A stretch of DNA of 64,000 nucleotides. Origin: Acidobacteriota bacterium (lineage in GTDB: Bacteria > Acidobacteriota > Thermoanaerobaculia > Gp7-AA8). Made by a program: the position numbers and the translations under genes. The stretch is taken from positions 1-64,000 of the forward strand of contig JACPDH010000013.1 in NCBI GenBank assembly GCA_016184115.1, written 5' to 3'. Positions 1 to 64,000 of the stretch are shown piece after piece (position 1 is the stretch's first letter; each line of letters begins with the position of its first letter). The notes beneath the pieces are model-generated. The model did not search any database and was not told where the DNA came from. It saw nothing but the letters and a program-made list of their open reading frames with translations.

Positions 1-2
1 AG

Positions 3-95
3 CAGGTCGGCTGGTTCCTCGAGAGTGATGTCGATCCGATTCTCTCGAGTAGGCGCAATCTCGTCGCGGACGAGGTCGGCGAGGTGCGGGTTTGA
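3..95 (+). CDS. C-terminal end of an unidentified protein (partial, runs off the left edge)
   Basis: An open frame enters from the left edge and stops at TGA 93-95. The 30 visible residues, including GWFLESDVDPIL and NLVADEVGEVRV, have ordinary protein composition. The stop overlaps the TTG start of the next gene (TTGA), the usual arrangement for translationally coupled genes, and the ribosome binding site of that gene lies inside this frame. I do not recognise the family from this fragment, so no function is given. A chance open frame of this length cannot be excluded. Confidence 0.5.
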   Translation, partial: QVGWFLESDVDPILSSRRNLVADEVGEVRV

Positions 96-955
96 TCTCA
101 CACTCCGTGCGTGGCAGGCACCCGGCTTCGTGGCCGCTGCTTGCGCTCGGGGCGCTTTGGCTGGCGGCATGCGCGACGACGAGACCGGCGCCTCCGCCTG
201 CCGGTGAGGTCGTCGAGCTTCGCGGCCTTGCCAGCTGGTACGGGGACGAATTCGCCGGGCGTCCGACCGCGAACGGCGAGATCTTCGATCCGAAGCAGCT
301 GACCGCGGCGCACAGAACGCTTCCGTTCGGCACGATGATCGACGTTACGTACGTCAGGACGGGACGCTCGGCGCGCGTGCGCGTGAACGACCGCGGACCG
401 TTCATCGGCAACCGGATCATCGATCTCTCCTACGCTGCGGCCACGCAGATCGGTATGGTCGAAGACGGCATCGGCGAGGTCGAAATCGCCGTCGCCAGTG
501 TGGGCGGCGGCGACCTCGAGCCTCCGAAGCCGTACACGGTCGAGATTCCACCGGCCACGCCTTCTCCCGCGACCGCAGAGGCGACACCCCCTTTGCCGGC
601 GCCGCCGCCAGCGCCCGAACCGGTCGTCGTGATCGAGGAGCTCCCTTCCTCGCCGCGGCCGCAACCGGAAGCGCCTCCGCGCGCCGAGCCCCCTCTGCCC
701 GCGACGTCCGTCCAGGAGGCGGTCGCGCAAGCGCGTGACGGATGGGTGGTTCAGTTAGGCGCATTCTCGGTCGAGGCCAACGCCGTCGAGATGAAGGCGA
801 AAGTGGAGCGGATCGCGCGGCCTGTGTCGGTTCAGAGGTTGGGAGGGCTCTACCGCGTGCGCGTCGGGCCGTGGGCCTCGCGCTCCCGCGCGATCGAGGA
901 GAAGGAGCGGCTCGACGCCGCAGGCTTCGCGGGGATCGTCGTCAGTCTTCCGTGA
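92..955 (+). CDS. rlpA: RlpA-like septal ring lipoprotein with C-terminal SPOR domain
   Basis: 287 aa. A short basic and hydrophobic N-terminus ends in a lipobox (LAAC, Cys27), so the protein is probably an outer-membrane lipoprotein. Residues about 45-135 form the double-psi beta-barrel of RlpA, with GLASWYG, a TANGE segment and the VNDRGPF motif that contains the catalytic Asp of RlpA lytic transglycosylases. A Pro/Ala-rich linker (about 145-210) leads to a SPOR domain (WVVQLGAFS to the C-terminus), which binds denuded septal peptidoglycan. The TTG start at 92 was chosen because GAGGTG lies 5 nt upstream and the start overlaps the previous stop. RlpA cleaves glycan strands lacking stem peptides during cell separation; that activity is known for the family and inferred here. 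A shorter paralogue lies at 29985-30389. Confidence 0.93.
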   Translation: MISHSVRGRHPASWPLLALGALWLAACATTRPAPPPAGEVVELRGLASWYGDEFAGRPTANGEIFDPKQLTAAHRTLPFGTMIDVTYVRTGRSARVRVNDRGPFIGNRIIDLSYAAATQIGMVEDGIGEVEIAVASVGGGDLEPPKPYTVEIPPATPSPATAEATPPLPAPPPAPEPVVVIEELPSSPRPQPEAPPRAEPPLPATSVQEAVAQARDGWVVQLGAFSVEANAVEMKAKVERIARPVSVQRLGGLYRVRVGPWASRSRAIEEKERLDAAGFAGIVVSLP

Positions 956-985
956 CGTCGCCGCGGGCCAGCCGGAGACACGCTC

Positions 986-1036
986 GTGGAGAAGATTCTG
1001 GTCAGCGCGTGCCTGCTCGGAGAGCCAGTCCGTTGA
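986..1036 (+). pseudogene. 16-codon remnant of a DUF523 (YbbK-type) gene
   Basis: Directly after rlpA a GTG preceded by GGAG (973-976, 9 nt spacing) opens a frame reading MEKILVSACLLGEPVR and then TGA. This is the N-terminal signature of DUF523 proteins, which normally continue YDGG after the VR. Here the reading stops exactly at that point, and the convergent carbonic anhydrase gene ends 7 nt further on, so the remaining protein is missing. It looks like the 5' stump left by a deletion or rearrangement that placed the carbonic anhydrase gene here. The match rests on one short but characteristic segment; a coincidental peptide is unlikely but possible. Confidence 0.62.
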
Positions 1037-1043
1037 TCGCGCC

Positions 1044-1691
1044 TTAGCGCTCAACCGGTGCGACGGGGCGTCGGCGGATCGTGTCTGCTTCGTCCGCGGA
1101 GCTCACGACCGTTCCGAGGTCGCGCAGAAGTCCGTCGCGGAGCGCGTAGACCCAGCCGTGTACCGAGAGCTCCTGCCCGCGAGCCCATGCGGAGCGGACG
1201 ATCGTCGTGTCACAGACATTCGCGACCTGCGCCGCAACGTTGAGCTCACAGAGCCTGTTGACGAGAGCGTCGTGCGAGTCGATGTCCGCGAGCTCCTCGG
1301 CGTGGAGCCGCTGGATGTCGCGAACGTTGCGCAGCCAGTTGTCGATCAATCCGAGGTCGGAATTCGCAAGCGCGGCACTGATTCCTCCGCAGCCGTAATG
1401 GCCGCAGACGATGACGTGGCGAACCTTCAGCAACTCGACGGCGAACTGAAGCACGGAGAGGCAGTTGAAGTCGGTATGGACGACGATATTGGCGACGTTG
1501 CGGTGAACGAAGATCTCGCCTGGGAGAAGACCGACGATCTCATTCGCGGGCACGCGGCTGTCGGAGCAACCGATCCAGAGGTACTCGGGCCGCTGCTGGA
1601 GCGCGAGCTGCTCAAAGAAATCGGGCGCGGCCGCACGCACCCGTTCGGCCCAGGTCCGGTTGTTCCGAAAAAGCTCGTCAATGTCAGTCAT
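1044..1691 (-). CDS. can: Beta-class carbonic anhydrase
   Basis: 215 aa, close to the usual length for the family. The zinc site is complete: CSDSR gives Cys42, Asp44 and Arg46, and GHYGCGG gives His98 and Cys101. These positions are identical in number to those of E. coli Can. The enzyme interconverts CO2 and bicarbonate in the cytoplasm to supply carboxylases. The gene is convergent with the DUF523 stump and lies downstream of ndk on the same strand, separated from it by a strong hairpin terminator, so it is probably transcribed on its own. The ATG at 1691 gives the typical N-terminus (DELFRNNRTWAE). Confidence 0.96.
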   Translation of the reverse strand: MTDIDELFRNNRTWAERVRAAAPDFFEQLALQQRPEYLWIGCSDSRVPANEIVGLLPGEIFVHRNVANIVVHTDFNCLSVLQFAVELLKVRHVIVCGHYGCGGISAALANSDLGLIDNWLRNVRDIQRLHAEELADIDSHDALVNRLCELNVAAQVANVCDTTIVRSAWARGQELSVHGWVYALRDGLLRDLGTVVSSADEADTIRRRPVAPVER

Positions 1692-1714
1692 CGTCGTCGT
1701 GCCGGAAACGAAAT

Positions 1715-1737
1715 GGGACCGGCCTAACGCCGGTCCC
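1715..1737 (-). terminator. Hairpin terminator downstream of ndk
   Basis: A perfect 9-bp stem, GGGACCGGC with GCCGGTCCC, encloses a 5-nt loop CTAAC. On the minus strand it is followed by ATTTCGTTT, a weak T tract, 20 nt past the ndk stop. The loop together with the stem's last base creates a copy of the over-represented word GCCTAAC. Confidence 0.8.
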
Positions 1738-1756
1738 GTCCGCAGTCTGGTGAAGG

Positions 1757-2173
1757 CTAGAACAGCTCCGAGGTCGGGAAGAAGAAGTTGATCTCGATCG
1801 CCGCGTTCTCCGGCGAATCGGAGCCATGAATGGCGTTTCGCTCGATCGACTCGCCGAGCTCCTTGCGGATCGTGCCGGCGTCGGCCTTCGCGGGATCGGT
1901 CGCGCCCATCACGCTGCGGAGATGAGGAACGGCGTCGGCGCGCTCGAGCGCGGCAACGAAGACCGGCCCGGAGGTCATGTACTTCACCAGATCGGGGAAG
2001 AACGGGCGCTCTTTGTGGACGGCGTAGAAGCCTTCGGCCTGTCTGGTCGACAGCTGGAGCTTCCTGATGGCAAGTACCTTGAAGCCCTCGCCTTCGAGGC
2101 GGGCCATGATTTTTCCAAAGTTTCCCTTCTCGACAGAGTCAGGCTTGACGATCGTGAATGTTCTCTGAGACAT
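1757..2173 (-). CDS. ndk: Nucleoside diphosphate kinase
   Basis: 138 aa, the standard length. It starts MSQRTFTIVKPD, and the active-site His lies in the segment NAIHGSDSPE near the C-terminus, where the phospho-histidine of Ndk sits. It transfers phosphate between NTPs and NDPs in the cytoplasm. The frame is open a further 52 codons upstream, but the ATG at 2173 matches the conserved N-terminus and is preceded by GGAAGGA (10 nt upstream), so this start is preferred. A TATAAT box lies about 53 nt upstream. A hairpin terminator follows the stop. Confidence 0.97.
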   Translation of the reverse strand: MSQRTFTIVKPDSVEKGNFGKIMARLEGEGFKVLAIRKLQLSTRQAEGFYAVHKERPFFPDLVKYMTSGPVFVAALERADAVPHLRSVMGATDPAKADAGTIRKELGESIERNAIHGSDSPENAAIEINFFFPTSELF

Positions 2174-2225
2174 GCGTGTCCTTCCGGTGTTGGTTAAAGG
2201 CAGTGCCCCGCCGCTCGAGGCGCGC

Positions 2226-2231
2226 GGATTA
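2226..2231 (-). promoter_or_regulatory. -10 element of the ndk promoter
   Basis: The minus strand reads TATAAT here, a consensus -10 box, placed to give a leader of roughly 45 nt with the ndk ribosome binding site. No good -35 hexamer is visible 16-18 nt upstream; that position falls inside the neighbouring inverted repeat arm, which carries the GGCCTCTGGCC word. Confidence 0.5.
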
Positions 2232-2236
2232 TAGCG

Positions 2237-2466
2237 AACGCAGGCCAGAGGCCATAGACCAAAGCGGGCGATAGTGGGGCGCCGGGCAGCGAAGCGCTGT
2301 TCGTGGCGGCGGGCTCCAGTCCGCCGCATCGGCGCAACGCGCCGCGTGAATCGCTCGAGCCCCCCGAGATGGCCCGTACACGAGGGCTGCGGCGGATTGG
2401 AATCCGTCGCTACGAGAGGGCGGCAGTTCGAAGAAGGCCTGCCTTGAGCGTTGGCCTCTGGCCTGT
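2237..2466. repeat. Inverted-repeat element with two internal hairpins
   Basis: The arms share the word TTGGCCTCTGGCCTGT: plus strand at 2451-2466, inverted with CAGGCCAGAGGCCA at 2239-2252. Inside lie two hairpins: GCGGCGG (2306-2312) pairing with CCGCCGC (2321-2327), and GCGGCGGATT (2389-2398) pairing with AATCCGTCGC (2401-2410). The element fills the gap between the 3' end of the histidine kinase gene and the ndk promoter. The arm word recurs once more at 23055-23070, so it belongs to a dispersed repeat. No ORF in it looks like a protein. Confidence 0.6.
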
Positions 2467-2467
2467 T

Positions 2468-4588
2468 TCACGCTTCGCTCGGCCGCGATGCCGGCGAAGG
2501 TCGGGGATCGGCGGGAGACGATTCAGGATGTTCGAGGGGGAGGTGCACGGTGAACGTCGACCCTTCCCCTCGCCGTGACTGTACGTCGATCGCACCATGA
2601 TGGAGCTCGACGAAGTTGCGTGTGAGCGACAGGCCGAGGCCAGTCCCGCCTCGCTGCGCCCTGCGACCATCTTCGGTCTGATAGAACTCCTCGAAGATCT
2701 TGCGGAGCTCTCCTTCTTCCATGCCGATCCCGTGGTCGATGACGTCGATGCGGATCGAATCGCTGCGAATTCGCGATTCGATCGCGCTTCGGCGGGCGAC
2801 GCGGATCGTCACCGTGCCTCCACGATGCGAAAACTTCACTGCGTTAGACACGAGGTTGAAAAGGATCTGGCGGAGGCGTCCTTCGTCGAGCCTGAGGCGT
2901 GGCACGTCGGGCTCGACGTCGATCTCCAGCTTCACACCCTGCTGCTCCGCGTAGCTGTGCATGATGCGCTCGAGTGCAGCGAGAGCGTGTTGGACCTCGA
3001 ACTCATCAATGTGCAGCTCCATCTTTCCCGCTTCGATCTTCGAGAGGTCGAGGATGTCGTTGATCAACGTGAGCAGGTGCTCGCCTGCCGTTCGGATGTT
3101 GCGAACGAAACCGTGGCGCTGGTCGGAGATGAGCCCACGTGCCTTTTCGAGAAGGACGTCGGCGAATCCGACGACCGAGTTGAGCGGAGTGCGCAGCTCG
3201 TGCGACATGTTCGCGAGGAACTGGTTCTTCGAGCGGTCGGCGGCGAGGAGGCGGAGGTTCGTCTCGCGCAGCTCTGCCGTTCTCTCCTGGACGCGATGCT
3301 CGAGAGCGTAGGTGAGCCCCTCGAGGTCGCGGTAGAGGTTTGCGTTCTCGAGTGCGACGGCAGCCTGCGTCGCGATCGCGGTGAGCAGCAGCTCGTCTTC
3401 CTCGGTGAACACATCCTTTCGGTAGCTCTGGATCGAGATGACGCCGACGACGCGGTCGCGCGCGATCATCGGCACGCCGAGCCACGATTCGGTTTGGAGC
3501 CCGTCTTCGATCGACTGAACACCGATCGAGCGCTCCTCTTGGTTGCTCGCGAGACGGAGCGTCTTTCCATTGCGAATGACCCAGTCGTTGAGCCCTACGC
3601 CCATCGGAATCCGCTCCTTCGGCCTCCGCACTCCGTTGACGTACTCGATCTCGAACGCGAGCTCGTCGGTCGCCTCGTCGACGAGTGCAATCGAGAAGAG
3701 CGAGACGTCGACGACCTTCCGGCACTCGCGGAAGATCGTCTCGAGCAACTCGTCGGTCGTGAAGTTGAGCGAGATCGTCTTGCCTATGTTCGAAAGCGAT
3801 ACGAGCCGCTGAAGCTGGTGGCGTGTGCGGTAGCGTGCGTCGGCGAATCTTCGCGCGACGTAGTTGATCACGAGCGCGGAGAAGGCGAGCGCGTGAAAGC
3901 CTGCAAGCCCGAGGGTGGGTATGGAGAAGGTCATGAGAACGGCGTACGGAAGCGTGATGAAGTAGATCGACGCGTCGATTACGCTGATCCGCAGTCGCTT
4001 GTCGCGCGCATAGCCGTACCCGACCATCACCACTTCCATCAGAAGGTTGTTGGCCAGGATCAAAACGAGCCCACAGAGGACGATACGCGCTGCTTCGGCG
4101 GCTGTCGTCTCGACGCGAGGGGGCGTACCGCCGAGCACGACGAAGAGCAGCGACGCGCCAGCGACTGGAATGCCATAGGTCCCGGTTAGGCGCAGCGTGT
4201 TGACGATGCCAAACCAGGCAGAGCCTGGCAGGTTCCTGTCGCTCAGTGATGAGACGGCGCGTGCAGCCATCGCAGCGAGCACGGCGATCCAGCTCGAGAG
4301 CACCGGACCGAGGATGGGGAACATCGCAATGCAGCCGCTGATGACCATCGACACGAAGACGAGCCTGGTCAACTGAAACTTGAAGAGCCCGAGCATCGTG
4401 ATGAAGCCAAAGAAACTGAGGACGACGAGCGGTCCGAGGTCGCCGAGGTCGGCGTAGATCCTCTCGGTCTCCTCGGCGCGAAGGAACGTGACGGCGAGGA
4501 GCGTAACGACGCCCGCGATCGCCTGCACGACGAAGATCCGCATTACGCGGTCCTGGATCTCCTGCTCGGTGTGCAGAGTCGTCGACAT
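2468..4588 (-). CDS. Membrane-bound GAF sensor histidine kinase
   Basis: 706 aa. Residues about 15-245 contain seven or so hydrophobic segments forming an integral-membrane sensor region of no family I can name. A GAF domain follows (about 265-415, ending QAAVALENANLY), then a short coiled coil and a HisKA domain with the phospho-acceptor in MSHELRTPLN (His463). The HATPase domain carries the N box (NLVSNAVKFS), G1 (DHGIGM) and G2 (GGTGLGLSL). It should autophosphorylate and signal to a response regulator, but none is encoded next to it, so it is an orphan kinase here. The C-terminus is a Pro/Ser-rich tail that runs into the repeat element downstream. Confidence 0.92.
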   Translation of the reverse strand: MSTTLHTEQEIQDRVMRIFVVQAIAGVVTLLAVTFLRAEETERIYADLGDLGPLVVLSFFGFITMLGLFKFQLTRLVFVSMVISGCIAMFPILGPVLSSWIAVLAAMAARAVSSLSDRNLPGSAWFGIVNTLRLTGTYGIPVAGASLLFVVLGGTPPRVETTAAEAARIVLCGLVLILANNLLMEVVMVGYGYARDKRLRISVIDASIYFITLPYAVLMTFSIPTLGLAGFHALAFSALVINYVARRFADARYRTRHQLQRLVSLSNIGKTISLNFTTDELLETIFRECRKVVDVSLFSIALVDEATDELAFEIEYVNGVRRPKERIPMGVGLNDWVIRNGKTLRLASNQEERSIGVQSIEDGLQTESWLGVPMIARDRVVGVISIQSYRKDVFTEEDELLLTAIATQAAVALENANLYRDLEGLTYALEHRVQERTAELRETNLRLLAADRSKNQFLANMSHELRTPLNSVVGFADVLLEKARGLISDQRHGFVRNIRTAGEHLLTLINDILDLSKIEAGKMELHIDEFEVQHALAALERIMHSYAEQQGVKLEIDVEPDVPRLRLDEGRLRQILFNLVSNAVKFSHRGGTVTIRVARRSAIESRIRSDSIRIDVIDHGIGMEEGELRKIFEEFYQTEDGRRAQRGGTGLGLSLTRNFVELHHGAIDVQSRRGEGSTFTVHLPLEHPESSPADPRPSPASRPSEA

Positions 4589-4667
4589 CGTTGTCTACGA
4601 GCTTTTCGGCAATGCTAGCACGGCGTTCCGTCGTGAGCGCACCGATGGGCGCCGCAGGCTAGCTCGG

Positions 4668-5342
4668 TCAGCCCTTTCGCACGACGGCGATCTTACCCGC
4701 GCCGAGAATCGTCGCGGTGCGATCGGGAGCGATCGCGATTGCGCAGTCGCGCGGAATCGCGATGCCGAGCTTCGCTTCCGGCAGCGACATGAGCCTTCGC
4801 AGTGGGGTGTCGTTCGACGGGTCGAAGCCAGTCTCGATCACAGCGCCCGGCACGAGCCCTAGGCCGGGAAGCCAGCCGCCGGGTCGTTCAATGTCATGCG
4901 TCGCGACGCCGAGCGTTGCAGCCGCGGCCCCAATCGCCGCGACGCACTTTCCCGCGGCCATGACGCGTCCAAGGCTTTCGACGACGGGAGAATTGCGGAG
5001 CGCCTCGACCACCTTGTTCGTCACTCCCGCGCCGATGTAGACGAGACCGGCGGACTCGAGCCGCTCGAGATTCTTCTGTCGTCTCGCGTCGCGTGGCCGG
5101 TAGATCGGCACGTTCACGACATCGACCGTCGGTTCAATCGTGCGGAGATAGGCTCCGAAATGTCCGGCGTATTCGTTCGATCCTGAAGCAACGGGTACGA
5201 AGGCAATCGTGCGATTGTTGGCGGGGAGCTTCGAGAGCAGAAGCTCGTCGAACTCGCGTGTCTCGCCGAACGAGAATTCTCCGCCGCCGATGAGAACGAG
5301 CCACCCGTTAGTCGCAGGACCAGGAATGCGAAGTTCGTTCAT
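4668..5342 (-). CDS. Peptidase S51 / cyanophycinase-like protein lacking the nucleophile serine
   Basis: 224 aa from ATG 5342; the frame is open further upstream but the fold starts at WLVLIGGGE. The order of elements fits the class-I glutamine-amidotransferase-like fold of S51 dipeptidases and cyanophycinases: LIGGGEFS, then AFVPVASGS, GLVYIGAG and a nucleophile-elbow region. Active members have a GxSAG-type elbow. Here the aligned stretch is AAIGAAAATLG, with no Ser or Cys, so hydrolysis by the family mechanism looks impossible. It may be a binding protein or a degenerate paralogue. It stands alone between a histidine kinase and a divergent membrane protein gene, and context gives no substrate. 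Confidence 0.7.
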   Translation of the reverse strand: MNELRIPGPATNGWLVLIGGGEFSFGETREFDELLLSKLPANNRTIAFVPVASGSNEYAGHFGAYLRTIEPTVDVVNVPIYRPRDARRQKNLERLESAGLVYIGAGVTNKVVEALRNSPVVESLGRVMAAGKCVAAIGAAAATLGVATHDIERPGGWLPGLGLVPGAVIETGFDPSNDTPLRRLMSLPEAKLGIAIPRDCAIAIAPDRTATILGAGKIAVVRKG

Positions 5343-5467
5343 GACATGCCGAGCATACCAGCGGACCCGTGCGTGAGCCTTGCTCCTTCGCCCGTTGAGA
5401 GCTCGAACGGCATCACCGCCGCCCATCGGCCGTTTCGGGGCCGCGGCGTGTGCGGTAGGATCGGCGG

Positions 5468-7015
5468 ATGGGTGTGAAGGATCCGGCCGCGGTGCTCAGC
5501 AGTGAGCGATCTCGTCTCGTCGTGGTGATCCTGCTCTTCGTTGCCTTCGCGGCGGCAGGCACCGCGAACCACGAGATGTGGCGCGACGAGCATCACGCCT
5601 GGCTTCTCGCGCGCGATGCGGCGTCGCCAGTCGAGGTCTATCGAAACCTCCGCTGGGACATGACTCCGGGTTTTTGGCATCTGCTGCTCTGGGTCGTCAC
5701 GCGGTTCACGCATGATCCGGCGTCGATGCAACTGCTCAATCTGGCCTTCGCGACGGCAGCCGCATGGATCGTGCTTCGGTTTGCGCCGCTCGAGCTCGAG
5801 CAGAGAGCGCTGCTCGTATTCGGTTACTACCTCGGCTACGAGTACGCCGCGATCAGCCGCGTCTATGCGCTCGGTACGCTGTTCATTTTCGTGCTTTGCG
5901 CGGTTTGGGAGCGACGGCACGCGAGAGCGATTCTGGTGGGAGTGCTCCTGACTCTTCTCGCCAACACGCCGTCGCTTTACGGAGTCATCGCGGCCGGCTT
6001 CTTTTTGCTGCTGCTTGCTCTCGATCTGCGGGGAGACGCTGGCGCGCGGCGCGGCGCGCTCGTTGCGCTCGCGATCGGAGGAGCCGGAACGATCGCTGCG
6101 CTCTGGCAGACGCTCCCAAGCAGCGACAACCCGTTCGCGGCCGGCAAGGCCACGCTTGCGTTCGAGCCGGAGCGCGTCGGCCGAGTCATTCACTTCCTCG
6201 CGTCGATCTTCGTGCCGATTCCCGACGCGAGCCGTTACGACTGGTGGAACAGCAACCTCGTGACTGGTCGCTCGGTCTTGCTTGACGCGCTCATTGCGGC
6301 CGCCGGCATCGCGCTCGTGTGCTGGCTGCTCTGGCGCCGGCGCGACCTCCTGGCGTGCTGGCTGCTCGCTGTGTCTGGCGTGCTGTTCGCCGCCTACCAG
6401 GGAGGATTCGTCGGGATGCGCCACGGCGGATACGTCTTCATCCTCTTCATCGCCGCGCTCTGGATCGCGAGCGCGCAGCGCAAGGCGTCCAGCAGTTCCG
6501 CGCGCCAGCGTCTCGCGCTGACGCTCCTTCTCGCAGTCGGCGTTGTGGGAGGACTGACCGCGTGGTTCCGCGAGCTCAGCACCGAATTTTCGGCCGCGGA
6601 GAAGACGGCTCGATGGATGCGCGCCAGCGGGCTCGAGGGGATGCCGATCGCGGGCGCGGACGACTTTGTCGTCGCGAGTCTCGCGTCGCTGCTCGATCTC
6701 GACCGAATCTACTACCCGCAGCGAGGCGAGTGGGGAACGTTCGTATCGTGGGATCCGGGGCGGCGCAACACGACGCTCGGTGATGCGACTTCAGATATCG
6801 CGTCGAAGGTGAGTGTGTCGGGGCGGCCGATGCTCTTCGTGCTGACGCGGCCGCCGACTCGCATAGGACCGGCGGGACAAGTCGTCGTCGTCCGTGAGGC
6901 GATGGTCGCGCCTGGTGTTCGGGGGAGGCTCCTGGCTGCCTTCACCGATTCGGTCGTCAGCGACGAGTGCCTGTTCGTCTACGAGATTGCGCCTAACGAT
7001 CCGTCGTCGCGTTGA
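5468..7015 (+). CDS. Multi-pass membrane protein, probable GT-C fold glycosyltransferase
   Basis: 515 aa with about ten hydrophobic segments. The motif MWRDEHHAW at residues about 37-45, just after the first membrane segment, sits where GT-C glycosyltransferases (PMT/ArnT-like, using lipid-linked sugars) carry their catalytic acidic residue. The C-terminal about 150 residues are more soluble (YYPQRGEWGTFVSWDPG), as in the periplasmic domain of such enzymes. The donor and acceptor cannot be told. The gene is divergent from the S51-like gene and ends before a hairpin shared with the convergent protease gene. The family assignment rests on topology and one motif. Confidence 0.7.
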   Translation: MGVKDPAAVLSSERSRLVVVILLFVAFAAAGTANHEMWRDEHHAWLLARDAASPVEVYRNLRWDMTPGFWHLLLWVVTRFTHDPASMQLLNLAFATAAAWIVLRFAPLELEQRALLVFGYYLGYEYAAISRVYALGTLFIFVLCAVWERRHARAILVGVLLTLLANTPSLYGVIAAGFFLLLLALDLRGDAGARRGALVALAIGGAGTIAALWQTLPSSDNPFAAGKATLAFEPERVGRVIHFLASIFVPIPDASRYDWWNSNLVTGRSVLLDALIAAAGIALVCWLLWRRRDLLACWLLAVSGVLFAAYQGGFVGMRHGGYVFILFIAALWIASAQRKASSSSARQRLALTLLLAVGVVGGLTAWFRELSTEFSAAEKTARWMRASGLEGMPIAGADDFVVASLASLLDLDRIYYPQRGEWGTFVSWDPGRRNTTLGDATSDIASKVSVSGRPMLFVLTRPPTRIGPAGQVVVVREAMVAPGVRGRLLAAFTDSVVSDECLFVYEIAPNDPSSR

Positions 7016-7116
7016 GCGAATCGGCCCACGACGTGTCGGCCGACAACGACGAGCGCCGCTCCAGGTTTTTCGCCGTGCACCGTTCCTCGATTCGCGTCGT
7101 TCGGGCAAGAAGAAAC

Positions 7117-7140
7117 GAGCGGGCGCCGAAGCGCCCGCTC
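7117..7140 (-). terminator. Terminator of the M43 protease gene, possibly bidirectional
   Basis: A 10-bp stem GAGCGGGCGC with GCGCCCGCTC (11 bp counting the flanking C-G pair). On the minus strand the loop is TTCG and the stem is followed by GTTTCTTCTTG, a good T-rich tail. It lies between two convergent genes, so it can also stop plus-strand transcription, though the plus-strand tail is poor. Confidence 0.85.
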
Positions 7141-7168
7141 GAGGTTTGCACGACGTGAGGCCTGTCGC

Positions 7169-8089
7169 CTACCTGTTGTACCGGTACGTCGTGTACTGCG
7201 CGTCCATTCGCGAGTCTTGTCCCGCCGAGAACCGGTTCATGCATGAGTCGTCGGTGTAGTCCATGAAGTTCGTGATGGGATCGTTGCCAGCCGTGCTGCA
7301 CGTGTTTCGTCCGGTCGGGCAGCCATAGGCGGGCGAAGCCTCCGCAGGTGTGTCGCTCACGTAGTCGCCACCGGTGCAGCCGCCCTGGAACGTGTGGTAG
7401 AGCCCCATCCAATGGCCAACCTCATGTGTTCCCGTGTCACCGAGGTTGTAAGGTGCCGCAGTACCGCCGGGGAGCGACGAGTAAAGAAGAACGACGCCGT
7501 CCTTCTTCGGGTTGCCACTATAGCTCGACGGGAACGTCGCGTAGCCGAGAATGCCACCGCTCGGCGAGCAGGTGTAGATGTTGAGATCTTTCGCCGTTCC
7601 CTTGCGGAGGGCGTTCTTCATCGTCGATTCGTAGCTGCCGTAGCAGCCGGTGAACCAGCTCGAGTTCGTCGTGCGGTCGACGCTGACGAGGTTGAAGTTC
7701 CAACCCCAGGGAGCGTACGCGTTCTTCAAGACGGAGATCTGGTTGTTGATCATCGTCGTCGTGACGTCGCCGTTCGAGACGCCGGTTCCCTTGCGGATGA
7801 CGTGGAAGTAGACGTTGATCGTCCCGCCCGTCACTTCGGGCAATCCACTATCCATCAGGCGCGCATGGAAATCCTCTTCCATGACCGCGGCTTCGGCCGG
7901 CTGGATGTTGCTCGCGCAGCGCCGGCCGCTCGCGATGAAGTCCTCTTGGTTCTCGAAGGTCGTTCCTTCGAATTCGAACGGCACGTAGTCAGTCCATTCA
8001 TTGCGGGGATACAAGCGATCCTGCGCAAGACCCGACAGTGCAAACGCGCAAGCCATGACTACTGCAAACACGCGGGAAAATCCCTTCAT
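7169..8089 (-). CDS. Secreted M43 (pappalysin/cytophagalysin-type) zinc metalloprotease
   Basis: 306 aa. The signal peptide covers about residues 1-23 (MKGFSRVFAV, then a hydrophobic core ending GLAQ). The catalytic motif HEVGHWMGLYH gives zinc ligands His222, His226 and His232 in the extended HExxHxxGxxH form of metzincins, and the Met-turn is NFMDYTDD (about 274-281). Several Cys residues around the active site (GGCTGGDY, GCPTGRNTCS) fit the disulfides of M43B enzymes. The frame is open 17 codons upstream, but ATG 8089 starts the signal peptide and follows AGAGAGGG. The natural substrate is unknown; extracellular protein degradation is the family role. Confidence 0.93.
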   Translation of the reverse strand: MKGFSRVFAVVMACAFALSGLAQDRLYPRNEWTDYVPFEFEGTTFENQEDFIASGRRCASNIQPAEAAVMEEDFHARLMDSGLPEVTGGTINVYFHVIRKGTGVSNGDVTTTMINNQISVLKNAYAPWGWNFNLVSVDRTTNSSWFTGCYGSYESTMKNALRKGTAKDLNIYTCSPSGGILGYATFPSSYSGNPKKDGVVLLYSSLPGGTAAPYNLGDTGTHEVGHWMGLYHTFQGGCTGGDYVSDTPAEASPAYGCPTGRNTCSTAGNDPITNFMDYTDDSCMNRFSAGQDSRMDAQYTTYRYNR

Positions 8090-8408
8090 GACGATCCCTC
8101 TCTTCCTATTCGCATCGAGTGCGTGACGGTCGAGTTCCACGTTGTGTGCCAGCTTCCGCGCAACCAGTTAAGGTGCTCATTCGATGCCGGTTAGGCGAAA
8201 CGTGCGGTGAGGCGTAGGGTCGGCTGTTGACCCGAATTCGCGCCCGCAGGAGAAATGGCGGGTCACGCATTGATCGGATGGGTCAGCGGATTCCAACTAG
8301 CGATGGAACGCGAAGGAAGGCCTTATGGCCGAAGCGCTGTGGGTGGGCCGGAAAAGAGAAGCGGGCGCCTCGCGGCGCCCGCTTCGATCGCTGCGAAGTG
8401 GAAGCCGT
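8090..8408. other. Intergenic region between sucD and the protease gene
   Basis: 319 bases without a gene. It holds the sucCD terminator at 8356-8383, one copy of GTTAGGC (8190-8196) and the leader of the protease gene. A short GGGTCGGC-TG-TTGACCC imperfect hairpin lies near 8218-8232. Short open frames here lack ribosome binding sites and protein-like composition. Confidence 0.6.
8356..8383 (-). terminator. Terminator of the sucCD operon
   Basis: A perfect 12-bp stem GAAGCGGGCGCC with GGCGCCCGCTTC and a 4-nt loop, 25 nt past the sucD stop. On the minus strand it is followed by TCTTTT. A typical factor-independent terminator. Confidence 0.88.
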
Positions 8409-9287
8409 CTACTTCCTCTTCCAGACCGCTTCGAGCTTCGAGCCGAGGTCGGCCGGGGAGACGACGACGTGGATGCCTGCGGCTTCGAGCGCGTCCATCT
8501 TCTCCTTTGCCGTTCCCTTACCGCCCGAGATGATCGCGCCGGCGTGGCCCATGCGGCGTCCCGGAGGAGCCGTCTGCCCTGCGATGAAGGCGACGACCGG
8601 CTTCTTCACGTTCGCCTTTACGAACGCGGCGGCTTCTTCTTCCGCCGATCCGCCGATCTCGCCGATCATCACGATCGCTTCGGTCTTGCCATCACGGTTG
8701 AAGGCGTCGAGGCAGTCGATGAAGTTCGTGCCGGGGAGTGGATCGCCGCCGATTCCTACCGCGGTCGTCTGGCCGATGCCGCGTTTCGTCAGCTGTCCGA
8801 CCGCTTCATACGTGAGCGTTCCGGAGCGCGAGACGATGCCGATCGGGCCCTCCTTGTGGATGTGCCCCGGCATGATGCCGATCTTTGCTTCGCCCGGCGT
8901 GATGAGGCCGGGGCAGTTCGGTCCGATGAGGCGCGACTTGCCCGATTTCCTCAGCGCGTCGTGCGCCTTCGTCATGTCGTTCACCGGCACGCCCTCGGTG
9001 ATGCAGACGATCAGCTCGATGCCGGCGTCGCACGCTTCCATGATCGCGTCGGCGGCGAACGGTGGCGGAACGAAGATCAGCGAGCAGTTTGCTCCCGTCT
9101 TCTCGCGACCTTCGGAGATCGTATTGAAGACGGCGAAGCCTTCGTGCGTCGTGCCACCCTTGCCGGGAGTGACGCCGCCGACGACCTGCGTGCCGTAGTC
9201 GCGGCAGGTCGTCGCGTGAAATGTGCCTTCCCGCCCCGTGATGCCGGAGACGAGTACCTTGGTGTTCTTGTCAGCCCAGATTGCCAT
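8409..9287 (-). CDS. sucD: Succinyl-CoA synthetase, alpha subunit
   Basis: 292 aa, the usual length. The CoA-binding Rossmann domain starts [14 protein letters not shown], and the phosphohistidine loop is the [10 protein letters not shown] segment near residue 248. With SucC it converts succinyl-CoA, ADP or GDP and phosphate to succinate, CoA and NTP in the TCA cycle. The ATG lies 3 nt after the sucC stop, and GGGAGC of the sucC end serves as ribosome binding site, so the two subunits are translationally coupled. A strong terminator follows. Confidence 0.97.
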
Positions 9288-9290
9288 GCG

Positions 9291-10454
9291 TTAGGCTCCC
9301 TTGACCGCGGCCACGACTTTCGTCGCCGCGTCCGCCATGCCGTCGGCGGCGATGATGTTCAGCCCCGACTTTGCCAGGATTTCTTTGCCCAGTTCGACGT
9401 TCGTTCCTTCGAGACGGACGACGAGCGGAACGGGGAGACCGATCTCCTTCGACGCCTGAACCACGCCCTCCGCGATGCGATCGCAGCGCATGATGCCGCC
9501 GAAGATGTTGATCAGGATCGCCTTCACGTTCTTGTCAGAAAGGATGATCCGGAATGCGTTCTTGACCTGCTCGGCCGTCGCGCCGCCGCCGACATCGAGG
9601 AAGTTCGCCGGCTCGCCCCCCGCGTGCTTGATGATGTCCATCGTCCCCATCGCGAGGCCGGCGCCGTTGACCATGCAACCGACGGTGCCGTCGAGCTTGA
9701 TGTAGTTGAGGCCGTGCTTCGACGCTTCGACCTCGAGCGGATCTTCCTCGGCGAGATCGCGCATCTCGACGATGTCCTTGTGGCGGAACAGGGCGTTATC
9801 GTCGAAGTTCATCTTGCAGTCGAGTGCGAGAACGTCCTCTTCCTTCGTCACGAGGAGAGGGTTGATCTCGGCGAGCGACGCGTCGGTGTCGATGTACGCC
9901 TGCATCAGCTTCTGACAGAAGTCGACGCATTTCTTGAACGCGGTGCCCGTTAGGCCCAGTGCGTAGGCGATTCGGCGCGCCTGGAACGGCTGCATCCCGA
10001 GGATCGGGTCGATCGCCTCTCGGTGGATCGCGGTCGGATCCTTCGCGGCGACCTCCTCGATCTCCATGCCTCCCTGCTTCGACGCCATCACGACCGGTTT
10101 GCCGATACGGCGGTCGAGCGTGATGCCGAGGTAGAGCTCGCGATCGATGTTGAGCGCCTCCTCGATGAGCACCTTGCCGACCAGGCGCCCTTCGGGGCCC
10201 GTCTGGTGCGTGACGAGCGTCATGCCGATGATCTGCTTCGCGATCTCGACGGCCTCGTCGGGCGTCTTGGCGAGCTTGACCCCGCCTCCCTTGCCACGGC
10301 CGCCGGCGTGGATCTGCGCCTTGACGACGACGCGTCCGCCGAGCTCCTTGGCGATCTCTCGCACGGCCTCCGGGTTGTCGGTGACGACTCCGCGAGGAAC
10401 GGCGACTCCGTATCTCTTCAGGATCTCTTTTGCTTGATATTCATGTACTTTCAT
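9291..10454 (-). CDS. sucC: Succinyl-CoA synthetase, beta subunit
   Basis: 387 aa, starting [20 protein letters not shown], the conserved N-terminus of the ATP-grasp beta subunit. The segment [10 protein letters not shown] and the C-terminal ligase domain with [15 protein letters not shown] (succinate and phosphate site) are present. It forms a heterotetramer with SucD. The frame is open 46 codons further upstream, but those codons read as non-protein sequence and the ATG at 10454 fits the family. There is no clear ribosome binding site: a -10-like TACATA ends only 10 nt before the ATG, so the message may be leaderless or nearly so. Confidence 0.97.
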
Positions 10455-10464
10455 AGGCCGGCGA

Positions 10465-10493
10465 TATGTATCACGACGCCAGCCCCTTGTCAT
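10465..10493 (-). promoter_or_regulatory. Putative sigma-70 type promoter of sucCD
   Basis: On the minus strand ATGACA (10493-10488), a 17-nt spacer and TACATA (10470-10465) make a plausible -35/-10 pair. The predicted start of transcription is within a few nt of the sucC ATG. This agrees with the missing Shine-Dalgarno sequence. Confidence 0.5.
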
Positions 10494-10556
10494 GTGACGA
10501 TGACCCGGAAGCCGCGGCGACGGCGTCCCGCGGTCACGCGGTGGCCACCGCGACCA

Positions 10557-10592
10557 GCCCGCATCTCTCACAGCCCTTCGTCGCGACGGCAT
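10557..10592 (+). repeat. Partial copy of the GCATTTCTCACAGCC repeat family
   Basis: The sequence AGCCCGCATCTCTCACAGCC followed by CTTCGTCGCGACGG closely matches the left arm of the element at 41101-41291 and the inverse of 30741-30780. Only one arm is visible here. It lies in the 217-nt gap between the sucC promoter and the small basic-protein gene. Confidence 0.6.
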
Positions 10593-10671
10593 CCCACCCT
10601 TGCGCTACGGCCGGAACCGTAGCCATGATTCCTCGGAGAGGCCTGACCGCGGCGTCAGCGCCGCGCCGGCA

Positions 10672-10830
10672 TCACCGATTACCCATGGCGGTGTGGGAAA
10701 AGCGCTTCTGCACGGTCGGCGTCTTCGCGAGTACCTTTTTCAGGTCGTGGCTCTGCTCCACGTGCTCGCGGCCCTTGCCCTTGGCGTGGGGCTTCATGGC
10801 GGTCTGTTTCTTCGTTTCCTTCTCAGCCAT
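10672..10830 (-). CDS. Small basic protein of unknown function (52 aa)
   Basis: A short minus-strand gene running from ATG 10830 to TGA 10672-10674. GGAGG sits 6 nt before the ATG, one of the best ribosome binding sites in the window. The product starts MAEKETKKQT and continues with AMKPHAKGKGREH, VEQSHDLKKVL and AKTPTVQKRFSHTAMGNR: about a quarter Lys/Arg plus five His, no signal peptide and no membrane segment. I do not recognise the family. The composition suits a nucleic-acid- or ribosome-associated peptide, but that is only inference. It is transcribed toward sucC, on the same strand, about 220 nt upstream of it. Confidence 0.68.
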   Translation of the reverse strand: MAEKETKKQTAMKPHAKGKGREHVEQSHDLKKVLAKTPTVQKRFSHTAMGNR

Positions 10831-10968
10831 CAGAAACCTCCATGTGCTGCATCTTCAATCTAGCGCCATGGCGTGCCGCGTGCCAGTCAGCCGTGTCGCA
10901 TCGGTGGGGCGCGGCGCAACCGGCTGCCGATGGATGACGCCGTCCGGCTCGTTTGTTTCCCCTCGCGC

Positions 10969-11832
10969 ATGAACGACGCGATCTGTCTGATCACCGGAGC
11001 GAACGCGGGAATCGGCCTCGAAACTGCTCGCGCACTCGCGGCGCGCGGTGCGACAGTGGTGATGGCAGGCCGTGATCCGAAGAAGGTCGAGGGGGCCGTT
11101 TGCCAGGTCGGGGGAAGTGCAGCGTCCGGGAACGTCGAGCCGCTCGTCTGCAATCTCGCGTCAATGCGCTCAATCGAGGCGGCGGCGTCCGAGTTTCGCG
11201 CGCGCCACACAAAGCTCGATCTCCTCATCAACAACGCGGGGCTCTTCCTGAGCGACCGGATCGTCACCGAAGATGGGTTCGAGTCGACGATCGCAATCAA
11301 CCACCTTGGCCATTTTCTTCTGACACATCTGTTGAGCGATCGCATCCTCGGGTCGGGGAACGCGCGGGTCGTCAACGTCTCGTCGAATGCACACTACTCG
11401 GCGAAGGGAATCGACGTCGACGACGTTCACGCCGGAAAACGCCGTTACTCCGGCGTTCGGGCGTACGCGGAGAGCAAGCTCGCGAATGTGCTCTTCACGC
11501 GGGCGCTCGCGCGCCGTTGGAGCGGTCGCGGCGTGACTGTGAACGCGGTACACCCAGGTGTCGTGAACACTCGGATTGCCGCCGATGGTGATGCGCGCGG
11601 CGTCATCAAGCTCCTCTGGGATATCGGCCGGCCGTTCATGCTTTCCCCTGCCGACGGGGCGAAGACCTCGCTTTACGTCGCGACGTCCGACGAGGGGGGC
11701 GCGGTGACGGGACGCTACTTCGTGAAGTCGGCGCAGCGTCGCCCAAGCCGCTACGCACTCGACAACGCGCTCGCGGAGCGCTTATGGGAGGCGAGCGAGC
11801 GGGCCGTGGGATTCGAGAGGTCACACGGTTGA
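10969..11832 (+). CDS. Short-chain dehydrogenase/reductase (retinol dehydrogenase/WWOX-like)
   Basis: 287 aa. NAD(P)-binding motif TGANAGIG at residues about 10-17 and NNAG near 92. The catalytic Tyr-Lys pair is in YAESKLAN, with a preceding Ser in VVNVSSNAHYS. Arg-containing AGRDPKK after beta-2 suggests NADPH preference. SDRs of this group reduce or oxidise aldehydes, ketones or alcohols; the substrate cannot be read from sequence. The start at 10969 gives the conserved AICLITGA beginning; the frame is open to 10873 and an ATG at 10930 is the alternative. Neither has a strong ribosome binding site. It stands alone, followed by a long hairpin repeat. Confidence 0.88.
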   Translation: MNDAICLITGANAGIGLETARALAARGATVVMAGRDPKKVEGAVCQVGGSAASGNVEPLVCNLASMRSIEAAASEFRARHTKLDLLINNAGLFLSDRIVTEDGFESTIAINHLGHFLLTHLLSDRILGSGNARVVNVSSNAHYSAKGIDVDDVHAGKRRYSGVRAYAESKLANVLFTRALARRWSGRGVTVNAVHPGVVNTRIAADGDARGVIKLLWDIGRPFMLSPADGAKTSLYVATSDEGGAVTGRYFVKSAQRRPSRYALDNALAERLWEASERAVGFERSHG

Positions 11833-11836
11833 AGGC

Positions 11837-11953
11837 AACACATCGAATGCAGAATGCAGAATGCAGAACGGAAGAATGAAGAAGGGCACGGCGCAATCGA
11901 GCTGCTCATCGCTTTCTTCATTCTTCCGTTCTGCATTCTGCATTCGATGTGTT
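11837..11953. repeat. Heptad inverted repeat between the SDR and rlmD genes
   Basis: The left arm (11837-11885) and right arm (11911-11953) are almost perfect reverse complements over about 42 nt around a 25-nt spacer. The arm begins AACACATC, continues with GAATGCA units and ends GAACGGAAGAATGAAGAA. The left arm has three GAATGCA heptads and the right arm two, so the arms differ by exactly one 7-nt unit. It starts 5 nt after the SDR stop and would fold into a very stable hairpin in RNA. Confidence 0.9.
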
Positions 11954-11999
11954 CCTCTTCTCGTGCCGCCCGAACGTCTGCTGAAGTACACTCCGGCGC

Positions 12000-13184
12000 A
12001 TGCGCACGCCTCCTGTTTCGGTCGGCGAGATTCTCGAGCTGAGCCCCGATGGACTCGTCGCCGGAGGCGAGGCGATCTGCCGCGTCGACGGTTTCCCGCT
12101 CTTCGTTCCGAGAATCTATCGAGGTGACGTCGCGCAGATCGAAGTCGTCGAGGTCAAGAGGGGCTTTGGGCGGGGACAGGTCATCGAGTTGGTGAGCGCC
12201 TCGCCGCAGCGGAGACGCGACCCCTGCCCCGTGGCTGGAGAGTGCGGTGGGTGCGATTGGGCTGAGCTGCGGCTCGACGCACAACTCGATGCGAAGAAAG
12301 AAATCGTGCTCGACTCGCTCCGGAGGATAGGCAAATTCGATCCTGGCGCCCTCCCTTCGATCCGACTGCACGCGTCGCCGCTCAACTATCGACTCCGGAG
12401 CCGGCTTCACGCCGATCCGTCCGATCCGGGGAGTGTCGGGTTCTACGCCCGGAAGTCGAACGACGTCGTCCCGATCAGCGAGCGCTGCGAGGTCATCGGT
12501 CCCGCATTGCTCGGTAATCTCGATGCGCTGCGAAATGTGGCGCGAGGCGGCGCTGTCATCGATGCGTTCGAGTCGAGCCATGCCTTCTCGTACGCTGCGC
12601 GGCCCGATGACGACACGAAAGGTGTGCCGGTCGCGCTCGAGGTGGGCAGCCGGACCTACACGCTCTCGACGACGACGTTCTTTCAAGTGAACCGGCATCT
12701 GTTGGGGCGGCTCATCGCGCTCGTGTCGGCGCACGCGGCGGAGAGTGCGGGGAGGGAGCTCGCACTCGATCTTTACGGTGGCGTCGGCTTCTTCGCGCTT
12801 CCTCTCGCAGAGCGATTCGCGCGCGTCGTCACCGTGGAAGCGCTCGGCGAGGCGCACATCTACGCCGGTCTCAATTGCCGCGCTACGCCTAACGTCGCGG
12901 TCGTTGGAGCGCCGGTCGAGGAGTTTCTCGAAGCATTCGAGGAGCAAGCCGACTTCGCACTCGCCGACCCGCCCCGCGCAGGTCTGACGCCGCGCGCTCT
13001 CGACCTCCTCGCGCGGGCGGCCCCACCGAAGATTTGTTATCTGTCGTGCGATCCGGTAACCTTTTCACGTGACGCGGCGGAACTGGGGCGCCGTGGTTAC
13101 GCCCTCCGTTCGCTCGACCTCCTCGATCTCTTTCCGAACACCCACCACGTAGAGACGCTCTCCTTGCTCGCGCTTGAGCAATGA
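12000..13184 (+). CDS. rlmD: 23S rRNA (uracil-C5)-methyltransferase, RlmD/TrmA family
   Basis: 394 aa. An N-terminal TRAM-like domain (about 5-65) is followed by the iron-sulfur cysteines Cys76, Cys82 and Cys85 (CPVAGECGGC), with a probable fourth in SERCEV near residue 162. The methyltransferase domain has the SAM motif LDLYGGVGFFALP, the DPPRAG motif and the catalytic Cys in YLSCDP. The cluster pattern is that of RlmD rather than TrmA, but target base and RNA are inferred from family only. It heads a plus-strand cluster with comEC, a zinc-ribbon protein and miaA. TACACT lies 7 nt before the ATG and no ribosome binding site is visible. Confidence 0.92.
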   Translation: MRTPPVSVGEILELSPDGLVAGGEAICRVDGFPLFVPRIYRGDVAQIEVVEVKRGFGRGQVIELVSASPQRRRDPCPVAGECGGCDWAELRLDAQLDAKKEIVLDSLRRIGKFDPGALPSIRLHASPLNYRLRSRLHADPSDPGSVGFYARKSNDVVPISERCEVIGPALLGNLDALRNVARGGAVIDAFESSHAFSYAARPDDDTKGVPVALEVGSRTYTLSTTTFFQVNRHLLGRLIALVSAHAAESAGRELALDLYGGVGFFALPLAERFARVVTVEALGEAHIYAGLNCRATPNVAVVGAPVEEFLEAFEEQADFALADPPRAGLTPRALDLLARAAPPKICYLSCDPVTFSRDAAELGRRGYALRSLDLLDLFPNTHHVETLSLLALEQ

Positions 13185-15468
13185 ACCACGTTCGACCCCA
13201 GCAGCATCCGCATTCGCTTCGTTCGTAGCCGGCCTCGTTCTGGCCCGCATCGTCACCGATCCTGCAACGTCCGCGGCGGCGGCTGCACTCGTCGCATGTC
13301 TCGTACTCGCAATCCGGAGGCCGGGTTGCGTGCGTGCGGCAGTGCTGGCGGCGCTCCTCGCGCTTGGACTCTCGATCGGTGCGCGCGAACGCGCCGCAAC
13401 CGCGCGAGAGCTCGCGCTGCTCGGCAGCGCGGGAGAGGATCGCTTCGTCACCGTCACGTTGCCGGTCGAGGACGATTGGCAGACGCTGGAAGACGGCAGG
13501 AAGCGGCTCTCCGCGCAGTCGTTCCGTGTGGCGCTTCGAGACGGCCGTTCGCTCGATATCGGCCGCCGGATCTTCGTGACGACTGCCGACGCGCCTCCCG
13601 ACGTCATCGACGCTGCGACGTTGGACGCGGAGGGCTTCCTGCGGCGGACCACGCGCGGGAGTTACCGGCTTACGGTGAAGTCGTCGCGGCTCATGGCGCC
13701 GGGTGGTGAGGCGCGGCGCTGGTCGCCCGCGTACTGGAACCGCCGGCTAGTCCGAGCGCTTCGCAACGCGGCAGGCACATGGCGCGTGGCGTCGCTCGGT
13801 TGCTCACTCGTCGAATCGCTCGTCCTCGGCCGGCCGGCACGCCTGCCCGACGAGATGCTCGAGTCATACCAGCGGGGAGGGACGTACCACCTCCTCGTCT
13901 TCTCCGGCCTTCAGATTGCGATGCTCGCGGGCGCGCTTCGCTGGCTCGCACGGATGGCGGGGCTGCGACGGTCGGCCGACGCGCTCCTCCTCGCGGTGTC
14001 GTTCTTCGCACCTGCATTCGTAGGCTCCGATCCGTCGGTGTCGCGGTCGGCGTGGATGCTCGGGCTCCTCATCTTCACGCGAGTATGGGAGCGGCCCGTG
14101 AGTGCGACGAATGCGTTGTTTGCGTCCGCGCTCGTGAGGCTCGTGTCGTGCCCATGGGAGCTCGATGATCCTGGCTTCGCGCTGACCTATGCGGCGACGG
14201 CGGGCATCGTCGTCGTGGGACGGGCACTCGCAGGAATCGCCGGCCGGCGGAGCGGTGGACTGTTCGCCGGCGCTGGGGCGGAGCTCGCGACCTTCCCGCT
14301 CACGCTACTCTGGTTCAACCGCATCGTTCCCGGCGGATCGATCGCGACGCTCGTCTCGGGTCCAGTCCTCCTCGCGATGCTCGTTGCCGGCGTTCTCGCC
14401 TGCGTCCTCGCGCCAATCTCGCCTAACGGCGCGTTCGTCGTGCTCGATGCGATCGGGTCGGCGAATGAAGTGGTCGTCGCAATCAATCGATTCGTGGCGG
14501 ATGGCGCGGGGCTCTCGATCGCGATGCCGGCACCGCCTGCGTGGCTGGTTGCGGCGGCTCTCGCCTGCGCGGTTGTCGCGATCGCCCGTGGACGGATTGC
14601 ACTCGTTCCGTTTGCGCTGGCGCTTCCGATCGCCGCGTCGATCGCTCTCGCGGTGGTGCGAGGCGACGCCGGGGAGGGCGAGCTCCGACTGCTCGACGTC
14701 GGGCAGGGCGACGCGATTTTGCTGCGCAGCGGGCGAGGGTCGATTCTCGTTGACGCGGGCGGATCGTCGCGCGACCCATCGATCGGCCGGCGCCTGCTCG
14801 TTCCGCGCCTTGCGGACGCGGGCATCCGCCGGATCGACGCGATCGTCCTCTCGCATCCTCATCCCGATCACTGCGGTGCGATTCCCGCGGCGATGCGCGA
14901 CTTCGACGTCGGGCGCGTCGTCGTTGGACGCCGTCATGTGAGTGCCCCCTGCGTGCAGCGTGTGCTCGACGAGGCGTTGCGGCTCGGCATCCCGGTCGCG
15001 GACGCGGAGGCCGAAGGAACGCTCGTCACGGGAACGATTGAGCTCCGGCCGGTCGACGTCGGGACGAGGTTCCGTCGCGCTCCCGAGAACAACGGCTCGC
15101 TCGTCTACGCCGCGCGCATCGCGGGCCGCTCGCTCCTGCTCACCGGCGATGTCGAGAAGGAGGCAGAGACCGTCCTCCGCTACGATCACGCGGCGGAGCT
15201 GCGCGCCGAGATCCTCAAAGTTCCGCACCACGGCGGCGCGACGTCATCGACACCACGCTTTCTCGATCTCGTCGCCCCGAGGATTGCAATCGTCTCCTGT
15301 GGGCGAGGGAACCCGTTCGGGCATCCGTCGGACCAGGTCGTCAACGAGCTGAAGTCGCGTGGAGTCATCCTTTTGAGGACCGATATTCATGGCACCGTCG
15401 TGCTTACCTTCCAGGAAAACCGGGTGTTCGTGAAGCGCGAGTTTGACACTCCGAGTGCGACTCGCTGA
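13174..15468 (+). CDS. comEC: ComEC/Rec2 family DNA-uptake channel protein
   Basis: 764 aa. N-terminal hydrophobic segments are followed by a DUF4131-like soluble part (about 75-170) and the Competence domain with many membrane helices (about 190-480, including GGTYHLLVFSGLQIAML). The C-terminal metallo-beta-lactamase domain begins LDVGQGDAILL and has the metal motif SHPHPDHCG. ComEC carries single-stranded DNA across the inner membrane; the hydrolase domain is thought to degrade the other strand. The only sensible start is TTG 13174, overlapping the end of rlmD by 11 nt. A PilT-like ATPase gene is also in the window (56806), so the cell may be naturally competent. Confidence 0.94.
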   Translation: MSNEPRSTPAASAFASFVAGLVLARIVTDPATSAAAAALVACLVLAIRRPGCVRAAVLAALLALGLSIGARERAATARELALLGSAGEDRFVTVTLPVEDDWQTLEDGRKRLSAQSFRVALRDGRSLDIGRRIFVTTADAPPDVIDAATLDAEGFLRRTTRGSYRLTVKSSRLMAPGGEARRWSPAYWNRRLVRALRNAAGTWRVASLGCSLVESLVLGRPARLPDEMLESYQRGGTYHLLVFSGLQIAMLAGALRWLARMAGLRRSADALLLAVSFFAPAFVGSDPSVSRSAWMLGLLIFTRVWERPVSATNALFASALVRLVSCPWELDDPGFALTYAATAGIVVVGRALAGIAGRRSGGLFAGAGAELATFPLTLLWFNRIVPGGSIATLVSGPVLLAMLVAGVLACVLAPISPNGAFVVLDAIGSANEVVVAINRFVADGAGLSIAMPAPPAWLVAAALACAVVAIARGRIALVPFALALPIAASIALAVVRGDAGEGELRLLDVGQGDAILLRSGRGSILVDAGGSSRDPSIGRRLLVPRLADAGIRRIDAIVLSHPHPDHCGAIPAAMRDFDVGRVVVGRRHVSAPCVQRVLDEALRLGIPVADAEAEGTLVTGTIELRPVDVGTRFRRAPENNGSLVYAARIAGRSLLLTGDVEKEAETVLRYDHAAELRAEILKVPHHGGATSSTPRFLDLVAPRIAIVSCGRGNPFGHPSDQVVNELKSRGVILLRTDIHGTVVLTFQENRVFVKREFDTPSATR

Positions 15469-15483
15469 AAATCATTTGACACC

Positions 15484-15801
15484 ATGTCCGTCACGCTGTT
15501 CCGCACGGGGATCTGGATCATCATTGCGACACTCGTCGCCTACGTAGTCCGCGAGACGTACGTCGGGGAAACGCTCGAGTTCCTGAACGCGGAGCTTCTC
15601 TGGAACTCGATACTCCTCGGGGCCGCCGTGATCGGGCTCGGCGTCGTCGCGTGGATCGGCGGGAAGCTCATGCCGCAGAGGCGCTCGAAATGCCGAATCT
15701 GTGGCCATGTGATCCCGCGGGGAAGTGTCTACTGCCGGCCACACCTGCAAGAGAAGCTCGAAAGAGCGCGCCACGCCGATCTGGCAACGAGGCGGCGCTG
15801 A
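15484..15801 (+). CDS. Small membrane protein with C-terminal zinc ribbon
   Basis: 105 aa. Two membrane segments (about residues 8-25 and 40-62) are followed by a basic stretch (KLMPQRRSK) and a zinc-ribbon knuckle CRICGHVIP with YCRPH, then a charged helix. The gene starts 15 nt after comEC and its TGA overlaps the likely start of miaA, so it belongs to the same operon. I do not recognise a named family. Anchored zinc ribbons of this size usually act as small accessory proteins. Confidence 0.8.
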   Translation: MSVTLFRTGIWIIIATLVAYVVRETYVGETLEFLNAELLWNSILLGAAVIGLGVVAWIGGKLMPQRRSKCRICGHVIPRGSVYCRPHLQEKLERARHADLATRRR

Positions 15802-16712
15802 TCACGCACCCGCTTCTCGTGATCGCAGGTCCAACGGGCGTCGGAAAGAGCCGCCTCGCGATGGCACTCGCGCCTGCGGTCGATGGCGAGATCGTCAATT
15901 ACGATTCGGTACAGATCTATCGCGGATTCGATGTCGGAAGCGCGAAGCCGTCGCCCGATGACCGGCGCGTCGTGCCGCATCACATGATCGACATCGTCGA
16001 TGCAGACGAACCGTTCGACGCGGCGGAATACGCAACCCGGGCGCGCGTCGTCTGTGCGGAGATCGCCGCTCGCGGCCGCGTTCCGATCCTCGTCGGCGGC
16101 ACCGGCTTCTATCTGCGGGCGCTTCTCAGCGGACTGCCGGAGCTTCCCGGTCGTGACGACGCGCTGCGTGTACGTATCCGTGCGATCTGGGATTCGCCGC
16201 GAGGCGCCGCGCGTCTCTGGAGGCTCGTCGGTCGAATCGATCCCGTGACCGCGGGACGGATCGCGGCCGCCGATCGCCACCGGATCGAGCGGGCGCTGGA
16301 AGTCTACTTTTCGTCGGGGCGCCCGATCTCGAGTTGGGCACGGCCGATGGCGGGGATCGAGTCGCTTCCCGCGAGGAAGTTCGCGCTCGCACTCGAGCGC
16401 ACCGCGCTCAACCCGATTCTCGACGAGCGTGTGCGGGCGATGTACGCGAACGGGCTCGTCGCCGAGACGCGGGCCCTTCTCGCGCGCTTCCCATCCGCCG
16501 CGCGTCCCTTCACGACGATCGGCTACCGCGAAGCGGCCGCAGTCGTCACCGGCTCGATGACCGAGTCAGACGCGATCGCCGAAACGATGCGACGCACGCG
16601 CGCCTACGCAAAGCGCCAGATGACCTGGCTCCGGGCCGAACCGGGAATGACGTGGATTGATGCGGGGCGGGGAGTGGAGGAGATTCTGGCGGGATTCCAT
16701 GCTGAAGCGTGA
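15798..16712 (+). CDS. miaA: tRNA dimethylallyltransferase
   Basis: About 304 aa. The P-loop is GPTGVGKSRLA at the N-terminus, then NYDSVQIYRGFDVGSAKP, the DDRRVVPHHMID segment and LVGGTGFYLRALL, all hallmarks of MiaA. It prenylates A37 of tRNAs reading UNN codons. The start is uncertain: no ATG lies near the P-loop. CTG 15798 overlaps the previous TGA (CTGA) with GAGGCGG upstream and gives the usual N-terminal strand (PLLVIAGP). GTG 15819 would cut that strand short. The upstream frame to 15651 overlaps the zinc-ribbon gene and is not convincing. Confidence 0.93.
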   Translation: MITHPLLVIAGPTGVGKSRLAMALAPAVDGEIVNYDSVQIYRGFDVGSAKPSPDDRRVVPHHMIDIVDADEPFDAAEYATRARVVCAEIAARGRVPILVGGTGFYLRALLSGLPELPGRDDALRVRIRAIWDSPRGAARLWRLVGRIDPVTAGRIAAADRHRIERALEVYFSSGRPISSWARPMAGIESLPARKFALALERTALNPILDERVRAMYANGLVAETRALLARFPSAARPFTTIGYREAAAVVTGSMTESDAIAETMRRTRAYAKRQMTWLRAEPGMTWIDAGRGVEEILAGFHAEA

Positions 16713-16754
16713 AAACGGAGCCACCGGGTCTGGCCCGGATCGTCGCGAAATCGT

Positions 16755-16783
16755 TTGTGGCAATTTATAAGCTATTCTATTTA
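16755..16783 (+). promoter_or_regulatory. Putative sigma-70 type promoter of the TPR lipoprotein gene
   Basis: TTGTGG (16755-16760), a 17-nt spacer and TATTTA (16778-16783) lie in one of the most AT-rich segments of the window (about 16745-16860). The leader to the GTG at 16863 would be about 75 nt. Confidence 0.55.
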
Positions 16784-16862
16784 GGTGCTAGTTTTACGAG
16801 ATATGTATTGGTTTAATTTCGTATCAATTTTCAATTTCGAATTCCGCCCCCATACTTTCTTC

Positions 16863-18164
16863 GTGCGATCACGAACACTGGTCCTCCCTGCGCTCCTCGC
16901 GGTAGTCGCCTTGCTTCCTTCGACCGGCTGCACGACGTCTGCGCCCCCTCTGCCAGCCTCACGGCTCGGCTTTCTTCTCGATCCGCGCATCGGATTCGAG
17001 GGGAAGGCGGAACCATCTGCCGATAAGCGGTTCGCTGCATCGTGGACGAAGCTCAGCGCCGGCTTCGTTCCCGACGCTGACCGCTCATTCGCGACGATCG
17101 AATCGAGATACCCCGGGTACCTCCCTGCGAGTGTGGGCCGGGCTGTCGTGGCGCTTGCGCAGGACGACGTCGATCGCGCGGCGACGGAGCTCGACCGCGC
17201 AATCGGGGTGCAGCCCGACTACGTCGCGGCGCGCGCGTACCGCGCGGAAGTCGCGTTGCGACGGGGAGACGTTGCGGCGGCGTACGCGACGTACCGTGAG
17301 CTCGCGTCGTATTCGGGAGCGAGCAGTGCGGTACGACAGCGATTCGAAACGGTGAGTGGCGAGCGGCTCCGCCAGCTCCTCGCGCTCGCGTCTGGCGCGC
17401 CGTCCAACGACGAGGCGCTGCTTCTCCTCGAGGAGGCCATTGGGCTCGCGCCGCAGTCGGACATCGCACGCGAACAGCTTGCGCGACGGCTGGTTGCCGC
17501 GAAGCGCTATGCCGACGCGCGGACGCAGGTTACCTCGCTCCTCGATCGCGGCCGTGTCGACGACCCCACGGTGCAGGCGTTGCTTGCCGACGTCGAGGCC
17601 GGCGAAGGGAACTTCCAGGGAGCGATCATCAGGCTCGAGAGGCTCTCTCAGCGTTTTCCCGGCCGCGGCTATGAAGACCGGCTCGCGGCGGTGAAGAACG
17701 ACTACAAGCGGGCGAACCTGCCGCCGCGTTATCACAATGCGGCCTCATCTCCGGCCCTAACGCGCGCCGATCTCGCGATCCTGAGCTACTGGGAGATTTC
17801 GGCGTTTCGCTTCGCGCCGATCGCCGACCCTCCGATCGCGGTCGACATCGCCGATGTTCCGGGACGCGAGGAGATCGTGCAGGCGCTCGGGCTGCGCCTT
17901 CTCAGTGTCGATCCGATCACGCGCGCAGTCGACCCTGCGCGGCCGGTGACTGGAACGGCGATGCTTCGCGCGGCAGCGTTGCTGCTTCGCGTGGGGGGCG
18001 CTCCGCCATGTGCGGGGAATGGCGGCACGACCGCCGCGCAGGCGCTGCTGAATTGCGGGGTGCCGGTGGCCCCGATCGTCACCGCGCCCGACGCTCCGCT
18101 CAGCGGAGAGATGGCGCTCGCGATCCTGAGTGCGATCGAGAACGCCAGGCGGTCAGCCGAATAA
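16863..18164 (+). CDS. TPR-repeat lipoprotein of unknown function
   Basis: 433 aa from GTG 16863. This start gives MRSRTLVLPALL and a lipobox STGC (Cys23), a normal lipoprotein signal; the frame is open back to 16785 but that part is AT-rich leader. Residues about 60-270 are tetratricopeptide-like helical repeats (for example ALAQDDVDRAATELDRAIGV and DEALLLLEEAIGL). The C-terminal third (SYWEISAFRFAPI onward, ending ALAILSAIENARR) is a separate region common to nothing I can name. TPR lipoproteins scaffold complexes at the outer membrane; partners are unknown. The 3' end overlaps the convergent hypothetical gene by 12 nt. Confidence 0.82.
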   Translation: MRSRTLVLPALLAVVALLPSTGCTTSAPPLPASRLGFLLDPRIGFEGKAEPSADKRFAASWTKLSAGFVPDADRSFATIESRYPGYLPASVGRAVVALAQDDVDRAATELDRAIGVQPDYVAARAYRAEVALRRGDVAAAYATYRELASYSGASSAVRQRFETVSGERLRQLLALASGAPSNDEALLLLEEAIGLAPQSDIAREQLARRLVAAKRYADARTQVTSLLDRGRVDDPTVQALLADVEAGEGNFQGAIIRLERLSQRFPGRGYEDRLAAVKNDYKRANLPPRYHNAASSPALTRADLAILSYWEISAFRFAPIADPPIAVDIADVPGREEIVQALGLRLLSVDPITRAVDPARPVTGTAMLRAAALLLRVGGAPPCAGNGGTTAAQALLNCGVPVAPIVTAPDAPLSGEMALAILSAIENARRSAE

Positions 18165-18815
18165 CGAAAGGCGCGGCAGCGAAACCCGGCGGCGCACGAG
18201 CCGCCAGAGGTTCGCCGCACGTGTCTTGCGGAGCGTCTCGTCGTCGTCGATCGTATAGCGCGCGAGCTCCAGGTCGACCGACGCGATCAGCGCGTGCCTT
18301 TCGGCGTCCGGCATCGCCTCGAGCAGCGCCGCCATCAGCCGCTGCTCCGCCGCGACGAGGCGGTCTTCGGTCTCGGGAACGCTCATCGACGCAGCCGCGA
18401 GCTCCTGGAGGTCGTCGAGCGTCGTGGCGAACGATTCTCGATAGCGGGGATCCGCCGCATCCGATGCCTCACGGAGTGCGTTGATCACCGCGTCGAGGGC
18501 GCCTCGTGGATCGGCCTCGGGGACTGAGCCCGATCCGCCCACGGCCTGGTCGCGCCGCTCGGCCCAGATGTCGGCCACCGCGTGCTTGCAGTAGGAGAGG
18601 CTGGAGATCGTCCGCTTTCTCCCCGCTTTCTCCCGCGAGTCGAAACAGGCGTCGATCGCCTCGAGGACGATCGCGAGCGGCACCCCTTCGTCGTGCCATG
18701 ACTTCATGAGGGCCCAATCCTTCGACGAAAAGAGGAACGGCGTCCCGCGGCGATGCGCGAAGTGCGCCTCGATCTCGGTGAAGTAGGTGTCGGAGTCGGT
18801 CGTTGGGGTCGTCAC
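18153..18815 (-). CDS. Conserved hypothetical protein
   Basis: 220 aa from GTG 18815. Soluble and mostly helical: an N-terminal part (EIEAHFAHRRGTPFLFS, DWALMKSWHDEGVPLAIVL) resembles a small helical domain, and a middle Cys-containing stretch (TISSLSYCKHAVADIWAERR) is followed by long amphipathic helices. No signal peptide or membrane segment. I do not recognise the family. The similarity of its first 75 residues to replication-initiation or primosome-like helical domains is weak and not relied on. It is convergent with the TPR lipoprotein gene and divergent from the FHA phosphatase gene. Confidence 0.75.
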   Translation of the reverse strand: MTTPTTDSDTYFTEIEAHFAHRRGTPFLFSSKDWALMKSWHDEGVPLAIVLEAIDACFDSREKAGRKRTISSLSYCKHAVADIWAERRDQAVGGSGSVPEADPRGALDAVINALREASDAADPRYRESFATTLDDLQELAAASMSVPETEDRLVAAEQRLMAALLEAMPDAERHALIASVDLELARYTIDDDETLRKTRAANLWRLVRRRVSLPRLSLFG

Positions 18816-18956
18816 GGCGGTACGAGGCGAGCGTCCGCGTACATCGATACGCGCCCCAAGCCACTATACTATCCGCCATCCGCTTCACGGTCGGGACTGG
18901 GTTGGTCGAATCGCTCCGGTCTCTCCTGACGCGGCGTGGGGAGGAAGCGCCGACCG

Positions 18957-20609
18957 ATGTCTGCAAAGCCGCAGCGCACCGCGGAGGTGACCGTCTTTTC
19001 GCCGATTGGCAGTCCGACGAATCACAAGATCTCGTCGGACCTCGTGACGATCGGACGTGCAAGCGATTGCACGATCCCGATCAAGGACCGTTACCTCTCA
19101 CGCCGCCACGCAGAGATTCATCGTATCGAGGGCAAATGGGTGCTCCGCGACCTCGGGAGCGCGAACGGAACCTACCTCAACAACGTCCGCGTCGAAGCCG
19201 ATCAGAACCTTCGCTCGGGCGATCGGATCAGGATGGGCGACACCGAGCTCCTGTTCCAGTCGGAGCACTCGACCGACCGCTTCATCGCCGTTGCCGACCC
19301 GCGCCTAACGCCAACGATCGCGATTCCGATCCAGGAGATCGAGGCGGGACAGCAGATGTCGGGCAAGAGCCTCGACCGTTTCCGCGTACTCAACGCGCTC
19401 GCCGTCGAACTGATCGAAGACCGTCCGATGGACGAGCTCTTCGGGTTCATCGTCGAGAAGGTGATGGAGCATCTCAAGCCGTCGCGCGCTGCGATCGGAC
19501 TTCTCGCGGACGACGGTAAGGCGTTTGCGACGGTCGAAGTGAGGCGACAGAACAAAACCGATACGGCCGAGCTCACGATCAGCCACACGCTCTTGCAGAC
19601 GATCGTCGAGGAGAAGAAGGCACTCGCATTCGTCGACATCTCGGTCGACGAGCGGCTCAGCCAGGCACAGTCGATCATCATGCAGGGGATCAACTCGGTC
19701 GTCTGCGCGCCGCTCATGGTCGCCGGCGTCGTCAACGGGCTTCTCTACGTCGACTACTACTTCGCGCAAAAGGCGCTGAGCGAAGAGGATGTTCGGATCG
19801 TCGGACAGATCGCACGCCTCGCCTCGGTGAAACTCGAGAACACGCGCCTTCGCGAGTCGGCGCTGCAGAAGCGCCTCATGGACGAAGAGCTGCGCACCGC
19901 GTCGGCAATCCAGAAGGGACTTCTCCCGGGCGAGCCTCCGCACGTGGCCGGATACAACCTCTCGGGACTGAACAACCCGTGCCGCACCGTGAGCGGCGAT
20001 TACTACGACTTCATCTGCCGTCCCGACGGCCGGCTCTACTTCGTCATCGCCGACGTGAGCGGCAAGGGCGTGACGGCAGCCCTCTTGATGGCCGGCATTC
20101 AGACCGCCTTCCGCATCTTCACGAAGAGCGATCCGACGCCGGCAGAGCTTGTCGCGCAGCTCCACGTAAATCTGCGCGAGACGCTCCCGAAATCGAAGTT
20201 CGTCACGATGTTCGTCGGCCGTCTCGATCCCGCAACGGGGCTCGTCGAGTATTGCAACGCGGGGCACGTGCCTCCCCTCCGTCTCTCAGCAGGAGGAGTC
20301 GAGGAGCTTCCGGAGGCCGACATTCTCATCGGTCCGTTCGCCAGTGCGAAGTACCACGACGCATCGTTCTCGCTGTACGAAGGGGATGCACTCGTCCTCT
20401 TCACCGACGGCCTAACCGAGTCGGAGAACGACGACGGCGTCGAGTTCGGCGTGTCGAAACTGGGTGAGACGCTCGGAACGCTCCACGGCGAGCCGGCCGC
20501 GGAGATCGCGACGCAGCTCGAGAATGCGGTGCTCGAGTTCACGAACCTGCAGGCGCTCGGCGACGACCTGACGCTCGTCGTCGTGAGTCGTGCGACGGCG
20601 AACGCCTGA
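18957..20609 (+). CDS. FHA-GAF-PP2C (SpoIIE/RsbU-type) serine phosphatase
   Basis: 550 aa. The FHA domain (about 10-100) has the core GRASDC, SRRHAEI and NGTYLNN and should bind phosphothreonine. A GAF-type sensor follows (about 125-295), then a short coiled coil and the PP2C domain (about 310-550) with SGDYYDF, IADVSGKGVTAALLMA and VLFTDGLTES. Such proteins link Ser/Thr kinase signalling to partner switching (anti-anti-sigma dephosphorylation). A Ser/Thr kinase is encoded at 46408, but no partner-switch genes are adjacent. ATG 18957 follows GGGGAGGAAG at about 11 nt; GTG 18936 is an alternative. The murQ-like gene follows 26 nt downstream. Confidence 0.92.
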   Translation: MSAKPQRTAEVTVFSPIGSPTNHKISSDLVTIGRASDCTIPIKDRYLSRRHAEIHRIEGKWVLRDLGSANGTYLNNVRVEADQNLRSGDRIRMGDTELLFQSEHSTDRFIAVADPRLTPTIAIPIQEIEAGQQMSGKSLDRFRVLNALAVELIEDRPMDELFGFIVEKVMEHLKPSRAAIGLLADDGKAFATVEVRRQNKTDTAELTISHTLLQTIVEEKKALAFVDISVDERLSQAQSIIMQGINSVVCAPLMVAGVVNGLLYVDYYFAQKALSEEDVRIVGQIARLASVKLENTRLRESALQKRLMDEELRTASAIQKGLLPGEPPHVAGYNLSGLNNPCRTVSGDYYDFICRPDGRLYFVIADVSGKGVTAALLMAGIQTAFRIFTKSDPTPAELVAQLHVNLRETLPKSKFVTMFVGRLDPATGLVEYCNAGHVPPLRLSAGGVEELPEADILIGPFASAKYHDASFSLYEGDALVLFTDGLTESENDDGVEFGVSKLGETLGTLHGEPAAEIATQLENAVLEFTNLQALGDDLTLVVVSRATANA

Positions 20610-20635
20610 GCGCAGCGCCGTTCGAAGGAGCCTCC

Positions 20636-21475
20636 GTGTCCTGGGATCGACTCGCTGAATCGGAAGGGCTCGACCGGATGAGCGCGGCCGACGTTGCCCG
20701 CCTCGTCGCGATGCAGCAGTCCGATGTCGCGTCGCTCGTGGCCGCCATCGCGGAACGGATCGGTCGCGCGGCCGAGGCGATCGAGGATCGGCTGAGCAAT
20801 GGCGGGAGAATCGCATACGCGGGATGGGGGCGGTGCGGCCGCACGGCCGCATCGGATGCCGCGGGGCTTTCGAGGCGCTTCGGCGTCGATCGCGCGAAGG
20901 TGGTCGTTCTGGCGAAGGAGCCGGGAGAGGCGTGCGCGCTTCCCGACGACGAAGACGCGATCGCACGCGTAAATTCACAGTTGCGCTCCGAGGATGCGCT
21001 GATCTGCGTCAGCGCGTCGGGCGACCAGCCGTTTGCGATCGGCGCCGCGCGCGCCGCGAATTTTCTCGGGGTCCTGACGACTGGCATCACGACCACGCCT
21101 AACTCGTTGCTCACCCGCGACTGTGATTTTCCAATCGTCGTCGCGACCGGCGCGGAGGTCGTCATGGGAGATCTCGCCTTCAGGAGCGCGACGGCGATCA
21201 AGATCGCCCTCGACGCGCTGACGACCGCAGCGATGGTCCGTCACGGCTGCGTCTGGTCGAACCTGCCGGTCGAACGCAATCTCGGCAGCGACGCGTGGCG
21301 CATCGTCGAGGCGGCCTGTGACTGCTCCCCAATCGAAGCGAGGTCGGCCGTCGCGGCAACGGGAAGCGCGAAGGCGGCGATCGTGATGCTGCGGCTCGGG
21401 ATCACGGCCGACGAGGCGCGGCAACGGCTCGGCGATGCCGGAGAAGAGCTGCGGCGAGCGCTGGACGAGAGTTGA
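20636..21475 (+). CDS. MurQ-like SIS-domain protein lacking one catalytic glutamate
   Basis: 279 aa from GTG. The SIS sugar-phosphate isomerase fold and the C-terminal helical domain (EAACDCSPIEAR, AIVMLRLGITADEARQRL) align with N-acetylmuramic acid 6-phosphate etherase. In E. coli MurQ the first catalytic Glu lies in DASE. Here the same place reads DAAG (74-77), and the substrate loop GTSGRLG is replaced by GWGRCGRT. The second acidic position seems kept (PDDEDAIA). About 35 N-terminal residues of MurQ are also missing. It may be a different sugar-phosphate lyase or a regulator. The following nagA supports a role in amino-sugar recycling. Confidence 0.75.
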   Translation: MSWDRLAESEGLDRMSAADVARLVAMQQSDVASLVAAIAERIGRAAEAIEDRLSNGGRIAYAGWGRCGRTAASDAAGLSRRFGVDRAKVVVLAKEPGEACALPDDEDAIARVNSQLRSEDALICVSASGDQPFAIGAARAANFLGVLTTGITTTPNSLLTRDCDFPIVVATGAEVVMGDLAFRSATAIKIALDALTTAAMVRHGCVWSNLPVERNLGSDAWRIVEAACDCSPIEARSAVAATGSAKAAIVMLRLGITADEARQRLGDAGEELRRALDES

Positions 21476-21595
21476 AACTCGAGAATCGAGAATTGAAGGA
21501 GGCGGGCCGGCGAAGGCGGTGGATGTTTCCGACCGGTACCTTGTGACGGTTCCCTCATTTTTCAATTTTCAATTTTCAAATCTCGATTCCGAACC
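21471..21595. repeat. Heptad inverted repeat after the murQ-like gene
   Basis: The left part at the stop codon reads GAGAATC, GAGAATT, GAAGGAG in 7-nt steps. The right part (21561-21595), read on the minus strand, is GGAATCGAGATTTG followed by AAAATTGA units, the same kind of heptad in inverted orientation. The arms are imperfect. The spacer of about 60 nt has no feature of note. The element fills the gap up to nagA and overlaps the murQ-like stop codon region. Confidence 0.65.
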
Positions 21596-21607
21596 TACGC
21601 TGCTTCC

Positions 21608-22732
21608 ATGCGACATCTGCTCCGCGGCCGTGCCTTCATCGGGGGGCGGTTCCACGACGCGTGCGTCGTCCACGTCGCGGAGGGAAAGGTCACCCGTGTC
21701 GACATCGACGTGCCGGAGGCTGGCGATCCTGAGGAGCTGATCGTTCCCGGATTCGTCGACATGCACGTGCATGGAGGAGCGGGCGCGGACTTCATGGATG
21801 GAACACCCGAAGCCGCAATCGCCGTCGCGGAGTTGCACGCACGGCATGGCACGACGGCGCTCGCCGCGACGACGATCTCCGCGTCTCGAGAGGCGATCAC
21901 GCGGTCGGTCGTCGCTGTCGACGAAGCGAGGCGGCGCGACGTCGGCGGTTGCGCGGAGATCGTCGCGATCCATCTCGAGGGCCCCTACCTCTCGCCGTCG
22001 CGTTCCGGCGCACACCCGATCGAGGAGCTTCGGCTTCCCGACGAAGGCGAGCTCGGTGAATGGCTCGCGAGCGGGGCTCCTCCACTCTGGTTGATGACGA
22101 TCGCCCCGGAAGTGGCGGGTGCGCACTCCCTCGTCGAGAGTTTCAGGGGGCGGGTCTCCTTCTCCGCGGGTCACACCGAGGCGAAGTTCACCGAAATGCT
22201 CGAGGCGATCGAAGCGGGTGTGCGGCATGCGACGCACCTGATGAACGCGATGACGCCATTCGGTCAGCGCGAGCCTGGGGTGCTCGGCGTGCTCGCAGTC
22301 AGTGAAGGGACGACGGCGGAAGTTGTCGCCGACGGCGTGCATCTTCATCCCGTGACACTTCAGATTTGTGCGCGACTACTCGGCGATCGGCTCGCGCTCG
22401 TGACCGACGCGAATCGTGCGGCTGGAGCTCACGACGGATGCTACGAACTGGGTGGTCAAACGATCGTCGTCGAATCGGGTGTCGCGCGCACCGCAGACGG
22501 CGCGCTCGCCGGGAGCACACTCACGATGGACCGTGCGGTGCGAAACATGGTCGAGCTTGCCGGCGTGCATCTCGAACGCGTCGTGCCGATGGCGACCGAG
22601 CTTCCAGCGCGGTTGCTCGGCGTCGCCGACCGCAAGGGGCGAATCGAGGAAGGCTTCGACGCCGACATCGTCGTCATGTCACCGAGACTCGAGGTCGTAC
22701 GAGTTCTCGCGCGGGGGCACGAGGTGGAGTGA
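21608..22732 (+). CDS. nagA: N-acetylglucosamine-6-phosphate deacetylase
   Basis: 374 aa. Amidohydrolase fold with VPGFVDMHVHGG (metal site), EGPYLSP, the His residues of SAGHTEA and RHATHLMNAM, and the catalytic Asp in LVTDANRAAG. It removes acetyl from GlcNAc-6-phosphate in the cytoplasm, giving glucosamine-6-phosphate. The DMHVHGG form of the metal motif and Glu in LEGPY are intact, so it should be active. It follows the murQ-like gene on the same strand, 132 nt apart with a heptad repeat between. Together they fit peptidoglycan amino-sugar recovery. Confidence 0.94.
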   Translation: MRHLLRGRAFIGGRFHDACVVHVAEGKVTRVDIDVPEAGDPEELIVPGFVDMHVHGGAGADFMDGTPEAAIAVAELHARHGTTALAATTISASREAITRSVVAVDEARRRDVGGCAEIVAIHLEGPYLSPSRSGAHPIEELRLPDEGELGEWLASGAPPLWLMTIAPEVAGAHSLVESFRGRVSFSAGHTEAKFTEMLEAIEAGVRHATHLMNAMTPFGQREPGVLGVLAVSEGTTAEVVADGVHLHPVTLQICARLLGDRLALVTDANRAAGAHDGCYELGGQTIVVESGVARTADGALAGSTLTMDRAVRNMVELAGVHLERVVPMATELPARLLGVADRKGRIEEGFDADIVVMSPRLEVVRVLARGHEVE

Positions 22733-23097
22733 GTGGCGCGGTCACGCCCCTCGGGCCATTTGAGAGCGAATAGCCGGACGCGCATGAGACCGAAAGGCCG
22801 GGCGCGGGCCCGGGAGCGTTCACGTTCACGGACCTGTACCCGCGTTACATTCCAGCGATTAGGCTGGCGATTGCAGGCGCAACATCCACACTACCTGCCG
22901 CCTCCCGCATTCTCCGACCGGCGAGCTCTGCGGTCTTGACCCCTCCGTGAACGTGAACGGGCCCGTGTCCGCGCCCGATCCCGGCATTTCTCCTCGCATT
23001 ACGCTCCCGTCGATCATGCCGATCCGGAACGCCGTCGCACCGCTCGCTGTCTGCTTGGCCTCTGGCCTGTCGTATCGGCTAGACTTTCCGTACACAC
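22733..23097. repeat. Intergenic inverted repeat around GTTCACGTTCACGG
   Basis: 365 bases without a gene. GGGCGCGGGCCCG-GGAGC-GTTCACGTTCACGG at 22800-22831 is mirrored by CCGTGAACGTGAACGG and GCCCGTGTCCGCGCCC at 22945-22976. The arms are about 32 nt with a few mismatches around a 113-nt centre. Near the right end TTGGCCTCTGGCCTGT (23055-23070) repeats the arm word of 2237-2466. A possible -10 TAGACT (23080-23085) lies 12 nt before the GNAT gene. No protein-like frame is seen. Confidence 0.65.
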
Positions 23098-23964
23098 ATG
23101 GCAATCCGGAACGACGACCTCGACCGCTGGGCGGTGCGATCGCTCGGCTGGAGCGATCAGACGGCGGCGCTCGATTTTCTCGAGCGCGAGCCGATCATGA
23201 ACGCCTACCTCGTCTCACGGATCCTCGACGAGGGAATCGCGGGTCTCGGCGATCACATCGCCGTCTTTCTTCGCGGCGAGCTTGTCGGCATCTCAACCGT
23301 CGGCTGGAATGTCGTAATGGCGGTCGAGCGGTCGCTGTCGCACGAGTTACGCGACCTCGTCGTCTCGATTTTTGCCGACCAGGTCACGCGATCGGGCGAT
23401 GCCCCGCGCGCAATCATCTCGGAGGTTTCGCTAGTCGAAGCGATCTGGAAACCGATCTCGTCATGGGTCGCATGGCCGACGGTGTGGCGCGACCGGCAGC
23501 CGGTCTATGTGCTCGATCACATGGACGACCTCTCCGAGCTCGATGCGGTGCGCTACGCGCGCCCCGCCGATCTCGATGCGCTCGTTCCCGCCTGCGCGGC
23601 GATGCATCTCGAGGAGGTCGGCATCGACCCGCTCTCGCGCGACGCGAGCGGTTACCGGCAGCGGATCCGGGAGCTGATCTCGCAGCAGCGTTCGATGGTG
23701 CTCTTTCACCGCGGCAAGCTCGTATTCAAGACCGAGTTCTCGGCCGTGACGACACAGACCGTGCAACTCATGGGTGTCTGGACGCGACCCGACGAGCGTC
23801 GCAACGGATGGGCGCGACAAGGACTGCGCGAGATCTGCGGCCACCTCCTGCGGCGTCATCGTCGCGTCAGCCTCTTCGTCAACGACTTCAACAAACCTGC
23901 GATTGGTTTGTACGAGTCGCTCGGCTTCCGCCCCATCGGCGTCAACCGCGCGCTGATCTGGTAA
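23098..23964 (+). CDS. GNAT family N-acetyltransferase with DUF4081-like N-terminal domain
   Basis: 288 aa. The N-terminal half (LGWSDQTAALDFLEREPIMN, GVNVV-type strands, then GDAPRAIISE) matches the DUF4081 arrangement placed before GNAT domains. The C-terminal half is the acetyltransferase core with the acetyl-CoA loop region VWTRPDERRNGWARQGL and the late motif FVNDFNKPAIGLYESLGF. It should transfer acetyl from acetyl-CoA to an amine; the substrate is unknown. The ATG at 23098 has no good ribosome binding site. Convergent with the DUF4149 gene across the largest heptad-repeat array of the window, which begins 7 nt after its stop. Confidence 0.85.
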   Translation: MAIRNDDLDRWAVRSLGWSDQTAALDFLEREPIMNAYLVSRILDEGIAGLGDHIAVFLRGELVGISTVGWNVVMAVERSLSHELRDLVVSIFADQVTRSGDAPRAIISEVSLVEAIWKPISSWVAWPTVWRDRQPVYVLDHMDDLSELDAVRYARPADLDALVPACAAMHLEEVGIDPLSRDASGYRQRIRELISQQRSMVLFHRGKLVFKTEFSAVTTQTVQLMGVWTRPDERRNGWARQGLREICGHLLRRHRRVSLFVNDFNKPAIGLYESLGFRPIGVNRALIW

Positions 23965-23970
23965 GGAAGG

Positions 23971-24420
23971 GAGTCCTGGGTCCTGAGTCCTCAGTCCTGA
24001 GTGCTGAGTGCTGAGTCCTGAGTGCTGAGTCCTGAGTGCTGAGTTGGAGGGCGAAGTGCTGAGTTCTGGGTGCTAAGTGATGTGCGTTCGGTGCGTGAAG
24101 CCGATGAATTGAAATTTTCTTGGGATCGGTGGTGCACGTCGGGACTTCGCGTTCACTGGAAGTGTCTTAATCGCGCGCACTATCGCTCACCACCGAGTGC
24201 ACGGTGATCAGGACTCAGGACTTACGACTCAGGACTTAGGACTCAGGCCTTAGGACTTAGGCCTCAAGACTCAGGACTCAGGACTGAGGACTCAGAACTG
24301 AGGACTCAGAACTTAAGACTCAGGACTGAGGACTGAGGACTCAGGACTGCGGACTGAGGACTGAGGACTTAGGACTGAGGACTCAGGACTTAGGACTGAG
24401 GACTTAGGACTCAGAACCCC
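23971..24420. repeat. Heptad array pair: (NAGTCCT)n, spacer, (AGGACTN)30
   Basis: The left arm (23971 to about 24080) has ten units in register such as GAGTCCT, CAGTCCT and GAGTGCT, then degenerate ones. The spacer is about 130 nt. The right arm from 24210 to 24419 is about 30 consecutive AGGACTN units without a single insertion or deletion; the seventh base is C, T or G and never A. The arms are mutually complementary. The right arm runs into the 3' end of the DUF4149 gene, whose last codons and stop are made from it. The spacer has a small inverted repeat around GGTGGTGCAC / GTGCACGGTG. Confidence 0.93.
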
Positions 24421-24853
24421 GTCGGGGCCACGCCGCTCCCATCGCCGTTGCGATTTGCGCGAGCATGAGCAGCGTTGACGCGCCGTGGAGCTTGCCGAAT
24501 CGTCTCCTGACCGCGCTTGCCGCCGGGAGGTCGCTCACGGGAACGATCGATGCTTCGCGGATGGAGCGGATCTCGAGGTCGGCGAATGCCTGGGCGGATC
24601 CAATGAGGAGAGCGAGCGCGAGAAACACGACGAGGCGCGTGTCGGTAAGGCCGCGACGCCACTCGAGGATCAAGAGGATCGTCGGCACCGCGAGCGCGAT
24701 GTAGTGCCAGCGCGCGAGCATCGCGCCGACGACCGCGGCGGCGATCGTGCGCGACGGAGCTGCTTCGAATGCGGCTGGTGCCGCGATCAGTGCGATCGTC
24801 AGCCCTGAACCGATCCAGATCGCGTAGAGCATCAGTGTGAGCCAAGCCTTCAT
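24404..24853 (-). CDS. DUF4149-type small integral membrane protein
   Basis: 149 aa with four hydrophobic segments: about residues 5-27, 35-58, 72-90 and 122-142. The first ([20 protein letters not shown]) and the GKLHG motif before the last helix fit the DUF4149 family. Function is unknown. The ATG overlaps the mtnA stop (ATGA), so the two are co-translated. The C-terminal residues SES and the TAA stop come from the AGGACTN heptad array, meaning the repeat has replaced or eroded the original 3' end. Confidence 0.8.
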
Positions 24854-25926
24854 CGCTTCTCCTGAAAGAGCGCCGCGATCGCCGCGTCATACGGCGGACG
24901 GAGCACGCCTCGCTCGGTGACGATCGCCGTGATCAGACGTGCCGGGGTGACGTCGAACGCGGGATGCCGGACGCGTACGCCGTCGGGTGCGGTCACCACC
25001 GAAGCCGCCTTACCGTCGGGGCCGATGCCGCGCGTTTCGACGACCTCGTTCGCGCTTCGCTCCTCGATCGGGATCGCCGCCCCCGTCGCGCAGTCCGGAT
25101 CGATCGTCGACAGCGGCGCCGCGACGTAGAACGGCACGCCGTGTGCGTTCGCGAGCACCGCGACCGCATACGTACCGATCTTGTTCGCTGCGTCGCCGTT
25201 TGCCGCGATGCGATCGGCTCCGACGATGACGGCGTCGAACGTACCCTTCGAGAAGAAATGCCCTGCCATGCTGTCAGTGATCACGGTGACGTCGATGCCG
25301 TCGCGTTGGAGCTCCCACGCCGTCAGTCTCGAGCCCTGAAGATACGGGCGTGTCTCATCGGCAAACACGGCGATCGTCTTCCCGGCGTCGCGTGCGGCGC
25401 GAATGACGCCGAGTGCAGTGCCGTAGCCTCCCGTCGCCAGCGCGCCCGCGTTGCAGTGTGTGAGCACGGTGGAGCTTGCGGGGAGGAGGCCGGCGCCGAA
25501 TGCGCCCATCCGCTTGTTCCCCTCGATGTCTTCCGCATGAATTGCGCACGCTTCGGCGGCGAGGCGCTCCGCAATCGCAGCGGGCTCGAGCGACTCGAGA
25601 CCGTCGAACGCCCGCATCATCCGATCGACGGCCCAGGCGAGATTGACCGCGGTCGGCCGGGAGCGGCGAAGTATCTCCGCGGCCGGGACGAGCGCGTCGC
25701 GAACCGGGGTGCCGCGCATGACCGCGAGGCGAGCTTCGAGCGCGAGGCCGTATGCTGCGGCGACGCCGATCGCCGGCGCTCCTCGCACGACCATCGTCGT
25801 GATGGCCGAGGCGACCGACGCGGCGTCGGTGAACGAAATCCAGTCGATACGGCGCGGCAACAAGCGCTGGTCGAGCATCTCGAGGCGGTCGCCAAGCCAG
25901 CGGAGTGGGGAAGAGTTCTCGTCCAT
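24850..25926 (-). CDS. mtnA: S-methyl-5-thioribose-1-phosphate isomerase
   Basis: 358 aa. The family motifs are present: [16 protein letters not shown], the catalytic Cys in [19 protein letters not shown], and the catalytic Asp in [18 protein letters not shown]. It isomerises methylthioribose-1-phosphate to methylthioribulose-1-phosphate in methionine salvage. ATG 25926 is chosen because the conserved part starts [15 protein letters not shown]; the open frame extends 13 codons more. A -10-like TAGTAT lies 11 nt before the ATG with no ribosome binding site. Other salvage genes are not in the window. Confidence 0.95.
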
Positions 25927-26022
25927 CTGGAATCGGTATACTACCAAGGCCCCGGCTGCTCCCATGCGGCGTGACGGCCGCGGCAGAAGCAGGTCGAAGA
26001 AACGCTACGGAGGCTAACGAGC

Positions 26023-27027
26023 ATGCGAGTTGGAATCAACGGTTTCGGGCGCATCGGTCGCGTCGTGATGCGCACGGCACTCAAATACGGGACGGATCTC
26101 GAATTCGTCGCGGTCAACGACATCACCGACCCGGGGACGCTGGCGTACCTTCTGAAGTACGACTCGGTCCACGGCAATCTCGAGAACGACATCGTTGCGA
26201 AGGACAATTCGATCGTCATCGACGGCAAGCCGATCCGCGTCTTCGCGGAGAAGGATCCGGCGAAGATCCCGTGGGAAGAGCTCGATATCGATCTCGTCAT
26301 CGAGTCGACTGGCCTCTGGACGAAGCGTGAGGATGCAGCAAAGCACCTCCGCGGCAAGGTCAAACACGTCGTCATCTCGGCGCCGGCGAAAGGCGAAGAC
26401 ATCACCGTCTGCCTGGGTGTCAATGAAAGCGCGCTCGATGTGACGAAGCATGTCGTCATCTCCAACGCGTCATGCACCACGAACTGCATGGCGCCGATGG
26501 CCAAGGTCCTGCACGAGAAGTTCGGGATCAAGAAGGGGATCATGACGACGATCCACTCCTACACGAACGACCAGCGGATCCTCGACCTGCCCCACAAGGA
26601 TCATCGCCGCGCCCGCGCGGCCGCGCTGTCGATGATTCCGACGAGCACGGGCGCCGCGAAGGCTGTCGGCCTCGTCCTTCCCGAGCTGAAAGGCAAGTTC
26701 GACGGAATCCCGGTCCGCGTGCCGACGCCGAACGTCTCCCTCGTCGACCTCGTGATCGAGACCGAGAAGCCGACGAATGTCGAAGAGATCAACCAGGCGA
26801 TCCGCGACGCGGCGAACGGCCCGCTCAAGGGCATCCTCGCCTACAGCGATGAAGAGCTCGTCTCGGTCGATTTCAAGGGACACCCGGCGTCGTCGATCTT
26901 CGATACGGGCTACACTCGTTCGGTCGATCCACACATGCACAAGGTGCTCTCGTGGTACGACAACGAGTGGGGCTACTCGAAGCGCGTCGTCGACCTCTGC
27001 GCCTTCATCGACAAGAAGAAAGGTTGA
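26023..27027 (+). CDS. gap: Glyceraldehyde-3-phosphate dehydrogenase (type I)
   Basis: 334 aa, standard length. NAD site INGFGRIGR, catalytic Cys151 in SNASCTTNC, and the S-loop and His region MTTIHSYTNDQRILDLPH; the C-terminus reads WYDNEWGYSKRV. It makes 1,3-bisphosphoglycerate in glycolysis. GGAGG lies 9 nt upstream of the ATG. Asp at the end of beta-2 (VNDITD) fits NAD rather than NADP preference. A strong terminator separates it from pgk. Confidence 0.98.
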   Translation: MRVGINGFGRIGRVVMRTALKYGTDLEFVAVNDITDPGTLAYLLKYDSVHGNLENDIVAKDNSIVIDGKPIRVFAEKDPAKIPWEELDIDLVIESTGLWTKREDAAKHLRGKVKHVVISAPAKGEDITVCLGVNESALDVTKHVVISNASCTTNCMAPMAKVLHEKFGIKKGIMTTIHSYTNDQRILDLPHKDHRRARAAALSMIPTSTGAAKAVGLVLPELKGKFDGIPVRVPTPNVSLVDLVIETEKPTNVEEINQAIRDAANGPLKGILAYSDEELVSVDFKGHPASSIFDTGYTRSVDPHMHKVLSWYDNEWGYSKRVVDLCAFIDKKKG

Positions 27028-27040
27028 TTCCAGTCACACC

Positions 27041-27074
27041 GTCCGGCCGCGCGAATGCGCGGCCGGACGCTTTT
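27041..27074 (+). terminator. Strong intrinsic terminator between gap and pgk
   Basis: A perfect 12-bp stem GTCCGGCCGCGC with GCGCGGCCGGAC, loop GAAT, followed by GCTTTT. It lies 14 nt after the gap stop and 44 nt before the pgk ATG. Either pgk has its own promoter or a set fraction of transcripts reads through. Confidence 0.9.
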
Positions 27075-27117
27075 CGGAGCCCCGCCACGGGCCCCCTTGC
27101 CTGCTGAGGAGCGCACC

Positions 27118-28308
27118 ATGATCAAGGTCAATACCGTCGACAAGCTCGACCTCCGCGGCGCGACCGTGTTCTACCGCGTCGACTACAACGTCCCGATGGA
27201 GAACGGGAAGGTCACCGACACGACGCGCATCGAAGAGACTCTGCCGACGCTCTCGTTCATGCGCGAGCGCGAGGCAAAGATCGTGATTGCCGCGCATCTC
27301 GGGCGCCCCAAGGGGCAGCGCAACGAGAAGTACTCGCTCCGTGCCGTGCGTGACACTCTCGCCGAGATGATCAACGTCGAGGTGACGTTCGCCGACGACT
27401 GCGTCGGGCCCGACGCGGTTGCGAAGGCGAAGGCACTCCAGCCAGGTGGCGTGCTGCTGCTCGAGAATCTCCGCTTCCACGCGGAGGAGGAGAAGAACGA
27501 CCCCGCGTTCGCAAAACAGCTCCGCGAGCTCGCCGACGTCTACGTCGACGACGCCTTCGGCGGGGCACATCGCGCGCATGCGTCCATCGTCGGCCTCGCC
27601 GAGCTGTTCGAGCCGTCGAAGCGTGCCGCGGGATTCCTGATGACCAAGGAGCTCGAGTTCCTGCAGAAGATCACCAACGTCTCCGATCGCCCGTTCGTTG
27701 CGGTCCTCGGTGGGGCGAAGATCGCAGGTAAGATCGAGCCGCTCGAGGCGATGATCAAGCTCGCCGACCACGTCCTCATCGGCGGCGGTATGGCGAACAC
27801 GTTTCTTGCGGCGAAGGGGCATGCGCTCGGCGCGAGCCTCGTCGACGCCGAGTCGCTCCCCGTCGCGACGAAGATTCTCTCCGCGAATGAACGGGCCCAG
27901 CTGCATCTCCCGGCCGATCTCGTGCTCGGCGACGACGTGAAGGCACCGACCAGGGTACGGACCGTCGATGTCGGCGCGGAGATCGCGGACGATGAGATGG
28001 CTGCCGACATCGGCCCGAACACGATCGAGGCATACGCCGCGATTCTCGCCAGCGCAAAGACGATCTTCTGGAACGGTCCGATGGGAGTCTTCGAAACGAA
28101 GGAGTTCTCCGCGGGTACGCTGGCTGTCGCGAAAGCGGTCTCGCACGCTGACGCGACGTCGATCGTCGGCGGAGGCGAATCGGTCGAGGCAGTCAACGAG
28201 TCAGGCTACGCCGATCGGATCAGCCACATCTCGACGGGTGGAGGTGCATCGCTGGAGTTCGTGTCGGGCGAGAGTCTGCCTGGAGTGGAAGTGCTGCGCA
28301 TCGGTTGA
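27118..28308 (+). CDS. pgk: Phosphoglycerate kinase
   Basis: 396 aa. Substrate-binding segments RVDYNVPMENGKV, HLGRPKG and ENLRFHAEEEKND, and the C-terminal nucleotide site GGGES and EFVSG. It transfers phosphate from 1,3-bisphosphoglycerate to ADP. ATG 27118 follows GAGGAG at about 6 nt; the upstream open frame is the terminator and leader. It follows gap as in many bacteria, but with a strong terminator between. A short heptad-like repeat lies between it and the CYTH gene. Confidence 0.97.
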   Translation: MIKVNTVDKLDLRGATVFYRVDYNVPMENGKVTDTTRIEETLPTLSFMREREAKIVIAAHLGRPKGQRNEKYSLRAVRDTLAEMINVEVTFADDCVGPDAVAKAKALQPGGVLLLENLRFHAEEEKNDPAFAKQLRELADVYVDDAFGGAHRAHASIVGLAELFEPSKRAAGFLMTKELEFLQKITNVSDRPFVAVLGGAKIAGKIEPLEAMIKLADHVLIGGGMANTFLAAKGHALGASLVDAESLPVATKILSANERAQLHLPADLVLGDDVKAPTRVRTVDVGAEIADDEMAADIGPNTIEAYAAILASAKTIFWNGPMGVFETKEFSAGTLAVAKAVSHADATSIVGGGESVEAVNESGYADRISHISTGGGASLEFVSGESLPGVEVLRIG

Positions 28309-28319
28309 TGCGAACGATG

Positions 28320-28357
28320 CGAATCGAGAAACGAGAATCACGATTCTCAATCAAATC
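28320..28357. repeat. Short heptad inverted repeat between pgk and the CYTH gene
   Basis: CGAATCGAGAAAC, then GAGAATC (28333-28339) and its inverse GATTCTC (28342-28348) separated by only two bases, then TCAATCAAATCC. The units are 7 nt and of the same GARAATC type as the elements at 21471 and 31654. It fills the space between the two genes and provides no Shine-Dalgarno sequence for the CYTH gene. Confidence 0.5.
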
Positions 28358-28360
28358 CGA

Positions 28361-28927
28361 ATGGCCCAGGAAATCGAAATCAAGTTTCCGCTCACCGATC
28401 GCCTTGCGATCGTCCGAAGGCTCGAGGGCCTGGGGGCGGAGCGTCTCTACCCCGAAACGTTCGAGGACAACATCGTTCTCGACCGTCGCGGCGAGCTGAA
28501 GACGCGCGGCTCGCTACTTCGCGTCCGCAGGTTCGGCCGCTACACGCTCGTGACGTTCAAGGGGCCGCAGTCGATCAGTGGTGGCGTGCGGACGCGTGAG
28601 GAAGTGCAGACGGGGATTGAGAGTCTGGAGAAGGCGATTGCGCTCTTCGACCAGCTCGGTTTCAAGCCGGTCTTTCGCTACCAGAAGTTCCGCGAGGTCT
28701 GGCGCATCGGCGCCGCGGAGGTGGTGCTCGACCGCACACCGATCGGCGACTACTTCGAGATCGAGGGAGCGCTCGCCACGATCCGCGAGATTGCCGCATC
28801 GCTCGGCATGGAGATGGACAAGGCGATACGTCAGAACTACGCCGACCTCTACCGTCAGCAGCGGCGTACCCGTCCCGATCTCGGCGAGAACATGGTCTTC
28901 CCACCCGAAGGATACCCATCGGGATGA
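28361..28927 (+). CDS. CYTH-domain protein (CyaB/ThTPase-like)
   Basis: 188 aa. It begins MAQEIEIKFPL, the EXEXK motif that names the CYTH metal-triphosphate tunnel fold. Further conserved parts are the basic strand RVRRFGRYTLVTFKGP, EEVQTGI and VVLDRTPIGDYFEIEG. Members include class IV adenylate cyclases, thiamine triphosphatases and inorganic triphosphatases, which sequence alone does not separate; the length of about 190 aa and the late DxxxxGxFxEIEG-type segment suit CyaB-like proteins. Its stop overlaps the start of the nucleotidyltransferase gene (ATGA), so the two are co-translated. Confidence 0.88.
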   Translation: MAQEIEIKFPLTDRLAIVRRLEGLGAERLYPETFEDNIVLDRRGELKTRGSLLRVRRFGRYTLVTFKGPQSISGGVRTREEVQTGIESLEKAIALFDQLGFKPVFRYQKFREVWRIGAAEVVLDRTPIGDYFEIEGALATIREIAASLGMEMDKAIRQNYADLYRQQRRTRPDLGENMVFPPEGYPSG

Positions 28928-29940
28928 AGGGAATGGTTCTCGCGGCGGGGCTCGGAACGCGCTTCCGCCCCGTGACCGACACGATTCCGAAGCCGCTCGT
29001 ACCGCTCTGTAATCAGCCGCTCGCGGGATGGGTGGTCGATTCGTTGATCGCCGCGGGCGCGGACGAAGTCGTCGTCAATCTTCATCACCATCCCGCGAAG
29101 CTCCGCGCATGGCTCGACGCCCGTTACAAAGGAAGCTGCACGATTCGTTACTCGGACGAGCCGGTGATCCTCGGAACGGGAGGAGGGCTCCGGAAGGTGC
29201 GGCGGTACTTCGAGCGCGAAGAGATCTTTCTGCTCGTCAACGGCGACTCGGTGCAGTTCCCTCCCTGGAACGCGCTGATCGGCTCGCTACGGACGAGCGG
29301 CGCGATCGCAGCGATGTTGCTCCGTCACCCACCGCGCGATGACCGGTTCACGAGCGTCTGGGTTGACGGCCATCGCGTCACGTCGATCGGCGCGGCGGGG
29401 TGCGGCGAGCCACTGATGTTCTCGGGGGTACATGCGCTGACGCCGGATGTCTTCGAGTGTCTGCCCGATCGCGATGTTTCCGGCATGACCGAAGACTTCT
29501 ACCGGCCCATGCTCGAGCGCGGCGAGCGCGAAATCGTGGGGGTCGTGCACGACGGGCTCTGGTTCGACGTCGGAAGCCCGCGCCGCTACTCTCAGGCAAG
29601 CCGCGAATTGACCGCGGCGATCGCGCGCGGCGAGGTTCGCGCACCAGCCGGATCTCACGCCGGCGCGGGCGCATCTGTCGTCGCGGACAGCGCGCGGATC
29701 GACGGGACGATCTCGATGGCGGTCGCGGGAGAGTGCAGCGTCATCGAGGGGGGCGCGATCGTCGCAGACAGCGCGCTCTGGGAGCATGCGGTCGTCGGCG
29801 CGAACGCGCGGGTCGAGGGATCGATCGTCGGCAACGGTGTCCACGTTGCAGCAGGCGCGGTGGTTCGCAACGCCCTGCTCTGGGGCCGCGACGTCATTCC
29901 GGTCGATCCGGATCTTCCCTGCGTTGTGACGGAGCTGTAG
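28924..29940 (+). CDS. Sugar-phosphate nucleotidyltransferase (mannose-1-phosphate guanylyltransferase-like)
   Basis: 338 aa. The NTP-binding signature AAGLGTRFRPVT with the Lys of IPKPLVPLCNQPL; the metal Asp is in LLVNGDSV and a second in WFDVGSPRRY. The C-terminal about 110 residues form a left-handed beta-helix (repeats such as GAIVADSALWEHAVVGANAR). This matches the NDP-sugar synthases of the GlmU/ManC/HddC group. The sugar is not certain; heptose, mannose or glucose are possible. It overlaps the CYTH gene by 4 nt and precedes cell-envelope genes (a second RlpA, GT2), which fits a surface polysaccharide role. Confidence 0.88.
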   Translation: MKGMVLAAGLGTRFRPVTDTIPKPLVPLCNQPLAGWVVDSLIAAGADEVVVNLHHHPAKLRAWLDARYKGSCTIRYSDEPVILGTGGGLRKVRRYFEREEIFLLVNGDSVQFPPWNALIGSLRTSGAIAAMLLRHPPRDDRFTSVWVDGHRVTSIGAAGCGEPLMFSGVHALTPDVFECLPDRDVSGMTEDFYRPMLERGEREIVGVVHDGLWFDVGSPRRYSQASRELTAAIARGEVRAPAGSHAGAGASVVADSARIDGTISMAVAGECSVIEGGAIVADSALWEHAVVGANARVEGSIVGNGVHVAAGAVVRNALLWGRDVIPVDPDLPCVVTEL

Positions 29941-29984
29941 CGCCGGCGAGCGGGAGCGCATCGGCTGAGAGTCCGTGCAGGAGA

Positions 29985-30389
29985 TTAGTCGGGAAGGCGC
30001 AGGACTTCGATCGTCACGCTGCGATCGAGGGAGACATGCACACCGAGCGACTCGGCCGCGGCGCGTGTCAGGTCGATGATGAACTTGCCACCGAAGGGGC
30101 CGCGGTCGTTGATGCGGAGAAGCACGTCCTTCCCTGTGGCGCGCGAACGGACTCGAACGACCGTACCTAACGGGAGCTCCTTGTGCGCCGCCGTCATGAG
30201 CGCGTGACGGAAGATCTCGCCGTTTGCAGTCTTTCGCCCCTCGAATTTTTGCGCGTAGTAGCAGGCATCGCCCTCGAGCGAAGAAGGCGCAACGAGGAGT
30301 TTGCGGACGGGAGCCGGGCTTTGCCACTCGCATGCGGACTGGCTGCCCGGAAGCAGGACGGCGAACGAAAGCAGCGCAGCGCCTAGCAT
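29985..30389 (-). CDS. Short RlpA-like double-psi beta-barrel protein
   Basis: 134 aa, exported. A hydrophobic signal (LGAALLSFAVLLPGS) ends near QSAC (Cys20), which could act as a lipobox. The barrel carries ACYYAQKFEGRKTANGEIF, MTAAHKELPLGT and the INDRGPF motif with the catalytic Asp. There is no SPOR domain, unlike the RlpA at 92-955, so septal targeting by denuded glycans is not expected. The ATG follows GAGAGAG at about 6 nt. It is convergent with the nucleotidyltransferase gene. Confidence 0.9.
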   Translation of the reverse strand: MLGAALLSFAVLLPGSQSACEWQSPAPVRKLLVAPSSLEGDACYYAQKFEGRKTANGEIFRHALMTAAHKELPLGTVVRVRSRATGKDVLLRINDRGPFGGKFIIDLTRAAAESLGVHVSLDRSVTIEVLRLPD

Positions 30390-30447
30390 CGGCTCTCTCT
30401 CGTGCGCGCTGGTCGCATGCGGGTCGGTTGTGCTGTAATCATCGCCT

Positions 30448-30693
30448 ATGACCGGTGCCAGACTCGTGACGGGGATCGTGGTGATGGGCGTCGCCGTCCC
30501 GCTCCTCCTCTTTTACCTTCTCGGACTGCAGACGATCAACCAGCTTCTCACGACTTCGGTCGTCTGCTTCTTCGCGTGGGGCATCGCAGACCTCCTCGCC
30601 GCGGTCCTCGAGCGGCCTCGACTCAGGGACCGGACACCGCAGGGTGCGCTTCGCGATTGGGAGCAACAGAAGAAAGATCCGACGAATCAGTAG
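30448..30693 (+). CDS. Small two-helix membrane protein
   Basis: 81 aa with two hydrophobic segments (about residues 5-27 and 32-53, VGVAVPLLLFYLLGL and SVVCFFAWGIADLLAAVL), then a basic and charged tail (ERPRLRDRTPQGALRDWEQQ). No known motif. It is divergent from the short RlpA gene. There is no Shine-Dalgarno sequence; GTAAT lies 9 nt before the ATG. Real-gene status rests on the regular membrane pattern and tail composition. Confidence 0.62.
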   Translation: MTGARLVTGIVVMGVAVPLLLFYLLGLQTINQLLTTSVVCFFAWGIADLLAAVLERPRLRDRTPQGALRDWEQQKKDPTNQ

Positions 30694-30740
30694 CCGCAAC
30701 GTCTTCGGCGCGCCACTTTCGGGCCTTAGTGCCCCGCTCG

Positions 30741-30780
30741 CTATCGGCTGTCGCAACAGAAGGGCTGAGAGAAATGCGGA
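30741..30780 (-). repeat. Partial copy of the GCATTTCTCACAGCC repeat family
   Basis: CTATCGGCTGTCGCAACAGA followed by AGGGCTGAGAGAAATGCGG is nearly the same as the right arm of the 41101-41291 element. It lies just before the 3' end of the GT2 gene, without a matching partner arm nearby. Confidence 0.65.
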
Positions 30781-30801
30781 CTCGATGAGGCGTTCAGCGC
30801 G

Positions 30802-31653
30802 TCATCCCCGATCCACGTCTGCGTCTTCCCACGGCATCTTCCACACTTCCTCGTCAGTCTCGATCTTCGGGAGCGTCGGGGCCTTGCCCTGTTCCTTCAA
30901 GCGATTGAACTCCCAGAGCTTCGAGTACTTCCAGAATGTGTAGAAAGTATGGAGCCCGACGGTGATCAGCCCAGGGGCTCCGTCGAGGAAGCCGAGGTTG
31001 ACGACGTAGTCGCGGAAGAAACGAGCGAACGAATGGCCGAGGATGCCGAGCGCGGACACCTCGCGCCCCTCGATGTGCAGCTGCGTCCCGCCCCAGAGAC
31101 CGTAGCGCGTCATCTTCTCGACCTGGTGATCGAATGATCGAATGTAGAGATGCTTGAACTTTCCGCGCAGTCGGCCGACGGGACCGTTGACCGCGAGGTC
31201 GGTATGAACGCGGCGATTGGGATAGCGGGCATTCTGACGGTGCATGAGGCGGCGAACACCATCGCGTTGCAGCCCGCTGTAGCGAACGGGACTCCCGAGG
31301 ACGTAGTTCGCGCGCCCGATCCAGTAGGCCCAGTACTTCGGCCCTTCCTCGAGGACGCGGAGGATCTCGTCTCGTAGCTCCGGGGTGACCTGCTCGTCAG
31401 CGTCGACGACCAGCACCCAGTCGTTGGCGACCGAGTCGAGGCCGAAGTTCTTTTGCGCGGCCGACCCGAGGTACTCGCGCTGGATGAACTTCACATGAGG
31501 GAAGCGATCACAGACGAGCTCGACCGTGCCGTCGTTGGAGTGCGAATCGACGAGGACGATCTCGTCGGCCCACTCGAGCGAGCGGAGACAAGGCTCGATG
31601 TGCTCGGCTTCGTTGAAAGTCGTGACGAGTGCGCTGATCTTTGGACGAGGCAT
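30802..31653 (-). CDS. Glycosyltransferase family 2 (WaaE/KdtX-like)
   Basis: 283 aa. The GT-A core reads SALVTTFNEAEHIEPCLRSL, IVLVDSHSNDGT and the metal-binding DADEQVTPEL. The later part (WIGRANYVLGSPVRYSGL, RRVHTDLAVNGPVGRL, FDHQVEKMTRYGLWG) matches the LPS-core glucosyltransferases of the WaaE/KdtX type, with C-terminal membrane-associated hydrophobic residues. It should add a hexose to a lipid-linked glycan at the inner face of the membrane. ATG 31653 is chosen at the start of the GT core; the frame continues 19 codons into the repeat element upstream. Confidence 0.9.
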   Translation of the reverse strand: MPRPKISALVTTFNEAEHIEPCLRSLEWADEIVLVDSHSNDGTVELVCDRFPHVKFIQREYLGSAAQKNFGLDSVANDWVLVVDADEQVTPELRDEILRVLEEGPKYWAYWIGRANYVLGSPVRYSGLQRDGVRRLMHRQNARYPNRRVHTDLAVNGPVGRLRGKFKHLYIRSFDHQVEKMTRYGLWGGTQLHIEGREVSALGILGHSFARFFRDYVVNLGFLDGAPGLITVGLHTFYTFWKYSKLWEFNRLKEQGKAPTLPKIETDEEVWKMPWEDADVDRG

Positions 31654-31777
31654 TGGAATCGAATTGGCAATTGAGGATCGAGAATCGAGAGGGGCGTCGC
31701 GGAGAGCCACGCCCGGTTCCGGAAGGCACTAACGCCTCGCGACAGCTCTCAACTCTCGATTCTCAATTCAGCATTCC
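31654..31777. repeat. Heptad inverted repeat between the MBL and GT2 genes
   Basis: On the plus strand, 31656-31692 reads in 7-nt steps GAATCGA, ATTGGCA, ATTGAGG, ATCGAGA, ATCGAGA. The inverse arm at 31745-31777, read on the minus strand, is GAATGCT, GAATTGA, GAATCGA, GAGTTGA, GAGC. The arms flank about 50 nt. The right arm starts at the stop of the MBL gene and the left arm ends at the GT2 start codon, so the element spans the whole gap. Confidence 0.75.
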
Positions 31778-32542
31778 TCAAAAGGTGTACTGCTTTTCCA
31801 CGAGGATCCGGGCGCGGCGGTCGCGAATGTTCCGGATCTCCGACTCGATCTTCCGTTCGTACGGAAGCTTGCGATGACTGGCGTAAAGCGGGGCGTCGAC
31901 TTCGATCTTGGCAAGCTCCCCTCCGAATAGCTCGGGGGTGAGGTGGCCACTCTCATTGGCGATCGAGGCGAAATCGTTCGGATACGACGCTTCGCTGATC
32001 ATGGCGACGATCCCAGGCGTCTTGTTGATCTTCTTCCAGATCGCGCTCGTCGGTCCCGTGTCGCCCGTAAAGGCGATCGCCTGGCCGCCAAGCTCGACGA
32101 TGACTCCCGCGGTCGCGACGGTATGATCGACCGGCGCGGCCGTGAACGCCATCCCTCCGATCATCGTCCGCTTTCCCGCCGCGAGCGCGCGGTAGCGCAC
32201 CGCCGCCTTCTCGGTGTGAGGCGAGGTGAACTTCTCGAAATCGGGCCAGACCCGTCCGTTGAAGAGATCGGCGTGGAGCATCTCCATGACGCTCTTCTCT
32301 GCGATTACTTCGAGCGGAGCCGCGTCGGAGTGGAACCGGTTCTCGATCAGTGTCGGGAGGTCGCGAATGTGGTCGGCATGTACGTGCGTGACGAAGACCA
32401 CCTCGATCTTCGACTGCTGCAGAAGCGTGAGCTTCGAGCCGAGCGTTCCGGCGTCGATCGCGACACGATCATCGATCACGTAACCGGTCAGGTTATGCGT
32501 CGCGTCCGCAGACCCGTAGGCACCCAGCACTTTCAATCTCAT
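31778..32542 (-). CDS. Metallo-beta-lactamase-fold hydrolase (class II cAMP phosphodiesterase-like)
   Basis: 254 aa. It starts MRLKVLGAYGSA and carries the metal site THVHADHIRDLP, then later AFTGDTG, SEASYPN and a final His in YASHRKLPYE. The HVHADHI spacing and the early N-terminal position of the motif resemble class II 3',5'-cyclic nucleotide phosphodiesterases, a branch of the MBL fold. RNase Z-like and other MBL hydrolases cannot be excluded. The CYTH protein encoded 3 kb upstream is a possible adenylate cyclase, so a cAMP link is conceivable but unproven. ATG 32542 begins the conserved first strand; the longer open frame includes repeat DNA. Confidence 0.82.
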   Translation of the reverse strand: MRLKVLGAYGSADATHNLTGYVIDDRVAIDAGTLGSKLTLLQQSKIEVVFVTHVHADHIRDLPTLIENRFHSDAAPLEVIAEKSVMEMLHADLFNGRVWPDFEKFTSPHTEKAAVRYRALAAGKRTMIGGMAFTAAPVDHTVATAGVIVELGGQAIAFTGDTGPTSAIWKKINKTPGIVAMISEASYPNDFASIANESGHLTPELFGGELAKIEVDAPLYASHRKLPYERKIESEIRNIRDRRARILVEKQYTF

Positions 32543-32608
32543 CGCAATGTCCGTCGGCGGAGGTACGTGCACGCTATTCTTGCAGCGGCGGGGGGCGGTG
32601 TCCAGCGG

Positions 32609-32757
32609 GTGGATTTCGGATTTCGGATTTGAGAGTCGAAGCCTGCGCCGGAACTGCTGAAAGGCGAGCTCTGCGACCCCTTTCTGCGTCGTTGCGCCCA
32701 ACTGCGATTCGCCACAAAATTCGAAGTTCGAAATTCGAAATTCGAAATCCGAAATGA
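32609..32757. repeat. Heptad inverted repeat abutting the lhr start codon
   Basis: The left arm (32611-32640) has GGATTTC, GGATTTC, GGATTTG. The right arm (32716-32757) has AAAATTC, GAAGTTC, GAAATTC, GAAATTC, GAAATCC, GAAATGA in exact 7-nt register. The last unit contains the ATG start of lhr. The arms are inverse (GAAATCC units) around about 75 nt. The array occupies the place where a ribosome binding site should be, so lhr has no Shine-Dalgarno sequence. Confidence 0.78.
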
Positions 32758-35700
32758 CCTCCCCCCTCTCCCTCTTCGCCCCTCCCGTGGCCGAGTGGTT
32801 TCGCGCCTCGTTCGAAGGACCGACGCGCGCGCAGACGCTCGGCTGGCCGGCGATCGCGAATGGGGAGTCGGTTCTGCTCACCGCGCCGACAGGGTCGGGT
32901 AAGACGCTCACGGCGTTTCTCTGGTGCATCAACCGGCTCATGTTCTCGCCTCCGCCTCACGGACGCGAGCGCTGTCGTGTCGTCTACGTCTCGCCGCTCA
33001 AGGCGCTCGCCGTCGACGTCGAACGGAACCTCCGCGAACCACTCGACGGGATCGCGCGTGTCGCGTTGACGAGCGGAGCTACACATCACTTCCCGGCGGT
33101 GGCAATCCGGACGGGCGATACGCCGCAGCGCGAGCGGGCGCGATTTCGGCGCGCTCCTTCCGACATCCTCATCACGACGCCGGAATCTCTCTATCTCCTG
33201 CTGACGTCGTCGTCGCGCGCAGCGCTGGCGTCGGTCGACACGGTGATCGTCGATGAGATCCACTCGCTCGTTTCGACGAAACGAGGTGCGCACCTCGCGC
33301 TCTCGCTGGAGCGGCTGGAACGGCTGGCAGGTCGTCCTCTCCAGCGTATCGGACTCTCGGCCACGCAGCGGCCTCTCGAAGAAGTCGCACGCTTTCTCGG
33401 CGGCGTTTCGAGAGCTTTTGCGACCTCGGACCTGTACGACAGCGGCGATCCGCTCGCCGCGATCGATGAGGCCGGTGACGAACCGTCGTGGCGCCGCGTG
33501 ACCGTCGTCGACACCGGCGAGCGGAAGGCACTCGAGATCAGTGTCGAGGTTCCCGTCGAAGACATGGCATCGCTCGACGAGCCGGACGTGCGGGGACGTG
33601 AGCAGGGGAGGCGCACGCCTTCGTCGCCGTCGATCTGGCCGTCGATCCATCCACGCCTGCTCGAGCTCATCCGTTCCCATCGCACGACACTCCTCTTCGT
33701 GAACGCGCGACGCGTTGCGGAACGGCTCGCTGGCGCGCTCAACGAATTGGCCGGCGAAGAGCTCGTCATGGCGCACCACGGCTCGATTGCCCGCGAGCAG
33801 CGCGTCGCGATCGAAGACGCACTCAAGCGTGGGACTATCCGCGGCCTCGTCGCAACGTCGACGCTCGAGCTCGGCATCGACATGGGCTCGATCGATCTCG
33901 TCGTGCAGATCGAGGCACCTCCTTCGGTCGCGAGCGGCATGCAGAGGATCGGGCGCGGGGGGCACCAGGTTGGCGAGACGAGCAAGGGAATCGTGTTTCC
34001 GAAGTTTCGAGGAGATCTGCTCGCGTCCGCGGCGGTCTCCCGCGCGATGACGCAGGGTGAGATCGAGGAGACGCGCTACCCGCGGAATCCGCTCGACGTG
34101 CTCGCGCAGCAGATCGTGGCGATGGTGGCCGTCGAGGATCTCGGCGTCGACGAGCTTTACGATGCGATTCGCCGCGCCGCTCCCTGGACGGGGCTGCCTC
34201 GCGCGACCTTCGAGCAGTTGCTCGACATGCTCTCGGGTCTATACCCGTCCGACGACTTCGCGGAGCTCCGGCCGCGGATCCATTGGGACCGAGAGAGCGA
34301 CCTGCTCTCCGCTCGTGCGGGAGCGCGCCGGATCGCCGTGCTCAACGCCGGCACGATTCCCGACCGCGGCCTCTACGGCGTTTTTCTCGCCGGCGCGGAA
34401 CAGGGTCAAGGCCGAGTTGGCGAGCTCGACGAGGAGATGGTCTTCGAGACCGCCGTCGGCGACGCCTTCGTCCTCGGGGCATCGACCTGGCGCGTGGAGG
34501 AGATCACGCGCGATCGCGTCATCGTGGCGCCTGCGCCGGGAGAGCCTGGGAAGATGCCTTTCTGGAAGGCCGACTCGGCGGCGCGGCCGGTGGAGCTCGG
34601 AGCGAGGATCGGGGCGCTTGCACGTACGCTCGCTTCGCTACCCCAGGCGAAGGCGCGTGCGTCGCTCGAGACGAAGCATGGACTCGATGCGCTCGCCGCG
34701 CGGAACCTCGTACAGTACCTCGCCGACCAGAAGGAATCGGGCGGCGCGATTCCTGACGACGAGACGGTCGTCGTAGAGCGGGTGCGCGACGAGCTTGGCG
34801 ACTGGCTCGTCTGTGTGCTGAGTCCGTTAGGCGGGCGCGTGATTGCACCCTGGGCGATGGCGGCGATTGCGAAGGTCCGCCAGGAGCGGGGGCTCGAGGT
34901 CGACGCGATGTGGAGCGACGACGGTTTCGTCATCCGTTTTCCCGAGACCGACGCGCCGCCTCTCGTCGACGCGCTGATCCCGTCGGCCGCGGAAGTCGAG
35001 GAGCTCCTCGTTGGACAACTTTCTGGCACGTCGCTCTTCGCGGCGCGGTTCCGCGATTCGGCTGCCCGCGCGCTTTTGTTGCCGCGCCGCGCCGGGCGTG
35101 AGCGGACGCCGCTCTGGAGGCAGCGCAAGAAGGCGTCCGACCTCTTGCACGTCGCCGCGAAGTTCGGCTCGTTTCCGATCGTGCTCGAGGCCTACCGGGA
35201 GTGTTTGCGCGACCTGTTCGACGTCCCTGCGCTCGTTGAGCTCATGAGAAAGCTCGAGCGGCGCGACACGAGGCTTGTCGTCGCCGACACCGAGCGGCCG
35301 TCGCCGTTCGCCAGCTCGCTGCTGTTCCGCTACGTCGCGAATTACCTCTACGACGGTGACGCGCCGCTTGCGGAGCGTCGCGCGCACGCGCTCGCGATCG
35401 ATCAGACGCGCCTTCGGGAACTGCTCGGCGAGGCCGCGCTTCGCGAATTGCTCGACCAGGAGACGATCGAGGCGATCGAGGCGAAACTGCAGCGCCTCGA
35501 CGGGACAGTGAGCGTAAGAGGTCGCGACGCGCTGCATGATGTACTGCTTTCGTTAGGCGATCTCAGCCGTGCGGAGCTCGCACTGAGGTTCGGCGAGGAG
35601 GTTGTGCCGGGTGCGATCGCGGAACTGCTCGCCACCCGCCGCGCACTCGAGATCGTATTCGGCGGCGAGCCGCGGCTGATCGCGGTCGAAGATGCCGCGC

Positions 35701-37247
35701 GATATCGCGACGGAATCGGCGCGACGCTGCCGCCCGGCGTCGCAGAAGCGTTCCTCCGGCCAGTTGCCGATCCGCTCCGCGACCTCGTGTCGCGCTACGC
35801 GCGAACGCACGGACCATTCACTGCGGCGGAGGCCGCGCTGCGTTTTGGGGTGGAGCGAGGCCGCGTCGAGGAGACGGCGCGAACGCTCGTCATCGATGGC
35901 AAGGTCGTCGAAGGCGAGTTCCGTCCTCTCGGGACGCAGCGCGAGTATTGCCACGCTGACGTTCTCGCCCGGATCCGACGCCAGTCGCTTGCGAAAGTGC
36001 GCCGCGAGATCGAACCAGTCGAGCCGCGCGTCTTCGCGAGGATGCTCGTGCATTGGCAGGGTGTGGCGGAGCCTGGACGGGGAACCTCGGCGCTCATCGA
36101 AGCCGTCGACGCCCTGCAGGGGCTTCCGATCGCCGCGTCGATCCTCGAGTCGGAGATTCTTCCGGCGCGCGTGAAGGACTACCTGCCGGGAGACCTCGAC
36201 CGTCTGATTGCTTCGGGCGACGTGACCTGGGCCGGGATCGCGCCACTCGGCGAGAAGGATGGACGAATTGCGCTCTATGCAGGCGGGCAGTTCCCGCTTC
36301 TGCGCCGCGAGCCGGACAACGCCTCGCTCGATCGCACCGAGATGCGGGTGATCGACGTGCTGCGCGAGCGCGGAGCGTCGTTCTTCGATCGAGTTCACGA
36401 AGGCGCGGGCGGAGGATTCCCTAACGACACGCTGAGCGCGATCTGGAGCCTCGTATGGAAGGGGCTCGTGACGAACGACAGTCTGCACGCGCTCCGCGCG
36501 TGGGCTGGAATCACACGCGGCCCGACGCTCGTGCCACTACGGCGCCCCGCGATGGCCCGGCGAATCGCGCCTCCGGGAAGTGAAGGCCGATGGTCGGTCG
36601 TCGGCCCAATTGAGGAGATGGCGGGGACGACCGAGCGCGCGACAGCGCTCGCGCAGCAGTTGCTCGCACGCTATGGAATCGTCGCGCGTGACGTCGTCGA
36701 TGCCGAGGCGTTGCGCGGAGGCTTTGCCGCCTCTTACGAGGTTCTCAAACGAATGGAAGAGGCGGGGAAGATCCGGCGCGGATACTTCGTGGAGGGAATC
36801 GCCGCGGGACAATTCGCGGCCGCTGGCGCGATCGATCTGCTGCGAACGCTCCGCGTCGACGCCGCGGAGCCTGGCGCGATCTCGCTCGCGGCGACCGATT
36901 CGGCGAATCCATACGGCGTTCTCCTTCCCTGGCCGGCGACCGTCGGCGGGCGCGGCCTCGCTCGAGCGGTCGGCGCCCGAGTGGTTCTCGTCGATGGCGC
37001 GCTCGTCGCATACCTCTACAAGGGAGGCAGTTCGCTGCAGTTGATCCAGGACCAAGACGAAGCGAGATCGGCGACGCAGCTGAAGAGTCTCGCCTCACTT
37101 CTCGCACGCGACGCGGAGAGGGGTCGCACGGTATTCGTCGCCGAGGTGAACGGTCGTCCCGTCTCCGAATCACCACTCGCCGCCGCGCTCGAGGCAGAAG
37201 GCTTCAGAGCGACTGCGATGGGCTTTCAATTGCGACGAAAGCCGTGA
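32754..37247 (+). CDS. lhr: Lhr-type large DEAD/H-box helicase
   Basis: 1497 aa, similar in size to long bacterial Lhr (about 1500 aa). Residues 44-51 hold motif I APTGSGKT; motif Ia is VYVSPLKALAVD, motif II DEIHSLVSTKRG, motif III LSATQRP and motif VI QRIGRGGHQ. The winged-helix and Lhr-core domains follow to about residue 860, and then the long Lhr C-terminal region (including winged-helix segments such as TAAEAALRFGVERGRVEETA). Lhr is a 3'-5' DNA translocase implicated in repair. The following 93-aa gene is 12 nt downstream. ATG 32754 lies inside a heptad array. Confidence 0.95.
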   Translation: MTSPLSLFAPPVAEWFRASFEGPTRAQTLGWPAIANGESVLLTAPTGSGKTLTAFLWCINRLMFSPPPHGRERCRVVYVSPLKALAVDVERNLREPLDGIARVALTSGATHHFPAVAIRTGDTPQRERARFRRAPSDILITTPESLYLLLTSSSRAALASVDTVIVDEIHSLVSTKRGAHLALSLERLERLAGRPLQRIGLSATQRPLEEVARFLGGVSRAFATSDLYDSGDPLAAIDEAGDEPSWRRVTVVDTGERKALEISVEVPVEDMASLDEPDVRGREQGRRTPSSPSIWPSIHPRLLELIRSHRTTLLFVNARRVAERLAGALNELAGEELVMAHHGSIAREQRVAIEDALKRGTIRGLVATSTLELGIDMGSIDLVVQIEAPPSVASGMQRIGRGGHQVGETSKGIVFPKFRGDLLASAAVSRAMTQGEIEETRYPRNPLDVLAQQIVAMVAVEDLGVDELYDAIRRAAPWTGLPRATFEQLLDMLSGLYPSDDFAELRPRIHWDRESDLLSARAGARRIAVLNAGTIPDRGLYGVFLAGAEQGQGRVGELDEEMVFETAVGDAFVLGASTWRVEEITRDRVIVAPAPGEPGKMPFWKADSAARPVELGARIGALARTLASLPQAKARASLETKHGLDALAARNLVQYLADQKESGGAIPDDETVVVERVRDELGDWLVCVLSPLGGRVIAPWAMAAIAKVRQERGLEVDAMWSDDGFVIRFPETDAPPLVDALIPSAAEVEELLVGQLSGTSLFAARFRDSAARALLLPRRAGRERTPLWRQRKKASDLLHVAAKFGSFPIVLEAYRECLRDLFDVPALVELMRKLERRDTRLVVADTERPSPFASSLLFRYVANYLYDGDAPLAERRAHALAIDQTRLRELLGEAALRELLDQETIEAIEAKLQRLDGTVSVRGRDALHDVLLSLGDLSRAELALRFGEEVVPGAIAELLATRRALEIVFGGEPRLIAVEDAARYRDGIGATLPPGVAEAFLRPVADPLRDLVSRYARTHGPFTAAEAALRFGVERGRVEETARTLVIDGKVVEGEFRPLGTQREYCHADVLARIRRQSLAKVRREIEPVEPRVFARMLVHWQGVAEPGRGTSALIEAVDALQGLPIAASILESEILPARVKDYLPGDLDRLIASGDVTWAGIAPLGEKDGRIALYAGGQFPLLRREPDNASLDRTEMRVIDVLRERGASFFDRVHEGAGGGFPNDTLSAIWSLVWKGLVTNDSLHALRAWAGITRGPTLVPLRRPAMARRIAPPGSEGRWSVVGPIEEMAGTTERATALAQQLLARYGIVARDVVDAEALRGGFAASYEVLKRMEEAGKIRRGYFVEGIAAGQFAAAGAIDLLRTLRVDAAEPGAISLAATDSANPYGVLLPWPATVGGRGLARAVGARVVLVDGALVAYLYKGGSSLQLIQDQDEARSATQLKSLASLLARDAERGRTVFVAEVNGRPVSESPLAAALEAEGFRATAMGFQLRRKP

Positions 37248-37259
37248 AAGGATTCGCGT

Positions 37260-37541
37260 ATGACCATGAAACTGCCCCAAGGACTCACCCCACAGGAGCT
37301 CCGCGTTCTTCAGGAGTTCCGCCGCGTCGCCCAAGAAGAATTGACGGAAGCAGAGATTTGCGGGATCAAGCACCCCGATGGAGGCGGCATCGAGCCGGCT
37401 CGTTCGCTCCTCGCAAAGGGCTATCTCGAGCCGGCGTCGGAGGGAGCCGGATTTCGCCTCACTGACCGGGCCAAGGCGTTGCTCGCCCTCAAGCCTGCAC
37501 CAGCCGGATCTGAGGGTGAGGCGGAGGGCTCCGAAGCCTGA
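37260..37541 (+). CDS. Small winged-helix-like protein
   Basis: 93 aa. It reads as one compact helical domain, LTPQELRVLQEFRRVAQEELTEAEIC, then EPARSLLAKGYLEP and FRLTDRAKALLALKP, the order of a MarR- or PadR-like winged helix with a beta hairpin, and an acidic tail (GSEGEAEGSEA). It starts 12 nt after the lhr stop and is probably in the same transcript, so it may assist or regulate the helicase. No specific family is recognised. Confidence 0.72.
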   Translation: MTMKLPQGLTPQELRVLQEFRRVAQEELTEAEICGIKHPDGGGIEPARSLLAKGYLEPASEGAGFRLTDRAKALLALKPAPAGSEGEAEGSEA

Positions 37542-37916
37542 GCCGCACGAAGTTTCGCGTTCCGAAACAGCGATTCGCCGCGAAGCCGCCAGGACCGCGC
37601 CTTTGCGGCTCCCTGTGAACACCTGACGCCGCAACTTCCTGAATCGATGCGGCTTGTCCACGGCGACTGCGCCCGTCGTGCCTTCGGGGACGATCGTCGA
37701 CAGTTGCGCAGGCAGCAGCCACCAGTAGGCGACGCATTGCACAGTTCGTTGTGCAGTGGGGTCTGGTCTTGGTCTTTCTTAAGTCTAAAGTGTCCAGTGA
37801 GTTAACGCGGGAAGGGCCGGGTCATCGGTAACTCGGCGAGCGTCGCGAATCGATTCGACCCCCTTGACGCTTTCGGTCAACAAGTTTACGATCGCAGCGG
37901 GGTTGGATGATGACGC
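37542..37916. other. Intergenic region upstream of the Doc-fusion gene
   Basis: 375 bases. A minus-strand frame from 37742 starts MQCVAYWWLLPAQLST and continues IVPEGTTGAVAVDKPHRFRK, which looks protein-like, but it runs on into the 93-aa gene's antisense and has no good start signal; it may be the remains of a gene. A small hairpin TGCACA-GTTCGT-TGTGCA lies near 37739-37756. The promoter at 37864-37892 is at the right end. Confidence 0.5.
37864..37892 (+). promoter_or_regulatory. Consensus-like sigma-70 promoter of the Doc-fusion gene
   Basis: TTGACG (37864-37869), an exact 17-nt spacer and TACGAT (37887-37892). Transcription would start near 37899, giving an 18-nt leader to the ATG at 37917. 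This is the best -35/-10 pair I see in the window, which suggests strong constitutive expression. Confidence 0.68.
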
Positions 37917-38705
37917 ATGGCAAAAAAGCAAGCAAAGGCCACGCCAAAGGCAGTAAAGAAACCCTCAAAGTCACGGCCGGCAGCCAAGGCAGCAAAAAAG
38001 TCGCCGCCAAAGGCGTCAAAAAAGCCGTCGCCCCTCCCAAAGCGGTCCAAGCCCAAGCCGAAGCCCGCCCCAAAGGCGGCGTCCAAGGCGCAGCCGCTCC
38101 CAAAGCCGGTAAAGCCGCAGCCTCGCCCGGCAGCAAAGGCGGCAGCTCGGCCGCGGCTGACAACCGAGGCAAAGGCCAAGCCGGTGGTGGCGGCCTCCGC
38201 CCCGACGTCGCCGCAGCCTTCGGCCGCGCCCTCAAAAAGTACCCCGACGCTCTCCGCCGTCTCGCTGATTAACGGCATCCGTTACCTGACCGTCGAGGAG
38301 CTCGTGGAGCTCCACATCGCAACCGATCGCGAGATCGGCGGGCGCAATGCCAGCCCGGGCGTCGTGGAGTCGCAGTTCGGCCTGGTGCGCGCCGTGCAGG
38401 TGCCTCAGTCGACGTATCTTGGTCGCGAGGCGTACCAGGCGTTTTCCGACAAGGCTGCGGTGCTCTACTGGGGACTTCTTCGTGACCGGCCGTTCAAGGA
38501 TGGCAATCGCCGCGTTGCCCTCGTCTCGCTTCTCGTGTTCTGCGAGCTGAATGGCGCGACGATCGACGGGAAGGTCCTCGATGAGCGCAAGCTCGAAGTG
38601 ATGACGAAGAAGGCGTGGAGCCACCGCGAAGACGGCGTCGCGCCCGAAACGATGTTCTCAGAGGTCAGAAACGTTCTTGCGCTCGCGATCAAGCGAAACC
38701 GCTAG
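37917..38705 (+). CDS. Histone-H1-like basic tail fused to a Doc/Fic-type domain with His replaced by Arg
   Basis: 262 aa in two parts. Residues 1 to about 110 are a Lys/Pro/Ala-rich disordered tail with KPA-type steps (for example KKPSPLPKRSKPKPKPAPK), like histone H1 or AlgP C-terminal tails, fit to bind DNA non-specifically. Residues about 118-225 follow the Doc family: YLTVEELVELH, PGVVESQFGLVRA, YLGREAYQAFSDKAAVLYWG and the core RPFKDGNRRVA (191-201). Fic/Doc enzymes need HxFxxGNxR or HxFxxANKR; the His is Arg191 here, so AMP or phosphate transfer is unlikely by the known mechanism. No antitoxin-like gene precedes it. The role may be DNA-bound scaffolding; that is inference. Confidence 0.85.
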   Translation: MAKKQAKATPKAVKKPSKSRPAAKAAKKSPPKASKKPSPLPKRSKPKPKPAPKAASKAQPLPKPVKPQPRPAAKAAARPRLTTEAKAKPVVAASAPTSPQPSAAPSKSTPTLSAVSLINGIRYLTVEELVELHIATDREIGGRNASPGVVESQFGLVRAVQVPQSTYLGREAYQAFSDKAAVLYWGLLRDRPFKDGNRRVALVSLLVFCELNGATIDGKVLDERKLEVMTKKAWSHREDGVAPETMFSEVRNVLALAIKRNR

Positions 38706-38711
38706 GAGGTT

Positions 38712-40151
38712 TCACGGGAAGTAGCCGCGCGGTGCGCGCAGAGTCACTCCCTTGATCGCCGTACTCACCGCGAGCGAATGCCAGATGTCGCGTCCGTCCG
38801 ACTCGGTGCGGAAGCGGATGATGTACTGGTTCTTCAGCTCGTCTGCGATTCGCCGGTAAACGCCTTCGAGCTCGGCCGGCTTGCGGATCAGGAAATACGA
38901 CGCCCCCGCCGATTCGGCGATCCTCGCGTAGCGTTCGGCGTCGAACTTCGCGAGCGGAATCCTGCGCAGCTTGAGGAGCAGGCCGTTCCGTATGATCGGG
39001 TAAAGCGGTACGCCCGAGTAGCGCGCGTAGTGCGCGACGTGCTCGAGCTCGAAGTCGCCTCCCTCGTTCACTCCGTCGCTGAGAACGACGAGCGCGCGAC
39101 GTCCCGGCATCGTCTGGAGGGTGTAGAGCATCTCGATCGTTGCGTCGTAGAGATGCGTCTGGCCGAGCGGCTCGAGGTGCTCCAGCGCGCGCTCGACGGC
39201 GGCGATGTCGCCTGTGAACGGAGTGAGCCAGATCGTCCGCTCGCGAAACGCGACGACAGCGATCCGGTTGCCTCCACCGAGGATGCTGCGCGCGAAGCCG
39301 GCTGCTGCGCGCTTCACGACCGGTAGCTCTTCGAGCATGCTGCCGGACGAATCGATGAGAAGGATGACGTCGAGCGGGCGATCGCTCGCCCGCGTCAGCG
39401 AATCGATCGGTCGCGGCGTTCCCGTATCGAGCAGGGTCAGGTCTGCTACCTGCAGCGGACGCGTGAGGTTCCCCTTCACCGACAGCGGGATCTCCTGCAC
39501 GAGCACGTCCATCCGCTCGGCGACGGCGCCGTCGAAGAAGCGGACATCGTGGCTTTCGTTGCCCGACTTCGATCGTGCCGTGACGCGCGCATATGGCGGC
39601 AACGGAGAGAACGCTGCGGGATCGAAGCGAGCCTCGAATGGCGCGGCGCCATCGGCACCGAGCGAGGTCTCTCCCAGGAAGAACTCGATCTCGCGAACCG
39701 GATCGGCTGGAGGCGCCGATACCGCGGCCGCGATCGTCGCGAGTCCCTCCTCGGGGAGGACCGGCGGCACGAGAGCGCGAACGCGAAACGGCGGCTGCGG
39801 GTCGTTGACGACGACTTCGTCGCTCCCGATCTCGTTGCCTGCCGTGTCGTAACCAGCGACGCGAAATCGCAAGCGACGCAGGTACTTACCAATGCGCACA
39901 TGGAAGACCATCGACGGGCCTTCTGCGTCCGAGTGGCGCACGCCGTTGATGAAGAGCGTGGCGCGTGCGACGGCAGGTGCGACGCTCACCGGGAGCGCGA
40001 AGTCACCATGCACGATCCTCGAAGGACGGAGCGTGATCCGCACCGGGTGTTCGTCCCGCGGCAGCGACTCCGCGAGCGATGTTGCATCGGGGTTGACGAT
40101 CTGCTGCCCGCGTGCGGCGGGTGAAGCGAGTAGGGTGACGAGCAGGAACAT
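38712..40151 (-). CDS. Secreted VWFA-domain protein of the acidobacterial 'VWFA-related' type
   Basis: 479 aa from ATG 40151, with a short signal peptide (MFLLVTLLASPAARG); GTG 40160 would add MLR and improve it. The N-terminal half (about 20-215) is beta-rich, Ig-like strands with an ARATLFINGVR-type segment. Then comes the linker VADLTLLDTGTPRPIDSL typical of this family and the VWA domain (about 228-400) with the MIDAS motif DSSGSM, a Thr in GQTHLYDA and LVVLSDGVNEGG. The family is strongly expanded in Acidobacteriota and is thought to mediate metal-dependent surface interactions. Convergent with the Doc-fusion gene, whose stop is 6 nt away. Confidence 0.88.
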   Translation of the reverse strand: MFLLVTLLASPAARGQQIVNPDATSLAESLPRDEHPVRITLRPSRIVHGDFALPVSVAPAVARATLFINGVRHSDAEGPSMVFHVRIGKYLRRLRFRVAGYDTAGNEIGSDEVVVNDPQPPFRVRALVPPVLPEEGLATIAAAVSAPPADPVREIEFFLGETSLGADGAAPFEARFDPAAFSPLPPYARVTARSKSGNESHDVRFFDGAVAERMDVLVQEIPLSVKGNLTRPLQVADLTLLDTGTPRPIDSLTRASDRPLDVILLIDSSGSMLEELPVVKRAAAGFARSILGGGNRIAVVAFRERTIWLTPFTGDIAAVERALEHLEPLGQTHLYDATIEMLYTLQTMPGRRALVVLSDGVNEGGDFELEHVAHYARYSGVPLYPIIRNGLLLKLRRIPLAKFDAERYARIAESAGASYFLIRKPAELEGVYRRIADELKNQYIIRFRTESDGRDIWHSLAVSTAIKGVTLRAPRGYFP

Positions 40152-40201
40152 TCGAAGCACGGCAGAAACAACGGTGTAGGCGCACTCCCTATTCGTCAAG
40201 G

Positions 40202-41044
40202 ATGCCTGGGTGGGTGACAATGCAGAACATGGTGCCGCTGTACATCGACTCCGACAATGCGATCGAAGCGCGACGCGGTGACGTCGACGACGCGTTTGCG
40301 ATCGTTGCGATGCTCCTTGCCGGGTTGCCGGTCGCGGCGATCGGGGCCGTATCAGGGAATACGAGTGCTCGGCGCGCGATCGAGAGCAACCGCGCGACCG
40401 CGCGTGTCTGCAGTTTCGCCGGGCCTCTGCTGGAGGGGCGAGAGCCGGGCGACGCGGCGTCATCGGAGGCATCGCGCTGGCTCGCTGACAGACGTGAACA
40501 GCTGCGCATCATCGCCCTCGGGCCGCTGACGAACGTTGCGCGTGCCCTTCGGCTCGACCGTACGCTCGAGAGGCGAATCGAGGAGCTCGTTCTCGTCGGC
40601 GGTAACCGCGCATCGCGCGGCAGGTGGCCGCCACTCTGGCCATGGGAGTTCAATCTCTGGAGAGACCGTGAAGCGGCGCGCGAAGTTTTCGCATCGCAGA
40701 TTCCGCTGACGATCGTCCCGCTCGATGTGGCGAAACGGCTTCGAGCCTCCGGCGCCGATCTCGAGATGCTCCCTGGGCCGATCGGAAGCTGGCTTCGCGT
40801 CCGCGCCGGACGCTGGCTCCGCCGCGCGAAGCTGATCAAGCTCCGCGACTGGTTCCCCGTCTGGGACCTCGCGGCGGCGATGCTCGTCGTCGATCGCGCG
40901 CGATTCCGCGTCGACCGCCTTCCCGTCGCAATCGATGCGCGATGCCACGTCACGTTCGGCGCGGGGCCGCGTGAGGCTGACGTCGTTGCCGGCTTCGATC
41001 GCGAGGAGCTGTGGTCCGCATTCGCGGCGCTCGTCGATCGTTGA
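40202..41044 (+). CDS. Nucleoside hydrolase (IunH-like)
   Basis: 280 aa. The calcium-binding N-terminus reads YIDSDNAIEARRGDVDDAFA, a longer version of the classic DTDPGIDDA that some nucleoside hydrolase subfamilies have. IIALGPLTNVARAL and LVLVGGNRASRG follow, with EFNLWRDREAAREVF matching the EFN substrate motif. It should split ribonucleosides into base and ribose. The canonical late His (in HDP/HDA) is not obvious; the corresponding area reads FPVWDLAAAML, with Asp of WDL kept. Start: ATG 40202; ATG 40220 is possible. Confidence 0.82.
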   Translation: MPGWVTMQNMVPLYIDSDNAIEARRGDVDDAFAIVAMLLAGLPVAAIGAVSGNTSARRAIESNRATARVCSFAGPLLEGREPGDAASSEASRWLADRREQLRIIALGPLTNVARALRLDRTLERRIEELVLVGGNRASRGRWPPLWPWEFNLWRDREAAREVFASQIPLTIVPLDVAKRLRASGADLEMLPGPIGSWLRVRAGRWLRRAKLIKLRDWFPVWDLAAAMLVVDRARFRVDRLPVAIDARCHVTFGAGPREADVVAGFDREELWSAFAALVDR

Positions 41045-41100
41045 TCGGCGAGCAGCGGTCACTTCCTGTAGGTCAGCGCGCCCACGATCGCCACGACTCT

Positions 41101-41291
41101 CCCCTAGCCAGCATTTCTCACAGCCATTCGTCGCGAGACAGCCAAGAGCGGTCTGGATGCGAGGCGCGCGGCGATTTCGCGACGACGGCATAGTTGACAC
41201 TATGTCGAGGAGCGAAATCGACGCGCAACGAAGCAGATAGACCGCTATCGGCTGTCGCAGCAGAATGGCTGTGAGAAATGCGGGCTAGGGG
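41101..41291. repeat. MITE-like element with nested inverted repeats
   Basis: The outer arms are CCCCTAGCCAGCATTTCTCA to about 41145 and its inverse ending TGAGAAATGCGGGCTAGGGG at 41291, about 45 nt with few mismatches. Inside, a second pair of about 27-nt arms (GCGCGGCGATTTCGC...CATAG and CTATGTC...GAAATCGACGCGC) surrounds TTGACA. The 191-nt element thus folds as one long hairpin. It contains no ORF. Single arms of the same family occur at 10557-10592 and 30741-30780. It fills the gap between the nucleoside hydrolase and methyltransferase genes. Confidence 0.8.
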
Positions 41292-41323
41292 GGCCGCGCC
41301 CTGCTAACATCAGGGCAAACGCG

Positions 41324-42094
41324 ATGACACACGAGCATCATCAGGCGCCGACGGAGCGGTTCTCCGACCGCGTCGATGACTACGTTCGATACCGCCCGGG
41401 CTACCCGCCACAGGTGGTCGCCCTGCTCCGCGAGCTCACGGGCCTGGCGCCTGGGTGGCGCGTTGCTGACATCGGGTCAGGCACCGGAATCTCGACGGCG
41501 GTGTTTCTGGACGGTGGGCATGAAGTGTTCGCCGTGGAGCCTAACGACGAGATGCGGGAAGCCGCGGAAGCTCGTCTCGGCACGCGAGCCGGGTTTCACA
41601 GCGTTGCGGGGACAGCGGAGGCGACCGGACTCGCGAGCGGATCGATCGATCTCGTGGTTGCGGCTCAGGCGTTCCACTGGTTCGATCGCGACGCGGCGAG
41701 AAGCGAAATGGAGCGAATCCTCCGTCCCGAAGGATGGGTCGCGCTGATCTGGAACGTGCGGCAAACGGAAACGAGCGACTTTCTTCGAGAGCTCGAGGCC
41801 CTGTTGCTCGATTACTCGATCGACTACGCGCGCGTTCGCCACGAGAACGTCACGGACGAAGTCGTGCGTACGTTTCTCCCGCGCGACTACGGAAAGCGTA
41901 CGGTCGAGCACGCGCAGGATTTCGATCTCGACGGACTCCGGGGCCGCATCGCGTCCGCGTCGTACGTACCGGCTCCGGGCCATCCTGCACACGGGCCCTT
42001 GTTCGCGGAGCTCGAACAGCTCTTTGAACGGCGCCAGAACGATGGCCGCGTCCGGATCGCCTACGACGCGGTCGTCCACGCGGGGCGACTCTAG
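41324..42094 (+). CDS. Class I SAM-dependent methyltransferase
   Basis: 256 aa. Motif I VADIGSGTGIST at residues about 48-59, motif II VFAVEPNDEMREAAE, and LVVAAQAFHWFDRDAA as the post-motif region shared with the Methyltransf_11 small-molecule enzymes. The C-terminal part (PAHGPLFAELEQLFERRQ, VRIAYDAVVHAGRL) matches a common bacterial subfamily of unknown substrate. No partner gene is adjacent on the same strand. It is followed by the GAANNNN heptad repeat and is convergent with the radical SAM gene. Confidence 0.87.
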   Translation: MTHEHHQAPTERFSDRVDDYVRYRPGYPPQVVALLRELTGLAPGWRVADIGSGTGISTAVFLDGGHEVFAVEPNDEMREAAEARLGTRAGFHSVAGTAEATGLASGSIDLVVAAQAFHWFDRDAARSEMERILRPEGWVALIWNVRQTETSDFLRELEALLLDYSIDYARVRHENVTDEVVRTFLPRDYGKRTVEHAQDFDLDGLRGRIASASYVPAPGHPAHGPLFAELEQLFERRQNDGRVRIAYDAVVHAGRL

Positions 42095-42144
42095 TGTAGT
42101 CACTACAACAGCCCCAATGGCCTGATTTTAAGGACGAAAGACTC

Positions 42145-42243
42145 GAAGTTAGAACGTAGAACGATGAATGTTGAATCCAGAAAAGGGTCCCGGGCGGGCG
42201 TTTCAGGGTTCAACATTCGCCGTTCATCGTTCTAACTTCAGCC
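42145..42243. repeat. GAANNNN heptad inverted repeat between convergent genes
   Basis: From 42145 six 7-nt units all start with GAA: GAAGTTA, GAACGTA, GAACGAT, GAATGTT, GAATCCA, GAAAAGG. The inverse arm (42208-42243), read on the minus strand, is GAAGTTA, GAACGAT, GAACGGC, GAATGTT, GAACC. The spacer is about 20 nt. The element sits between the convergent methyltransferase and radical SAM genes and could also terminate transcription. The same GAAGTTA-GAACNTN-GAACGAT run is found at 63515 and 63940. Confidence 0.88.
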
Positions 42244-42280
42244 TCTTCCTCTTCAGTTCAGGCCAATGACTCCAGCCCGG

Positions 42281-43693
42281 TCACCGCGCGCTCGCGGCTC
42301 TCGGTTCGTCGAGCTCCAGCTCCGTGTCGCGGCAACCTTCGATGATCTCCGCGTAGAACTGCTCGCGCACGCCGAGCGCGTTCATCTCGCACATCGGGAC
42401 CATCCGTCCTTTGTAGGGAAGTCTGAAGACGCACGCGTCGAGCCGATCCTTTCCCTGCGGCGACTTCGCTTCCTCGGGCGACATGAAGTGATGGCTCGTC
42501 AGTGTTAGGCCACCGACCGTCACTTCGCCCCGGGCGAGGTCGCGGAGGAGCCCGCCCGCCGTCATGCCCGCTTCCTCGCGCAATCGCCCGTCGATCCAGG
42601 GAACGACGCGGCCAACGATCCAGCGCGGGGCTGTGCGGAGGGCCCCGAGGAACCGTGCCACGGCTTCGAGGGGGTGGTCGTCGCGGAAGGCCATGCCTAA
42701 CAGTCCACTGTTCGTGTACTCGTTCATGATCGCCAGGTCCTCCGGTGTGTCGCGAATGAGGCGAAGCAGTCGCGGTTTCTCGTCTCCTCGTCGTTCGATC
42801 GTGATCACCGGCACGAAGCCAGTGCAGTCGGGATGTCCGAAGTTGAGTGGTCCTCGGGAGTCGAGCTCGAGCCCGAAATCGCGAGTTGCATTGCCGACCT
42901 CCCGCCAGAGCTCATCGGGGGTGACTCCCTCGATGGTCTTGCGGGTCCGGCCAACTTGCGCCGCGGGTTGGAAGCTGACGAGTCCGAACGCGTCGCGGTT
43001 ACGTACGAGCCAGCGGACGATGTCTGCGACGTTGGGGACGTTTTGGCGTGTGATCGTCAGCGTCGTCGCGGCGCGTAGCCGTGTCCCCGTGCGGCGACGG
43101 ACGTCGCGAATCATCTGTGCGAACTCGTCGCGGAGCGGCATCAGCTCGATCTCGGACTTCGGGGAGCGGTAGCCGATCCGCCCGCGCTGCGTCATGTCGA
43201 CGTGAATCGAGACCTCGGTTAGGCCGCCCTCGAGCACGAGACGATCGAGCAGCGTCGGGTCTTTCCGGAACGAGTCGCCATGCGTCATCACCATCGGGAT
43301 AACGCCGATCGACCGTGCGTACGCGAGGATCTCGACGAGCTCGTTGACGGGGCGGAGCGTCACCTCGCCGTCGGTGACCTGGACGTTGCTCTTCGGGCCG
43401 AGGTATGCGCGCAGGTGACGCAACTGCTCGAAGATCTTCTCTTTCGGGAGTGCGGGAATGTCGTTCGCCTCCTCGCCGAGGTAACAGCCGGTGCAGGAGA
43501 AATCGCAGCGAGGTTGGATGCCGATCGTGGCTCCGCATCCTGTGGCCTTTTGACCGAGTCCCTGCGTCGTCGTGCGAAGTGAGGCCGAGAGGGAGGTCCA
43601 TCGCTCGTCGAGGATGCGCCGCTTCTCCGCGGTCACCGGGTCGACGAATAGATCCCAGGCACGTGCGAAACTGCGCGGCTGGCCGAGCATCAT
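42281..43693 (-). CDS. Radical SAM protein
   Basis: 470 aa from ATG 43693. The 4Fe-4S motif CDFSCTGCYLG (CxxxCxxC) is near residue 68, after the segment GCGATIGIQPR. Radical SAM barrel features follow: VQVTDGEVTLR, IPMVMTHGDSF and EVSIHVDMTQ. The C-terminal 150 residues (TSHHFMSPEEAKSPQGKDRLDACVFRLPY) could be a SPASM-like region, but only two Cys are evident (DACVF, MCEMN), so it is not a standard SPASM. Substrate unknown. Start is uncertain: AGGAGG directly abuts ATGATG (43693-43688), too close for normal use; the open frame continues to 43846. Confidence 0.85.
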   Translation of the reverse strand: MMLGQPRSFARAWDLFVDPVTAEKRRILDERWTSLSASLRTTTQGLGQKATGCGATIGIQPRCDFSCTGCYLGEEANDIPALPKEKIFEQLRHLRAYLGPKSNVQVTDGEVTLRPVNELVEILAYARSIGVIPMVMTHGDSFRKDPTLLDRLVLEGGLTEVSIHVDMTQRGRIGYRSPKSEIELMPLRDEFAQMIRDVRRRTGTRLRAATTLTITRQNVPNVADIVRWLVRNRDAFGLVSFQPAAQVGRTRKTIEGVTPDELWREVGNATRDFGLELDSRGPLNFGHPDCTGFVPVITIERRGDEKPRLLRLIRDTPEDLAIMNEYTNSGLLGMAFRDDHPLEAVARFLGALRTAPRWIVGRVVPWIDGRLREEAGMTAGGLLRDLARGEVTVGGLTLTSHHFMSPEEAKSPQGKDRLDACVFRLPYKGRMVPMCEMNALGVREQFYAEIIEGCRDTELELDEPRAASAR

Positions 43694-43833
43694 CCTCCTC
43701 GCGCGAATCGAAAGCGACTCCTCCCGTCGCGCTCCCTGCGCGACCGGGTGATTCAATTGAGAGTGTGCCGGCGATTCTAACCCGAGCCGAGGTGTTGACG
43801 TGAGGGGTGAATCGTCAGGGAGTGACGTAAGGG

Positions 43834-43867
43834 GGGGATGGGGCACGGCGCGCCGTGCCCCATCCCC
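43834..43867 (-). terminator. 34-nt perfect palindrome downstream of the DUF547 gene
   Basis: GGGGATGGGGCACGGCG is followed immediately by its exact reverse complement CGCCGTGCCCCATCCCC, so the site is a perfect 17+17 palindrome. It lies 16 nt after the DUF547 stop and upstream of the radical SAM gene. On the minus strand the stem is followed by CCCTTACG, not a T tract, so termination would not be of the classic kind. Confidence 0.6.
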
Positions 43868-43882
43868 GAGCTCGTGGGCGCG

Positions 43883-44659
43883 TCAGCGCTTCCAGTCGTT
43901 CAGGTCCCAGTTGTACTCGTAGTAGGAAAGGCTGACTTTGGCGCCGTCGAGCTGCGCGCGCTTGTCGGGCGCGAGAAACTTCTTCGTAAATGCGACGACA
44001 CCTCCGCCCCAGTCGTCGAAGTCGTCGTCGAACCAGTCCATGACTTTCGTGACGGTAAGCGTCGCCTTGCTGCCGCTTCTCGTGATCTTCGCCCCGCCCG
44101 GTCCTGCGAAGAACACGCGCGCCTGATCGTCGAGCTGTTCGTTCACGCGGGCGCCCGTGAATGCTTCCCTTCGCATCGGCGGGCAGCTCTTCGCGGCGCA
44201 GTTGATGGCGAAGTGAATCCTGGGATCTTTGAACCCTTCGCGGATCTTGATGTTCTCGACGTCGTTGAGCGACATCATCTTCCCACCCTGCGGAACGATC
44301 TCCTTCTTGAAGACGTTGAGGCGGACGATCGGATCGGTGGAGAGGTCGCGGATCGACTTCGTCGGGTAGTTGTCACAGATGAGCTTCACCGTCGAAATGT
44401 TGTAGAGGTTGATCCAGAAGGCGAGTTGCTCGTTGCGGGCCAACGCTCCGACGTCGACCTTTGAGAGGTCGCCGGCGAGCTTCGTGAGCGTTGCGAGGTC
44501 GTTCTTGCGCAGGCCCTGATAGTCCATGCCGTTCTGCGGGCTGTAGTAGGTCTCGAGCAGCCCCGTCCATGCGGCGTAGTCGGGCTCGGCCGCGAGGCCG
44601 GGAAGGGTCGCTGCAAGCAGCACGAGGGACAGCGCGAGGGTTCGTAACGGTCGGTTCAT
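43883..44659 (-). CDS. Secreted DUF547 protein
   Basis: 258 aa with a signal peptide (MNRPLRTLALSLVLLAATLPGLAA). The DUF547 core is clear: LAFWINLYNISTVKLI, the region FKKEIVPQGGKMMSLNDVENIKIR, and HFAINCAAKSCPPMRREAF with conserved Cys residues. Function of the family is not known; some members have a papain-like fold with Cys and His candidates, and the Cys and His here (RIHFAINCAAKSC) are consistent. GAAGGAG lies 6 nt before the ATG. It is in a single-gene unit with a palindrome after the stop. Confidence 0.9.
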   Translation of the reverse strand: MNRPLRTLALSLVLLAATLPGLAAEPDYAAWTGLLETYYSPQNGMDYQGLRKNDLATLTKLAGDLSKVDVGALARNEQLAFWINLYNISTVKLICDNYPTKSIRDLSTDPIVRLNVFKKEIVPQGGKMMSLNDVENIKIREGFKDPRIHFAINCAAKSCPPMRREAFTGARVNEQLDDQARVFFAGPGGAKITRSGSKATLTVTKVMDWFDDDFDDWGGGVVAFTKKFLAPDKRAQLDGAKVSLSYYEYNWDLNDWKR

Positions 44660-44704
44660 TGCATCTCCTTCGTCTGGTCATGGTGTCGGCGGGCCGACAA
44701 TTAC

Positions 44705-45367
44705 TTACGAGACGTTCTCCAGATTGGATTGATTCTTTGGAGGGAATCGGTCGGTGGGACGACGCCCGCTCGGCGGCAGTACCTTGAGATTCCTGAGGTA
44801 TGCGCCGTAAGTCCAGAGCGGCACGAAGCGGAAGCAGTCGAGAAGCTCGAGCGTCATGCGCGCATGTTCGAGGCCGCGCGCAATCACCTCGTTGATCATG
44901 ATCTCGATCTGAAACCCTCGAAGCTTCTCGCGCGGGATTGCCTCGAAGACGCTTCGTTTCAGCGCGCGGAGACCGGTGATCGGCGGAAGACGGAGAAAGA
45001 TCGAATTCCGAGGCGTGCCGTAGTCGACGAGACCGCACGAGAGGTCGGCACAGCCGGTCAGCACCGGCTCGACGAGCGCCTCGAAGTGCGTCGGCGATGC
45101 GTTGAGGATGTCGCCGTCGAAGAAGACGAGGACCGCGGCCCGTGAGGCCGCGACGCCGGTGGCGAGCGCGAGCGCCTTGTCTCCTCGGCCGAATGAACGG
45201 ATCACATGTGCGCCCGCCGCCTGTGCGGCGGCCGCGGTGCCGTCGGAGGAGTCGTCGTCGACGACCCAGACTTTGCCGATGCCGCGTGCGGCGCAGGCAG
45301 GACGGACGACTCCCTCGATCGTCCGCGCCTCGTCGCGGGCGGGGATCACCACGTCATACAGATCCAC
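44705..45367 (-). CDS. Glycosyltransferase family 2
   Basis: 220 aa from GTG 45367. The GT-A core has VVIPARDEARTIEGVV, WVVDDDSSDGTAAAA and the metal motif FFDGDILNAS. The later GFQIEIMINEVIARG replaces the usual catalytic EMSD region and resembles small GT2 enzymes acting on lipid phosphate carriers or producing glucosyl-phosphoglycerate-like compounds. No membrane helices. The frame continues upstream to 45451, but those residues derive from the flank of a heptad array and read poorly. The acceptor is unknown. Confidence 0.83.
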   Translation of the reverse strand: MDLYDVVIPARDEARTIEGVVRPACAARGIGKVWVVDDDSSDGTAAAAQAAGAHVIRSFGRGDKALALATGVAASRAAVLVFFDGDILNASPTHFEALVEPVLTGCADLSCGLVDYGTPRNSIFLRLPPITGLRALKRSVFEAIPREKLRGFQIEIMINEVIARGLEHARMTLELLDCFRFVPLWTYGAYLRNLKVLPPSGRRPTDRFPPKNQSNLENVS

Positions 45368-45457
45368 GGTCTCGCGATGATAGCGCGAAGGGGAGATCGA
45401 CGCGAAAGGCGAAAGTTGGAGCGGCTCGCCTGAAACGGAAACGGAAGGCAACAGGCG

Positions 45458-45769
45458 GAGTCCTGAGTCCTCAGTCCTGAGTGCTGAGTCCTCAGTCCTG
45501 AGTCCTCAGTGCTGAGTGCTGATTGCTGGGCACTGGTCCTTCGCTCTGAGACCGTGTCGTCTCTTCTCATTTCGAGTCAAGTGTCTTTTCCCTTAGCTCC
45601 CTGAACCAAGGACTCAGGACCAAGGACTCGGGACTCAGGACTAACGACTAAGGACTGAGGACTCAGGACTAAGGACTAAGGACTAAGGACTCAGGACTGA
45701 GGACTCAGGACTAAGGACTAAGGACTCAGGACTGAGGACTCAGGACTGAGGACTCAGGACTCAGGACTG
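45458..45769. repeat. Heptad array pair: (NAGTCCT)11, spacer, (AGGACTN)23
   Basis: The left arm (45458 to about 45541) holds GAGTCCT, CAGTCCT and GAGTGCT units. The spacer is about 68 nt. The right arm from 45609 to 45769 has 23 AGGACTN units in perfect register, here with A, C and G as seventh base, then TCTTTTTC. With the flanks it occupies the 410-nt gap 45368-45777. On the minus strand the long arm follows the FmdB stop by 8 nt, and the short arm ends just upstream of the GT2 gene. Confidence 0.92.
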
Positions 45770-45777
45770 TCTTTTTC

Positions 45778-46308
45778 TTAAAGCGAATAGAGCGTCTCGT
45801 CGCGAAGTGGAGGCCGCCGCCGGCTCTTCCACTTCATCCGTCCTTCTTTCGTGAGTGGAGACTCGTCGTCGCCGAAAGGCATTTCCGACTCGAGCCGGTC
45901 GCCTAGCTCTTCGTCGATCACGTCGGGATCCTCTCCCGCTTCCATGCGCCGCATCGCTTCCTCCATCGCAGGCCCGACCGGAAGATCGGCGGAGCCATAG
46001 AGGCGGCGGAGGAAGCCTGCCATCTGTCGTGGATCGTTTTCGTCGAGCGACTCGGCGTCGGAGGCGAGCGACTCCATCGCGCGCATCATCTGCTCTTCCT
46101 GCGGCGAGGGCGGCTCGTCGCTGCCGCCTCCCGGCCGCGCGGTGGACGGGTCGGGAAGGCCCCTCGAGATCGCGAAGCGCGAGACCTGGCGCTCGAGCGC
46201 GGCGCGCGCACACTTCGGGCACTTTGGCACTGTCGTCGTATCGACGCGCGCAGAGAGGAAGCTGAAGATCGTGTGGCAGTCAGGGCAGTAGAACTCGTAG
46301 ATTGGCAT
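45778..46308 (-). CDS. FmdB-type zinc-ribbon protein
   Basis: 176 aa. The N-terminal 45 residues form the FmdB/CxxC_CxxC_SSSS zinc ribbon: MPIYEFYCPDCHTIFSF and KCPKCARAALERQVSRFAIS. The rest is acidic and helical (QMMRAMESLASDAESLDEND, AMRRMEAGEDPDVIDEELGD), an extension seen in several such regulators. FmdB proteins are annotated as regulators on thin evidence; binding partners are unknown. Divergent from the kinase fusion gene. The stop is followed by a heptad array. Confidence 0.87.
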   Translation of the reverse strand: MPIYEFYCPDCHTIFSFLSARVDTTTVPKCPKCARAALERQVSRFAISRGLPDPSTARPGGGSDEPPSPQEEQMMRAMESLASDAESLDENDPRQMAGFLRRLYGSADLPVGPAMEEAMRRMEAGEDPDVIDEELGDRLESEMPFGDDESPLTKEGRMKWKSRRRPPLRDETLYSL

Positions 46309-46407
46309 GGTGGTCGTCGTTCGTCTTGCGGTGGTCCGTTACATGAAACAGCGCGCAGCGCAGCGCGTCATCCCGCGCGGCTGCGGTAGCATAGCGGGAA
46401 GCTCAAC

Positions 46408-48627
<2,220 letters not shown>

Positions 48628-48633
48628 CCTGGC

Positions 48634-49758
48634 CTAACTGCCGCGCAAATACGGGGCGAGCCGCCGAATTCCGTCGTCGATCGTCGCGATGTCCGAAGCG
48701 TATGAGACGCGGAGCCACCCTTCGCCTCGATCGCCGAAGGCGATGCCCGGGATGACGAGCACGTCGGATTCCGCGGCCGCCTTCGTCGCAAGCGCGAGCG
48801 AGTCTTCGGCGGGCACGCGGAAGAAGGCGTAGAAGGCACCCTCCGGTGGCGCGAGCTCGAGCCCGGCCTCGCGCCGGAGCGCGGCGAGGAGCGCATCGCG
48901 CTGAGTCGCAAACTGCGCGCGCATGCCGTCGAGCCAGCCGGCGTTCCATGTCCCATCGGAGAGGATCTTCTCCGCGAGGTGCTGTGCGAAGACCGACGCG
49001 CAGGTCGCGATGTACTGGTGCGACTTGTAGATCGTCGCCATGAGCTCCGCACGGGCGAGGATCCAACCCATGCGGAGGCCCGTCATCACGTGGCTCTTCG
49101 ACATGCCGTCGACGACGACGACATTGCGCCCCATGCCGAGCATCGACGGAGGACGGTGGGCATAGAAGACCTCGCTGTACACCTCGTCGGAGACGGCGAG
49201 GATGTCGCGTTCGTCGCAGAGCGCCGCGATCGCGCGCAGCGTCGGTTCCGGCAGGATCGCGCCAGTCGGATTCGACGGCGTGTTGACGACGAGCATCTTC
49301 GTCTTCGGCGTGACGAGCCGGTGAAGCGCGGCGAGATCGACGTCCCAGCTGCCGGGTACGAGCGGGTAAGGCACTGGCGTTGCGCCGGTGAGGGTCGCGA
49401 TCGCGGGATAGGCGAGAAAGCCGGGATCGGGTACCAGGACCTCGTCGCCCGGATCGACGAAACCTTGCGCGATCGCGTAGAGCGCTTCCATGGTTCCCGC
49501 GGTGACGCAGACCTCGTTCTCCGGGTCGTGCGCGCCGCCGTGCCGCGCCGCAATGAGGCGTCGCAGCGAAACATATCCTGCGTTAGGCGAATAGTGCCAG
49601 TCTCCCTCGGCGGCTGCGCGCGCCATCGCCAGCAATTCGGCGTCAGGAGGAATGTTAGGCTCACCAATGCCGAGGTTGAGCGTCGATGGCTTCGCCATCG
49701 CGTTCATCTGGCGAATGAGAGAGATATCGATCGATGTGAATCGGGAGGCAGGGCGCAT
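48634..49758 (-). CDS. Class I/II PLP aminotransferase, candidate for the lysine pathway
   Basis: 374 aa. Fold type I signature: NLGIGEPNIPPD, the Asn in TPSNPTG, SDEVYSEVFY, and the Schiff-base Lys in SKSHVMTGLRMGW, with RVSYAS giving the carboxylate-binding Arg. It is the last gene of the minus-strand run lysC-dapB-dapA-dapD. The succinylase route needs an N-succinyl-diaminopimelate aminotransferase (DapC) right after DapD, so this is the natural candidate. Aspartate or aromatic aminotransferase activity cannot be excluded from sequence. It is convergent with the kinase fusion gene, 6 nt apart. Confidence 0.87.
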   Translation of the reverse strand: MRPASRFTSIDISLIRQMNAMAKPSTLNLGIGEPNIPPDAELLAMARAAAEGDWHYSPNAGYVSLRRLIAARHGGAHDPENEVCVTAGTMEALYAIAQGFVDPGDEVLVPDPGFLAYPAIATLTGATPVPYPLVPGSWDVDLAALHRLVTPKTKMLVVNTPSNPTGAILPEPTLRAIAALCDERDILAVSDEVYSEVFYAHRPPSMLGMGRNVVVVDGMSKSHVMTGLRMGWILARAELMATIYKSHQYIATCASVFAQHLAEKILSDGTWNAGWLDGMRAQFATQRDALLAALRREAGLELAPPEGAFYAFFRVPAEDSLALATKAAAESDVLVIPGIAFGDRGEGWLRVSYASDIATIDDGIRRLAPYLRGS

Positions 49759-49768
49759 TGTGGAGAGT

Positions 49769-51580
49769 CTACCTGCGTTTCAATACCTTGATGCCGAAAG
49801 CGCGTGGATGCACGAATGGCTCGTCGCGGAAACGGCCGATGGGGACGTAGTTGGCATCGACCCACCGCATGAGGCGCTGTCCATAGCGAGGGTCGCGGCC
49901 CCACATACCGACCCCGTACCCCGAGGGGTCGCCGTGCACGAGGAGGATGTAGTCGGGCGGCGTGCGGCGAAATTCGTCCGTCATCGCGTCCTCGCCGAAC
50001 GCCTGGATCTCGGGGTAGGTGAATGTGAGGTAACGAGTCGGGTTGGGGCGGCGTGTGAGGTAGTTCAGCATCAGACCTTCAGGAATCGCGACGAAGGTCT
50101 CGCCGGGCTGGAGGTTCGCGTTCAACCATTCGACGGCGTGGATCGTCGGCGCGGTTCGTGGATCGAGGCGCGGATGGTAGGCGACGACCGTGTCCGGGGG
50201 AGGACCGACGGCCGCAGTTTTCAGGAGGTACCTACTGCGAGACGCCATCATGCAGTGCAGCGCCAGCAGCGCGAAGAAGACGACCGCGGCGACCTGAAAT
50301 GCCACGGTTCCGCGAGGCGAACCCGCGAGCCGCGTTGGCAACTGCGAGACCATCAGCGCTGCGAGCAGCACGAAGGCAGGCATCGCGAGAAAGAAGCCGT
50401 AGTGAGCGATGCGCGGCGCGAGGCCCATCTTGAGCAGTGACATGGCGGCGAACGCCGCGAGGAGGACGAGCGTGCTCAGGCGAGCTCGATCGACGTTCTC
50501 GGCGCGGCGCGCGAGCAGCCATAGCCAGACCAGGGCCGCGATGGTGGCTGCCGGGAGCACGCGAGCGCTCTCGTCGGGTCGAAGCGAGAGACCGCTCACC
50601 GCGAGCGCCGCGAGCCCCGACCAGGCAATCCAACGGGTTGGCGCGCTCGTTGAAGCGCGGCCGGCTAGTCGCGCGAGCAGCAGCGCTGCGGCGAGGGCGA
50701 ACGCAAAGACGAGCGTCGAGAGCCCGAGTTCCATCAGATGCTTCAATGGAGCGTCGAGGCCCGTGACGGTCTCGTAATAGCGATTCTTCTCGATGTCAGT
50801 GCCGAGCACGAAGCCGGCAGAACCGAGGACGGAGCGCGCGGCGGCGCCGACCGGCATTCGACGCGCGAAGTAGGCCGTGGCCACGACATACGGCAGCGGA
50901 CTGACCAGCATGAAGACCGCGGCGATGCGGAGTCGGCGTTGGGAAGGGAGCAGGGTGATGAACGCGAACGCAGGCGCGCCGATCGCCAGCGCCAGCTCGA
51001 CTTTCGTGAGGGCGACGAGCCCTACGCAGAGTGCCGCGAGAGGCAGTGGCCACCGCGAGGTCGATCGCATGCTGCGCGACATCGCCGCGATTGCGACCAG
51101 CGCCAACAGTGTTCCGTGCGTAGCCTCGTGATAGTAGGGACTCATGAAGTTGTAGTTGCCGATTCCGACGTAGTTGCCGAAGGCGAACACCGCGAGGAAC
51201 ATCGCCGGACCGGTGTATGTGGCCAACCGCGATCCTGTACTCGAAAGCAGCGACCCCAGCAGGATGGCGACTGCCAGGAGGACGATCAGATTGGCCGCGA
51301 TGAGGGTTCGGGACGAGCTGCCGAAGAGGGAGAACAAGCCGGCGTTGACGTAAGGCGAGAGTGGGCCGTTCAAGTAGGTGATATCGGCGTAGAGCGTGCG
51401 ACCCGAGGCTAGCTGCCATGGGAGGTAAAGCTCTCGCCCGAAGTCGACGAGCAGATCGGGCCAGCGCCGCCACGACCACCAGAGCTGCACGGCCACGAGC
51501 AGGCTGAGCGCGCAGAAACCCAGCAGGTGGACGCGACTGCCTGCAGAGGGCGGGGGCGTCGTGTCTTGCCCGGACGACAC
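49769..51580 (-). CDS. Large multi-pass membrane protein (GT-C-like)
   Basis: 603 aa with about eleven hydrophobic segments (from LLGFCALSLLVAVQLWW to about residue 440) and a soluble C-terminal part. LLVDFGRELYLPWQLASGRTLY after the first helix is the acidic loop position of GT-C enzymes. The soluble end (PGETFVAIPEGLMLNYLTRR, PDYILLVHGDPS) resembles glycosyltransferase-associated periplasmic domains. It begins 5 nt after dapD and ends 10 nt before the aminotransferase start, so it lies inside the lysine operon although no link to lysine is evident. Substrate unknown. Confidence 0.75.
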   Translation of the reverse strand: MSSGQDTTPPPSAGSRVHLLGFCALSLLVAVQLWWSWRRWPDLLVDFGRELYLPWQLASGRTLYADITYLNGPLSPYVNAGLFSLFGSSSRTLIAANLIVLLAVAILLGSLLSSTGSRLATYTGPAMFLAVFAFGNYVGIGNYNFMSPYYHEATHGTLLALVAIAAMSRSMRSTSRWPLPLAALCVGLVALTKVELALAIGAPAFAFITLLPSQRRLRIAAVFMLVSPLPYVVATAYFARRMPVGAAARSVLGSAGFVLGTDIEKNRYYETVTGLDAPLKHLMELGLSTLVFAFALAAALLLARLAGRASTSAPTRWIAWSGLAALAVSGLSLRPDESARVLPAATIAALVWLWLLARRAENVDRARLSTLVLLAAFAAMSLLKMGLAPRIAHYGFFLAMPAFVLLAALMVSQLPTRLAGSPRGTVAFQVAAVVFFALLALHCMMASRSRYLLKTAAVGPPPDTVVAYHPRLDPRTAPTIHAVEWLNANLQPGETFVAIPEGLMLNYLTRRPNPTRYLTFTYPEIQAFGEDAMTDEFRRTPPDYILLVHGDPSGYGVGMWGRDPRYGQRLMRWVDANYVPIGRFRDEPFVHPRAFGIKVLKRR

Positions 51581-51585
51581 GGCTT

Positions 51586-52410
51586 CTACCTGAGCGCTTC
51601 CTCGAGCAGAGTCGCGGCATCGGTCTTCTCGTCACGGTACTTGACGATGATCGGTGTCGCGACATGAAGGTTGTGGTTCATTGCAAATTCGCTCCGGAGG
51701 GGGCGGCTTCCCGGGACGACCACGGCGCCGAACGGAATCTCGAGTGGGCGCTCCGCGGTGCGCCGATAGAGCTGCTCGCGCACGGCATCGTATACGGGTG
51801 TGGACGCGGTCAGCACGACGCCGGCGCCGATGACAGCGCGCCCTCGGACGATGGTTCCTTCGTAGATGCCGCTGTTTCCACCGACGATGACGTCATCCTC
51901 GATCACGACTGGCAGCGCTCCGACCGGTTCGAGAACTCCGCCAATCTGGGCCGCCGCGCTGATATGCACGCGCTTTCCGATCTGCGCGCACGAGCCGACG
52001 AGCGCGTGCGAGTCGACCATCGTCTCTTCGTCGACGAATGCTCCGACGTTGACGTAGGCGGGAGGCATGATGACGACGCCTTTGCCGATGTGGGCCCCGC
52101 GTCGTACCGACGTTCCTCCGGGAACGATGCGCACGCCTTCTTCTTTGCGGAACCGACGGGGCGGAATCGTGTCCTTGTCGAGAAACGAGAGCGCTCCGGA
52201 CGCGAGCTCGTTGATGATTCCGATCCGGAAGGCGGCGAGAATGCCCTCCTTGACCCATGTTTCAGCGCGCCAGACGCCATCCTCGTCTCGAACTGCCGCG
52301 CGCGTCACACCCTTTTCGAGCTCGGTGAGAAAGTGCCCGAGGATGCGGACCTGCTCCATGCGATCGTGGATCTTGTCGAGTGACTCGAGTTTCTGTTGCA
52401 TTGGATTCAT
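51586..52410 (-). CDS. dapD: Tetrahydrodipicolinate N-succinyltransferase
   Basis: 274 aa, the same length as E. coli DapD. After the N-terminal helical domain ([16 protein letters not shown]) the left-handed beta-helix repeats run from [19 protein letters not shown] through [18 protein letters not shown] to [14 protein letters not shown]. It succinylates tetrahydrodipicolinate for diaminopimelate and lysine. AGGAG lies 9 nt before ATG 52410; ATG 52401 is the alternative. The downstream membrane protein gene follows after 5 nt. Confidence 0.96.
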
Positions 52411-52436
52411 CGGCCGGTCTCCTGCTGCGCAGACTT

Positions 52437-52562
52437 GAGGATTCGGAATCGGGAACTGAGCGACGGCTTCCACGTGGTCCCTCGCCCGACCCCTATCCCA
52501 TCATCGCGTCATTCCCTTTGCCGTTCGAACTGCACGATCGGCAATCGCTCAATTCTCAATTC
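52437..52562. repeat. Heptad inverted repeat at the dapA 3' end
   Basis: The right arm (52540 to 52562 and a little beyond), read in dapA direction, gives GAATTGA, GAATTGA, GCGATTG. The left arm at 52437-52465 has GAGGATT, CGGAATC, GGGAACT, GAGCGAC. The spacer is about 75 nt. The array begins within the last codons of dapA: the C-terminal LQN and the TGA are made of the repeat. It lies between dapA and dapD in the same transcription unit. Confidence 0.68.
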
Positions 52563-53455
52563 TGAAGTTTCAATTCCGCGAGGATGTTTCTCATCCTGGC
52601 GTAGTTTTCTTCCGACATCGCGGCGAGCGGAAGGCGAACGGTGTCGCTCCCGATGATGCCCAGCATTTTCAGCACAGCCTTCACCGGGATCGGATTCGAC
52701 TCGATGAAGTTTCCCGTCATCAGCGGGAGGATCCGCTCGTGGATCGGTCGCGCCGTCGCGAAATCGTCGCGCATCGCCGCGTCGACCATCTCACTCATGA
52801 GCTTCGGAATCTCGTTCGATGCGACGGAGATGACGCCATCGGCTCCAGCCGCGATGAGCGGGAGCGTCCACGCGTCGTCGCCGCTGAGCACGAGAAAGTC
52901 CTTCAGCCGGTCGCGGAGGATCTGAAGGATCTGTTCGAGGTTGGCCGATGCTTCCTTGACTCCGACGACGTTCGGGATCGCGCGAGCGATCCGCAGAGTC
53001 GTGGCCGGCAGCATGTTGAGGCCGGTTCTTCCCGGAACGTTGTAAAGGATCATCGGCATGTCTTCGATCGCGTCGGCCTGCATTTCGAAGTGTCGCAGCA
53101 AGCCGTCAGGGTTCGGCTTGTTGTAGAACGGAGTGATCGAGAGGATGCCGTCCGCGCCGAGGTCGCGGGCCGCGAGTGCGAGGTCGACGGCCTTTTCGGT
53201 CGAGTTGCTCCCTGCGCCGGCGAGCACGGGAACCTTTCCGTTCGCGCGACGAATCACCAGCTCGACGACGCGAAGATGTTCGCTCTGTGTGAGTGCCGGG
53301 TTCTCGCCGGTCGTGCCGCACGGAACGAGAAAGTCGACTCCTCCTTCGATCTGCAGCGTCACGAGCTTTTCGAGACCGTACTCGTCGAGCGAGCCATCGG
53401 CCTTGAAGGGAGTCACGAGGGCAGTGCCGAGTCCGCGGAACTTGTCAGCAATCAT
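52556..53455 (-). CDS. dapA: 4-hydroxy-tetrahydrodipicolinate synthase
   Basis: 299 aa. Class I aldolase fold with the GTTGENPAL loop, the Tyr in ILYNVPGRTGLNM, and the Schiff-base Lys in VVGVKEASANL. It condenses pyruvate with aspartate semialdehyde. GSNST in the second motif (LAGAGSNSTEKA) is as expected. The last residues (KLQN) come from a heptad repeat that overlaps the stop. Located between dapB (upstream, with a heptad array in the gap) and dapD. Confidence 0.97.
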   Translation of the reverse strand: MIADKFRGLGTALVTPFKADGSLDEYGLEKLVTLQIEGGVDFLVPCGTTGENPALTQSEHLRVVELVIRRANGKVPVLAGAGSNSTEKAVDLALAARDLGADGILSITPFYNKPNPDGLLRHFEMQADAIEDMPMILYNVPGRTGLNMLPATTLRIARAIPNVVGVKEASANLEQILQILRDRLKDFLVLSGDDAWTLPLIAAGADGVISVASNEIPKLMSEMVDAAMRDDFATARPIHERILPLMTGNFIESNPIPVKAVLKMLGIIGSDTVRLPLAAMSEENYARMRNILAELKLQN

Positions 53456-53461
53456 GGTTCT

Positions 53462-53694
53462 TAGTCCTGAGTCCTGAGTCCTTAGTCCTGAGTCCTGAGT
53501 CCCTAGTCTTGAGTCCTGAGTCCTGAGTCCTTAGTCCTTAGTCCTCAGTTCTGACTCTTGAGTCCTCAGTACCGAATATCCAATATCCTCTCAAAGATTG
53601 TGAGCGACGGGCTCTGAATTTCAAGGACACGCGTCACCGATTGCCTCACTTGGTACTCAGGACTCAGCACTCAGGACTGAGGACTCAGCACTCC
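53462..53694. repeat. Heptad array pair between dapB and dapA
   Basis: From 53462 to 53573 sixteen 7-nt units run in register: TAGTCCT, GAGTCCT, CAGTTCT and similar. The spacer is about 80 nt and includes CGAATATCCAATATCC. The inverse arm (53653-53694) has six units such as GGACTCA and GCACTCA. The right arm reaches the dapB stop at 53694, the left arm ends 6 nt before the dapA start on the coding strand. The element therefore separates two genes of one pathway. Confidence 0.9.
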
Positions 53695-54374
53695 TAACCC
53701 CCCGCCACCAACTCCTCAAACGTCCAGACCCCCGCGCGTCCAGCGATTCGTTCGGCGGCGACGATGGCGCCACGCGCAAATCCCTCGCGACTCCTGGCGC
53801 GATGGGAGATCTCGACGAGATCGTCGGCGGAATCGAAGAACACCGTGTGGAGTCCGACTTCGGCGCCGGCGCGTGAGGCGGCGATCTGTGGATTGAGCAG
53901 TCCATCGCTTCCTTCGCGTACTTCTTTCGCGAGGCGGAGCGCCGTGCCGCTCGGCGAGTCCTTCTTCTTCGCGTGGTGCCTCTCCTCGATGCCCGCCTCA
54001 TAACCGCCGAAGAGTGCCGTGAGGCGCGCAGCTTCACGCGCGAGTGCGAATGCGATCGTCGCGCCGGGAGAAAAGTTCGCCGCAGCTACGAATCCGATCG
54101 CGGCATCGCGAACCCGTGCGTCGATCGCGGCGCGCTGGCCGTCCCACCCGGTCGTGCCGGTCACGAGCGCAACGCCCGCCTCACAGCAGGCGCCGACGAC
54201 CGCGTCGATCGCGGAGGCGTGAGAGAAGTCGACGACGACGTCGATCCCCTGAAGCCTGGAGGCGGATATCGGTGCATCAGCGGCGAAGATTGCCGCGACC
54301 TCGTGGCCGCGTTCCGTGGCGATCGCTTCGACGAGCGTACCCATGCGTCCCCGACCGTGGATCGCGATCTTCAT
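53694..54374 (-). CDS. dapB: 4-hydroxy-tetrahydrodipicolinate reductase (short form)
   Basis: 226 aa, shorter than E. coli DapB (273) but like compact versions in other phyla. NAD(P) motif IHGRGRMG at the N-terminus, VVDFSHASA, TGTTGWD, AANFSPGA, and the substrate and catalytic segment EERHHAKKKDSPSGTA with the His-Lys pair. It reduces the DapA product using NAD(P)H. Its start overlaps the lysC stop (ATGA), so both are co-translated. The TAG stop lies at the edge of a heptad array. Confidence 0.95.
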   Translation of the reverse strand: MKIAIHGRGRMGTLVEAIATERGHEVAAIFAADAPISASRLQGIDVVVDFSHASAIDAVVGACCEAGVALVTGTTGWDGQRAAIDARVRDAAIGFVAAANFSPGATIAFALAREAARLTALFGGYEAGIEERHHAKKKDSPSGTALRLAKEVREGSDGLLNPQIAASRAGAEVGLHTVFFDSADDLVEISHRARSREGFARGAIVAAERIAGRAGVWTFEELVAGG

Positions 54375-55735
54375 GCCGGCTCCTCGAACAACGTACGATG
54401 GATCGAGCGGACTGCCTCGTCAGCGCGTGTGGCGTCGACGGCGACGCTCAGGTTCAGCCCCGACGATCCGAGCGTCATCATCGAGACCGGGATGCCGGCG
54501 AGCGCGCGGAAGAGCGATGCAGCGACCGCGGGATCGCGCGTCAGATCGCGACCGACGATCGCGATCACGGCGCGATCGCGGATCAGCTCGATCGATGCGA
54601 TTGGTGCGAGGTCGCGCACGAGCGGAGCCACCCGTGCCGAGTCGTCGACGGTTGCCGATACAGAGGCCTCGGATGTCGTCACGAGATCGACGGCGACGTC
54701 GTGGCGCGCGAAGACGTCGAAGAGACGCGCGAGATAGCCCGACTCCTCGAGCATCTTCGTCGTCGTCATCTGGACGATGGTGATTCCCCCCCGCATCGCA
54801 AGGGCGCGTGGACCGTGCGCGCCCGACTTTCCCTCGCGCGTGATGAGTGTGCCGGGGCTCGACGGGTTGTGCGTGTTGAGTACGCGCACCGGAATCTGGC
54901 GTTCGACCGCCGGCCAGAGTGTCTTCGGATGGAGGACCTTCGCGCCGAAGTAGGCGAGCTCGGCCGCTTCGTCGTAGGTCACGAGATCGAGCACTTTCGC
55001 GGTGGGGATCACGCGCGGATCGCACGTCATCATCCCATCGACGTCGGTCCAGATCTGAATCTCCTCTGCGCCGATCGCCGCGCCGACGAGTGCCGCGCTG
55101 TAATCCGAGCCGCCTCGGCCTAACGTCGTCGTGGCGCCGGAGAGCGAACGACCGAAGAAGCCGCCCATGACCGGGATGTGGTTTCGATCGAGCTCGGGAA
55201 GGAGTGAGCGGGAGGCTGCGGCCGTCGTCTCGGGCATGAGCGGCGTAGCCTCGCCGAAACGGTCGTCGGTGACGATGACGTCGCCCGAGTCGACGTGGAC
55301 GCCGGTGAGCGTCTTCGTCCGCATGGCGTACGAGAAGAGGACCGACGAAAGCTTCTCGCCGAGTGCGACGACGAGATCCTTCGCGCGGGGGCTCGTCTCG
55401 CCGACGAGCGAGACGCCGCGCAGGATCGATGTAATCTGGTCGATCTGACGGCCGAGCTGCGCGGCGAACGCTTCGTAGAAATCGATCTTCTGGCCGATCA
55501 GTGCGAAGCCGCTTTCCTCGTGGCGCTCACGAATGCGAGTCACGAGCTCGAGCGCCTCGTCGAAGCGGCCGGCGGCGGCGGCCTCCGTCGCGGCGACCAG
55601 CTGATTCGTCACGCCCGCGAGCGCCGAAACGACGACGACGGGGCGTCGATCGCGTCGCTCCGCCACGATCTCGATCGCCTGTCGAAGGCGGTGAGTCTCG
55701 CCAACCGAGGTGCCGCCGAATTTGATGACGATCAT
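54371..55735 (-). CDS. lysC: Aspartate kinase
   Basis: 454 aa, monofunctional class with a catalytic domain and two ACT domains. It starts MIVIKFGGTSV; LGRGGSDYSAALVGAAI and WTDVDGMMTCDPR are the kinase motifs, and the ACT region (GGITIVQMTTTKMLEESGY, then PVSMMTLGSSGLNLSVAV) should bind lysine or threonine for feedback control. It phosphorylates aspartate at the head of the lysine, threonine and methionine pathways. It opens the minus-strand lysine operon; upstream lies a separate methyltransferase gene. Confidence 0.97.
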   Translation of the reverse strand: MIVIKFGGTSVGETHRLRQAIEIVAERRDRRPVVVVSALAGVTNQLVAATEAAAAGRFDEALELVTRIRERHEESGFALIGQKIDFYEAFAAQLGRQIDQITSILRGVSLVGETSPRAKDLVVALGEKLSSVLFSYAMRTKTLTGVHVDSGDVIVTDDRFGEATPLMPETTAAASRSLLPELDRNHIPVMGGFFGRSLSGATTTLGRGGSDYSAALVGAAIGAEEIQIWTDVDGMMTCDPRVIPTAKVLDLVTYDEAAELAYFGAKVLHPKTLWPAVERQIPVRVLNTHNPSSPGTLITREGKSGAHGPRALAMRGGITIVQMTTTKMLEESGYLARLFDVFARHDVAVDLVTTSEASVSATVDDSARVAPLVRDLAPIASIELIRDRAVIAIVGRDLTRDPAVAASLFRALAGIPVSMMTLGSSGLNLSVAVDATRADEAVRSIHRTLFEEPA

Positions 55736-55840
55736 GAGCGCTCGCGATCGTATCCGCGCGTCGGGCGCGGCGCAACGGGCCCGCTCGCGGCGAAGGCAGC
55801 AGGCAGGCGCGTGAATGCGAGCAATGCGTCCGCGTCTAGG

Positions 55841-56680
55841 CTATTTCTCCGCTGTCCAGATCGGGACCTGCCAAAGCGTGTAGCCGCGCGGGTCGCGAAC
55901 GCATGCGATCAGCTCTTTCCACCAGAGGTCGACCTCGGCGCGCGGCAGCAGACCGAGCTCGGCGATCGATTCGGCGTAGCCATCGCGCCAGGCCTCCCAG
56001 ATGCGGGCAAAGGTCTCGCGCGGGACGCGGAGAGTATCGAGGACGACGTAGTCGACCGCAATGTCGCGCATGCCGAGGTCGTGGAGTATCGCGTGCATCT
56101 TGCGGCCGATGTGCATTTCGCAGCCGACTGCCTCGCCGAAACGGGGAGGGATCTCCTGCCAGAACCGATCGGAATCGCGCGGCGTGGGGTCGGAGAGGAT
56201 CATGCCGTAGTCTTCGGCGAGCAGGTGGGCGCGACCTCCAGGCTTCAGCACGCGGTGAATCTCCGCGGTGACACGCGCCGCGTCAGGAACGGCCTGCAAC
56301 ACGTGCCTGCAGACGACGAGGTCGAAGCTGGCATCTCGATACGACAGGGCAAGCGCGTCGTCGATCTCGAAGCGGACGCGGTCGCCGAACGGTGCGCAGC
56401 GCGTTCGCGCGCGCTCGAGATGAGCCTCCTCGAGGTCGACGCCGACGAACGTCGCGTCCGGGTACGCCTCCGCGAGTCGCGCGGTGATCTCGCCTGTGCC
56501 GCAGCCGAGATCGAGCACGCGCCCGGTGCCTAACGGATGGCGCGCGAAAATCGGTGATTCCTGCGGCCAGATTGCCTCGGCCTGTGCCGCTAGATTGCGG
56601 ACCATCGATTCGTCCGCCATTTCCTTCGCCTGTGGGCTGCTCGCGTACTTCTCGTCGTGTTGGCTCATGTGGAGATGCAA
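55841..56680 (-). CDS. Class I SAM-dependent methyltransferase
   Basis: 279 aa; ATG 56668 (MSQHDEKYASS) is an equally likely start. Motif I LDLGCGTGEITARLA, acidic motif II FVGVDLEEAHLERA, then the DALAL segment and VCRHVLQAVPDAA. GGRAHLLAEDYGMI follows motif III. The C-terminal part (EAWRDGYAESIAELGLLPRAEV) is helical. The family handles small molecules or quinone-like substrates; the exact one cannot be read. Divergent from the PilT-like gene. Confidence 0.88.
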   Translation of the reverse strand: MHLHMSQHDEKYASSPQAKEMADESMVRNLAAQAEAIWPQESPIFARHPLGTGRVLDLGCGTGEITARLAEAYPDATFVGVDLEEAHLERARTRCAPFGDRVRFEIDDALALSYRDASFDLVVCRHVLQAVPDAARVTAEIHRVLKPGGRAHLLAEDYGMILSDPTPRDSDRFWQEIPPRFGEAVGCEMHIGRKMHAILHDLGMRDIAVDYVVLDTLRVPRETFARIWEAWRDGYAESIAELGLLPRAEVDLWWKELIACVRDPRGYTLWQVPIWTAEK

Positions 56681-56805
56681 ACAGTGGCACGGGTGGCTCT
56701 CGATTCCCGCCGAAACCCCGGCCGCGGCGATCCGTCCAAGGGATGCCGCCGGAAACCGAAGCGGTGCGACTGAGGACGCCTGCAGAGGAGGCGAGGAGAC
56801 GACTG

Positions 56806-57999
56806 ATGTCGAAGTTCATGAGAGATCCCGATCTGGAGCAGCTCGTCAAGGAGCTGAACGGCAGTGAATTGGGCGTGGCCAGCGTGCTTGCAACGGAGGC
56901 GCCGGCATTTGTTGCGCACGGCGCGGCGGTGCCTGCGGAGGCGGTCGACCGATGGCTCGTGCGGATGCTGCAGGACGGAGCGACCGACCTCCATCTCGTG
57001 GCGGGCTCCGCGGCGGTGATGCGGATCAACGGCGAGCTGCGATTCGTCGAGGATTCGCCCGTGAGCGAATCGCTGATCCGTGCACTGGTCCCGGCCACGA
57101 GGACGCTCACTCAGGAGCTCGCGGCGCGCGGTTCGATCGATCTCGCCCTCTCCGCATCGATCGACGACGACAGCCGTCGCGGTTTTCGCTTCCGGGTCAA
57201 CGTTCACCTACAGCGCGGCGCGCTCGCGGCAGCAATTCGCGTGCTTCCGACGCGGATTCCGACGCTCGCGCAGCTTCAACTCCCTTCGTCGCTCGTCGAG
57301 TTGACGAAGCCGTCGCGCGGGCTCGTGCTCGTCTGCGGCCCCACCGGCTGCGGCAAGTCGACGACGATGGCTGCGCTCGTCGACGAGATCAACCGCCGCG
57401 ACGCGCGGCACATCATCACGATCGAAGATCCACTCGAGTATGACCATGCGAATCGCCGTGCGCTCGTCGAGCAGATCGAGATCGGCAAGGACGCTCCGTC
57501 GTACGCAGCGGCGCTGCGCTCGGCGTTGCGCCAGGATCCCGACGTGATCCTCGTCGGCGAGATTCGCGATGCCGAGACGATGTCGATGGCGCTCACCGCC
57601 GCCGAAACAGGTCATCTGATTCTCTCGACGCTTCACACGACGAGCCCTGCGCAGACGATCCACCGGATCGTCGACATGTACCCGGCGGCGCAGCAGGGGC
57701 AGATTTACAAGCAAGCGGCGCTAAGCCTGCACGCGATCCTCAACCAGAAGCTGGTGCCGCGCTTCGACGGCCGAGGTGTCGCTCCCGCTGTCGAGCTGCT
57801 TCTGATGAACCACGCGGTTCGGAATCAGATCCGCAATGCAAAGCTCGAGGGGCTCGCAAACGAGATGGTCCTCGGTAAGCGCCAGGGGATGATCACGTTC
57901 GACGATTCGCTGCGCGCGCTCGCGTCTGCAGGGTTGATCTCGGCCGATGAAGCGATGTCGCGGGCCAACGATCCGGACGATTTGCGCCGCGTCATGTGA
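56806..57999 (+). CDS. PilT/PilU-like secretion ATPase (twitching motility family)
   Basis: 397 aa from ATG 56806, which follows GAGGAGACGACTG; ATG 56743 would add 21 residues but its ribosome binding site is weaker. A short N-terminal extension (about 40 residues) precedes the PAS-like N domain (DGATDLHLVAGSAAVMRING). The ATPase domain has Walker A GPTGCGKST, the Asp box IITIEDPLEYDH, Walker B DPDVILVGEIRDAETM and the His box GHLILSTLHT. NHAVRNQIRNAKLEGL corresponds to the AIRNLIRE motif of PilT retraction ATPases. It powers pilus retraction or related movement; with ComEC a role in DNA uptake is possible. No pilus genes are adjacent. Confidence 0.92.
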   Translation: MSKFMRDPDLEQLVKELNGSELGVASVLATEAPAFVAHGAAVPAEAVDRWLVRMLQDGATDLHLVAGSAAVMRINGELRFVEDSPVSESLIRALVPATRTLTQELAARGSIDLALSASIDDDSRRGFRFRVNVHLQRGALAAAIRVLPTRIPTLAQLQLPSSLVELTKPSRGLVLVCGPTGCGKSTTMAALVDEINRRDARHIITIEDPLEYDHANRRALVEQIEIGKDAPSYAAALRSALRQDPDVILVGEIRDAETMSMALTAAETGHLILSTLHTTSPAQTIHRIVDMYPAAQQGQIYKQAALSLHAILNQKLVPRFDGRGVAPAVELLLMNHAVRNQIRNAKLEGLANEMVLGKRQGMITFDDSLRALASAGLISADEAMSRANDPDDLRRVM

Positions 58000-58037
58000 G
58001 TAGTCGGAGGCGGGGCGAGCGCGAGCGTTGCAGAGGG

Positions 58038-58667
58038 TTATAGTAGCTGGTGCTTTAGCGCGTACTGCACGATCTCGGCGTTGTTGCGTAGGTTGGTCTT
58101 CTCGAGGATCTTCGCGCGGTGGGCTCCGATGGTTCTGACGCTGAGTCCGAGCTCGGAGGCAATCTCGCGCGGCGGTTTCCCGCCGGCGATCAGGAGCATG
58201 ATTTGAAATTCGCGGTCGGTGAGCCGTTCGTGCGCGGATTCGTCTCCGTGCGAGACCAGGCGGAGCGCGACGCTCGTCGCGATGTCGCTCTCGAGGTACT
58301 TCTCGCCGTGCGAGACGACCCGAATTGCCTCGACGAGTTGCTCACGCGCGGCATCTTTGCTCACATACCCGGCTGCGCCCGCCTTCATCAACCGGATCGC
58401 GTAGTCGGGCTCCCGGTGGACGCTGAGAATCAGAACAGGTGACCGCGGATACATCGACTGGATATGGGCGAGGAGATCGACTCCGTGTCGATCGGGGAGA
58501 TTGAGGTCGAGAACGACGACATCGACTTCGACTTCCCTGAGGCGGTCGAGCGCTTCCGAAGCGGTTGCGGCCTCGGCGACGACGCTGATGTCACGTGTTT
58601 CGGAGACGATCTGGCGCAGTCCTTCGCGGACGATCATGTGATCGTCTGTGATGAGGACGCGGATCAT
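58038..58667 (-). CDS. NarL/FixJ-type response regulator
   Basis: 209 aa. Receiver domain about 1-118 with DDH at 8-10, phospho-acceptor Asp54 (VVLDLNLPD), Ser/Thr in ILSVHRE and Lys in GYVSKDAA. The LuxR-type helix-turn-helix is at about 145-205 (LTDREFQIMLLIAGGK, REIASELGLSVRTIGAHRAKI). It should bind DNA when phosphorylated by the kinase encoded directly upstream; the two genes overlap by 4 nt (ATGA), a classic cognate pair. Target genes are unknown. Confidence 0.95.
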   Translation of the reverse strand: MIRVLITDDHMIVREGLRQIVSETRDISVVAEAATASEALDRLREVEVDVVVLDLNLPDRHGVDLLAHIQSMYPRSPVLILSVHREPDYAIRLMKAGAAGYVSKDAAREQLVEAIRVVSHGEKYLESDIATSVALRLVSHGDESAHERLTDREFQIMLLIAGGKPPREIASELGLSVRTIGAHRAKILEKTNLRNNAEIVQYALKHQLL

Positions 58668-60403
58668 CGGTCCTCTCCCGAGGTCGTTGCCTCGAAAGGT
58701 AGCCGGAGACTGACGATCGTGCCCCGTCCCTCGACTCCTTCGATCTCGAGCTCGCCGCCAATGCCACGCGCCCGCTCGCGCATGAAGGCCAGGCCGAGGG
58801 ACTGACGTTCGCGAGACTGGTTGGGGCGGAAACCGCGTCCGTCATCGCGTACCTCCACGAGCATGTCGTCGTCGCGAAGGCGTATACGGATCTCCACGCG
58901 TGTGGCGTCGGAATGCCTGGCCACGTTGGTGAGCGCTTCCTGCACGATGCGATAGACGACGACCTCGGCATCGCGATCGATCGGCATCGTGCGATCGGGT
59001 GTCGAGAGCTCGCACTCAATCCCCGTCCTGTCTTCGAATGCGCGGACGTCGGACTGGATCGCCGCGACGAGGCCGAAATCATCGAGCATCGCGGGGCGTA
59101 ACTCGGAGGCGATGCGACGGACCGACTCGATTGTCTCGTCGAGCGCGCGGCGGATGCGCGTCACCATCGTCGATTGGGCAGCCGTGGCCTCGCCGAGTGA
59201 AGCGGACAAGCCCCCGATGTCCATCTTGAGGGCGGTCAGGAGTTGGCCTAACTGATCGTGAATCTCGTGTGCGATCTTCCTGCGCTCCTGCTCCTGGACG
59301 TCGAGGACCTTGCGGGACAGCGCGGCGAGTTCCCGCTGTGACTCGATGAGGGCGCCCTCAGCTCGTGCTCTTCGCTCGGCCATCCGGTTGAATGCGTCGG
59401 CGACGACTGCAATTTCCCGCGGTCCCGTCGCGGAAACGTGCCGTCCGAACCCCTCGTCTCCCATCCGTTCAACTGCAGCGGCGAGCTGCTCCAGTGGTTT
59501 CTCGACGGTTGAGGAAATCTTGATCGAGAGGATTCCGACGAGAATCAGTACGACGAGCGCGGCACCGAGACCGCGGAACAGAAGCGAACGTACGGAGGCC
59601 ATCGCCACGGCGTTTGGAACCCCGACGAAGAGCATCCAGTTCGTTCCCTCAATCCGTGTGAATCCGTACTGGCGAAGCTCACCGTCGATGCCCCGCGCCT
59701 GCCCACGTCCTTCGTTGAGTGTGCGCGCGAGTTTGCCTAGCTCCGAGCCTCCGACGTTGGTTCCGATCCAACGGTGATCGTTGCCGGATCGGGCGACGAC
59801 GTTTCCCTGGGCGTCGGCGATCGTCACGACCGTTCCGCGCGGGTACGAAGAGACGTCCATGTCGAAATATGCGACGAGTGCAAGATAGCCGGACCCCGGA
59901 GCTGCGTTGCCGGTTCGAAGAAACGAGACGAGCAGCCACGATTCGGGGGTGGCGACGAAAACTGGGTCGTCGAGCAGACGGACGTCTCCTGACGTTCGGA
60001 GCCGCGCGATCGCATGCTCGGCCGCGTCGGAGGCAGCGACGTCGTCCGGTTGCGGACCCGCGGAACAGAGCAGTCGATCCTGAGAGTCGTAGAGGAGCAG
60101 ATTCGGGTACTGAGGAAAGAAGTCGGCCACCGCGAACAGCGAGTCGCATGTTCCAGCGACTGGGTGCCGGATCAGCGGCCGTGACGCCATGCGATCGAGG
60201 AGCGCGCGCGAGTCGCGGACCTCTCCCGACACCGTCGATGCGTAAGCTTTCGCGATGCGAAGCGCGCGCGCGCGCGCCCCTTCGTGTTCGCGGTCGAGCT
60301 CCTCGGCGAACCCCCACGCGAGAACGCCGAGCAACGGGACGCCGACAGCGAGCACGAGAACGAACAGCCGCCCCCTAATCGTTCCGAACGCGAGGTGTCG
60401 CAC
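58664..60403 (-). CDS. Sensor histidine kinase of the NarX/DegS (HisKA_3) type with Cache-like sensor
   Basis: 579 aa from GTG 60403. Membrane segments at about residues 12-32 and 275-300 frame an extracytoplasmic domain with the strand pattern of a double Cache sensor (NLLLYDSQDRLLCSAG, VVTIADAQGNVVARSG). HAMP (PLEQLAAAVERMGDEG), a coiled coil and the HisKA_3 box RRKIAHEIHDQLGQLLTALK with the phospho-His follow; the HATPase has RIVQEALTNVARHSDA and DDGRGF. It pairs with the NarL-type regulator that follows. TATAAT lies 8 nt before the GTG and there is no Shine-Dalgarno sequence, so the message may be leaderless. Confidence 0.95.
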   Translation of the reverse strand: MRHLAFGTIRGRLFVLVLAVGVPLLGVLAWGFAEELDREHEGARARALRIAKAYASTVSGEVRDSRALLDRMASRPLIRHPVAGTCDSLFAVADFFPQYPNLLLYDSQDRLLCSAGPQPDDVAASDAAEHAIARLRTSGDVRLLDDPVFVATPESWLLVSFLRTGNAAPGSGYLALVAYFDMDVSSYPRGTVVTIADAQGNVVARSGNDHRWIGTNVGGSELGKLARTLNEGRGQARGIDGELRQYGFTRIEGTNWMLFVGVPNAVAMASVRSLLFRGLGAALVVLILVGILSIKISSTVEKPLEQLAAAVERMGDEGFGRHVSATGPREIAVVADAFNRMAERRARAEGALIESQRELAALSRKVLDVQEQERRKIAHEIHDQLGQLLTALKMDIGGLSASLGEATAAQSTMVTRIRRALDETIESVRRIASELRPAMLDDFGLVAAIQSDVRAFEDRTGIECELSTPDRTMPIDRDAEVVVYRIVQEALTNVARHSDATRVEIRIRLRDDDMLVEVRDDGRGFRPNQSRERQSLGLAFMRERARGIGGELEIEGVEGRGTIVSLRLPFEATTSGEDR

Positions 60404-60488
60404 TGATGGCGATTATACGGACGGCGGCGCGCGTGCGCGGACGGTCGACTAAGCGCTGTCGCGGCAAAGGCGCCGGATTGCGGGACGC

Positions 60489-60503
60489 TAGGTGAATTAC
60501 CTA
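60489..60503. promoter_or_regulatory. Perfect 15-nt palindrome between divergent signalling genes
   Basis: TAGGT-GAATT-ACCTA is a perfect inverted repeat in the 182-nt gap between the divergent histidine kinase and CheY-like genes. Size and symmetry suit an operator for a dimeric regulator, for example the NarL-type protein encoded in this unit; that link is only inferred. Confidence 0.4.
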
Positions 60504-60585
60504 TGCGTCAACAAGCGACACTTCGGATCCGCCGTTCGATGCCGGTGCGATGGCCGCCGCATGCGCCGTTCACTAGATTGCCTGC

Positions 60586-61005
60586 GTGGGTAACCAGGCG
60601 TTATCGGAACGCGTGCTCCTGATCGACGACGACGAACTGATCTCCAGGGCGCTCTACGACGAGCTCCTCGTTCAGGGATGTAAGGTCGATCTTGCGCTGT
60701 CCGCCGAAGAAGGGGAGCGCGCGTTAGGGCAACGGGAGTATGCGATCGTGCTCGTCGACGCGTATCTGACCGGACAGCTGAACGAGCGGGCGTTCGGACT
60801 TCTCGATCGGGTGCTCGAGCTTCGACGCGGTGCATATGTCCTGCTCGTCACCGCGTATCGGGCGGGTGCGCTTCAGGAGCGGCTCCGTGCAGTCCCATCT
60901 CTCACGATCGTCGACAAGCCGTTGCCGGTCTGGATGTTGATCGAGCTCGTCACCGGATTCCTGTCGATCCGCCAAACGCGGACAACGGCAGGATCGAATG
61001 GATGA
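60586..61005 (+). CDS. CheY-like receiver-domain protein
   Basis: 139 aa from GTG. Receiver features: LLIDDDELIS, Asp in VLVDAYLTG, Thr in LLVTAYRAG and Lys in IVDKPLPV, spaced as in phosphorylatable receivers. No output domain; the C-terminus is a short Ser/Thr-rich tail. It probably receives phosphate from a kinase such as the divergent one next to it and acts through protein contact. TAGATT lies 6 nt before the start and no ribosome binding site is visible. The pal gene follows 25 nt downstream. Confidence 0.88.
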   Translation: MGNQALSERVLLIDDDELISRALYDELLVQGCKVDLALSAEEGERALGQREYAIVLVDAYLTGQLNERAFGLLDRVLELRRGAYVLLVTAYRAGALQERLRAVPSLTIVDKPLPVWMLIELVTGFLSIRQTRTTAGSNG

Positions 61006-61030
61006 GAACAATCGGAAGGAGATCTCTCAG

Positions 61031-61588
61031 ATGAAATTCAGGATGGTCGTCGTTGTACTCGTGATCGCCGTGTTCGGTGCGGCCGGGTGTCGCTCCAGAG
61101 TCAAGCCAGCGACGGCGCCGATGCCCCCGGAGGCAGCGCCCGCCCAGGAAGTGCCGGCTCCGGTCGGCGACTTCGCCGGGGTGCCGGAGCCCGATGAGTC
61201 GATCGACATGTCGGACATCGACGAACTGAACCGCAGGGCGCAGGAGGAAGGCTGGGTGCGAGATGCCTTCTTCGAGTACGACCAGTTCGCACTTTCGGCG
61301 AACGCGCGCGAAGCGCTCTCCGTATCCGCGGGCTGGCTGCGGAAGAACCCAGGAGTAGGCCTCACGGTGGAGGGACACTGCGACGAACGCGGCACGTCGC
61401 AGTACAACCTCGCGTTGGGCGAACGGCGCGCCTGGAGCGCGCGGCAGTACCTCGAGTCGCTCGGCATCGATTCGTCGCGGCTGCGAACGATGAGCTTCGG
61501 AGAGGAGCGTCCGTTCGCCGAGGGATTGAACGAGGCGGCGTGGGCCAAGAACCGGCGCGCTCATCTCGTGCTCTACAAGATCGATTGA
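61031..61588 (+). CDS. pal: Pal-type OmpA-family peptidoglycan-associated lipoprotein
   Basis: 185 aa from ATG 61031, which is preceded by GGAAGGAG at about 9 nt. Signal MKFRMVVVVLVIAVFGAAGC with lipobox GAAGC, a Pro/Ala-rich linker (about 20-60), then the OmpA_C domain: FFEYDQFALS, LTVEGHCDERGTSQYNLALGERRA and SFGEERP, the diaminopimelate-binding pattern of Pal. It tethers the outer membrane to peptidoglycan. The usual tolQRAB genes are not next to it, so it is either an isolated copy or a paralogue. Confidence 0.9.
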   Translation: MKFRMVVVVLVIAVFGAAGCRSRVKPATAPMPPEAAPAQEVPAPVGDFAGVPEPDESIDMSDIDELNRRAQEEGWVRDAFFEYDQFALSANAREALSVSAGWLRKNPGVGLTVEGHCDERGTSQYNLALGERRAWSARQYLESLGIDSSRLRTMSFGEERPFAEGLNEAAWAKNRRAHLVLYKID

Positions 61589-61652
61589 CGCGGGAGAGCC
61601 GGCCGGTCGGAGGGAAGGACCCACGTACGGGACTGAGTGACCGACCGGAAGG

Positions 61653-61691
61653 GGCGGGCACGGGCTGGGCCGCCCGTGCCCGCCTCCTTTT
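61653..61691 (+). terminator. Intrinsic terminator of pal
   Basis: GGCGGGCACGGGC pairs with GCCCGTGCCCGCC (13 bp, loop TGGGCC) and is followed by TCCTTTTCG. It lies about 65 nt past the pal stop. The 269-nt gap to the acyl-CoA dehydrogenase gene otherwise contains only a GTG-poor spacer and the ribosome binding site GGAGGTGATCC of that gene. Confidence 0.87.
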
Positions 61692-61857
61692 CGTTCCCTC
61701 GAGTGGAAGACGAGGCTCGTCCGGCGGCCGCGCGCTGCGGAGTCCGAATGTCTGCACCGCTCCGGACGAGGCAATGGGATCGGCCAGCGATCCGCGTCGT
61801 GCATTCGGCGTTATCCTCCTCGGAGCGACATTCGAAGCGCGTGCGCGGAGGTGATCC

Positions 61858-63378
61858 ATGCCGATTCCTGAACCGCCCGACGTCTCCTATTGGGACGCGT
61901 CACCGGCACTCCGTGAGCTCCTCTCGGCAAAACTGAATCGGGCCGATCTCGACTGGGCAGCGCCGCAGCTCGCTGCGATGGGGGATGCCGCGGCGCGGAC
62001 GGTTGCCCCACTCGCCGCGATCGCCGATCGCGAGAGCCCGCGCCTCGTCACGCACGACCCGCGCGGGAACCGCGTAGACCGCATCGACTACCACCCCTCC
62101 TACCGCGAGATGCAGCGACTGGCCTACGGCTCGGGGATGGTCGGGATGAAGTACGACGAGACGACGCTCGCCGCGCATCCCGCCGCCGTGCAGCTCACGG
62201 GATTTGCGTTAGGCTATCTCTTCGCGATGGCCGAGATGGGGCTTTATTGTCCCGTCTGCATGACCGACGGAGTCGCGCGAATTCTCACGCTCCACGGAGG
62301 GCGCGAGCGCTTCGGCGCGACGATCGACCGGCTCGCGTCGACGAGGCTCGAGAGCCTCTGGACGGGCGCGATGTTCCTCACCGAGAAGACCGGTGGATCC
62401 GACGTCGGCGCGAACGAGACGATCGCGCGGCGGGACGCTTCGGGCGGCTGGAGCCTCACCGGCACGAAGTGGTTCTGCTCGAACGTCGATGCCGGTGCGA
62501 TTCTCGCGACGGCGCGCCCCGAAGGCGGAGCCGCCGGGACGAAAGGGCTGAGAACCTGGCTGATTCTCCGTGAGCAGGCGCAGGGGCTGACGATCGACCG
62601 GATCAAGGAGAAGTTAGGCGTGCGGTCGATGCCGACGGGGGAGGTCATGCTCGATTCTGTTCCGGCGGAGGAGGTCGGCGACTTTCATTCGATCGCGGAG
62701 ATGCTGAACCTCTCACGACTCTACAACTCGGTCGCCGCGATTGCGGTGATGGGACGCGCGATCCTCGAGGCGCGGCATTACATCGAGCGTCGCCGCGCGT
62801 TCGGAAAGCCGGTGATCGAACATGCACTCGCCCGGGAGACGCTGCTCGATGCCGAGGCCGAGCAGCTCGGCGCGCTCTACCTGACGTTCGAGACGGTCGA
62901 GCTGCTGGGCAAGGCCGATCGCGGCGACGAGCGCGCCGCACGCGAGAGGCGGTTCCTCACTCCCGTCGTGAAGGCGGTCACCGGCAAGCTCGCAGTGCCC
63001 GTCGCCTCCGAGTGCATGGAGCTGATCGGCGGCAACGCCTACATCGAGGAGTCGCCTCTGCCGCGGCTCCTGCGCGACGCGCAGGTGCTTCCGATCTGGG
63101 AAGGGACGACGAACATTCTCGCCCTCGACGCACTTCGCGCCGCGAAGAAGGACGCGGGGCATCTCGTCACGCTCGAGCGGATCGCAAAGGTGCTTCCGGG
63201 CGAAGCGATGGCGCTGGAAGACGCGTTTTCGACGATCGACGAGCGGCAGGCGCGCGGCTGGATGGACAACTTCGCCCGCGCGCTCGAGATCGCGCTGCTG
63301 CGCGAAGCGGGAGACGACGTGGCCGCCGAACGCCTTCAGCGCCGCCCGTTAGGCCTCGTGCCGGGCGCGTTCGTGTGA
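61858..63378 (+). CDS. AidB-like acyl-CoA dehydrogenase
   Basis: 506 aa. Acyl-CoA dehydrogenase layout: FLTEKTGGSDVGANETIA (FAD/substrate loop), WSLTGTKWFCSNVDA, LGVRSMPTGEVMLD, and the helical C-terminal domain with RRRAFGKPVIEHALARE and NAYIEESPLPRLLRDAQVLPIWEGTTNI split by the expected spacing. The N-terminal about 150 residues (YGSGMVGMKYDETTLAAHP) and the YHPSYREMQRLAY stretch are typical of the AidB branch, whose true substrate is unsettled. GGAGGTGATCC just before the ATG is an almost full match to the anti-Shine-Dalgarno sequence, so translation should be strong. The stop is the first part of a heptad array. Confidence 0.92.
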   Translation: MPIPEPPDVSYWDASPALRELLSAKLNRADLDWAAPQLAAMGDAAARTVAPLAAIADRESPRLVTHDPRGNRVDRIDYHPSYREMQRLAYGSGMVGMKYDETTLAAHPAAVQLTGFALGYLFAMAEMGLYCPVCMTDGVARILTLHGGRERFGATIDRLASTRLESLWTGAMFLTEKTGGSDVGANETIARRDASGGWSLTGTKWFCSNVDAGAILATARPEGGAAGTKGLRTWLILREQAQGLTIDRIKEKLGVRSMPTGEVMLDSVPAEEVGDFHSIAEMLNLSRLYNSVAAIAVMGRAILEARHYIERRRAFGKPVIEHALARETLLDAEAEQLGALYLTFETVELLGKADRGDERAARERRFLTPVVKAVTGKLAVPVASECMELIGGNAYIEESPLPRLLRDAQVLPIWEGTTNILALDALRAAKKDAGHLVTLERIAKVLPGEAMALEDAFSTIDERQARGWMDNFARALEIALLREAGDDVAAERLQRRPLGLVPGAFV

Positions 63379-63432
63379 GTCCTGAGTCCTGAGTCCTGAG
63401 TGCTCAGTCCTCAGTCCTGAGTCCTGAGTGCT
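63377..63432 (+). repeat. Heptad array (NAGTCCT)8 starting at a stop codon
   Basis: Eight 7-nt units in register: GAGTCCT three times, GAGTGCT, CAGTCCT twice, GAGTCCT, GAGTGCT. The first unit begins inside the TGA of the acyl-CoA dehydrogenase gene. Unlike the other three arrays of this class no inverse arm follows nearby; about 80 nt later the GAANNNN element at 63515 begins. Confidence 0.88.
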
Positions 63433-63514
63433 CTCCGCCAGCGTCGCAAAGCGACGCAGGATCGGTGGCCCCCGGCTTCAGCCGCAATGGCGTCAGCTTA
63501 AGGGAACGGCCCTT

Positions 63515-63960
63515 GAAGTTAGAACCTGGAACGATGAATTCAGAACCCAGGACCCACCGGCGGTTGCCGACCACCGATGACCAGAGCGTGCGCGAGCCGT
63601 CGTCCCTCCTCGCTGTGCTCGCCGACCACCGATGACCAAAGAACCGAGAGGCGCACGCCGCAGGCGTGACAGAAGGTAGCCCCGGGTCGCCGCAGGCGAC
63701 CCGGGGTGGATGTTCGAGACACGGTTCGCACCCTGGAGGGGTGCCGGAAGCAAACGGATCTCGCTCCTTCTGTCACCCCTCCGGGGTGGAACCGTGTCGC
63801 ATTGCGAGTTCGGGGGTCGCCTGCGGCGACCCCCGGCTACCATCTGGCATCCCTTCGGGATGCGAGCACGCCAGAACCAAGTCGAGTCCTTCGCAGCAGA
63901 AAAGGCCCCACGATTACGTTTCTGGGTTCTCAATTCACCGTTCTACGTTCTAACTTCGGC
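63515..63960. repeat. Composite element: GAANNNN arms around six small palindromes
   Basis: Left arm from 63515: GAAGTTA, GAACCTG, GAACGAT, GAATTCA, GAACCCA, GGACCCA. Right arm to 63957, read inverted: GAAGTTA, GAACGTA, GAACGGT, GAATTGA, GAACCCA. Between them are a direct repeat GCCGACCACCGATGACCA (two copies, near 63565 and 63620) and the palindromes CACGCC-GCA-GGCGTG, CCCCGGGTCGCC-GCA-GGCGACCCGGGG, GCACCC-TGGA-GGGGTGC, CACCC-CTCCG-GGGTG, GGGGGTCGCC-TGC-GGCGACCCCC and GCATCCC-TTC-GGGATGC. The open frames inside are built from these palindromes and I do not call them genes. This and the previous array explain the gene-free 63379-64000. Confidence 0.82.
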
Positions 63961-64000
63961 CCCTTTCTCACTAAGCTAACGCCGTTTCGGCTGAAGCCGG

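What the first reader, a model, noticed from the sequence alone, without database searches (positions are those of the whole stretch)
11837..63960. A family of heptad-based inverted-repeat elements scattered through the window
At 11837, 21471, 23971, 28320, 31654, 32609, 42145, 45458, 52437, 53462, 63377 and 63515 intergenic DNA is built of 7-nt units, usually as two complementary arrays around a spacer. Two classes are visible: NAGTCCT/AGGACTN, and GAANNNN (GAATTGA, GAATGCA, GAAATTC). Different sequences sharing one 7-nt period and one inverted layout imply a common copying or slippage process rather than chance. The units resemble the heptameric STRR repeats known from cyanobacteria; I know of no described equivalent in this lineage.
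Basis: partly seen in the sequence, partly recalled or inferred. Interest (0 to 1): 0.85.

Follow-up and report, generated by a model that had tools for sequence, protein, structure and literature searches.

The report
Repeat arms of S23-type elements
The 7-letter DNA repeats scattered between this bacterium's genes match the arms that flank small four-helix-bundle (S23) protein genes in the same genome and in other bacterial groups, which suggests that a little-understood kind of mobile element, rather than random stuttering, made them.

Summary
The repeats are real: lag 7 and its multiples alone give strong self-match in the window (10 stretches vs 0.05 simulated); 10 of 11 two-armed sites beat the 99% null as inverted pairs, 28320 does not. 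They are not lineage-specific: (AGTCCTN)x4 occurs in many phyla. New is what they belong to. S23/23S_rRNA_IVP four-helix-bundle genes (PF05635) sit between inverted arrays of a 6-9 nt unit, mostly 7: 40 of 43 loci in relatives, 33 of 46 in other groups, versus 0 of 20 Y1-transposase loci. Unit sequence tracks S23 relatedness. Both window classes have armed S23 genes in this genome: AGTCCT (L198, L184) and GAANNNN (L254, L255). Solo arrays follow the cognate S23: AGTNCT counts are 18-1205 in 10 family genomes with an AGT-group S23, 0-12 in 8 without (five of them predicted beforehand); TTAACSG arrays peak in the two genomes where I saw TTAACSG-armed S23. Arrays at one site differ between genera or are absent. 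I read the window arrays as S23-less copies of S23 elements; S23 acting in trans, and the copying chemistry, are inferred.

The parts
11838..11949 (.). GAATGCA-type hairpin (GAANNNN class), arms about 45 nt, spacer about 30 nt
   Evidence: 0 of 2000 random pairs as good; z -10.3
21473..21597 (.). GAATTGA/AAATTGA-type arms around a spacer
   Evidence: in G001 the site holds other GC-rich palindromes and a remnant like the right arm
23971..24045 (+). left AGTCCT/AGTGCT arm (GAGTCCT units)
   Evidence: G001 has other units at this site
24208..24416 (-). right arm of the same element (AGGACTN units); its end overlaps the last codons of ORF 24404-24853
28312..28352 (.). weak GAANNNN site, possibly a remnant; not significant alone
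   Evidence: 17.7% of random pairs as good; long GAATTGA hairpin at this site in G001
31650..31777 (.). GAATTGA/GAATCGA hairpin; same class of hairpin in G001 with an unlike spacer
32609..32757 (.). GATTTCG / AAATTCG arms; the right arm abuts the start of the Lhr-type helicase ORF
   Evidence: folding weak
42145..42238 (.). 94-nt member of the dispersed GAAGTTA-GAACGTA-GAACGAT hairpin family whose arms also flank the S23 gene of L254
   Evidence: not seen at the matching place in G001
45458..45535 (+). left AGTCCT arm
45608..45769 (-). right AGGACT arm
52437..52576 (.). degenerate GAANNNN arms
53462..53577 (+). left AGTCCT arm in the dapB-dapA gap
53655..53693 (-). right arm of the same element
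63376..63434 (+). single AGTCCT arm overlapping the stop codon of ORF 61858-63378
63515..63957 (.). GAAGTTA-family arms 63515-63553 and 63920-63957 around a spacer of about 370 nt that holds other GC-rich palindromes; no S23 gene noticed in it

Best explanation
The arrays are S23-less (non-autonomous or remnant) copies of a widespread family of small repeat-arm elements. The complete form is [array of a 6-9 nt unit] - gene for an S23/IVP four-helix-bundle protein - [inverted array of the same unit]. Groups of related S23 proteins tend to share a unit, and genomes with a given S23 carry many solo arrays of that unit between genes. Proposed working: the arms are transcribed into a long hairpin that RNase III can cut out of the host mRNA, as the literature reports for S23-bearing 23S rRNA intervening sequences; the S23 oligomer recognises its own unit; and by a copying route not yet known, which does not seem to need an RVT_1 reverse transcriptase, it promotes seeding and lengthening of matching arrays at intergenic sites. 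SHOWN here: arms flank S23, unit follows S23 relatedness, solo arrays follow the cognate S23, sites are polymorphic. INFERRED: S23 acts in trans, binds the unit, hairpin excision outside rRNA, the copying chemistry.
For: 40 of 43 S23 loci in relatives and 33 of 46 in other groups have paired arrays on both sides within 350 nt; 0 of 20 Y1_Tnp loci do; 0 of 5000 random intervals in this genome have lag-7 arrays on both sides. All 5 S23 genes of this genome are armed, two with AGTNCT units, one (L254) with the arms of the dispersed GAAGTTA family. Unit and period track S23 relatedness. Cognate tests: AGTNCT 18-1205 vs 0-12 matches in 10 vs 8 genomes, five of them predicted in advance; TTAACSG 777 and 28 matches in the two genomes with such S23 arms, 0-8 in 17 others. 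Site polymorphism and change of unit.
Against: No biochemical evidence; S23 is not a known enzyme. Several S23 loci lack detectable arms (3 of 43 and 13 of 46). Some solo units have no armed S23 seen in the same genome (GTTGTTN in L040). Members of the AGT group carry other units (L199, L218, L227, L261, L275). The Mantel correlation is low (rho 0.17) and rests mainly on pairs above 0.5 similarity. Spacers of three window AGTCCT hairpins match neither each other nor S23 loci except for leftover array, so they are not plain deletion derivatives of those loci. No target-site duplication was established.
Confidence: 0.68

Rival explanations
1. Arrays arise by replication slippage and template switching anywhere; S23 genes are passengers that insert into, or persist at, array hairpins of whatever unit is common in the genome.
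For: Arm lengths of the AGTCCT class vary freely; arrays without any S23 are the majority; a genome rich in a unit could by chance have S23 in that unit.
Against: Units agree between similar S23 proteins of different genomes and in the same sense relative to the gene (4.91 vs 3.83 of 7); several S23 in one genome have different units; octad and hexad arms cluster on the protein tree; the GAA family is an element of nearly constant length with ordered heptads.
Confidence: 0.17
2. S23 is a host-serving nucleic-acid-binding protein and the arrays are its regulatory or RNA-stabilising binding sites, kept by selection.
For: Strong hairpins, placement in gaps between genes, cognate match of unit and protein.
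Against: Sites are polymorphic among genera and the unit changes at one site; related genomes without arrays at the dapB-dapA gap keep both genes.
Confidence: 0.1
3. REP/BIME- or MITE-like elements moved by a Y1 (HUH) or other transposase of the cell, S23 being incidental.
For: Y1_Tnp genes exist here (8 matches in G000); the GAA hairpins look like a miniature element family.
Against: 0 of 20 Y1_Tnp loci have paired arrays within 350 nt of the domain, 1 of 20 within 1200 nt (some of these ORFs are longer than the nearer flank); this rival does not predict the unit/S23 match.
Confidence: 0.05

Closest known systems
23S rRNA intervening sequences (IVS) with S23 ORF, e.g. Coxiella burnetii (PMC4990558, passages seen)
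   Same: S23 ORF between complementary arms that form a long stem; scattered distribution; an old proposal, cited there, that the ORF served mobility.
   Different: No Rfam match, so no rRNA, in the 15 S23 loci scanned; arms are periodic 6-9 nt arrays; many S23-less copies. Whether rRNA IVS arms are periodic was not tested.
Heptameric repeats: STRR of Calothrix (via PMC4692102), GGGNATC of Xanthomonas and Nostoc (PMC4692102, abstract and passages), TAACTGA of Beggiatoaceae (PMC4679880, abstract and passages)
   Same: Tandem heptads, intergenic, many copies; Rehm et al. report 70 and 75 inverted pairs in two Xanthomonas genomes.
   Different: No S23 or four-helix term in the texts searched; those authors generally saw no mobile-element link; here unit and S23 are tied.
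REP/RAYT and MITE systems (recalled)
   Same: Many short non-coding copies plus few protein-coding copies with matching ends.
   Different: The protein is not a known transposase; the ends are periodic arrays whose unit differs with the protein.

Membership tests
S23 intervening-sequence elements | S23/IVP ORF between complementary arms | tested here: met
   For the S23-bearing copies: all 5 in this genome, 40 of 43 in relatives. Not met by the window copies themselves, which I call S23-less relatives.
S23 intervening-sequence elements | Location in 23S rRNA | tested here: not met
   No Rfam match in the window and 15 of the S23 loci.
S23 intervening-sequence elements | Excision by RNase III | not testable with these tools
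   Only stem strength was computed.
STRR / heptameric repeats | Tandem 7-nt units in intergenic DNA, many copies | tested here: met
STRR / heptameric repeats | The published STRR unit sequences | not tested
   Unit sequences of Calothrix were not available to me.
REP/RAYT | Y1 transposase gene flanked by the repeats | tested here: not met
   0 of 20 loci within 350 nt, 1 of 20 within 1200 nt
MITE | Target-site duplication and a cognate transposase | tested here: inconclusive
   Empty sites exist but are too diverged to read a duplication; no transposase was tied to the arms.

The most novel reading that the evidence does not exclude
A distinct class of mobile element: a small four-helix-bundle protein, with no transposase or reverse transcriptase of its own, dictates a 6-9 nt unit, builds inverted arrays of it around its gene and seeds solo arrays across the genome. 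The heptameric repeats reported piecemeal in cyanobacteria, Xanthomonas, Beggiatoaceae and others would be its footprints, and rRNA intervening sequences its special case.
Probability: 0.4. Interest if true: 0.95.

Novelty: new variant of a known kind. Interest (0 to 1): 0.85.

Why it matters
Heptameric repeats have been described in several bacteria without a known maker; S23 proteins have solved structures but, per PMC4990558, no known function. The observed match of unit and protein joins the two and makes both testable: predict a genome's array unit from its S23, then test binding, processing and copying. If S23 really builds arrays of a unit that it specifies, that would be a copying mechanism unlike a transposase or a reverse transcriptase.

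Tried and rejected
Insertion into pre-existing palindromes, suggested by outward complementarity at a few sites: not supported; mean 0.70 nt observed vs 0.63 expected over 23 copies without the outer repeat, 0.43 vs 1.44 over 30 with it (one copy, in L034, is counted twice). Reverse-transcriptase copying: G000, and G012 with the most TTAACSG arrays, have no RVT_1 match, and 4 of 20 genomes do (draft genomes, one RT family). Known structured RNA: no Rfam match in the window and 15 loci. Internal-deletion origin of window AGTCCT hairpins: spacers of three do not match each other, nor the 10 S23 loci compared except for leftover array. A reading in my notes that S23 lies in opposite orientation at the ABC-transporter site in L182 and L187 was wrong: genome-search loci are not turned to the match; after turning, S23 runs with the ABC genes in all six. 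The unit/protein correlation is no smooth gradient: only pairs above 0.5 similarity differ clearly, and in the first Mantel test at least 1 of 1000 permutations reached the observed rho. Lag-7 dominance is weaker outside the window. A search for an internal template copy of the unit, and a check of Xanthomonas XCC0516, were considered and not run. No structure prediction was run. Paper searches for an S23-to-heptad link showed none in their listings; the library holds no bioRxiv collection and few subscription papers, so absence from print is not shown.

Full report
OBSERVATION. In the 64 kb window only lag 7 and its multiples give strong self-match (10, 8, 7 and 6 stretches at lags 7, 14, 21, 28; none at other lags 2-30; simulations 0.05 or less). 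Ten of eleven two-armed sites beat the 99% null as inverted pairs; 28320 does not, yet G001 has a long hairpin there; 63377 is a single arm. By the ORF list the best-defined elements fill gaps between ORFs: 53462-53693 takes up the gap between dapB and dapA (domains), 45458-45769 lies between two minus-strand ORFs, 23971-24416 between convergent ORFs, overlapping the end of one. The window is G000:C8:1-64000 of a 4.42 Mb draft in 126 contigs. Its family includes genomes recorded as Acidobacteria: G009 shares its eight S23 places with the genome of L066 (BP6.bin107), and G014 its six with that of L120.

DISTRIBUTION. Within the family the AGTNCT class ranges from 0 to 1205 matches per genome (both strands summed). 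In this genome GAAGTTAGAACGTAGAACGATGAA has 192 matches with up to 3 mismatches, none in the reversed control. The 53 two-armed copies I could read (one counted twice) are 78-104 nt long, mostly 91-95; most copies printed share the heptad order GAAGTTA GAACGTA GAACGAT GAATNNN GAACCCA GAAA. That is a dispersed element family.

THE S23 LINK. From a recalled lead I searched PF05635 (S23, 23S_rRNA_IVP, four-helix bundle). It matches in 17 of 20 genomes (this one and 19 relatives), 5 times here, and in 25 of 32 genomes chosen because they carry AGTCCT arrays (mostly other phyla, but also a Blastocatellia genome and two of the window's family). The flanks show inverted arrays next to the gene with differing units: GGGATCA, AGACCAC, GTTAACC, AGTGCTG, AGGCAAC, AGTCATT and so on. 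By one rule (24-nt windows, at least 16 matches, both flanks within 350 nt, period 6-9): 40 of 43 loci in relatives (30 of period 7, 8 of period 8, 2 of period 6; 40 of 48 if five weak or out-of-family hits are kept) and 33 of 46 in the second set (29, 3, and 1 of period 9; 45 distinct loci). Shuffled flanks give 0.0000 and 0.0011; Y1_Tnp loci of the family and its order 0 of 20, or 1 of 20 with 1200-nt flanks. Random intervals in this genome with lag-7 arrays on both sides: 0 of 5000. All five S23 genes of this genome are armed, one of them with hexads. Homologues of known structure are 2gsc and 2rld; NCBIfam names three of the five 'four helix bundle protein', the three that I scanned.

UNIT FOLLOWS PROTEIN. 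On a quick ML tree of 94 S23 proteins the period clusters (26 changes vs 30.9 shuffled, as low in 1 of 200): the two hexad loci are one branch, five of eleven octads lie in one starred branch, and the GAA-type arms of L249-L251 and L254-L257 lie in one deep starred branch with L203 and L205 (many forks unresolved). In 61 heptad elements the arms agree as inverted copies (5.59 of 7) more than arms of different elements (3.46). Pairs from different genomes with protein similarity above 0.5 (99 pairs) share 4.91 of 7 unit positions in the same sense and 3.83 in the reverse sense, vs 3.2-3.4 below that; Mantel rho 0.17, reached by at least 1 of 1000 permutations, and 0.17 between the family set and other groups (924 pairs), reached by none of 1000. 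Exceptions lie inside the AGT group (L199, L218, L227, L261, L275), whose limits are open forks.

COGNATE TESTS. Family genomes with an AGT-group S23 had 18-1205 AGTNCT matches, those without 0-12. Before looking at five further genomes I wrote the prediction that G014 and G016 have such an S23 and G013, G015 and G017 do not (note). Searches gave G016 yes and the three no, but G014 apparently no; its one unplaced fragment, cut by a contig end, then proved nearest to the AGT group and next to the usual ABC-transporter gene. The same check on 20 loci of the eight negative genomes found none (six hits were not placed). Final: 10 genomes with (18-1205), 8 without (0-12); complete separation has chance 2.3e-5 if genomes were independent, which they are not fully. 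In this genome the window's AGTCCT arrays match S23 loci L198 and L184, and the GAAGTTA hairpins match L254, whose left arm is read in frame as the start of its S23 ORF.

TURNOVER. At the dapB-dapA junction five genomes carry arrays (this one AGTCCT; G001 GTTAGTT, one arm before a contig end; G008 period 9; G009 period 8; G016 another heptad) and five carry none (G002, G003, G006, G011, G012); G014 is masked (periods read by eye). At 23971 G001 has other units, at 42145 none, at 31654 a hairpin of the same class with an unlike spacer. An armed S23 sits between what read by eye as an ABC ATPase and its permease in six genomes, always running with them; the G014 fragment follows the same ATPase.

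MECHANISM. Most likely the solo arrays are S23-less members of a family whose complete form encodes S23. For S23 in rRNA the literature shows a stem and RNase III excision, and records the old idea that the ORF served mobility (PMC4990558, passages including the abstract). I infer unit recognition by S23 and action in trans. The copying step is unknown; an RVT_1 reverse transcriptase seems not required (none found in G000 or G012). Spacers of three window AGTCCT hairpins match neither each other nor ten S23 loci apart from leftover array, which suggests that the arm, not the inside, is what is copied.

NOVELTY. Heptameric repeats and S23 intervening sequences are each known. I found no paper in the held library that joins them (search listings; abstracts of PMC4692102 and PMC4679880; passages of these and of PMC4990558). 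The library is partial, so priority is not established. On checking, the claimed orientation difference at the ABC site was withdrawn and 'other phyla' was narrowed to 'other groups'; I lowered the main confidence slightly, to 0.68.

Noticed in passing
L309-L338, L345-L378 (solo GAA hairpins): 30 of 53 GAAGTTA hairpins are embedded in a further repeat, e.g. (C)AATGGCCTGAACTTAAGG... on both sides, so elements are nested.
   Followed up: partly
L182, L183, L184, L187, L188, L189, L379: The same gap behind an ABC ATPase gene holds an armed S23 in six genomes of the family and a cut-off S23 in a seventh, with units AGTGCTG, AGTACTG, AGGACTG, AGTGCCC: long retention or repeated insertion while the unit changes.
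   Followed up: partly
L203: S23 gene bracketed by two complete hairpins (four arms) of a GACAATT-type unit.
   Followed up: no
L211 and L234 (Ignavibacteria): Two neighbouring S23 genes with long arrays (about 290-470 nt) of an AATCACC-type unit before, between and after them.
   Followed up: no
L254:122-1531 and 1553-1969: Predicted ORFs start inside arrays (MSPESSVLSPQSS...; MNEEAEVRTMNDELRTQ...); array-derived N-termini may be common annotation artefacts.
   Followed up: no
63434-63919: Spacer of the 63515 element holds GC-rich palindromes of a different, REP-like kind; G001 has similar-looking GC-rich palindromes at the 21471 site (L402).
   Followed up: no

What the first reader, a model, noticed from the sequence alone, without database searches (positions are those of the whole stretch)
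45458..45769. Second AGTCCT-class array pair, 23 units on one side, 11 on the other
Same unit as at 23971 but with A allowed as seventh base, and unequal arm lengths. The long arm starts 8 nt after the FmdB stop on the coding strand, the short arm lies just upstream of the GT2 gene in the same direction. The order stop codon, long array, spacer, inverse array is thus repeated at independent loci, suggesting a defined 3'-UTR or inter-cistronic element.
Basis: partly seen in the sequence, partly recalled or inferred. Interest (0 to 1): 0.7.

Follow-up and report, generated by a model that had tools for sequence, protein, structure and literature searches.

The report
Heptamer-stem hairpins linked to IVP genes
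The paired arrays of seven-base repeats are the two arms of a long hairpin, one of about 26 in this genome, and the same kind of hairpin surrounds a widespread gene of unknown function (the "23S rRNA intervening-sequence" four-helix-bundle gene) in most of the bacteria examined, which points to a large and so far unrecognised family of probably selfish genetic elements.

Summary
In detail: 9 clear plus about 2 decayed AGTCCTN units from 45459, an ~88-nt loop, then 23 NAGGACT units (45609-45768), 9 nt beyond the FmdB stop. In this genome 26 of 26 such pairs point inward (AGTCCT then AGGACT). The key lies outside the window. At C59:37932-38672 of the same genome the same two arms enclose a PF05635/TIGR02436 gene (23S rRNA IVP, "four helix bundle protein"). 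IVP genes generally sit inside inverted heptamer arrays. Among IVP loci from Gammaproteobacteria sampled without regard to repeats, 26 of 29 have inverted flanks (2% at distal controls) and 72% have period-7 arrays; no other period from 5 to 11 occurs. The heptamer differs between loci, yet both arms change together at orthologous loci (10 of 28 pairs, 0/500 shuffles). Arm order of IVP-less pairs equals that around the IVP gene in three lineages. In the sister species 10 of 11 testable sites carry a heptamer hairpin, 7 with a different heptamer. Best reading: an IVP-less member of a widespread selfish hairpin family, comparable to REPINs and their RAYTs. Mobility and the role of IVP are inferred. 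The 3'-UTR idea is partly supported: position is conserved, function untested.

The parts
45459..45520 (+). Short arm: 9 units AGT(C/G)CT(G/C); about 2 decayed units follow to ~45534
45521..45608 (.). Loop/spacer of 88 nt, no IVP gene, no similarity to other loops
45609..45768 (+). Long arm: 23 units (N)AGGACT, inverse complement of the short arm
   Evidence: RNA fold of the minus strand -163 kcal/mol, z -8.4
45778..46308 (-). Upstream neighbour: FmdB-family zinc ribbon protein (TIGR02605), stop 9 nt from the long arm
44705..45451 (-). Downstream neighbour: family 2 glycosyltransferase (PF00535); true start uncertain (45451 or ~45374)
23972..24411 (.). Sister element: AGTCCT array 23972-24040, loop 169, AGGACT array 24210-24411, between convergent genes
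53463..53692 (.). Sister element: AGTCCT array 53463-53566, loop 92, AGGACT array 53659-53692
63378..63432 (+). Single AGTCCT array (8 units) without a detected partner

Best explanation
The array pair is the stem of a long hairpin element that belongs to a widespread family of heptamer-stem elements. In the full form two inverted arrays of a 7-nt unit enclose a gene for a 23S rRNA IVP / four helix bundle protein (PF05635, TIGR02436). The pair at 45459-45768 is an IVP-less copy whose cognate full copy is at G000:C59:37932-38672. SHOWN: the anatomy, the genome-wide inward arm order, the association of IVP genes with inverted period-7 arms, joint change of both arms, and the match between arm order of solo pairs and of the IVP element. 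INFERRED: the pairs spread as selfish, REPIN-like miniature elements with help from an IVP protein that recognises the heptamer stem; arms grow and shrink by slippage while complementarity is kept; insertion between ORFs is tolerated because the transcript folds into a long double-stranded stem that RNase III can cut, as reported for the Coxiella 23S rRNA IVS (PMC4990558).
For: 26/26 pairs in AGTCCT..AGGACT order. IVP gene between the same arms (E=2.5e-32). Gammaproteobacteria unselected for repeats: inverted flanks 26/29, period-7 on at least one side 72%, periods 5, 6 and 8-11 0%; adjacent flanks 91% and 96% inverted versus 2% and 4% at distal flanks of the same loci, in Gammaproteobacteria and in the own family. 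Arm order of solo pairs = arm order around the IVP gene in three lineages with different orders: G000 F..R (26/26); G298/G299 R..F (11/11); Blastocatellia SSF51 R..F. Orthologous IVP loci with both arms changed; 10 of 28 stem pairs changed on both sides, 0/500 shuffles. IVP relatedness predicts the heptamer (Mantel r 0.23, p 0.0005). Two hairpins 9.7 kb apart share a 76-nt loop stretch at 91%, inverted: a copied element. G300 AGTTGTT hairpins: all 13 complete ones inward, with recurrent inner ends AGACAGGC..GCCTGTCT.
Against: No insertion with clean empty site or target duplication was seen; 10 of 11 sister-species sites are occupied, so movement is not directly shown. Most loops are unique, which fits decayed loops but also in-situ growth. 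The link between heptamer and IVP clade is partial: 19 changes on the tree versus 22.4 shuffled, 0/200 as low. No IVP with AGTTGTT arms was found in G300 although that is its commonest heptamer. Arms are not closer to their own partner than to other loci's arms.
Confidence: 0.75

Rival explanations
1. Domesticated intercistronic/3'-UTR structure: the hairpins serve the host as bidirectional terminators or RNase III processing and mRNA-stability sites at gene ends, and selection keeps a hairpin at each site while its sequence drifts.
For: Sites conserved in the sister species with changed heptamer but preserved pairing; placement right at stop codons, depletion from divergent promoter regions; strong fold.
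Against: Same anatomy around IVP genes in many phyla suggests the element came first; no T-tract terminator at the focal hairpin; avoidance of promoters is also expected of a selfish element; no neighbour function in common was noticed.
Confidence: 0.3
2. Plain microsatellite: replication slippage in intergenic DNA without any element behind it.
For: Unit number varies widely and single arrays occur; arms vary independently in unit order.
Against: Cannot give 26/26 inward pairs, conserved sites, an exclusive 7-nt period next to IVP genes, or joint change of both arms.
Confidence: 0.03
3. Reverse-transcriptase based rewriting: IVP is a distant relative of the DGR accessory protein Avd, so an RT could copy heptamers from a template RNA into target arrays.
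For: IVP gives a weak match to the Avd model NF033474 (E=7e-4, far below its cut-off); sites keep position but change heptamer.
Against: No RVT_1 in the own genome (97% complete) or in G300 (90%).
Confidence: 0.03
4. Mobilisation by a host or IS-encoded transposase (such as a Y1/RAYT enzyme) with IVP as passenger.
For: Architecture resembles REPINs: two inverted repeats around a variable loop.
Confidence: 0.12

Closest known systems
23S rRNA intervening sequences with an IVP/S23p ORF (Coxiella, Leptospira; PMC4990558)
   Same: IVP gene inside an inverted-repeat stem; the Coxiella IVS has 2-3 tandem GACAGAT heptamers just upstream of the ORF with strain-dependent copy number; called selfish; RNase III cuts the stem in vitro.
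   Different: There the element sits in 23S rRNA. Here arms are heptamer arrays at intergenic protein-gene sites, in many copies, most without the ORF.
Xanthomonas GGGAATC heptamer repeats (Rehm et al. 2015, PMC4692102)
   Same: Intergenic heptamer arrays, 70-75 convergent inverted pairs per genome, close behind ORFs, rare between divergent genes.
   Different: Other heptamer; interpreted as G-quadruplexes; no link to IVP made. Xanthomonas does encode an IVP (XCC0516, PDB 2gsc), whose flanks I could not inspect.
REPIN/RAYT system
   Same: Miniature inverted-repeat elements with variable loop, dispersed in one genome, with a cognate gene flanked by the same repeats.
   Different: Arms are tandem heptamer arrays, not single palindromic REPs; the gene is a four-helix bundle, not a Y1 transposase.
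TAACTGA direct repeats of Beggiatoaceae and cyanobacterial heptamer repeats (PMC4679880)
   Same: Intergenic heptamer arrays scattered across phyla.
   Different: Almost only direct repeats near start codons; one inverted case; no cognate gene proposed.
Diversity-generating retroelement accessory protein Avd
   Same: Same four-helix-bundle superfamily by weak profile match.
   Different: No RT nearby or in the genome; IVP matches TIGR02436/PF05635 far better.

Membership tests
IVP (PF05635/TIGR02436) heptamer-stem element, as defined here | Two inverted arrays of a 7-nt unit around a loop | tested here: met
IVP (PF05635/TIGR02436) heptamer-stem element, as defined here | IVP gene between the arms | tested here: not met
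   The focal loop is 88 nt without ORF; the same arms enclose an IVP gene elsewhere in the genome. Hence 'IVP-less relative', not a full member.
IVP (PF05635/TIGR02436) heptamer-stem element, as defined here | Same unit and same arm order as the resident IVP element | tested here: met
   F..R in 26/26 pairs including the IVP copy
23S rRNA intervening sequence | Insertion in 23S rRNA | tested here: not met
   Lies between FmdB and GT2 genes; no Rfam match in the window
REPIN/RAYT | Cognate Y1 transposase | not tested
REPIN/RAYT | Inverted repeat pair with variable loop, many copies per genome | tested here: met
Diversity-generating retroelement | Reverse transcriptase in the genome | tested here: not met
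   no PF00078 match in G000 or G300
Rho-independent terminator | GC-rich stem directly followed by a T-run on the transcript strand | tested here: not met
   only a weak plus-strand match inside the loop; none for the minus-strand transcript
Mobile element | Empty site or target-site duplication | tested here: inconclusive
   one of 11 sites lacks heptamers in the sister species, no clean junction

The most novel reading that the evidence does not exclude
A categorically new and very widespread class of selfish element: an IVP protein specifies a 7-nt unit and spreads or rewrites it in both arms of hairpins all over the genome, so that the heptamer of whole sets of hairpins at conserved sites turns over while the hairpins stay. 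This would give the long-mysterious IVP/four-helix-bundle family its function and unite 23S rRNA IVSs, Xanthomonas and other intergenic heptamer repeats.
Probability: 0.35. Interest if true: 0.92.

Novelty: new variant of a known kind. Interest (0 to 1): 0.78.

Why it matters
PF05635/TIGR02436 is a common family without known function, and intergenic heptamer repeats in Xanthomonas, cyanobacteria, Beggiatoaceae and others have no accepted explanation. The data here tie the two together in several phyla with a strong internal control (period 7 only, adjacent flanks only) and show joint change of the two arms. That turns two old puzzles (what IVP does, and where bacterial heptamer repeats come from) into one testable question. 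I found no paper in the open-access library that makes this link.

Tried and rejected
Rfam scan of the window: no match. The tool's control pattern (read backwards) is not a valid control here because AGGACTC arrays also match it. Loop homology among own elements: only one pair related. Loop homology between orthologous sites in G000 and G300: none (diagonal 8.3, off-diagonal 9.2), so arms were not simply swapped around a kept loop, or the loops have diverged beyond recognition. Arm-to-own-partner similarity in unit order: none (perm p 0.94). RT-based mechanism: no RT. IVP in phage records: none; on plasmids 23 records, mostly cyanobacterial. A strict 'one IVP clade, one heptamer' rule: only partly true. 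Heptamers as in-frame stop arrays: stop triplets somewhat above shuffled expectation (54 versus 34.8 of 90), not pursued.

Full report
OBSERVATION. Three AGGACT units in register occur 34 times in the window and never in 100 dinucleotide shuffles. The minus-strand transcript folds at -163 kcal/mol, z -8.4. The neighbours are an FmdB-type zinc ribbon protein and a family 2 glycosyltransferase, both on the minus strand.

THE GENOME. The window is contig C8 of a 4.42-Mb draft genome. Its taxonomic family includes a genome whose IVP matches have the same coordinates as those of Acidobacteria bacterium BP6.bin107 (G029, G343), so I take the host to be an acidobacterium (inference). A BLAST with 91 nt of the array finds 86 places in about 35 loci. 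In the fetched loci there are 26 pairs, and all 26 run AGTCCT array, loop, AGGACT array. This order is unchanged by reverse complementing, so agreement is not trivial. Loops are 0-500 nt, typically 80-180. Elements fill the gap between ORFs almost completely, commonly 0-12 nt from each neighbour: 23 codirectional, 9 convergent, 1 divergent, against 120, 31 and 36 for all neighbouring genes of these loci.

THE CLUE. One loop, at C59 (L175 3530-4031), is 502 nt long and encodes a protein that matches PF05635, 23S rRNA intervening sequence protein, at E=2.5e-32, TIGR02436 'four helix bundle protein' at 1e-29, and the pentameric XCC0516 of Xanthomonas (PDB 2gsc) at 1.9e-14. The genome has five such genes. 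Around PF05635 genes of the 18 genomes in the family, including genomes without any AGGACT array, period-7 arrays in inverted orientation stand on both sides, each locus with its own unit (for example AGCTCTT|AAGAGCT, AACCGTT|AACGGTT).

TEST AND CONTROLS. In 95 loci the best inverted alignment of the two 300-nt flanks reached 14 in 82%, direct alignment 16%, swapped partners 5%, random segments 0.7%. Period-7 was the only period clearly enriched apart from its multiple 14. A sample unselected for repeats, 274 Gammaproteobacteria genomes of which 57 have the family, gave 29 loci: 26 with inverted flanks, 72% with a period-7 array on at least one side, 0% for periods 5, 6, 8, 9, 10 and 11. Within the same loci, adjacent flanks are inverted in 91% (Gammaproteobacteria) and 96% (own family), flanks 500-1200 nt away in 2% and 4%. 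Loci that had been picked by the heptamer alone led back to IVP genes between the arms in Methylobacillus (L092) and Flavobacterium (L142), and near them in Thiohalophilus (L101).

SOLO PAIRS BELONG TO IVP ELEMENTS. Arm order is a lineage trait shared by solo pairs and the IVP element of the same genome: G000 AGTCCT first in all pairs and around its IVP gene; genus g169 (G298, G299) AGGACT first in 11 of 11 solo pairs and around the IVP gene at G298:C464; Blastocatellia SSF51 AGGACT first in its five clear solo pairs and around the IVP gene of L257. IVP relatedness predicts the heptamer: of protein pairs at 55-70% identity, 34.5% share at least 6 of 7 positions, against about 2% at lower identity, and only in the same strand sense (Mantel r 0.23, p 0.0005). 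On a tree the signal is real but partial (19 changes versus 22.4 shuffled, 0 of 200 as low).

BOTH ARMS CHANGE TOGETHER. An IVP gene between an ABC-transporter ATPase and a MacB-like permease (names by eye) is conserved in seven genomes of the family. Its arms are AGTGCTG, AGTACTG, AGTCCTG, GGTGCTG or AGGACTG according to species, and each time the other arm carries the complement. Aligned by hand in register, 10 of 28 pairs have changes on both sides and 91% of cells pair; no shuffle and no slid register comes close. Other orthologous loci replaced the unit altogether: L177 AGTCCTG versus L202 GGGCGCT, L181 versus L182, L184/L201/L186, and L220 versus L221 with IVP proteins 89% identical. Orthologous-locus IVPs group together on the tree as far as it resolves.

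SISTER SPECIES. For 11 own elements both flanks lie on one contig of G300 (same genus). Ten sites carry a heptamer hairpin there too, but in seven the unit differs, mostly AGTTGTT..AACAACT. At the focal site the G300 contig ends about 130 nt behind FmdB within AGGCGAG- and AATGNNG-type heptamers, so the pair cannot be seen whole. Two readings remain: sites are hot spots that are invaded again and again, or hairpins stay and their units turn over. Nested cases (an AATGAGG pair inside an AGTTGTT pair in L367, an AGTGCTG array inside another in L368) favour repeated invasion; joint arm change at IVP loci favours turnover.

MECHANISM. I commit to a selfish, REPIN-like hairpin family with IVP as the cognate protein. 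Shown: anatomy, association, order, joint change, one copied element with loop (L157 2769 and 12513, 91% over 76 nt, inverted). Inferred: spread in trans, heptamer recognition by IVP, and tolerance through RNase III cutting, which has been shown in vitro for the Coxiella IVS, where 2-3 GACAGAT heptamers precede the S23p ORF and vary in number among strains (PMC4990558). An RT-based route is unlikely because neither G000 nor G300 has an RVT_1 gene.

PRIOR WORK. Rehm et al. (PMC4692102) described GGGAATC arrays in Xanthomonas, with 70-75 convergent inverted pairs, behind ORFs and rare between divergent genes; this looks like the same kind of thing, in a genus with a solved IVP. MacGregor (PMC4679880) described TAACTGA repeats. 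Neither mentions IVP. No paper found links the two; only open-access papers could be searched.

LIMITS. Draft genomes; start codons and ORF calls by a simple script; arms of the covariation set aligned by hand; part of the IVP loci come from genomes chosen for AGGACT arrays (the Gammaproteobacteria set does not). Mobility, IVP function and any effect on FmdB or GT2 expression are untested.

Noticed in passing
window 32717-32755: A short period-7 array with a different unit (AAATTCG, 5.6 copies, TRF score 64).
   Followed up: no
L157 2769-3046 and 12513-12776 (G000:C34): Two hairpins 9.7 kb apart share the same loop (91% over 76 nt) in opposite orientation: a copied or inverted element.
   Followed up: partly
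L356-L371, L285, L289 (G300): AGTTGTT hairpins of the sister species mostly have inner loop ends AGACAGGC..GCCTGTCT but unrelated loop interiors, some holding another heptamer hairpin.
   Followed up: partly
L160 136-330, L149 ~3300-3480, L161 846-960: Arrays run into arrays of other heptamers (GGGTGCT, CAGTAGT, GAGAGCT), a mosaic of unit types at one site.
   Followed up: no
L166, L167, L168 (G000 C81, C118, C117): The same left flank and array start with different right flanks at contig ends: strain variation or assembly joins inside arrays.
   Followed up: no
all IVP loci, upstream arm: The arm upstream of the IVP gene is G-rich on the sense strand (G 37%, C 14%; 78 of 87 skewed arms have more G than C).
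   Followed up: partly
L329 (Riemerella anatipestifer plasmid) and cyanobacterial plasmids: IVP genes also occur on plasmids (23 records); none found in phage records.
   Followed up: no
L176 1498-1824 and six orthologues: An IVP element kept between an ABC ATPase and a MacB-like permease gene in seven genomes of the family.
   Followed up: yes
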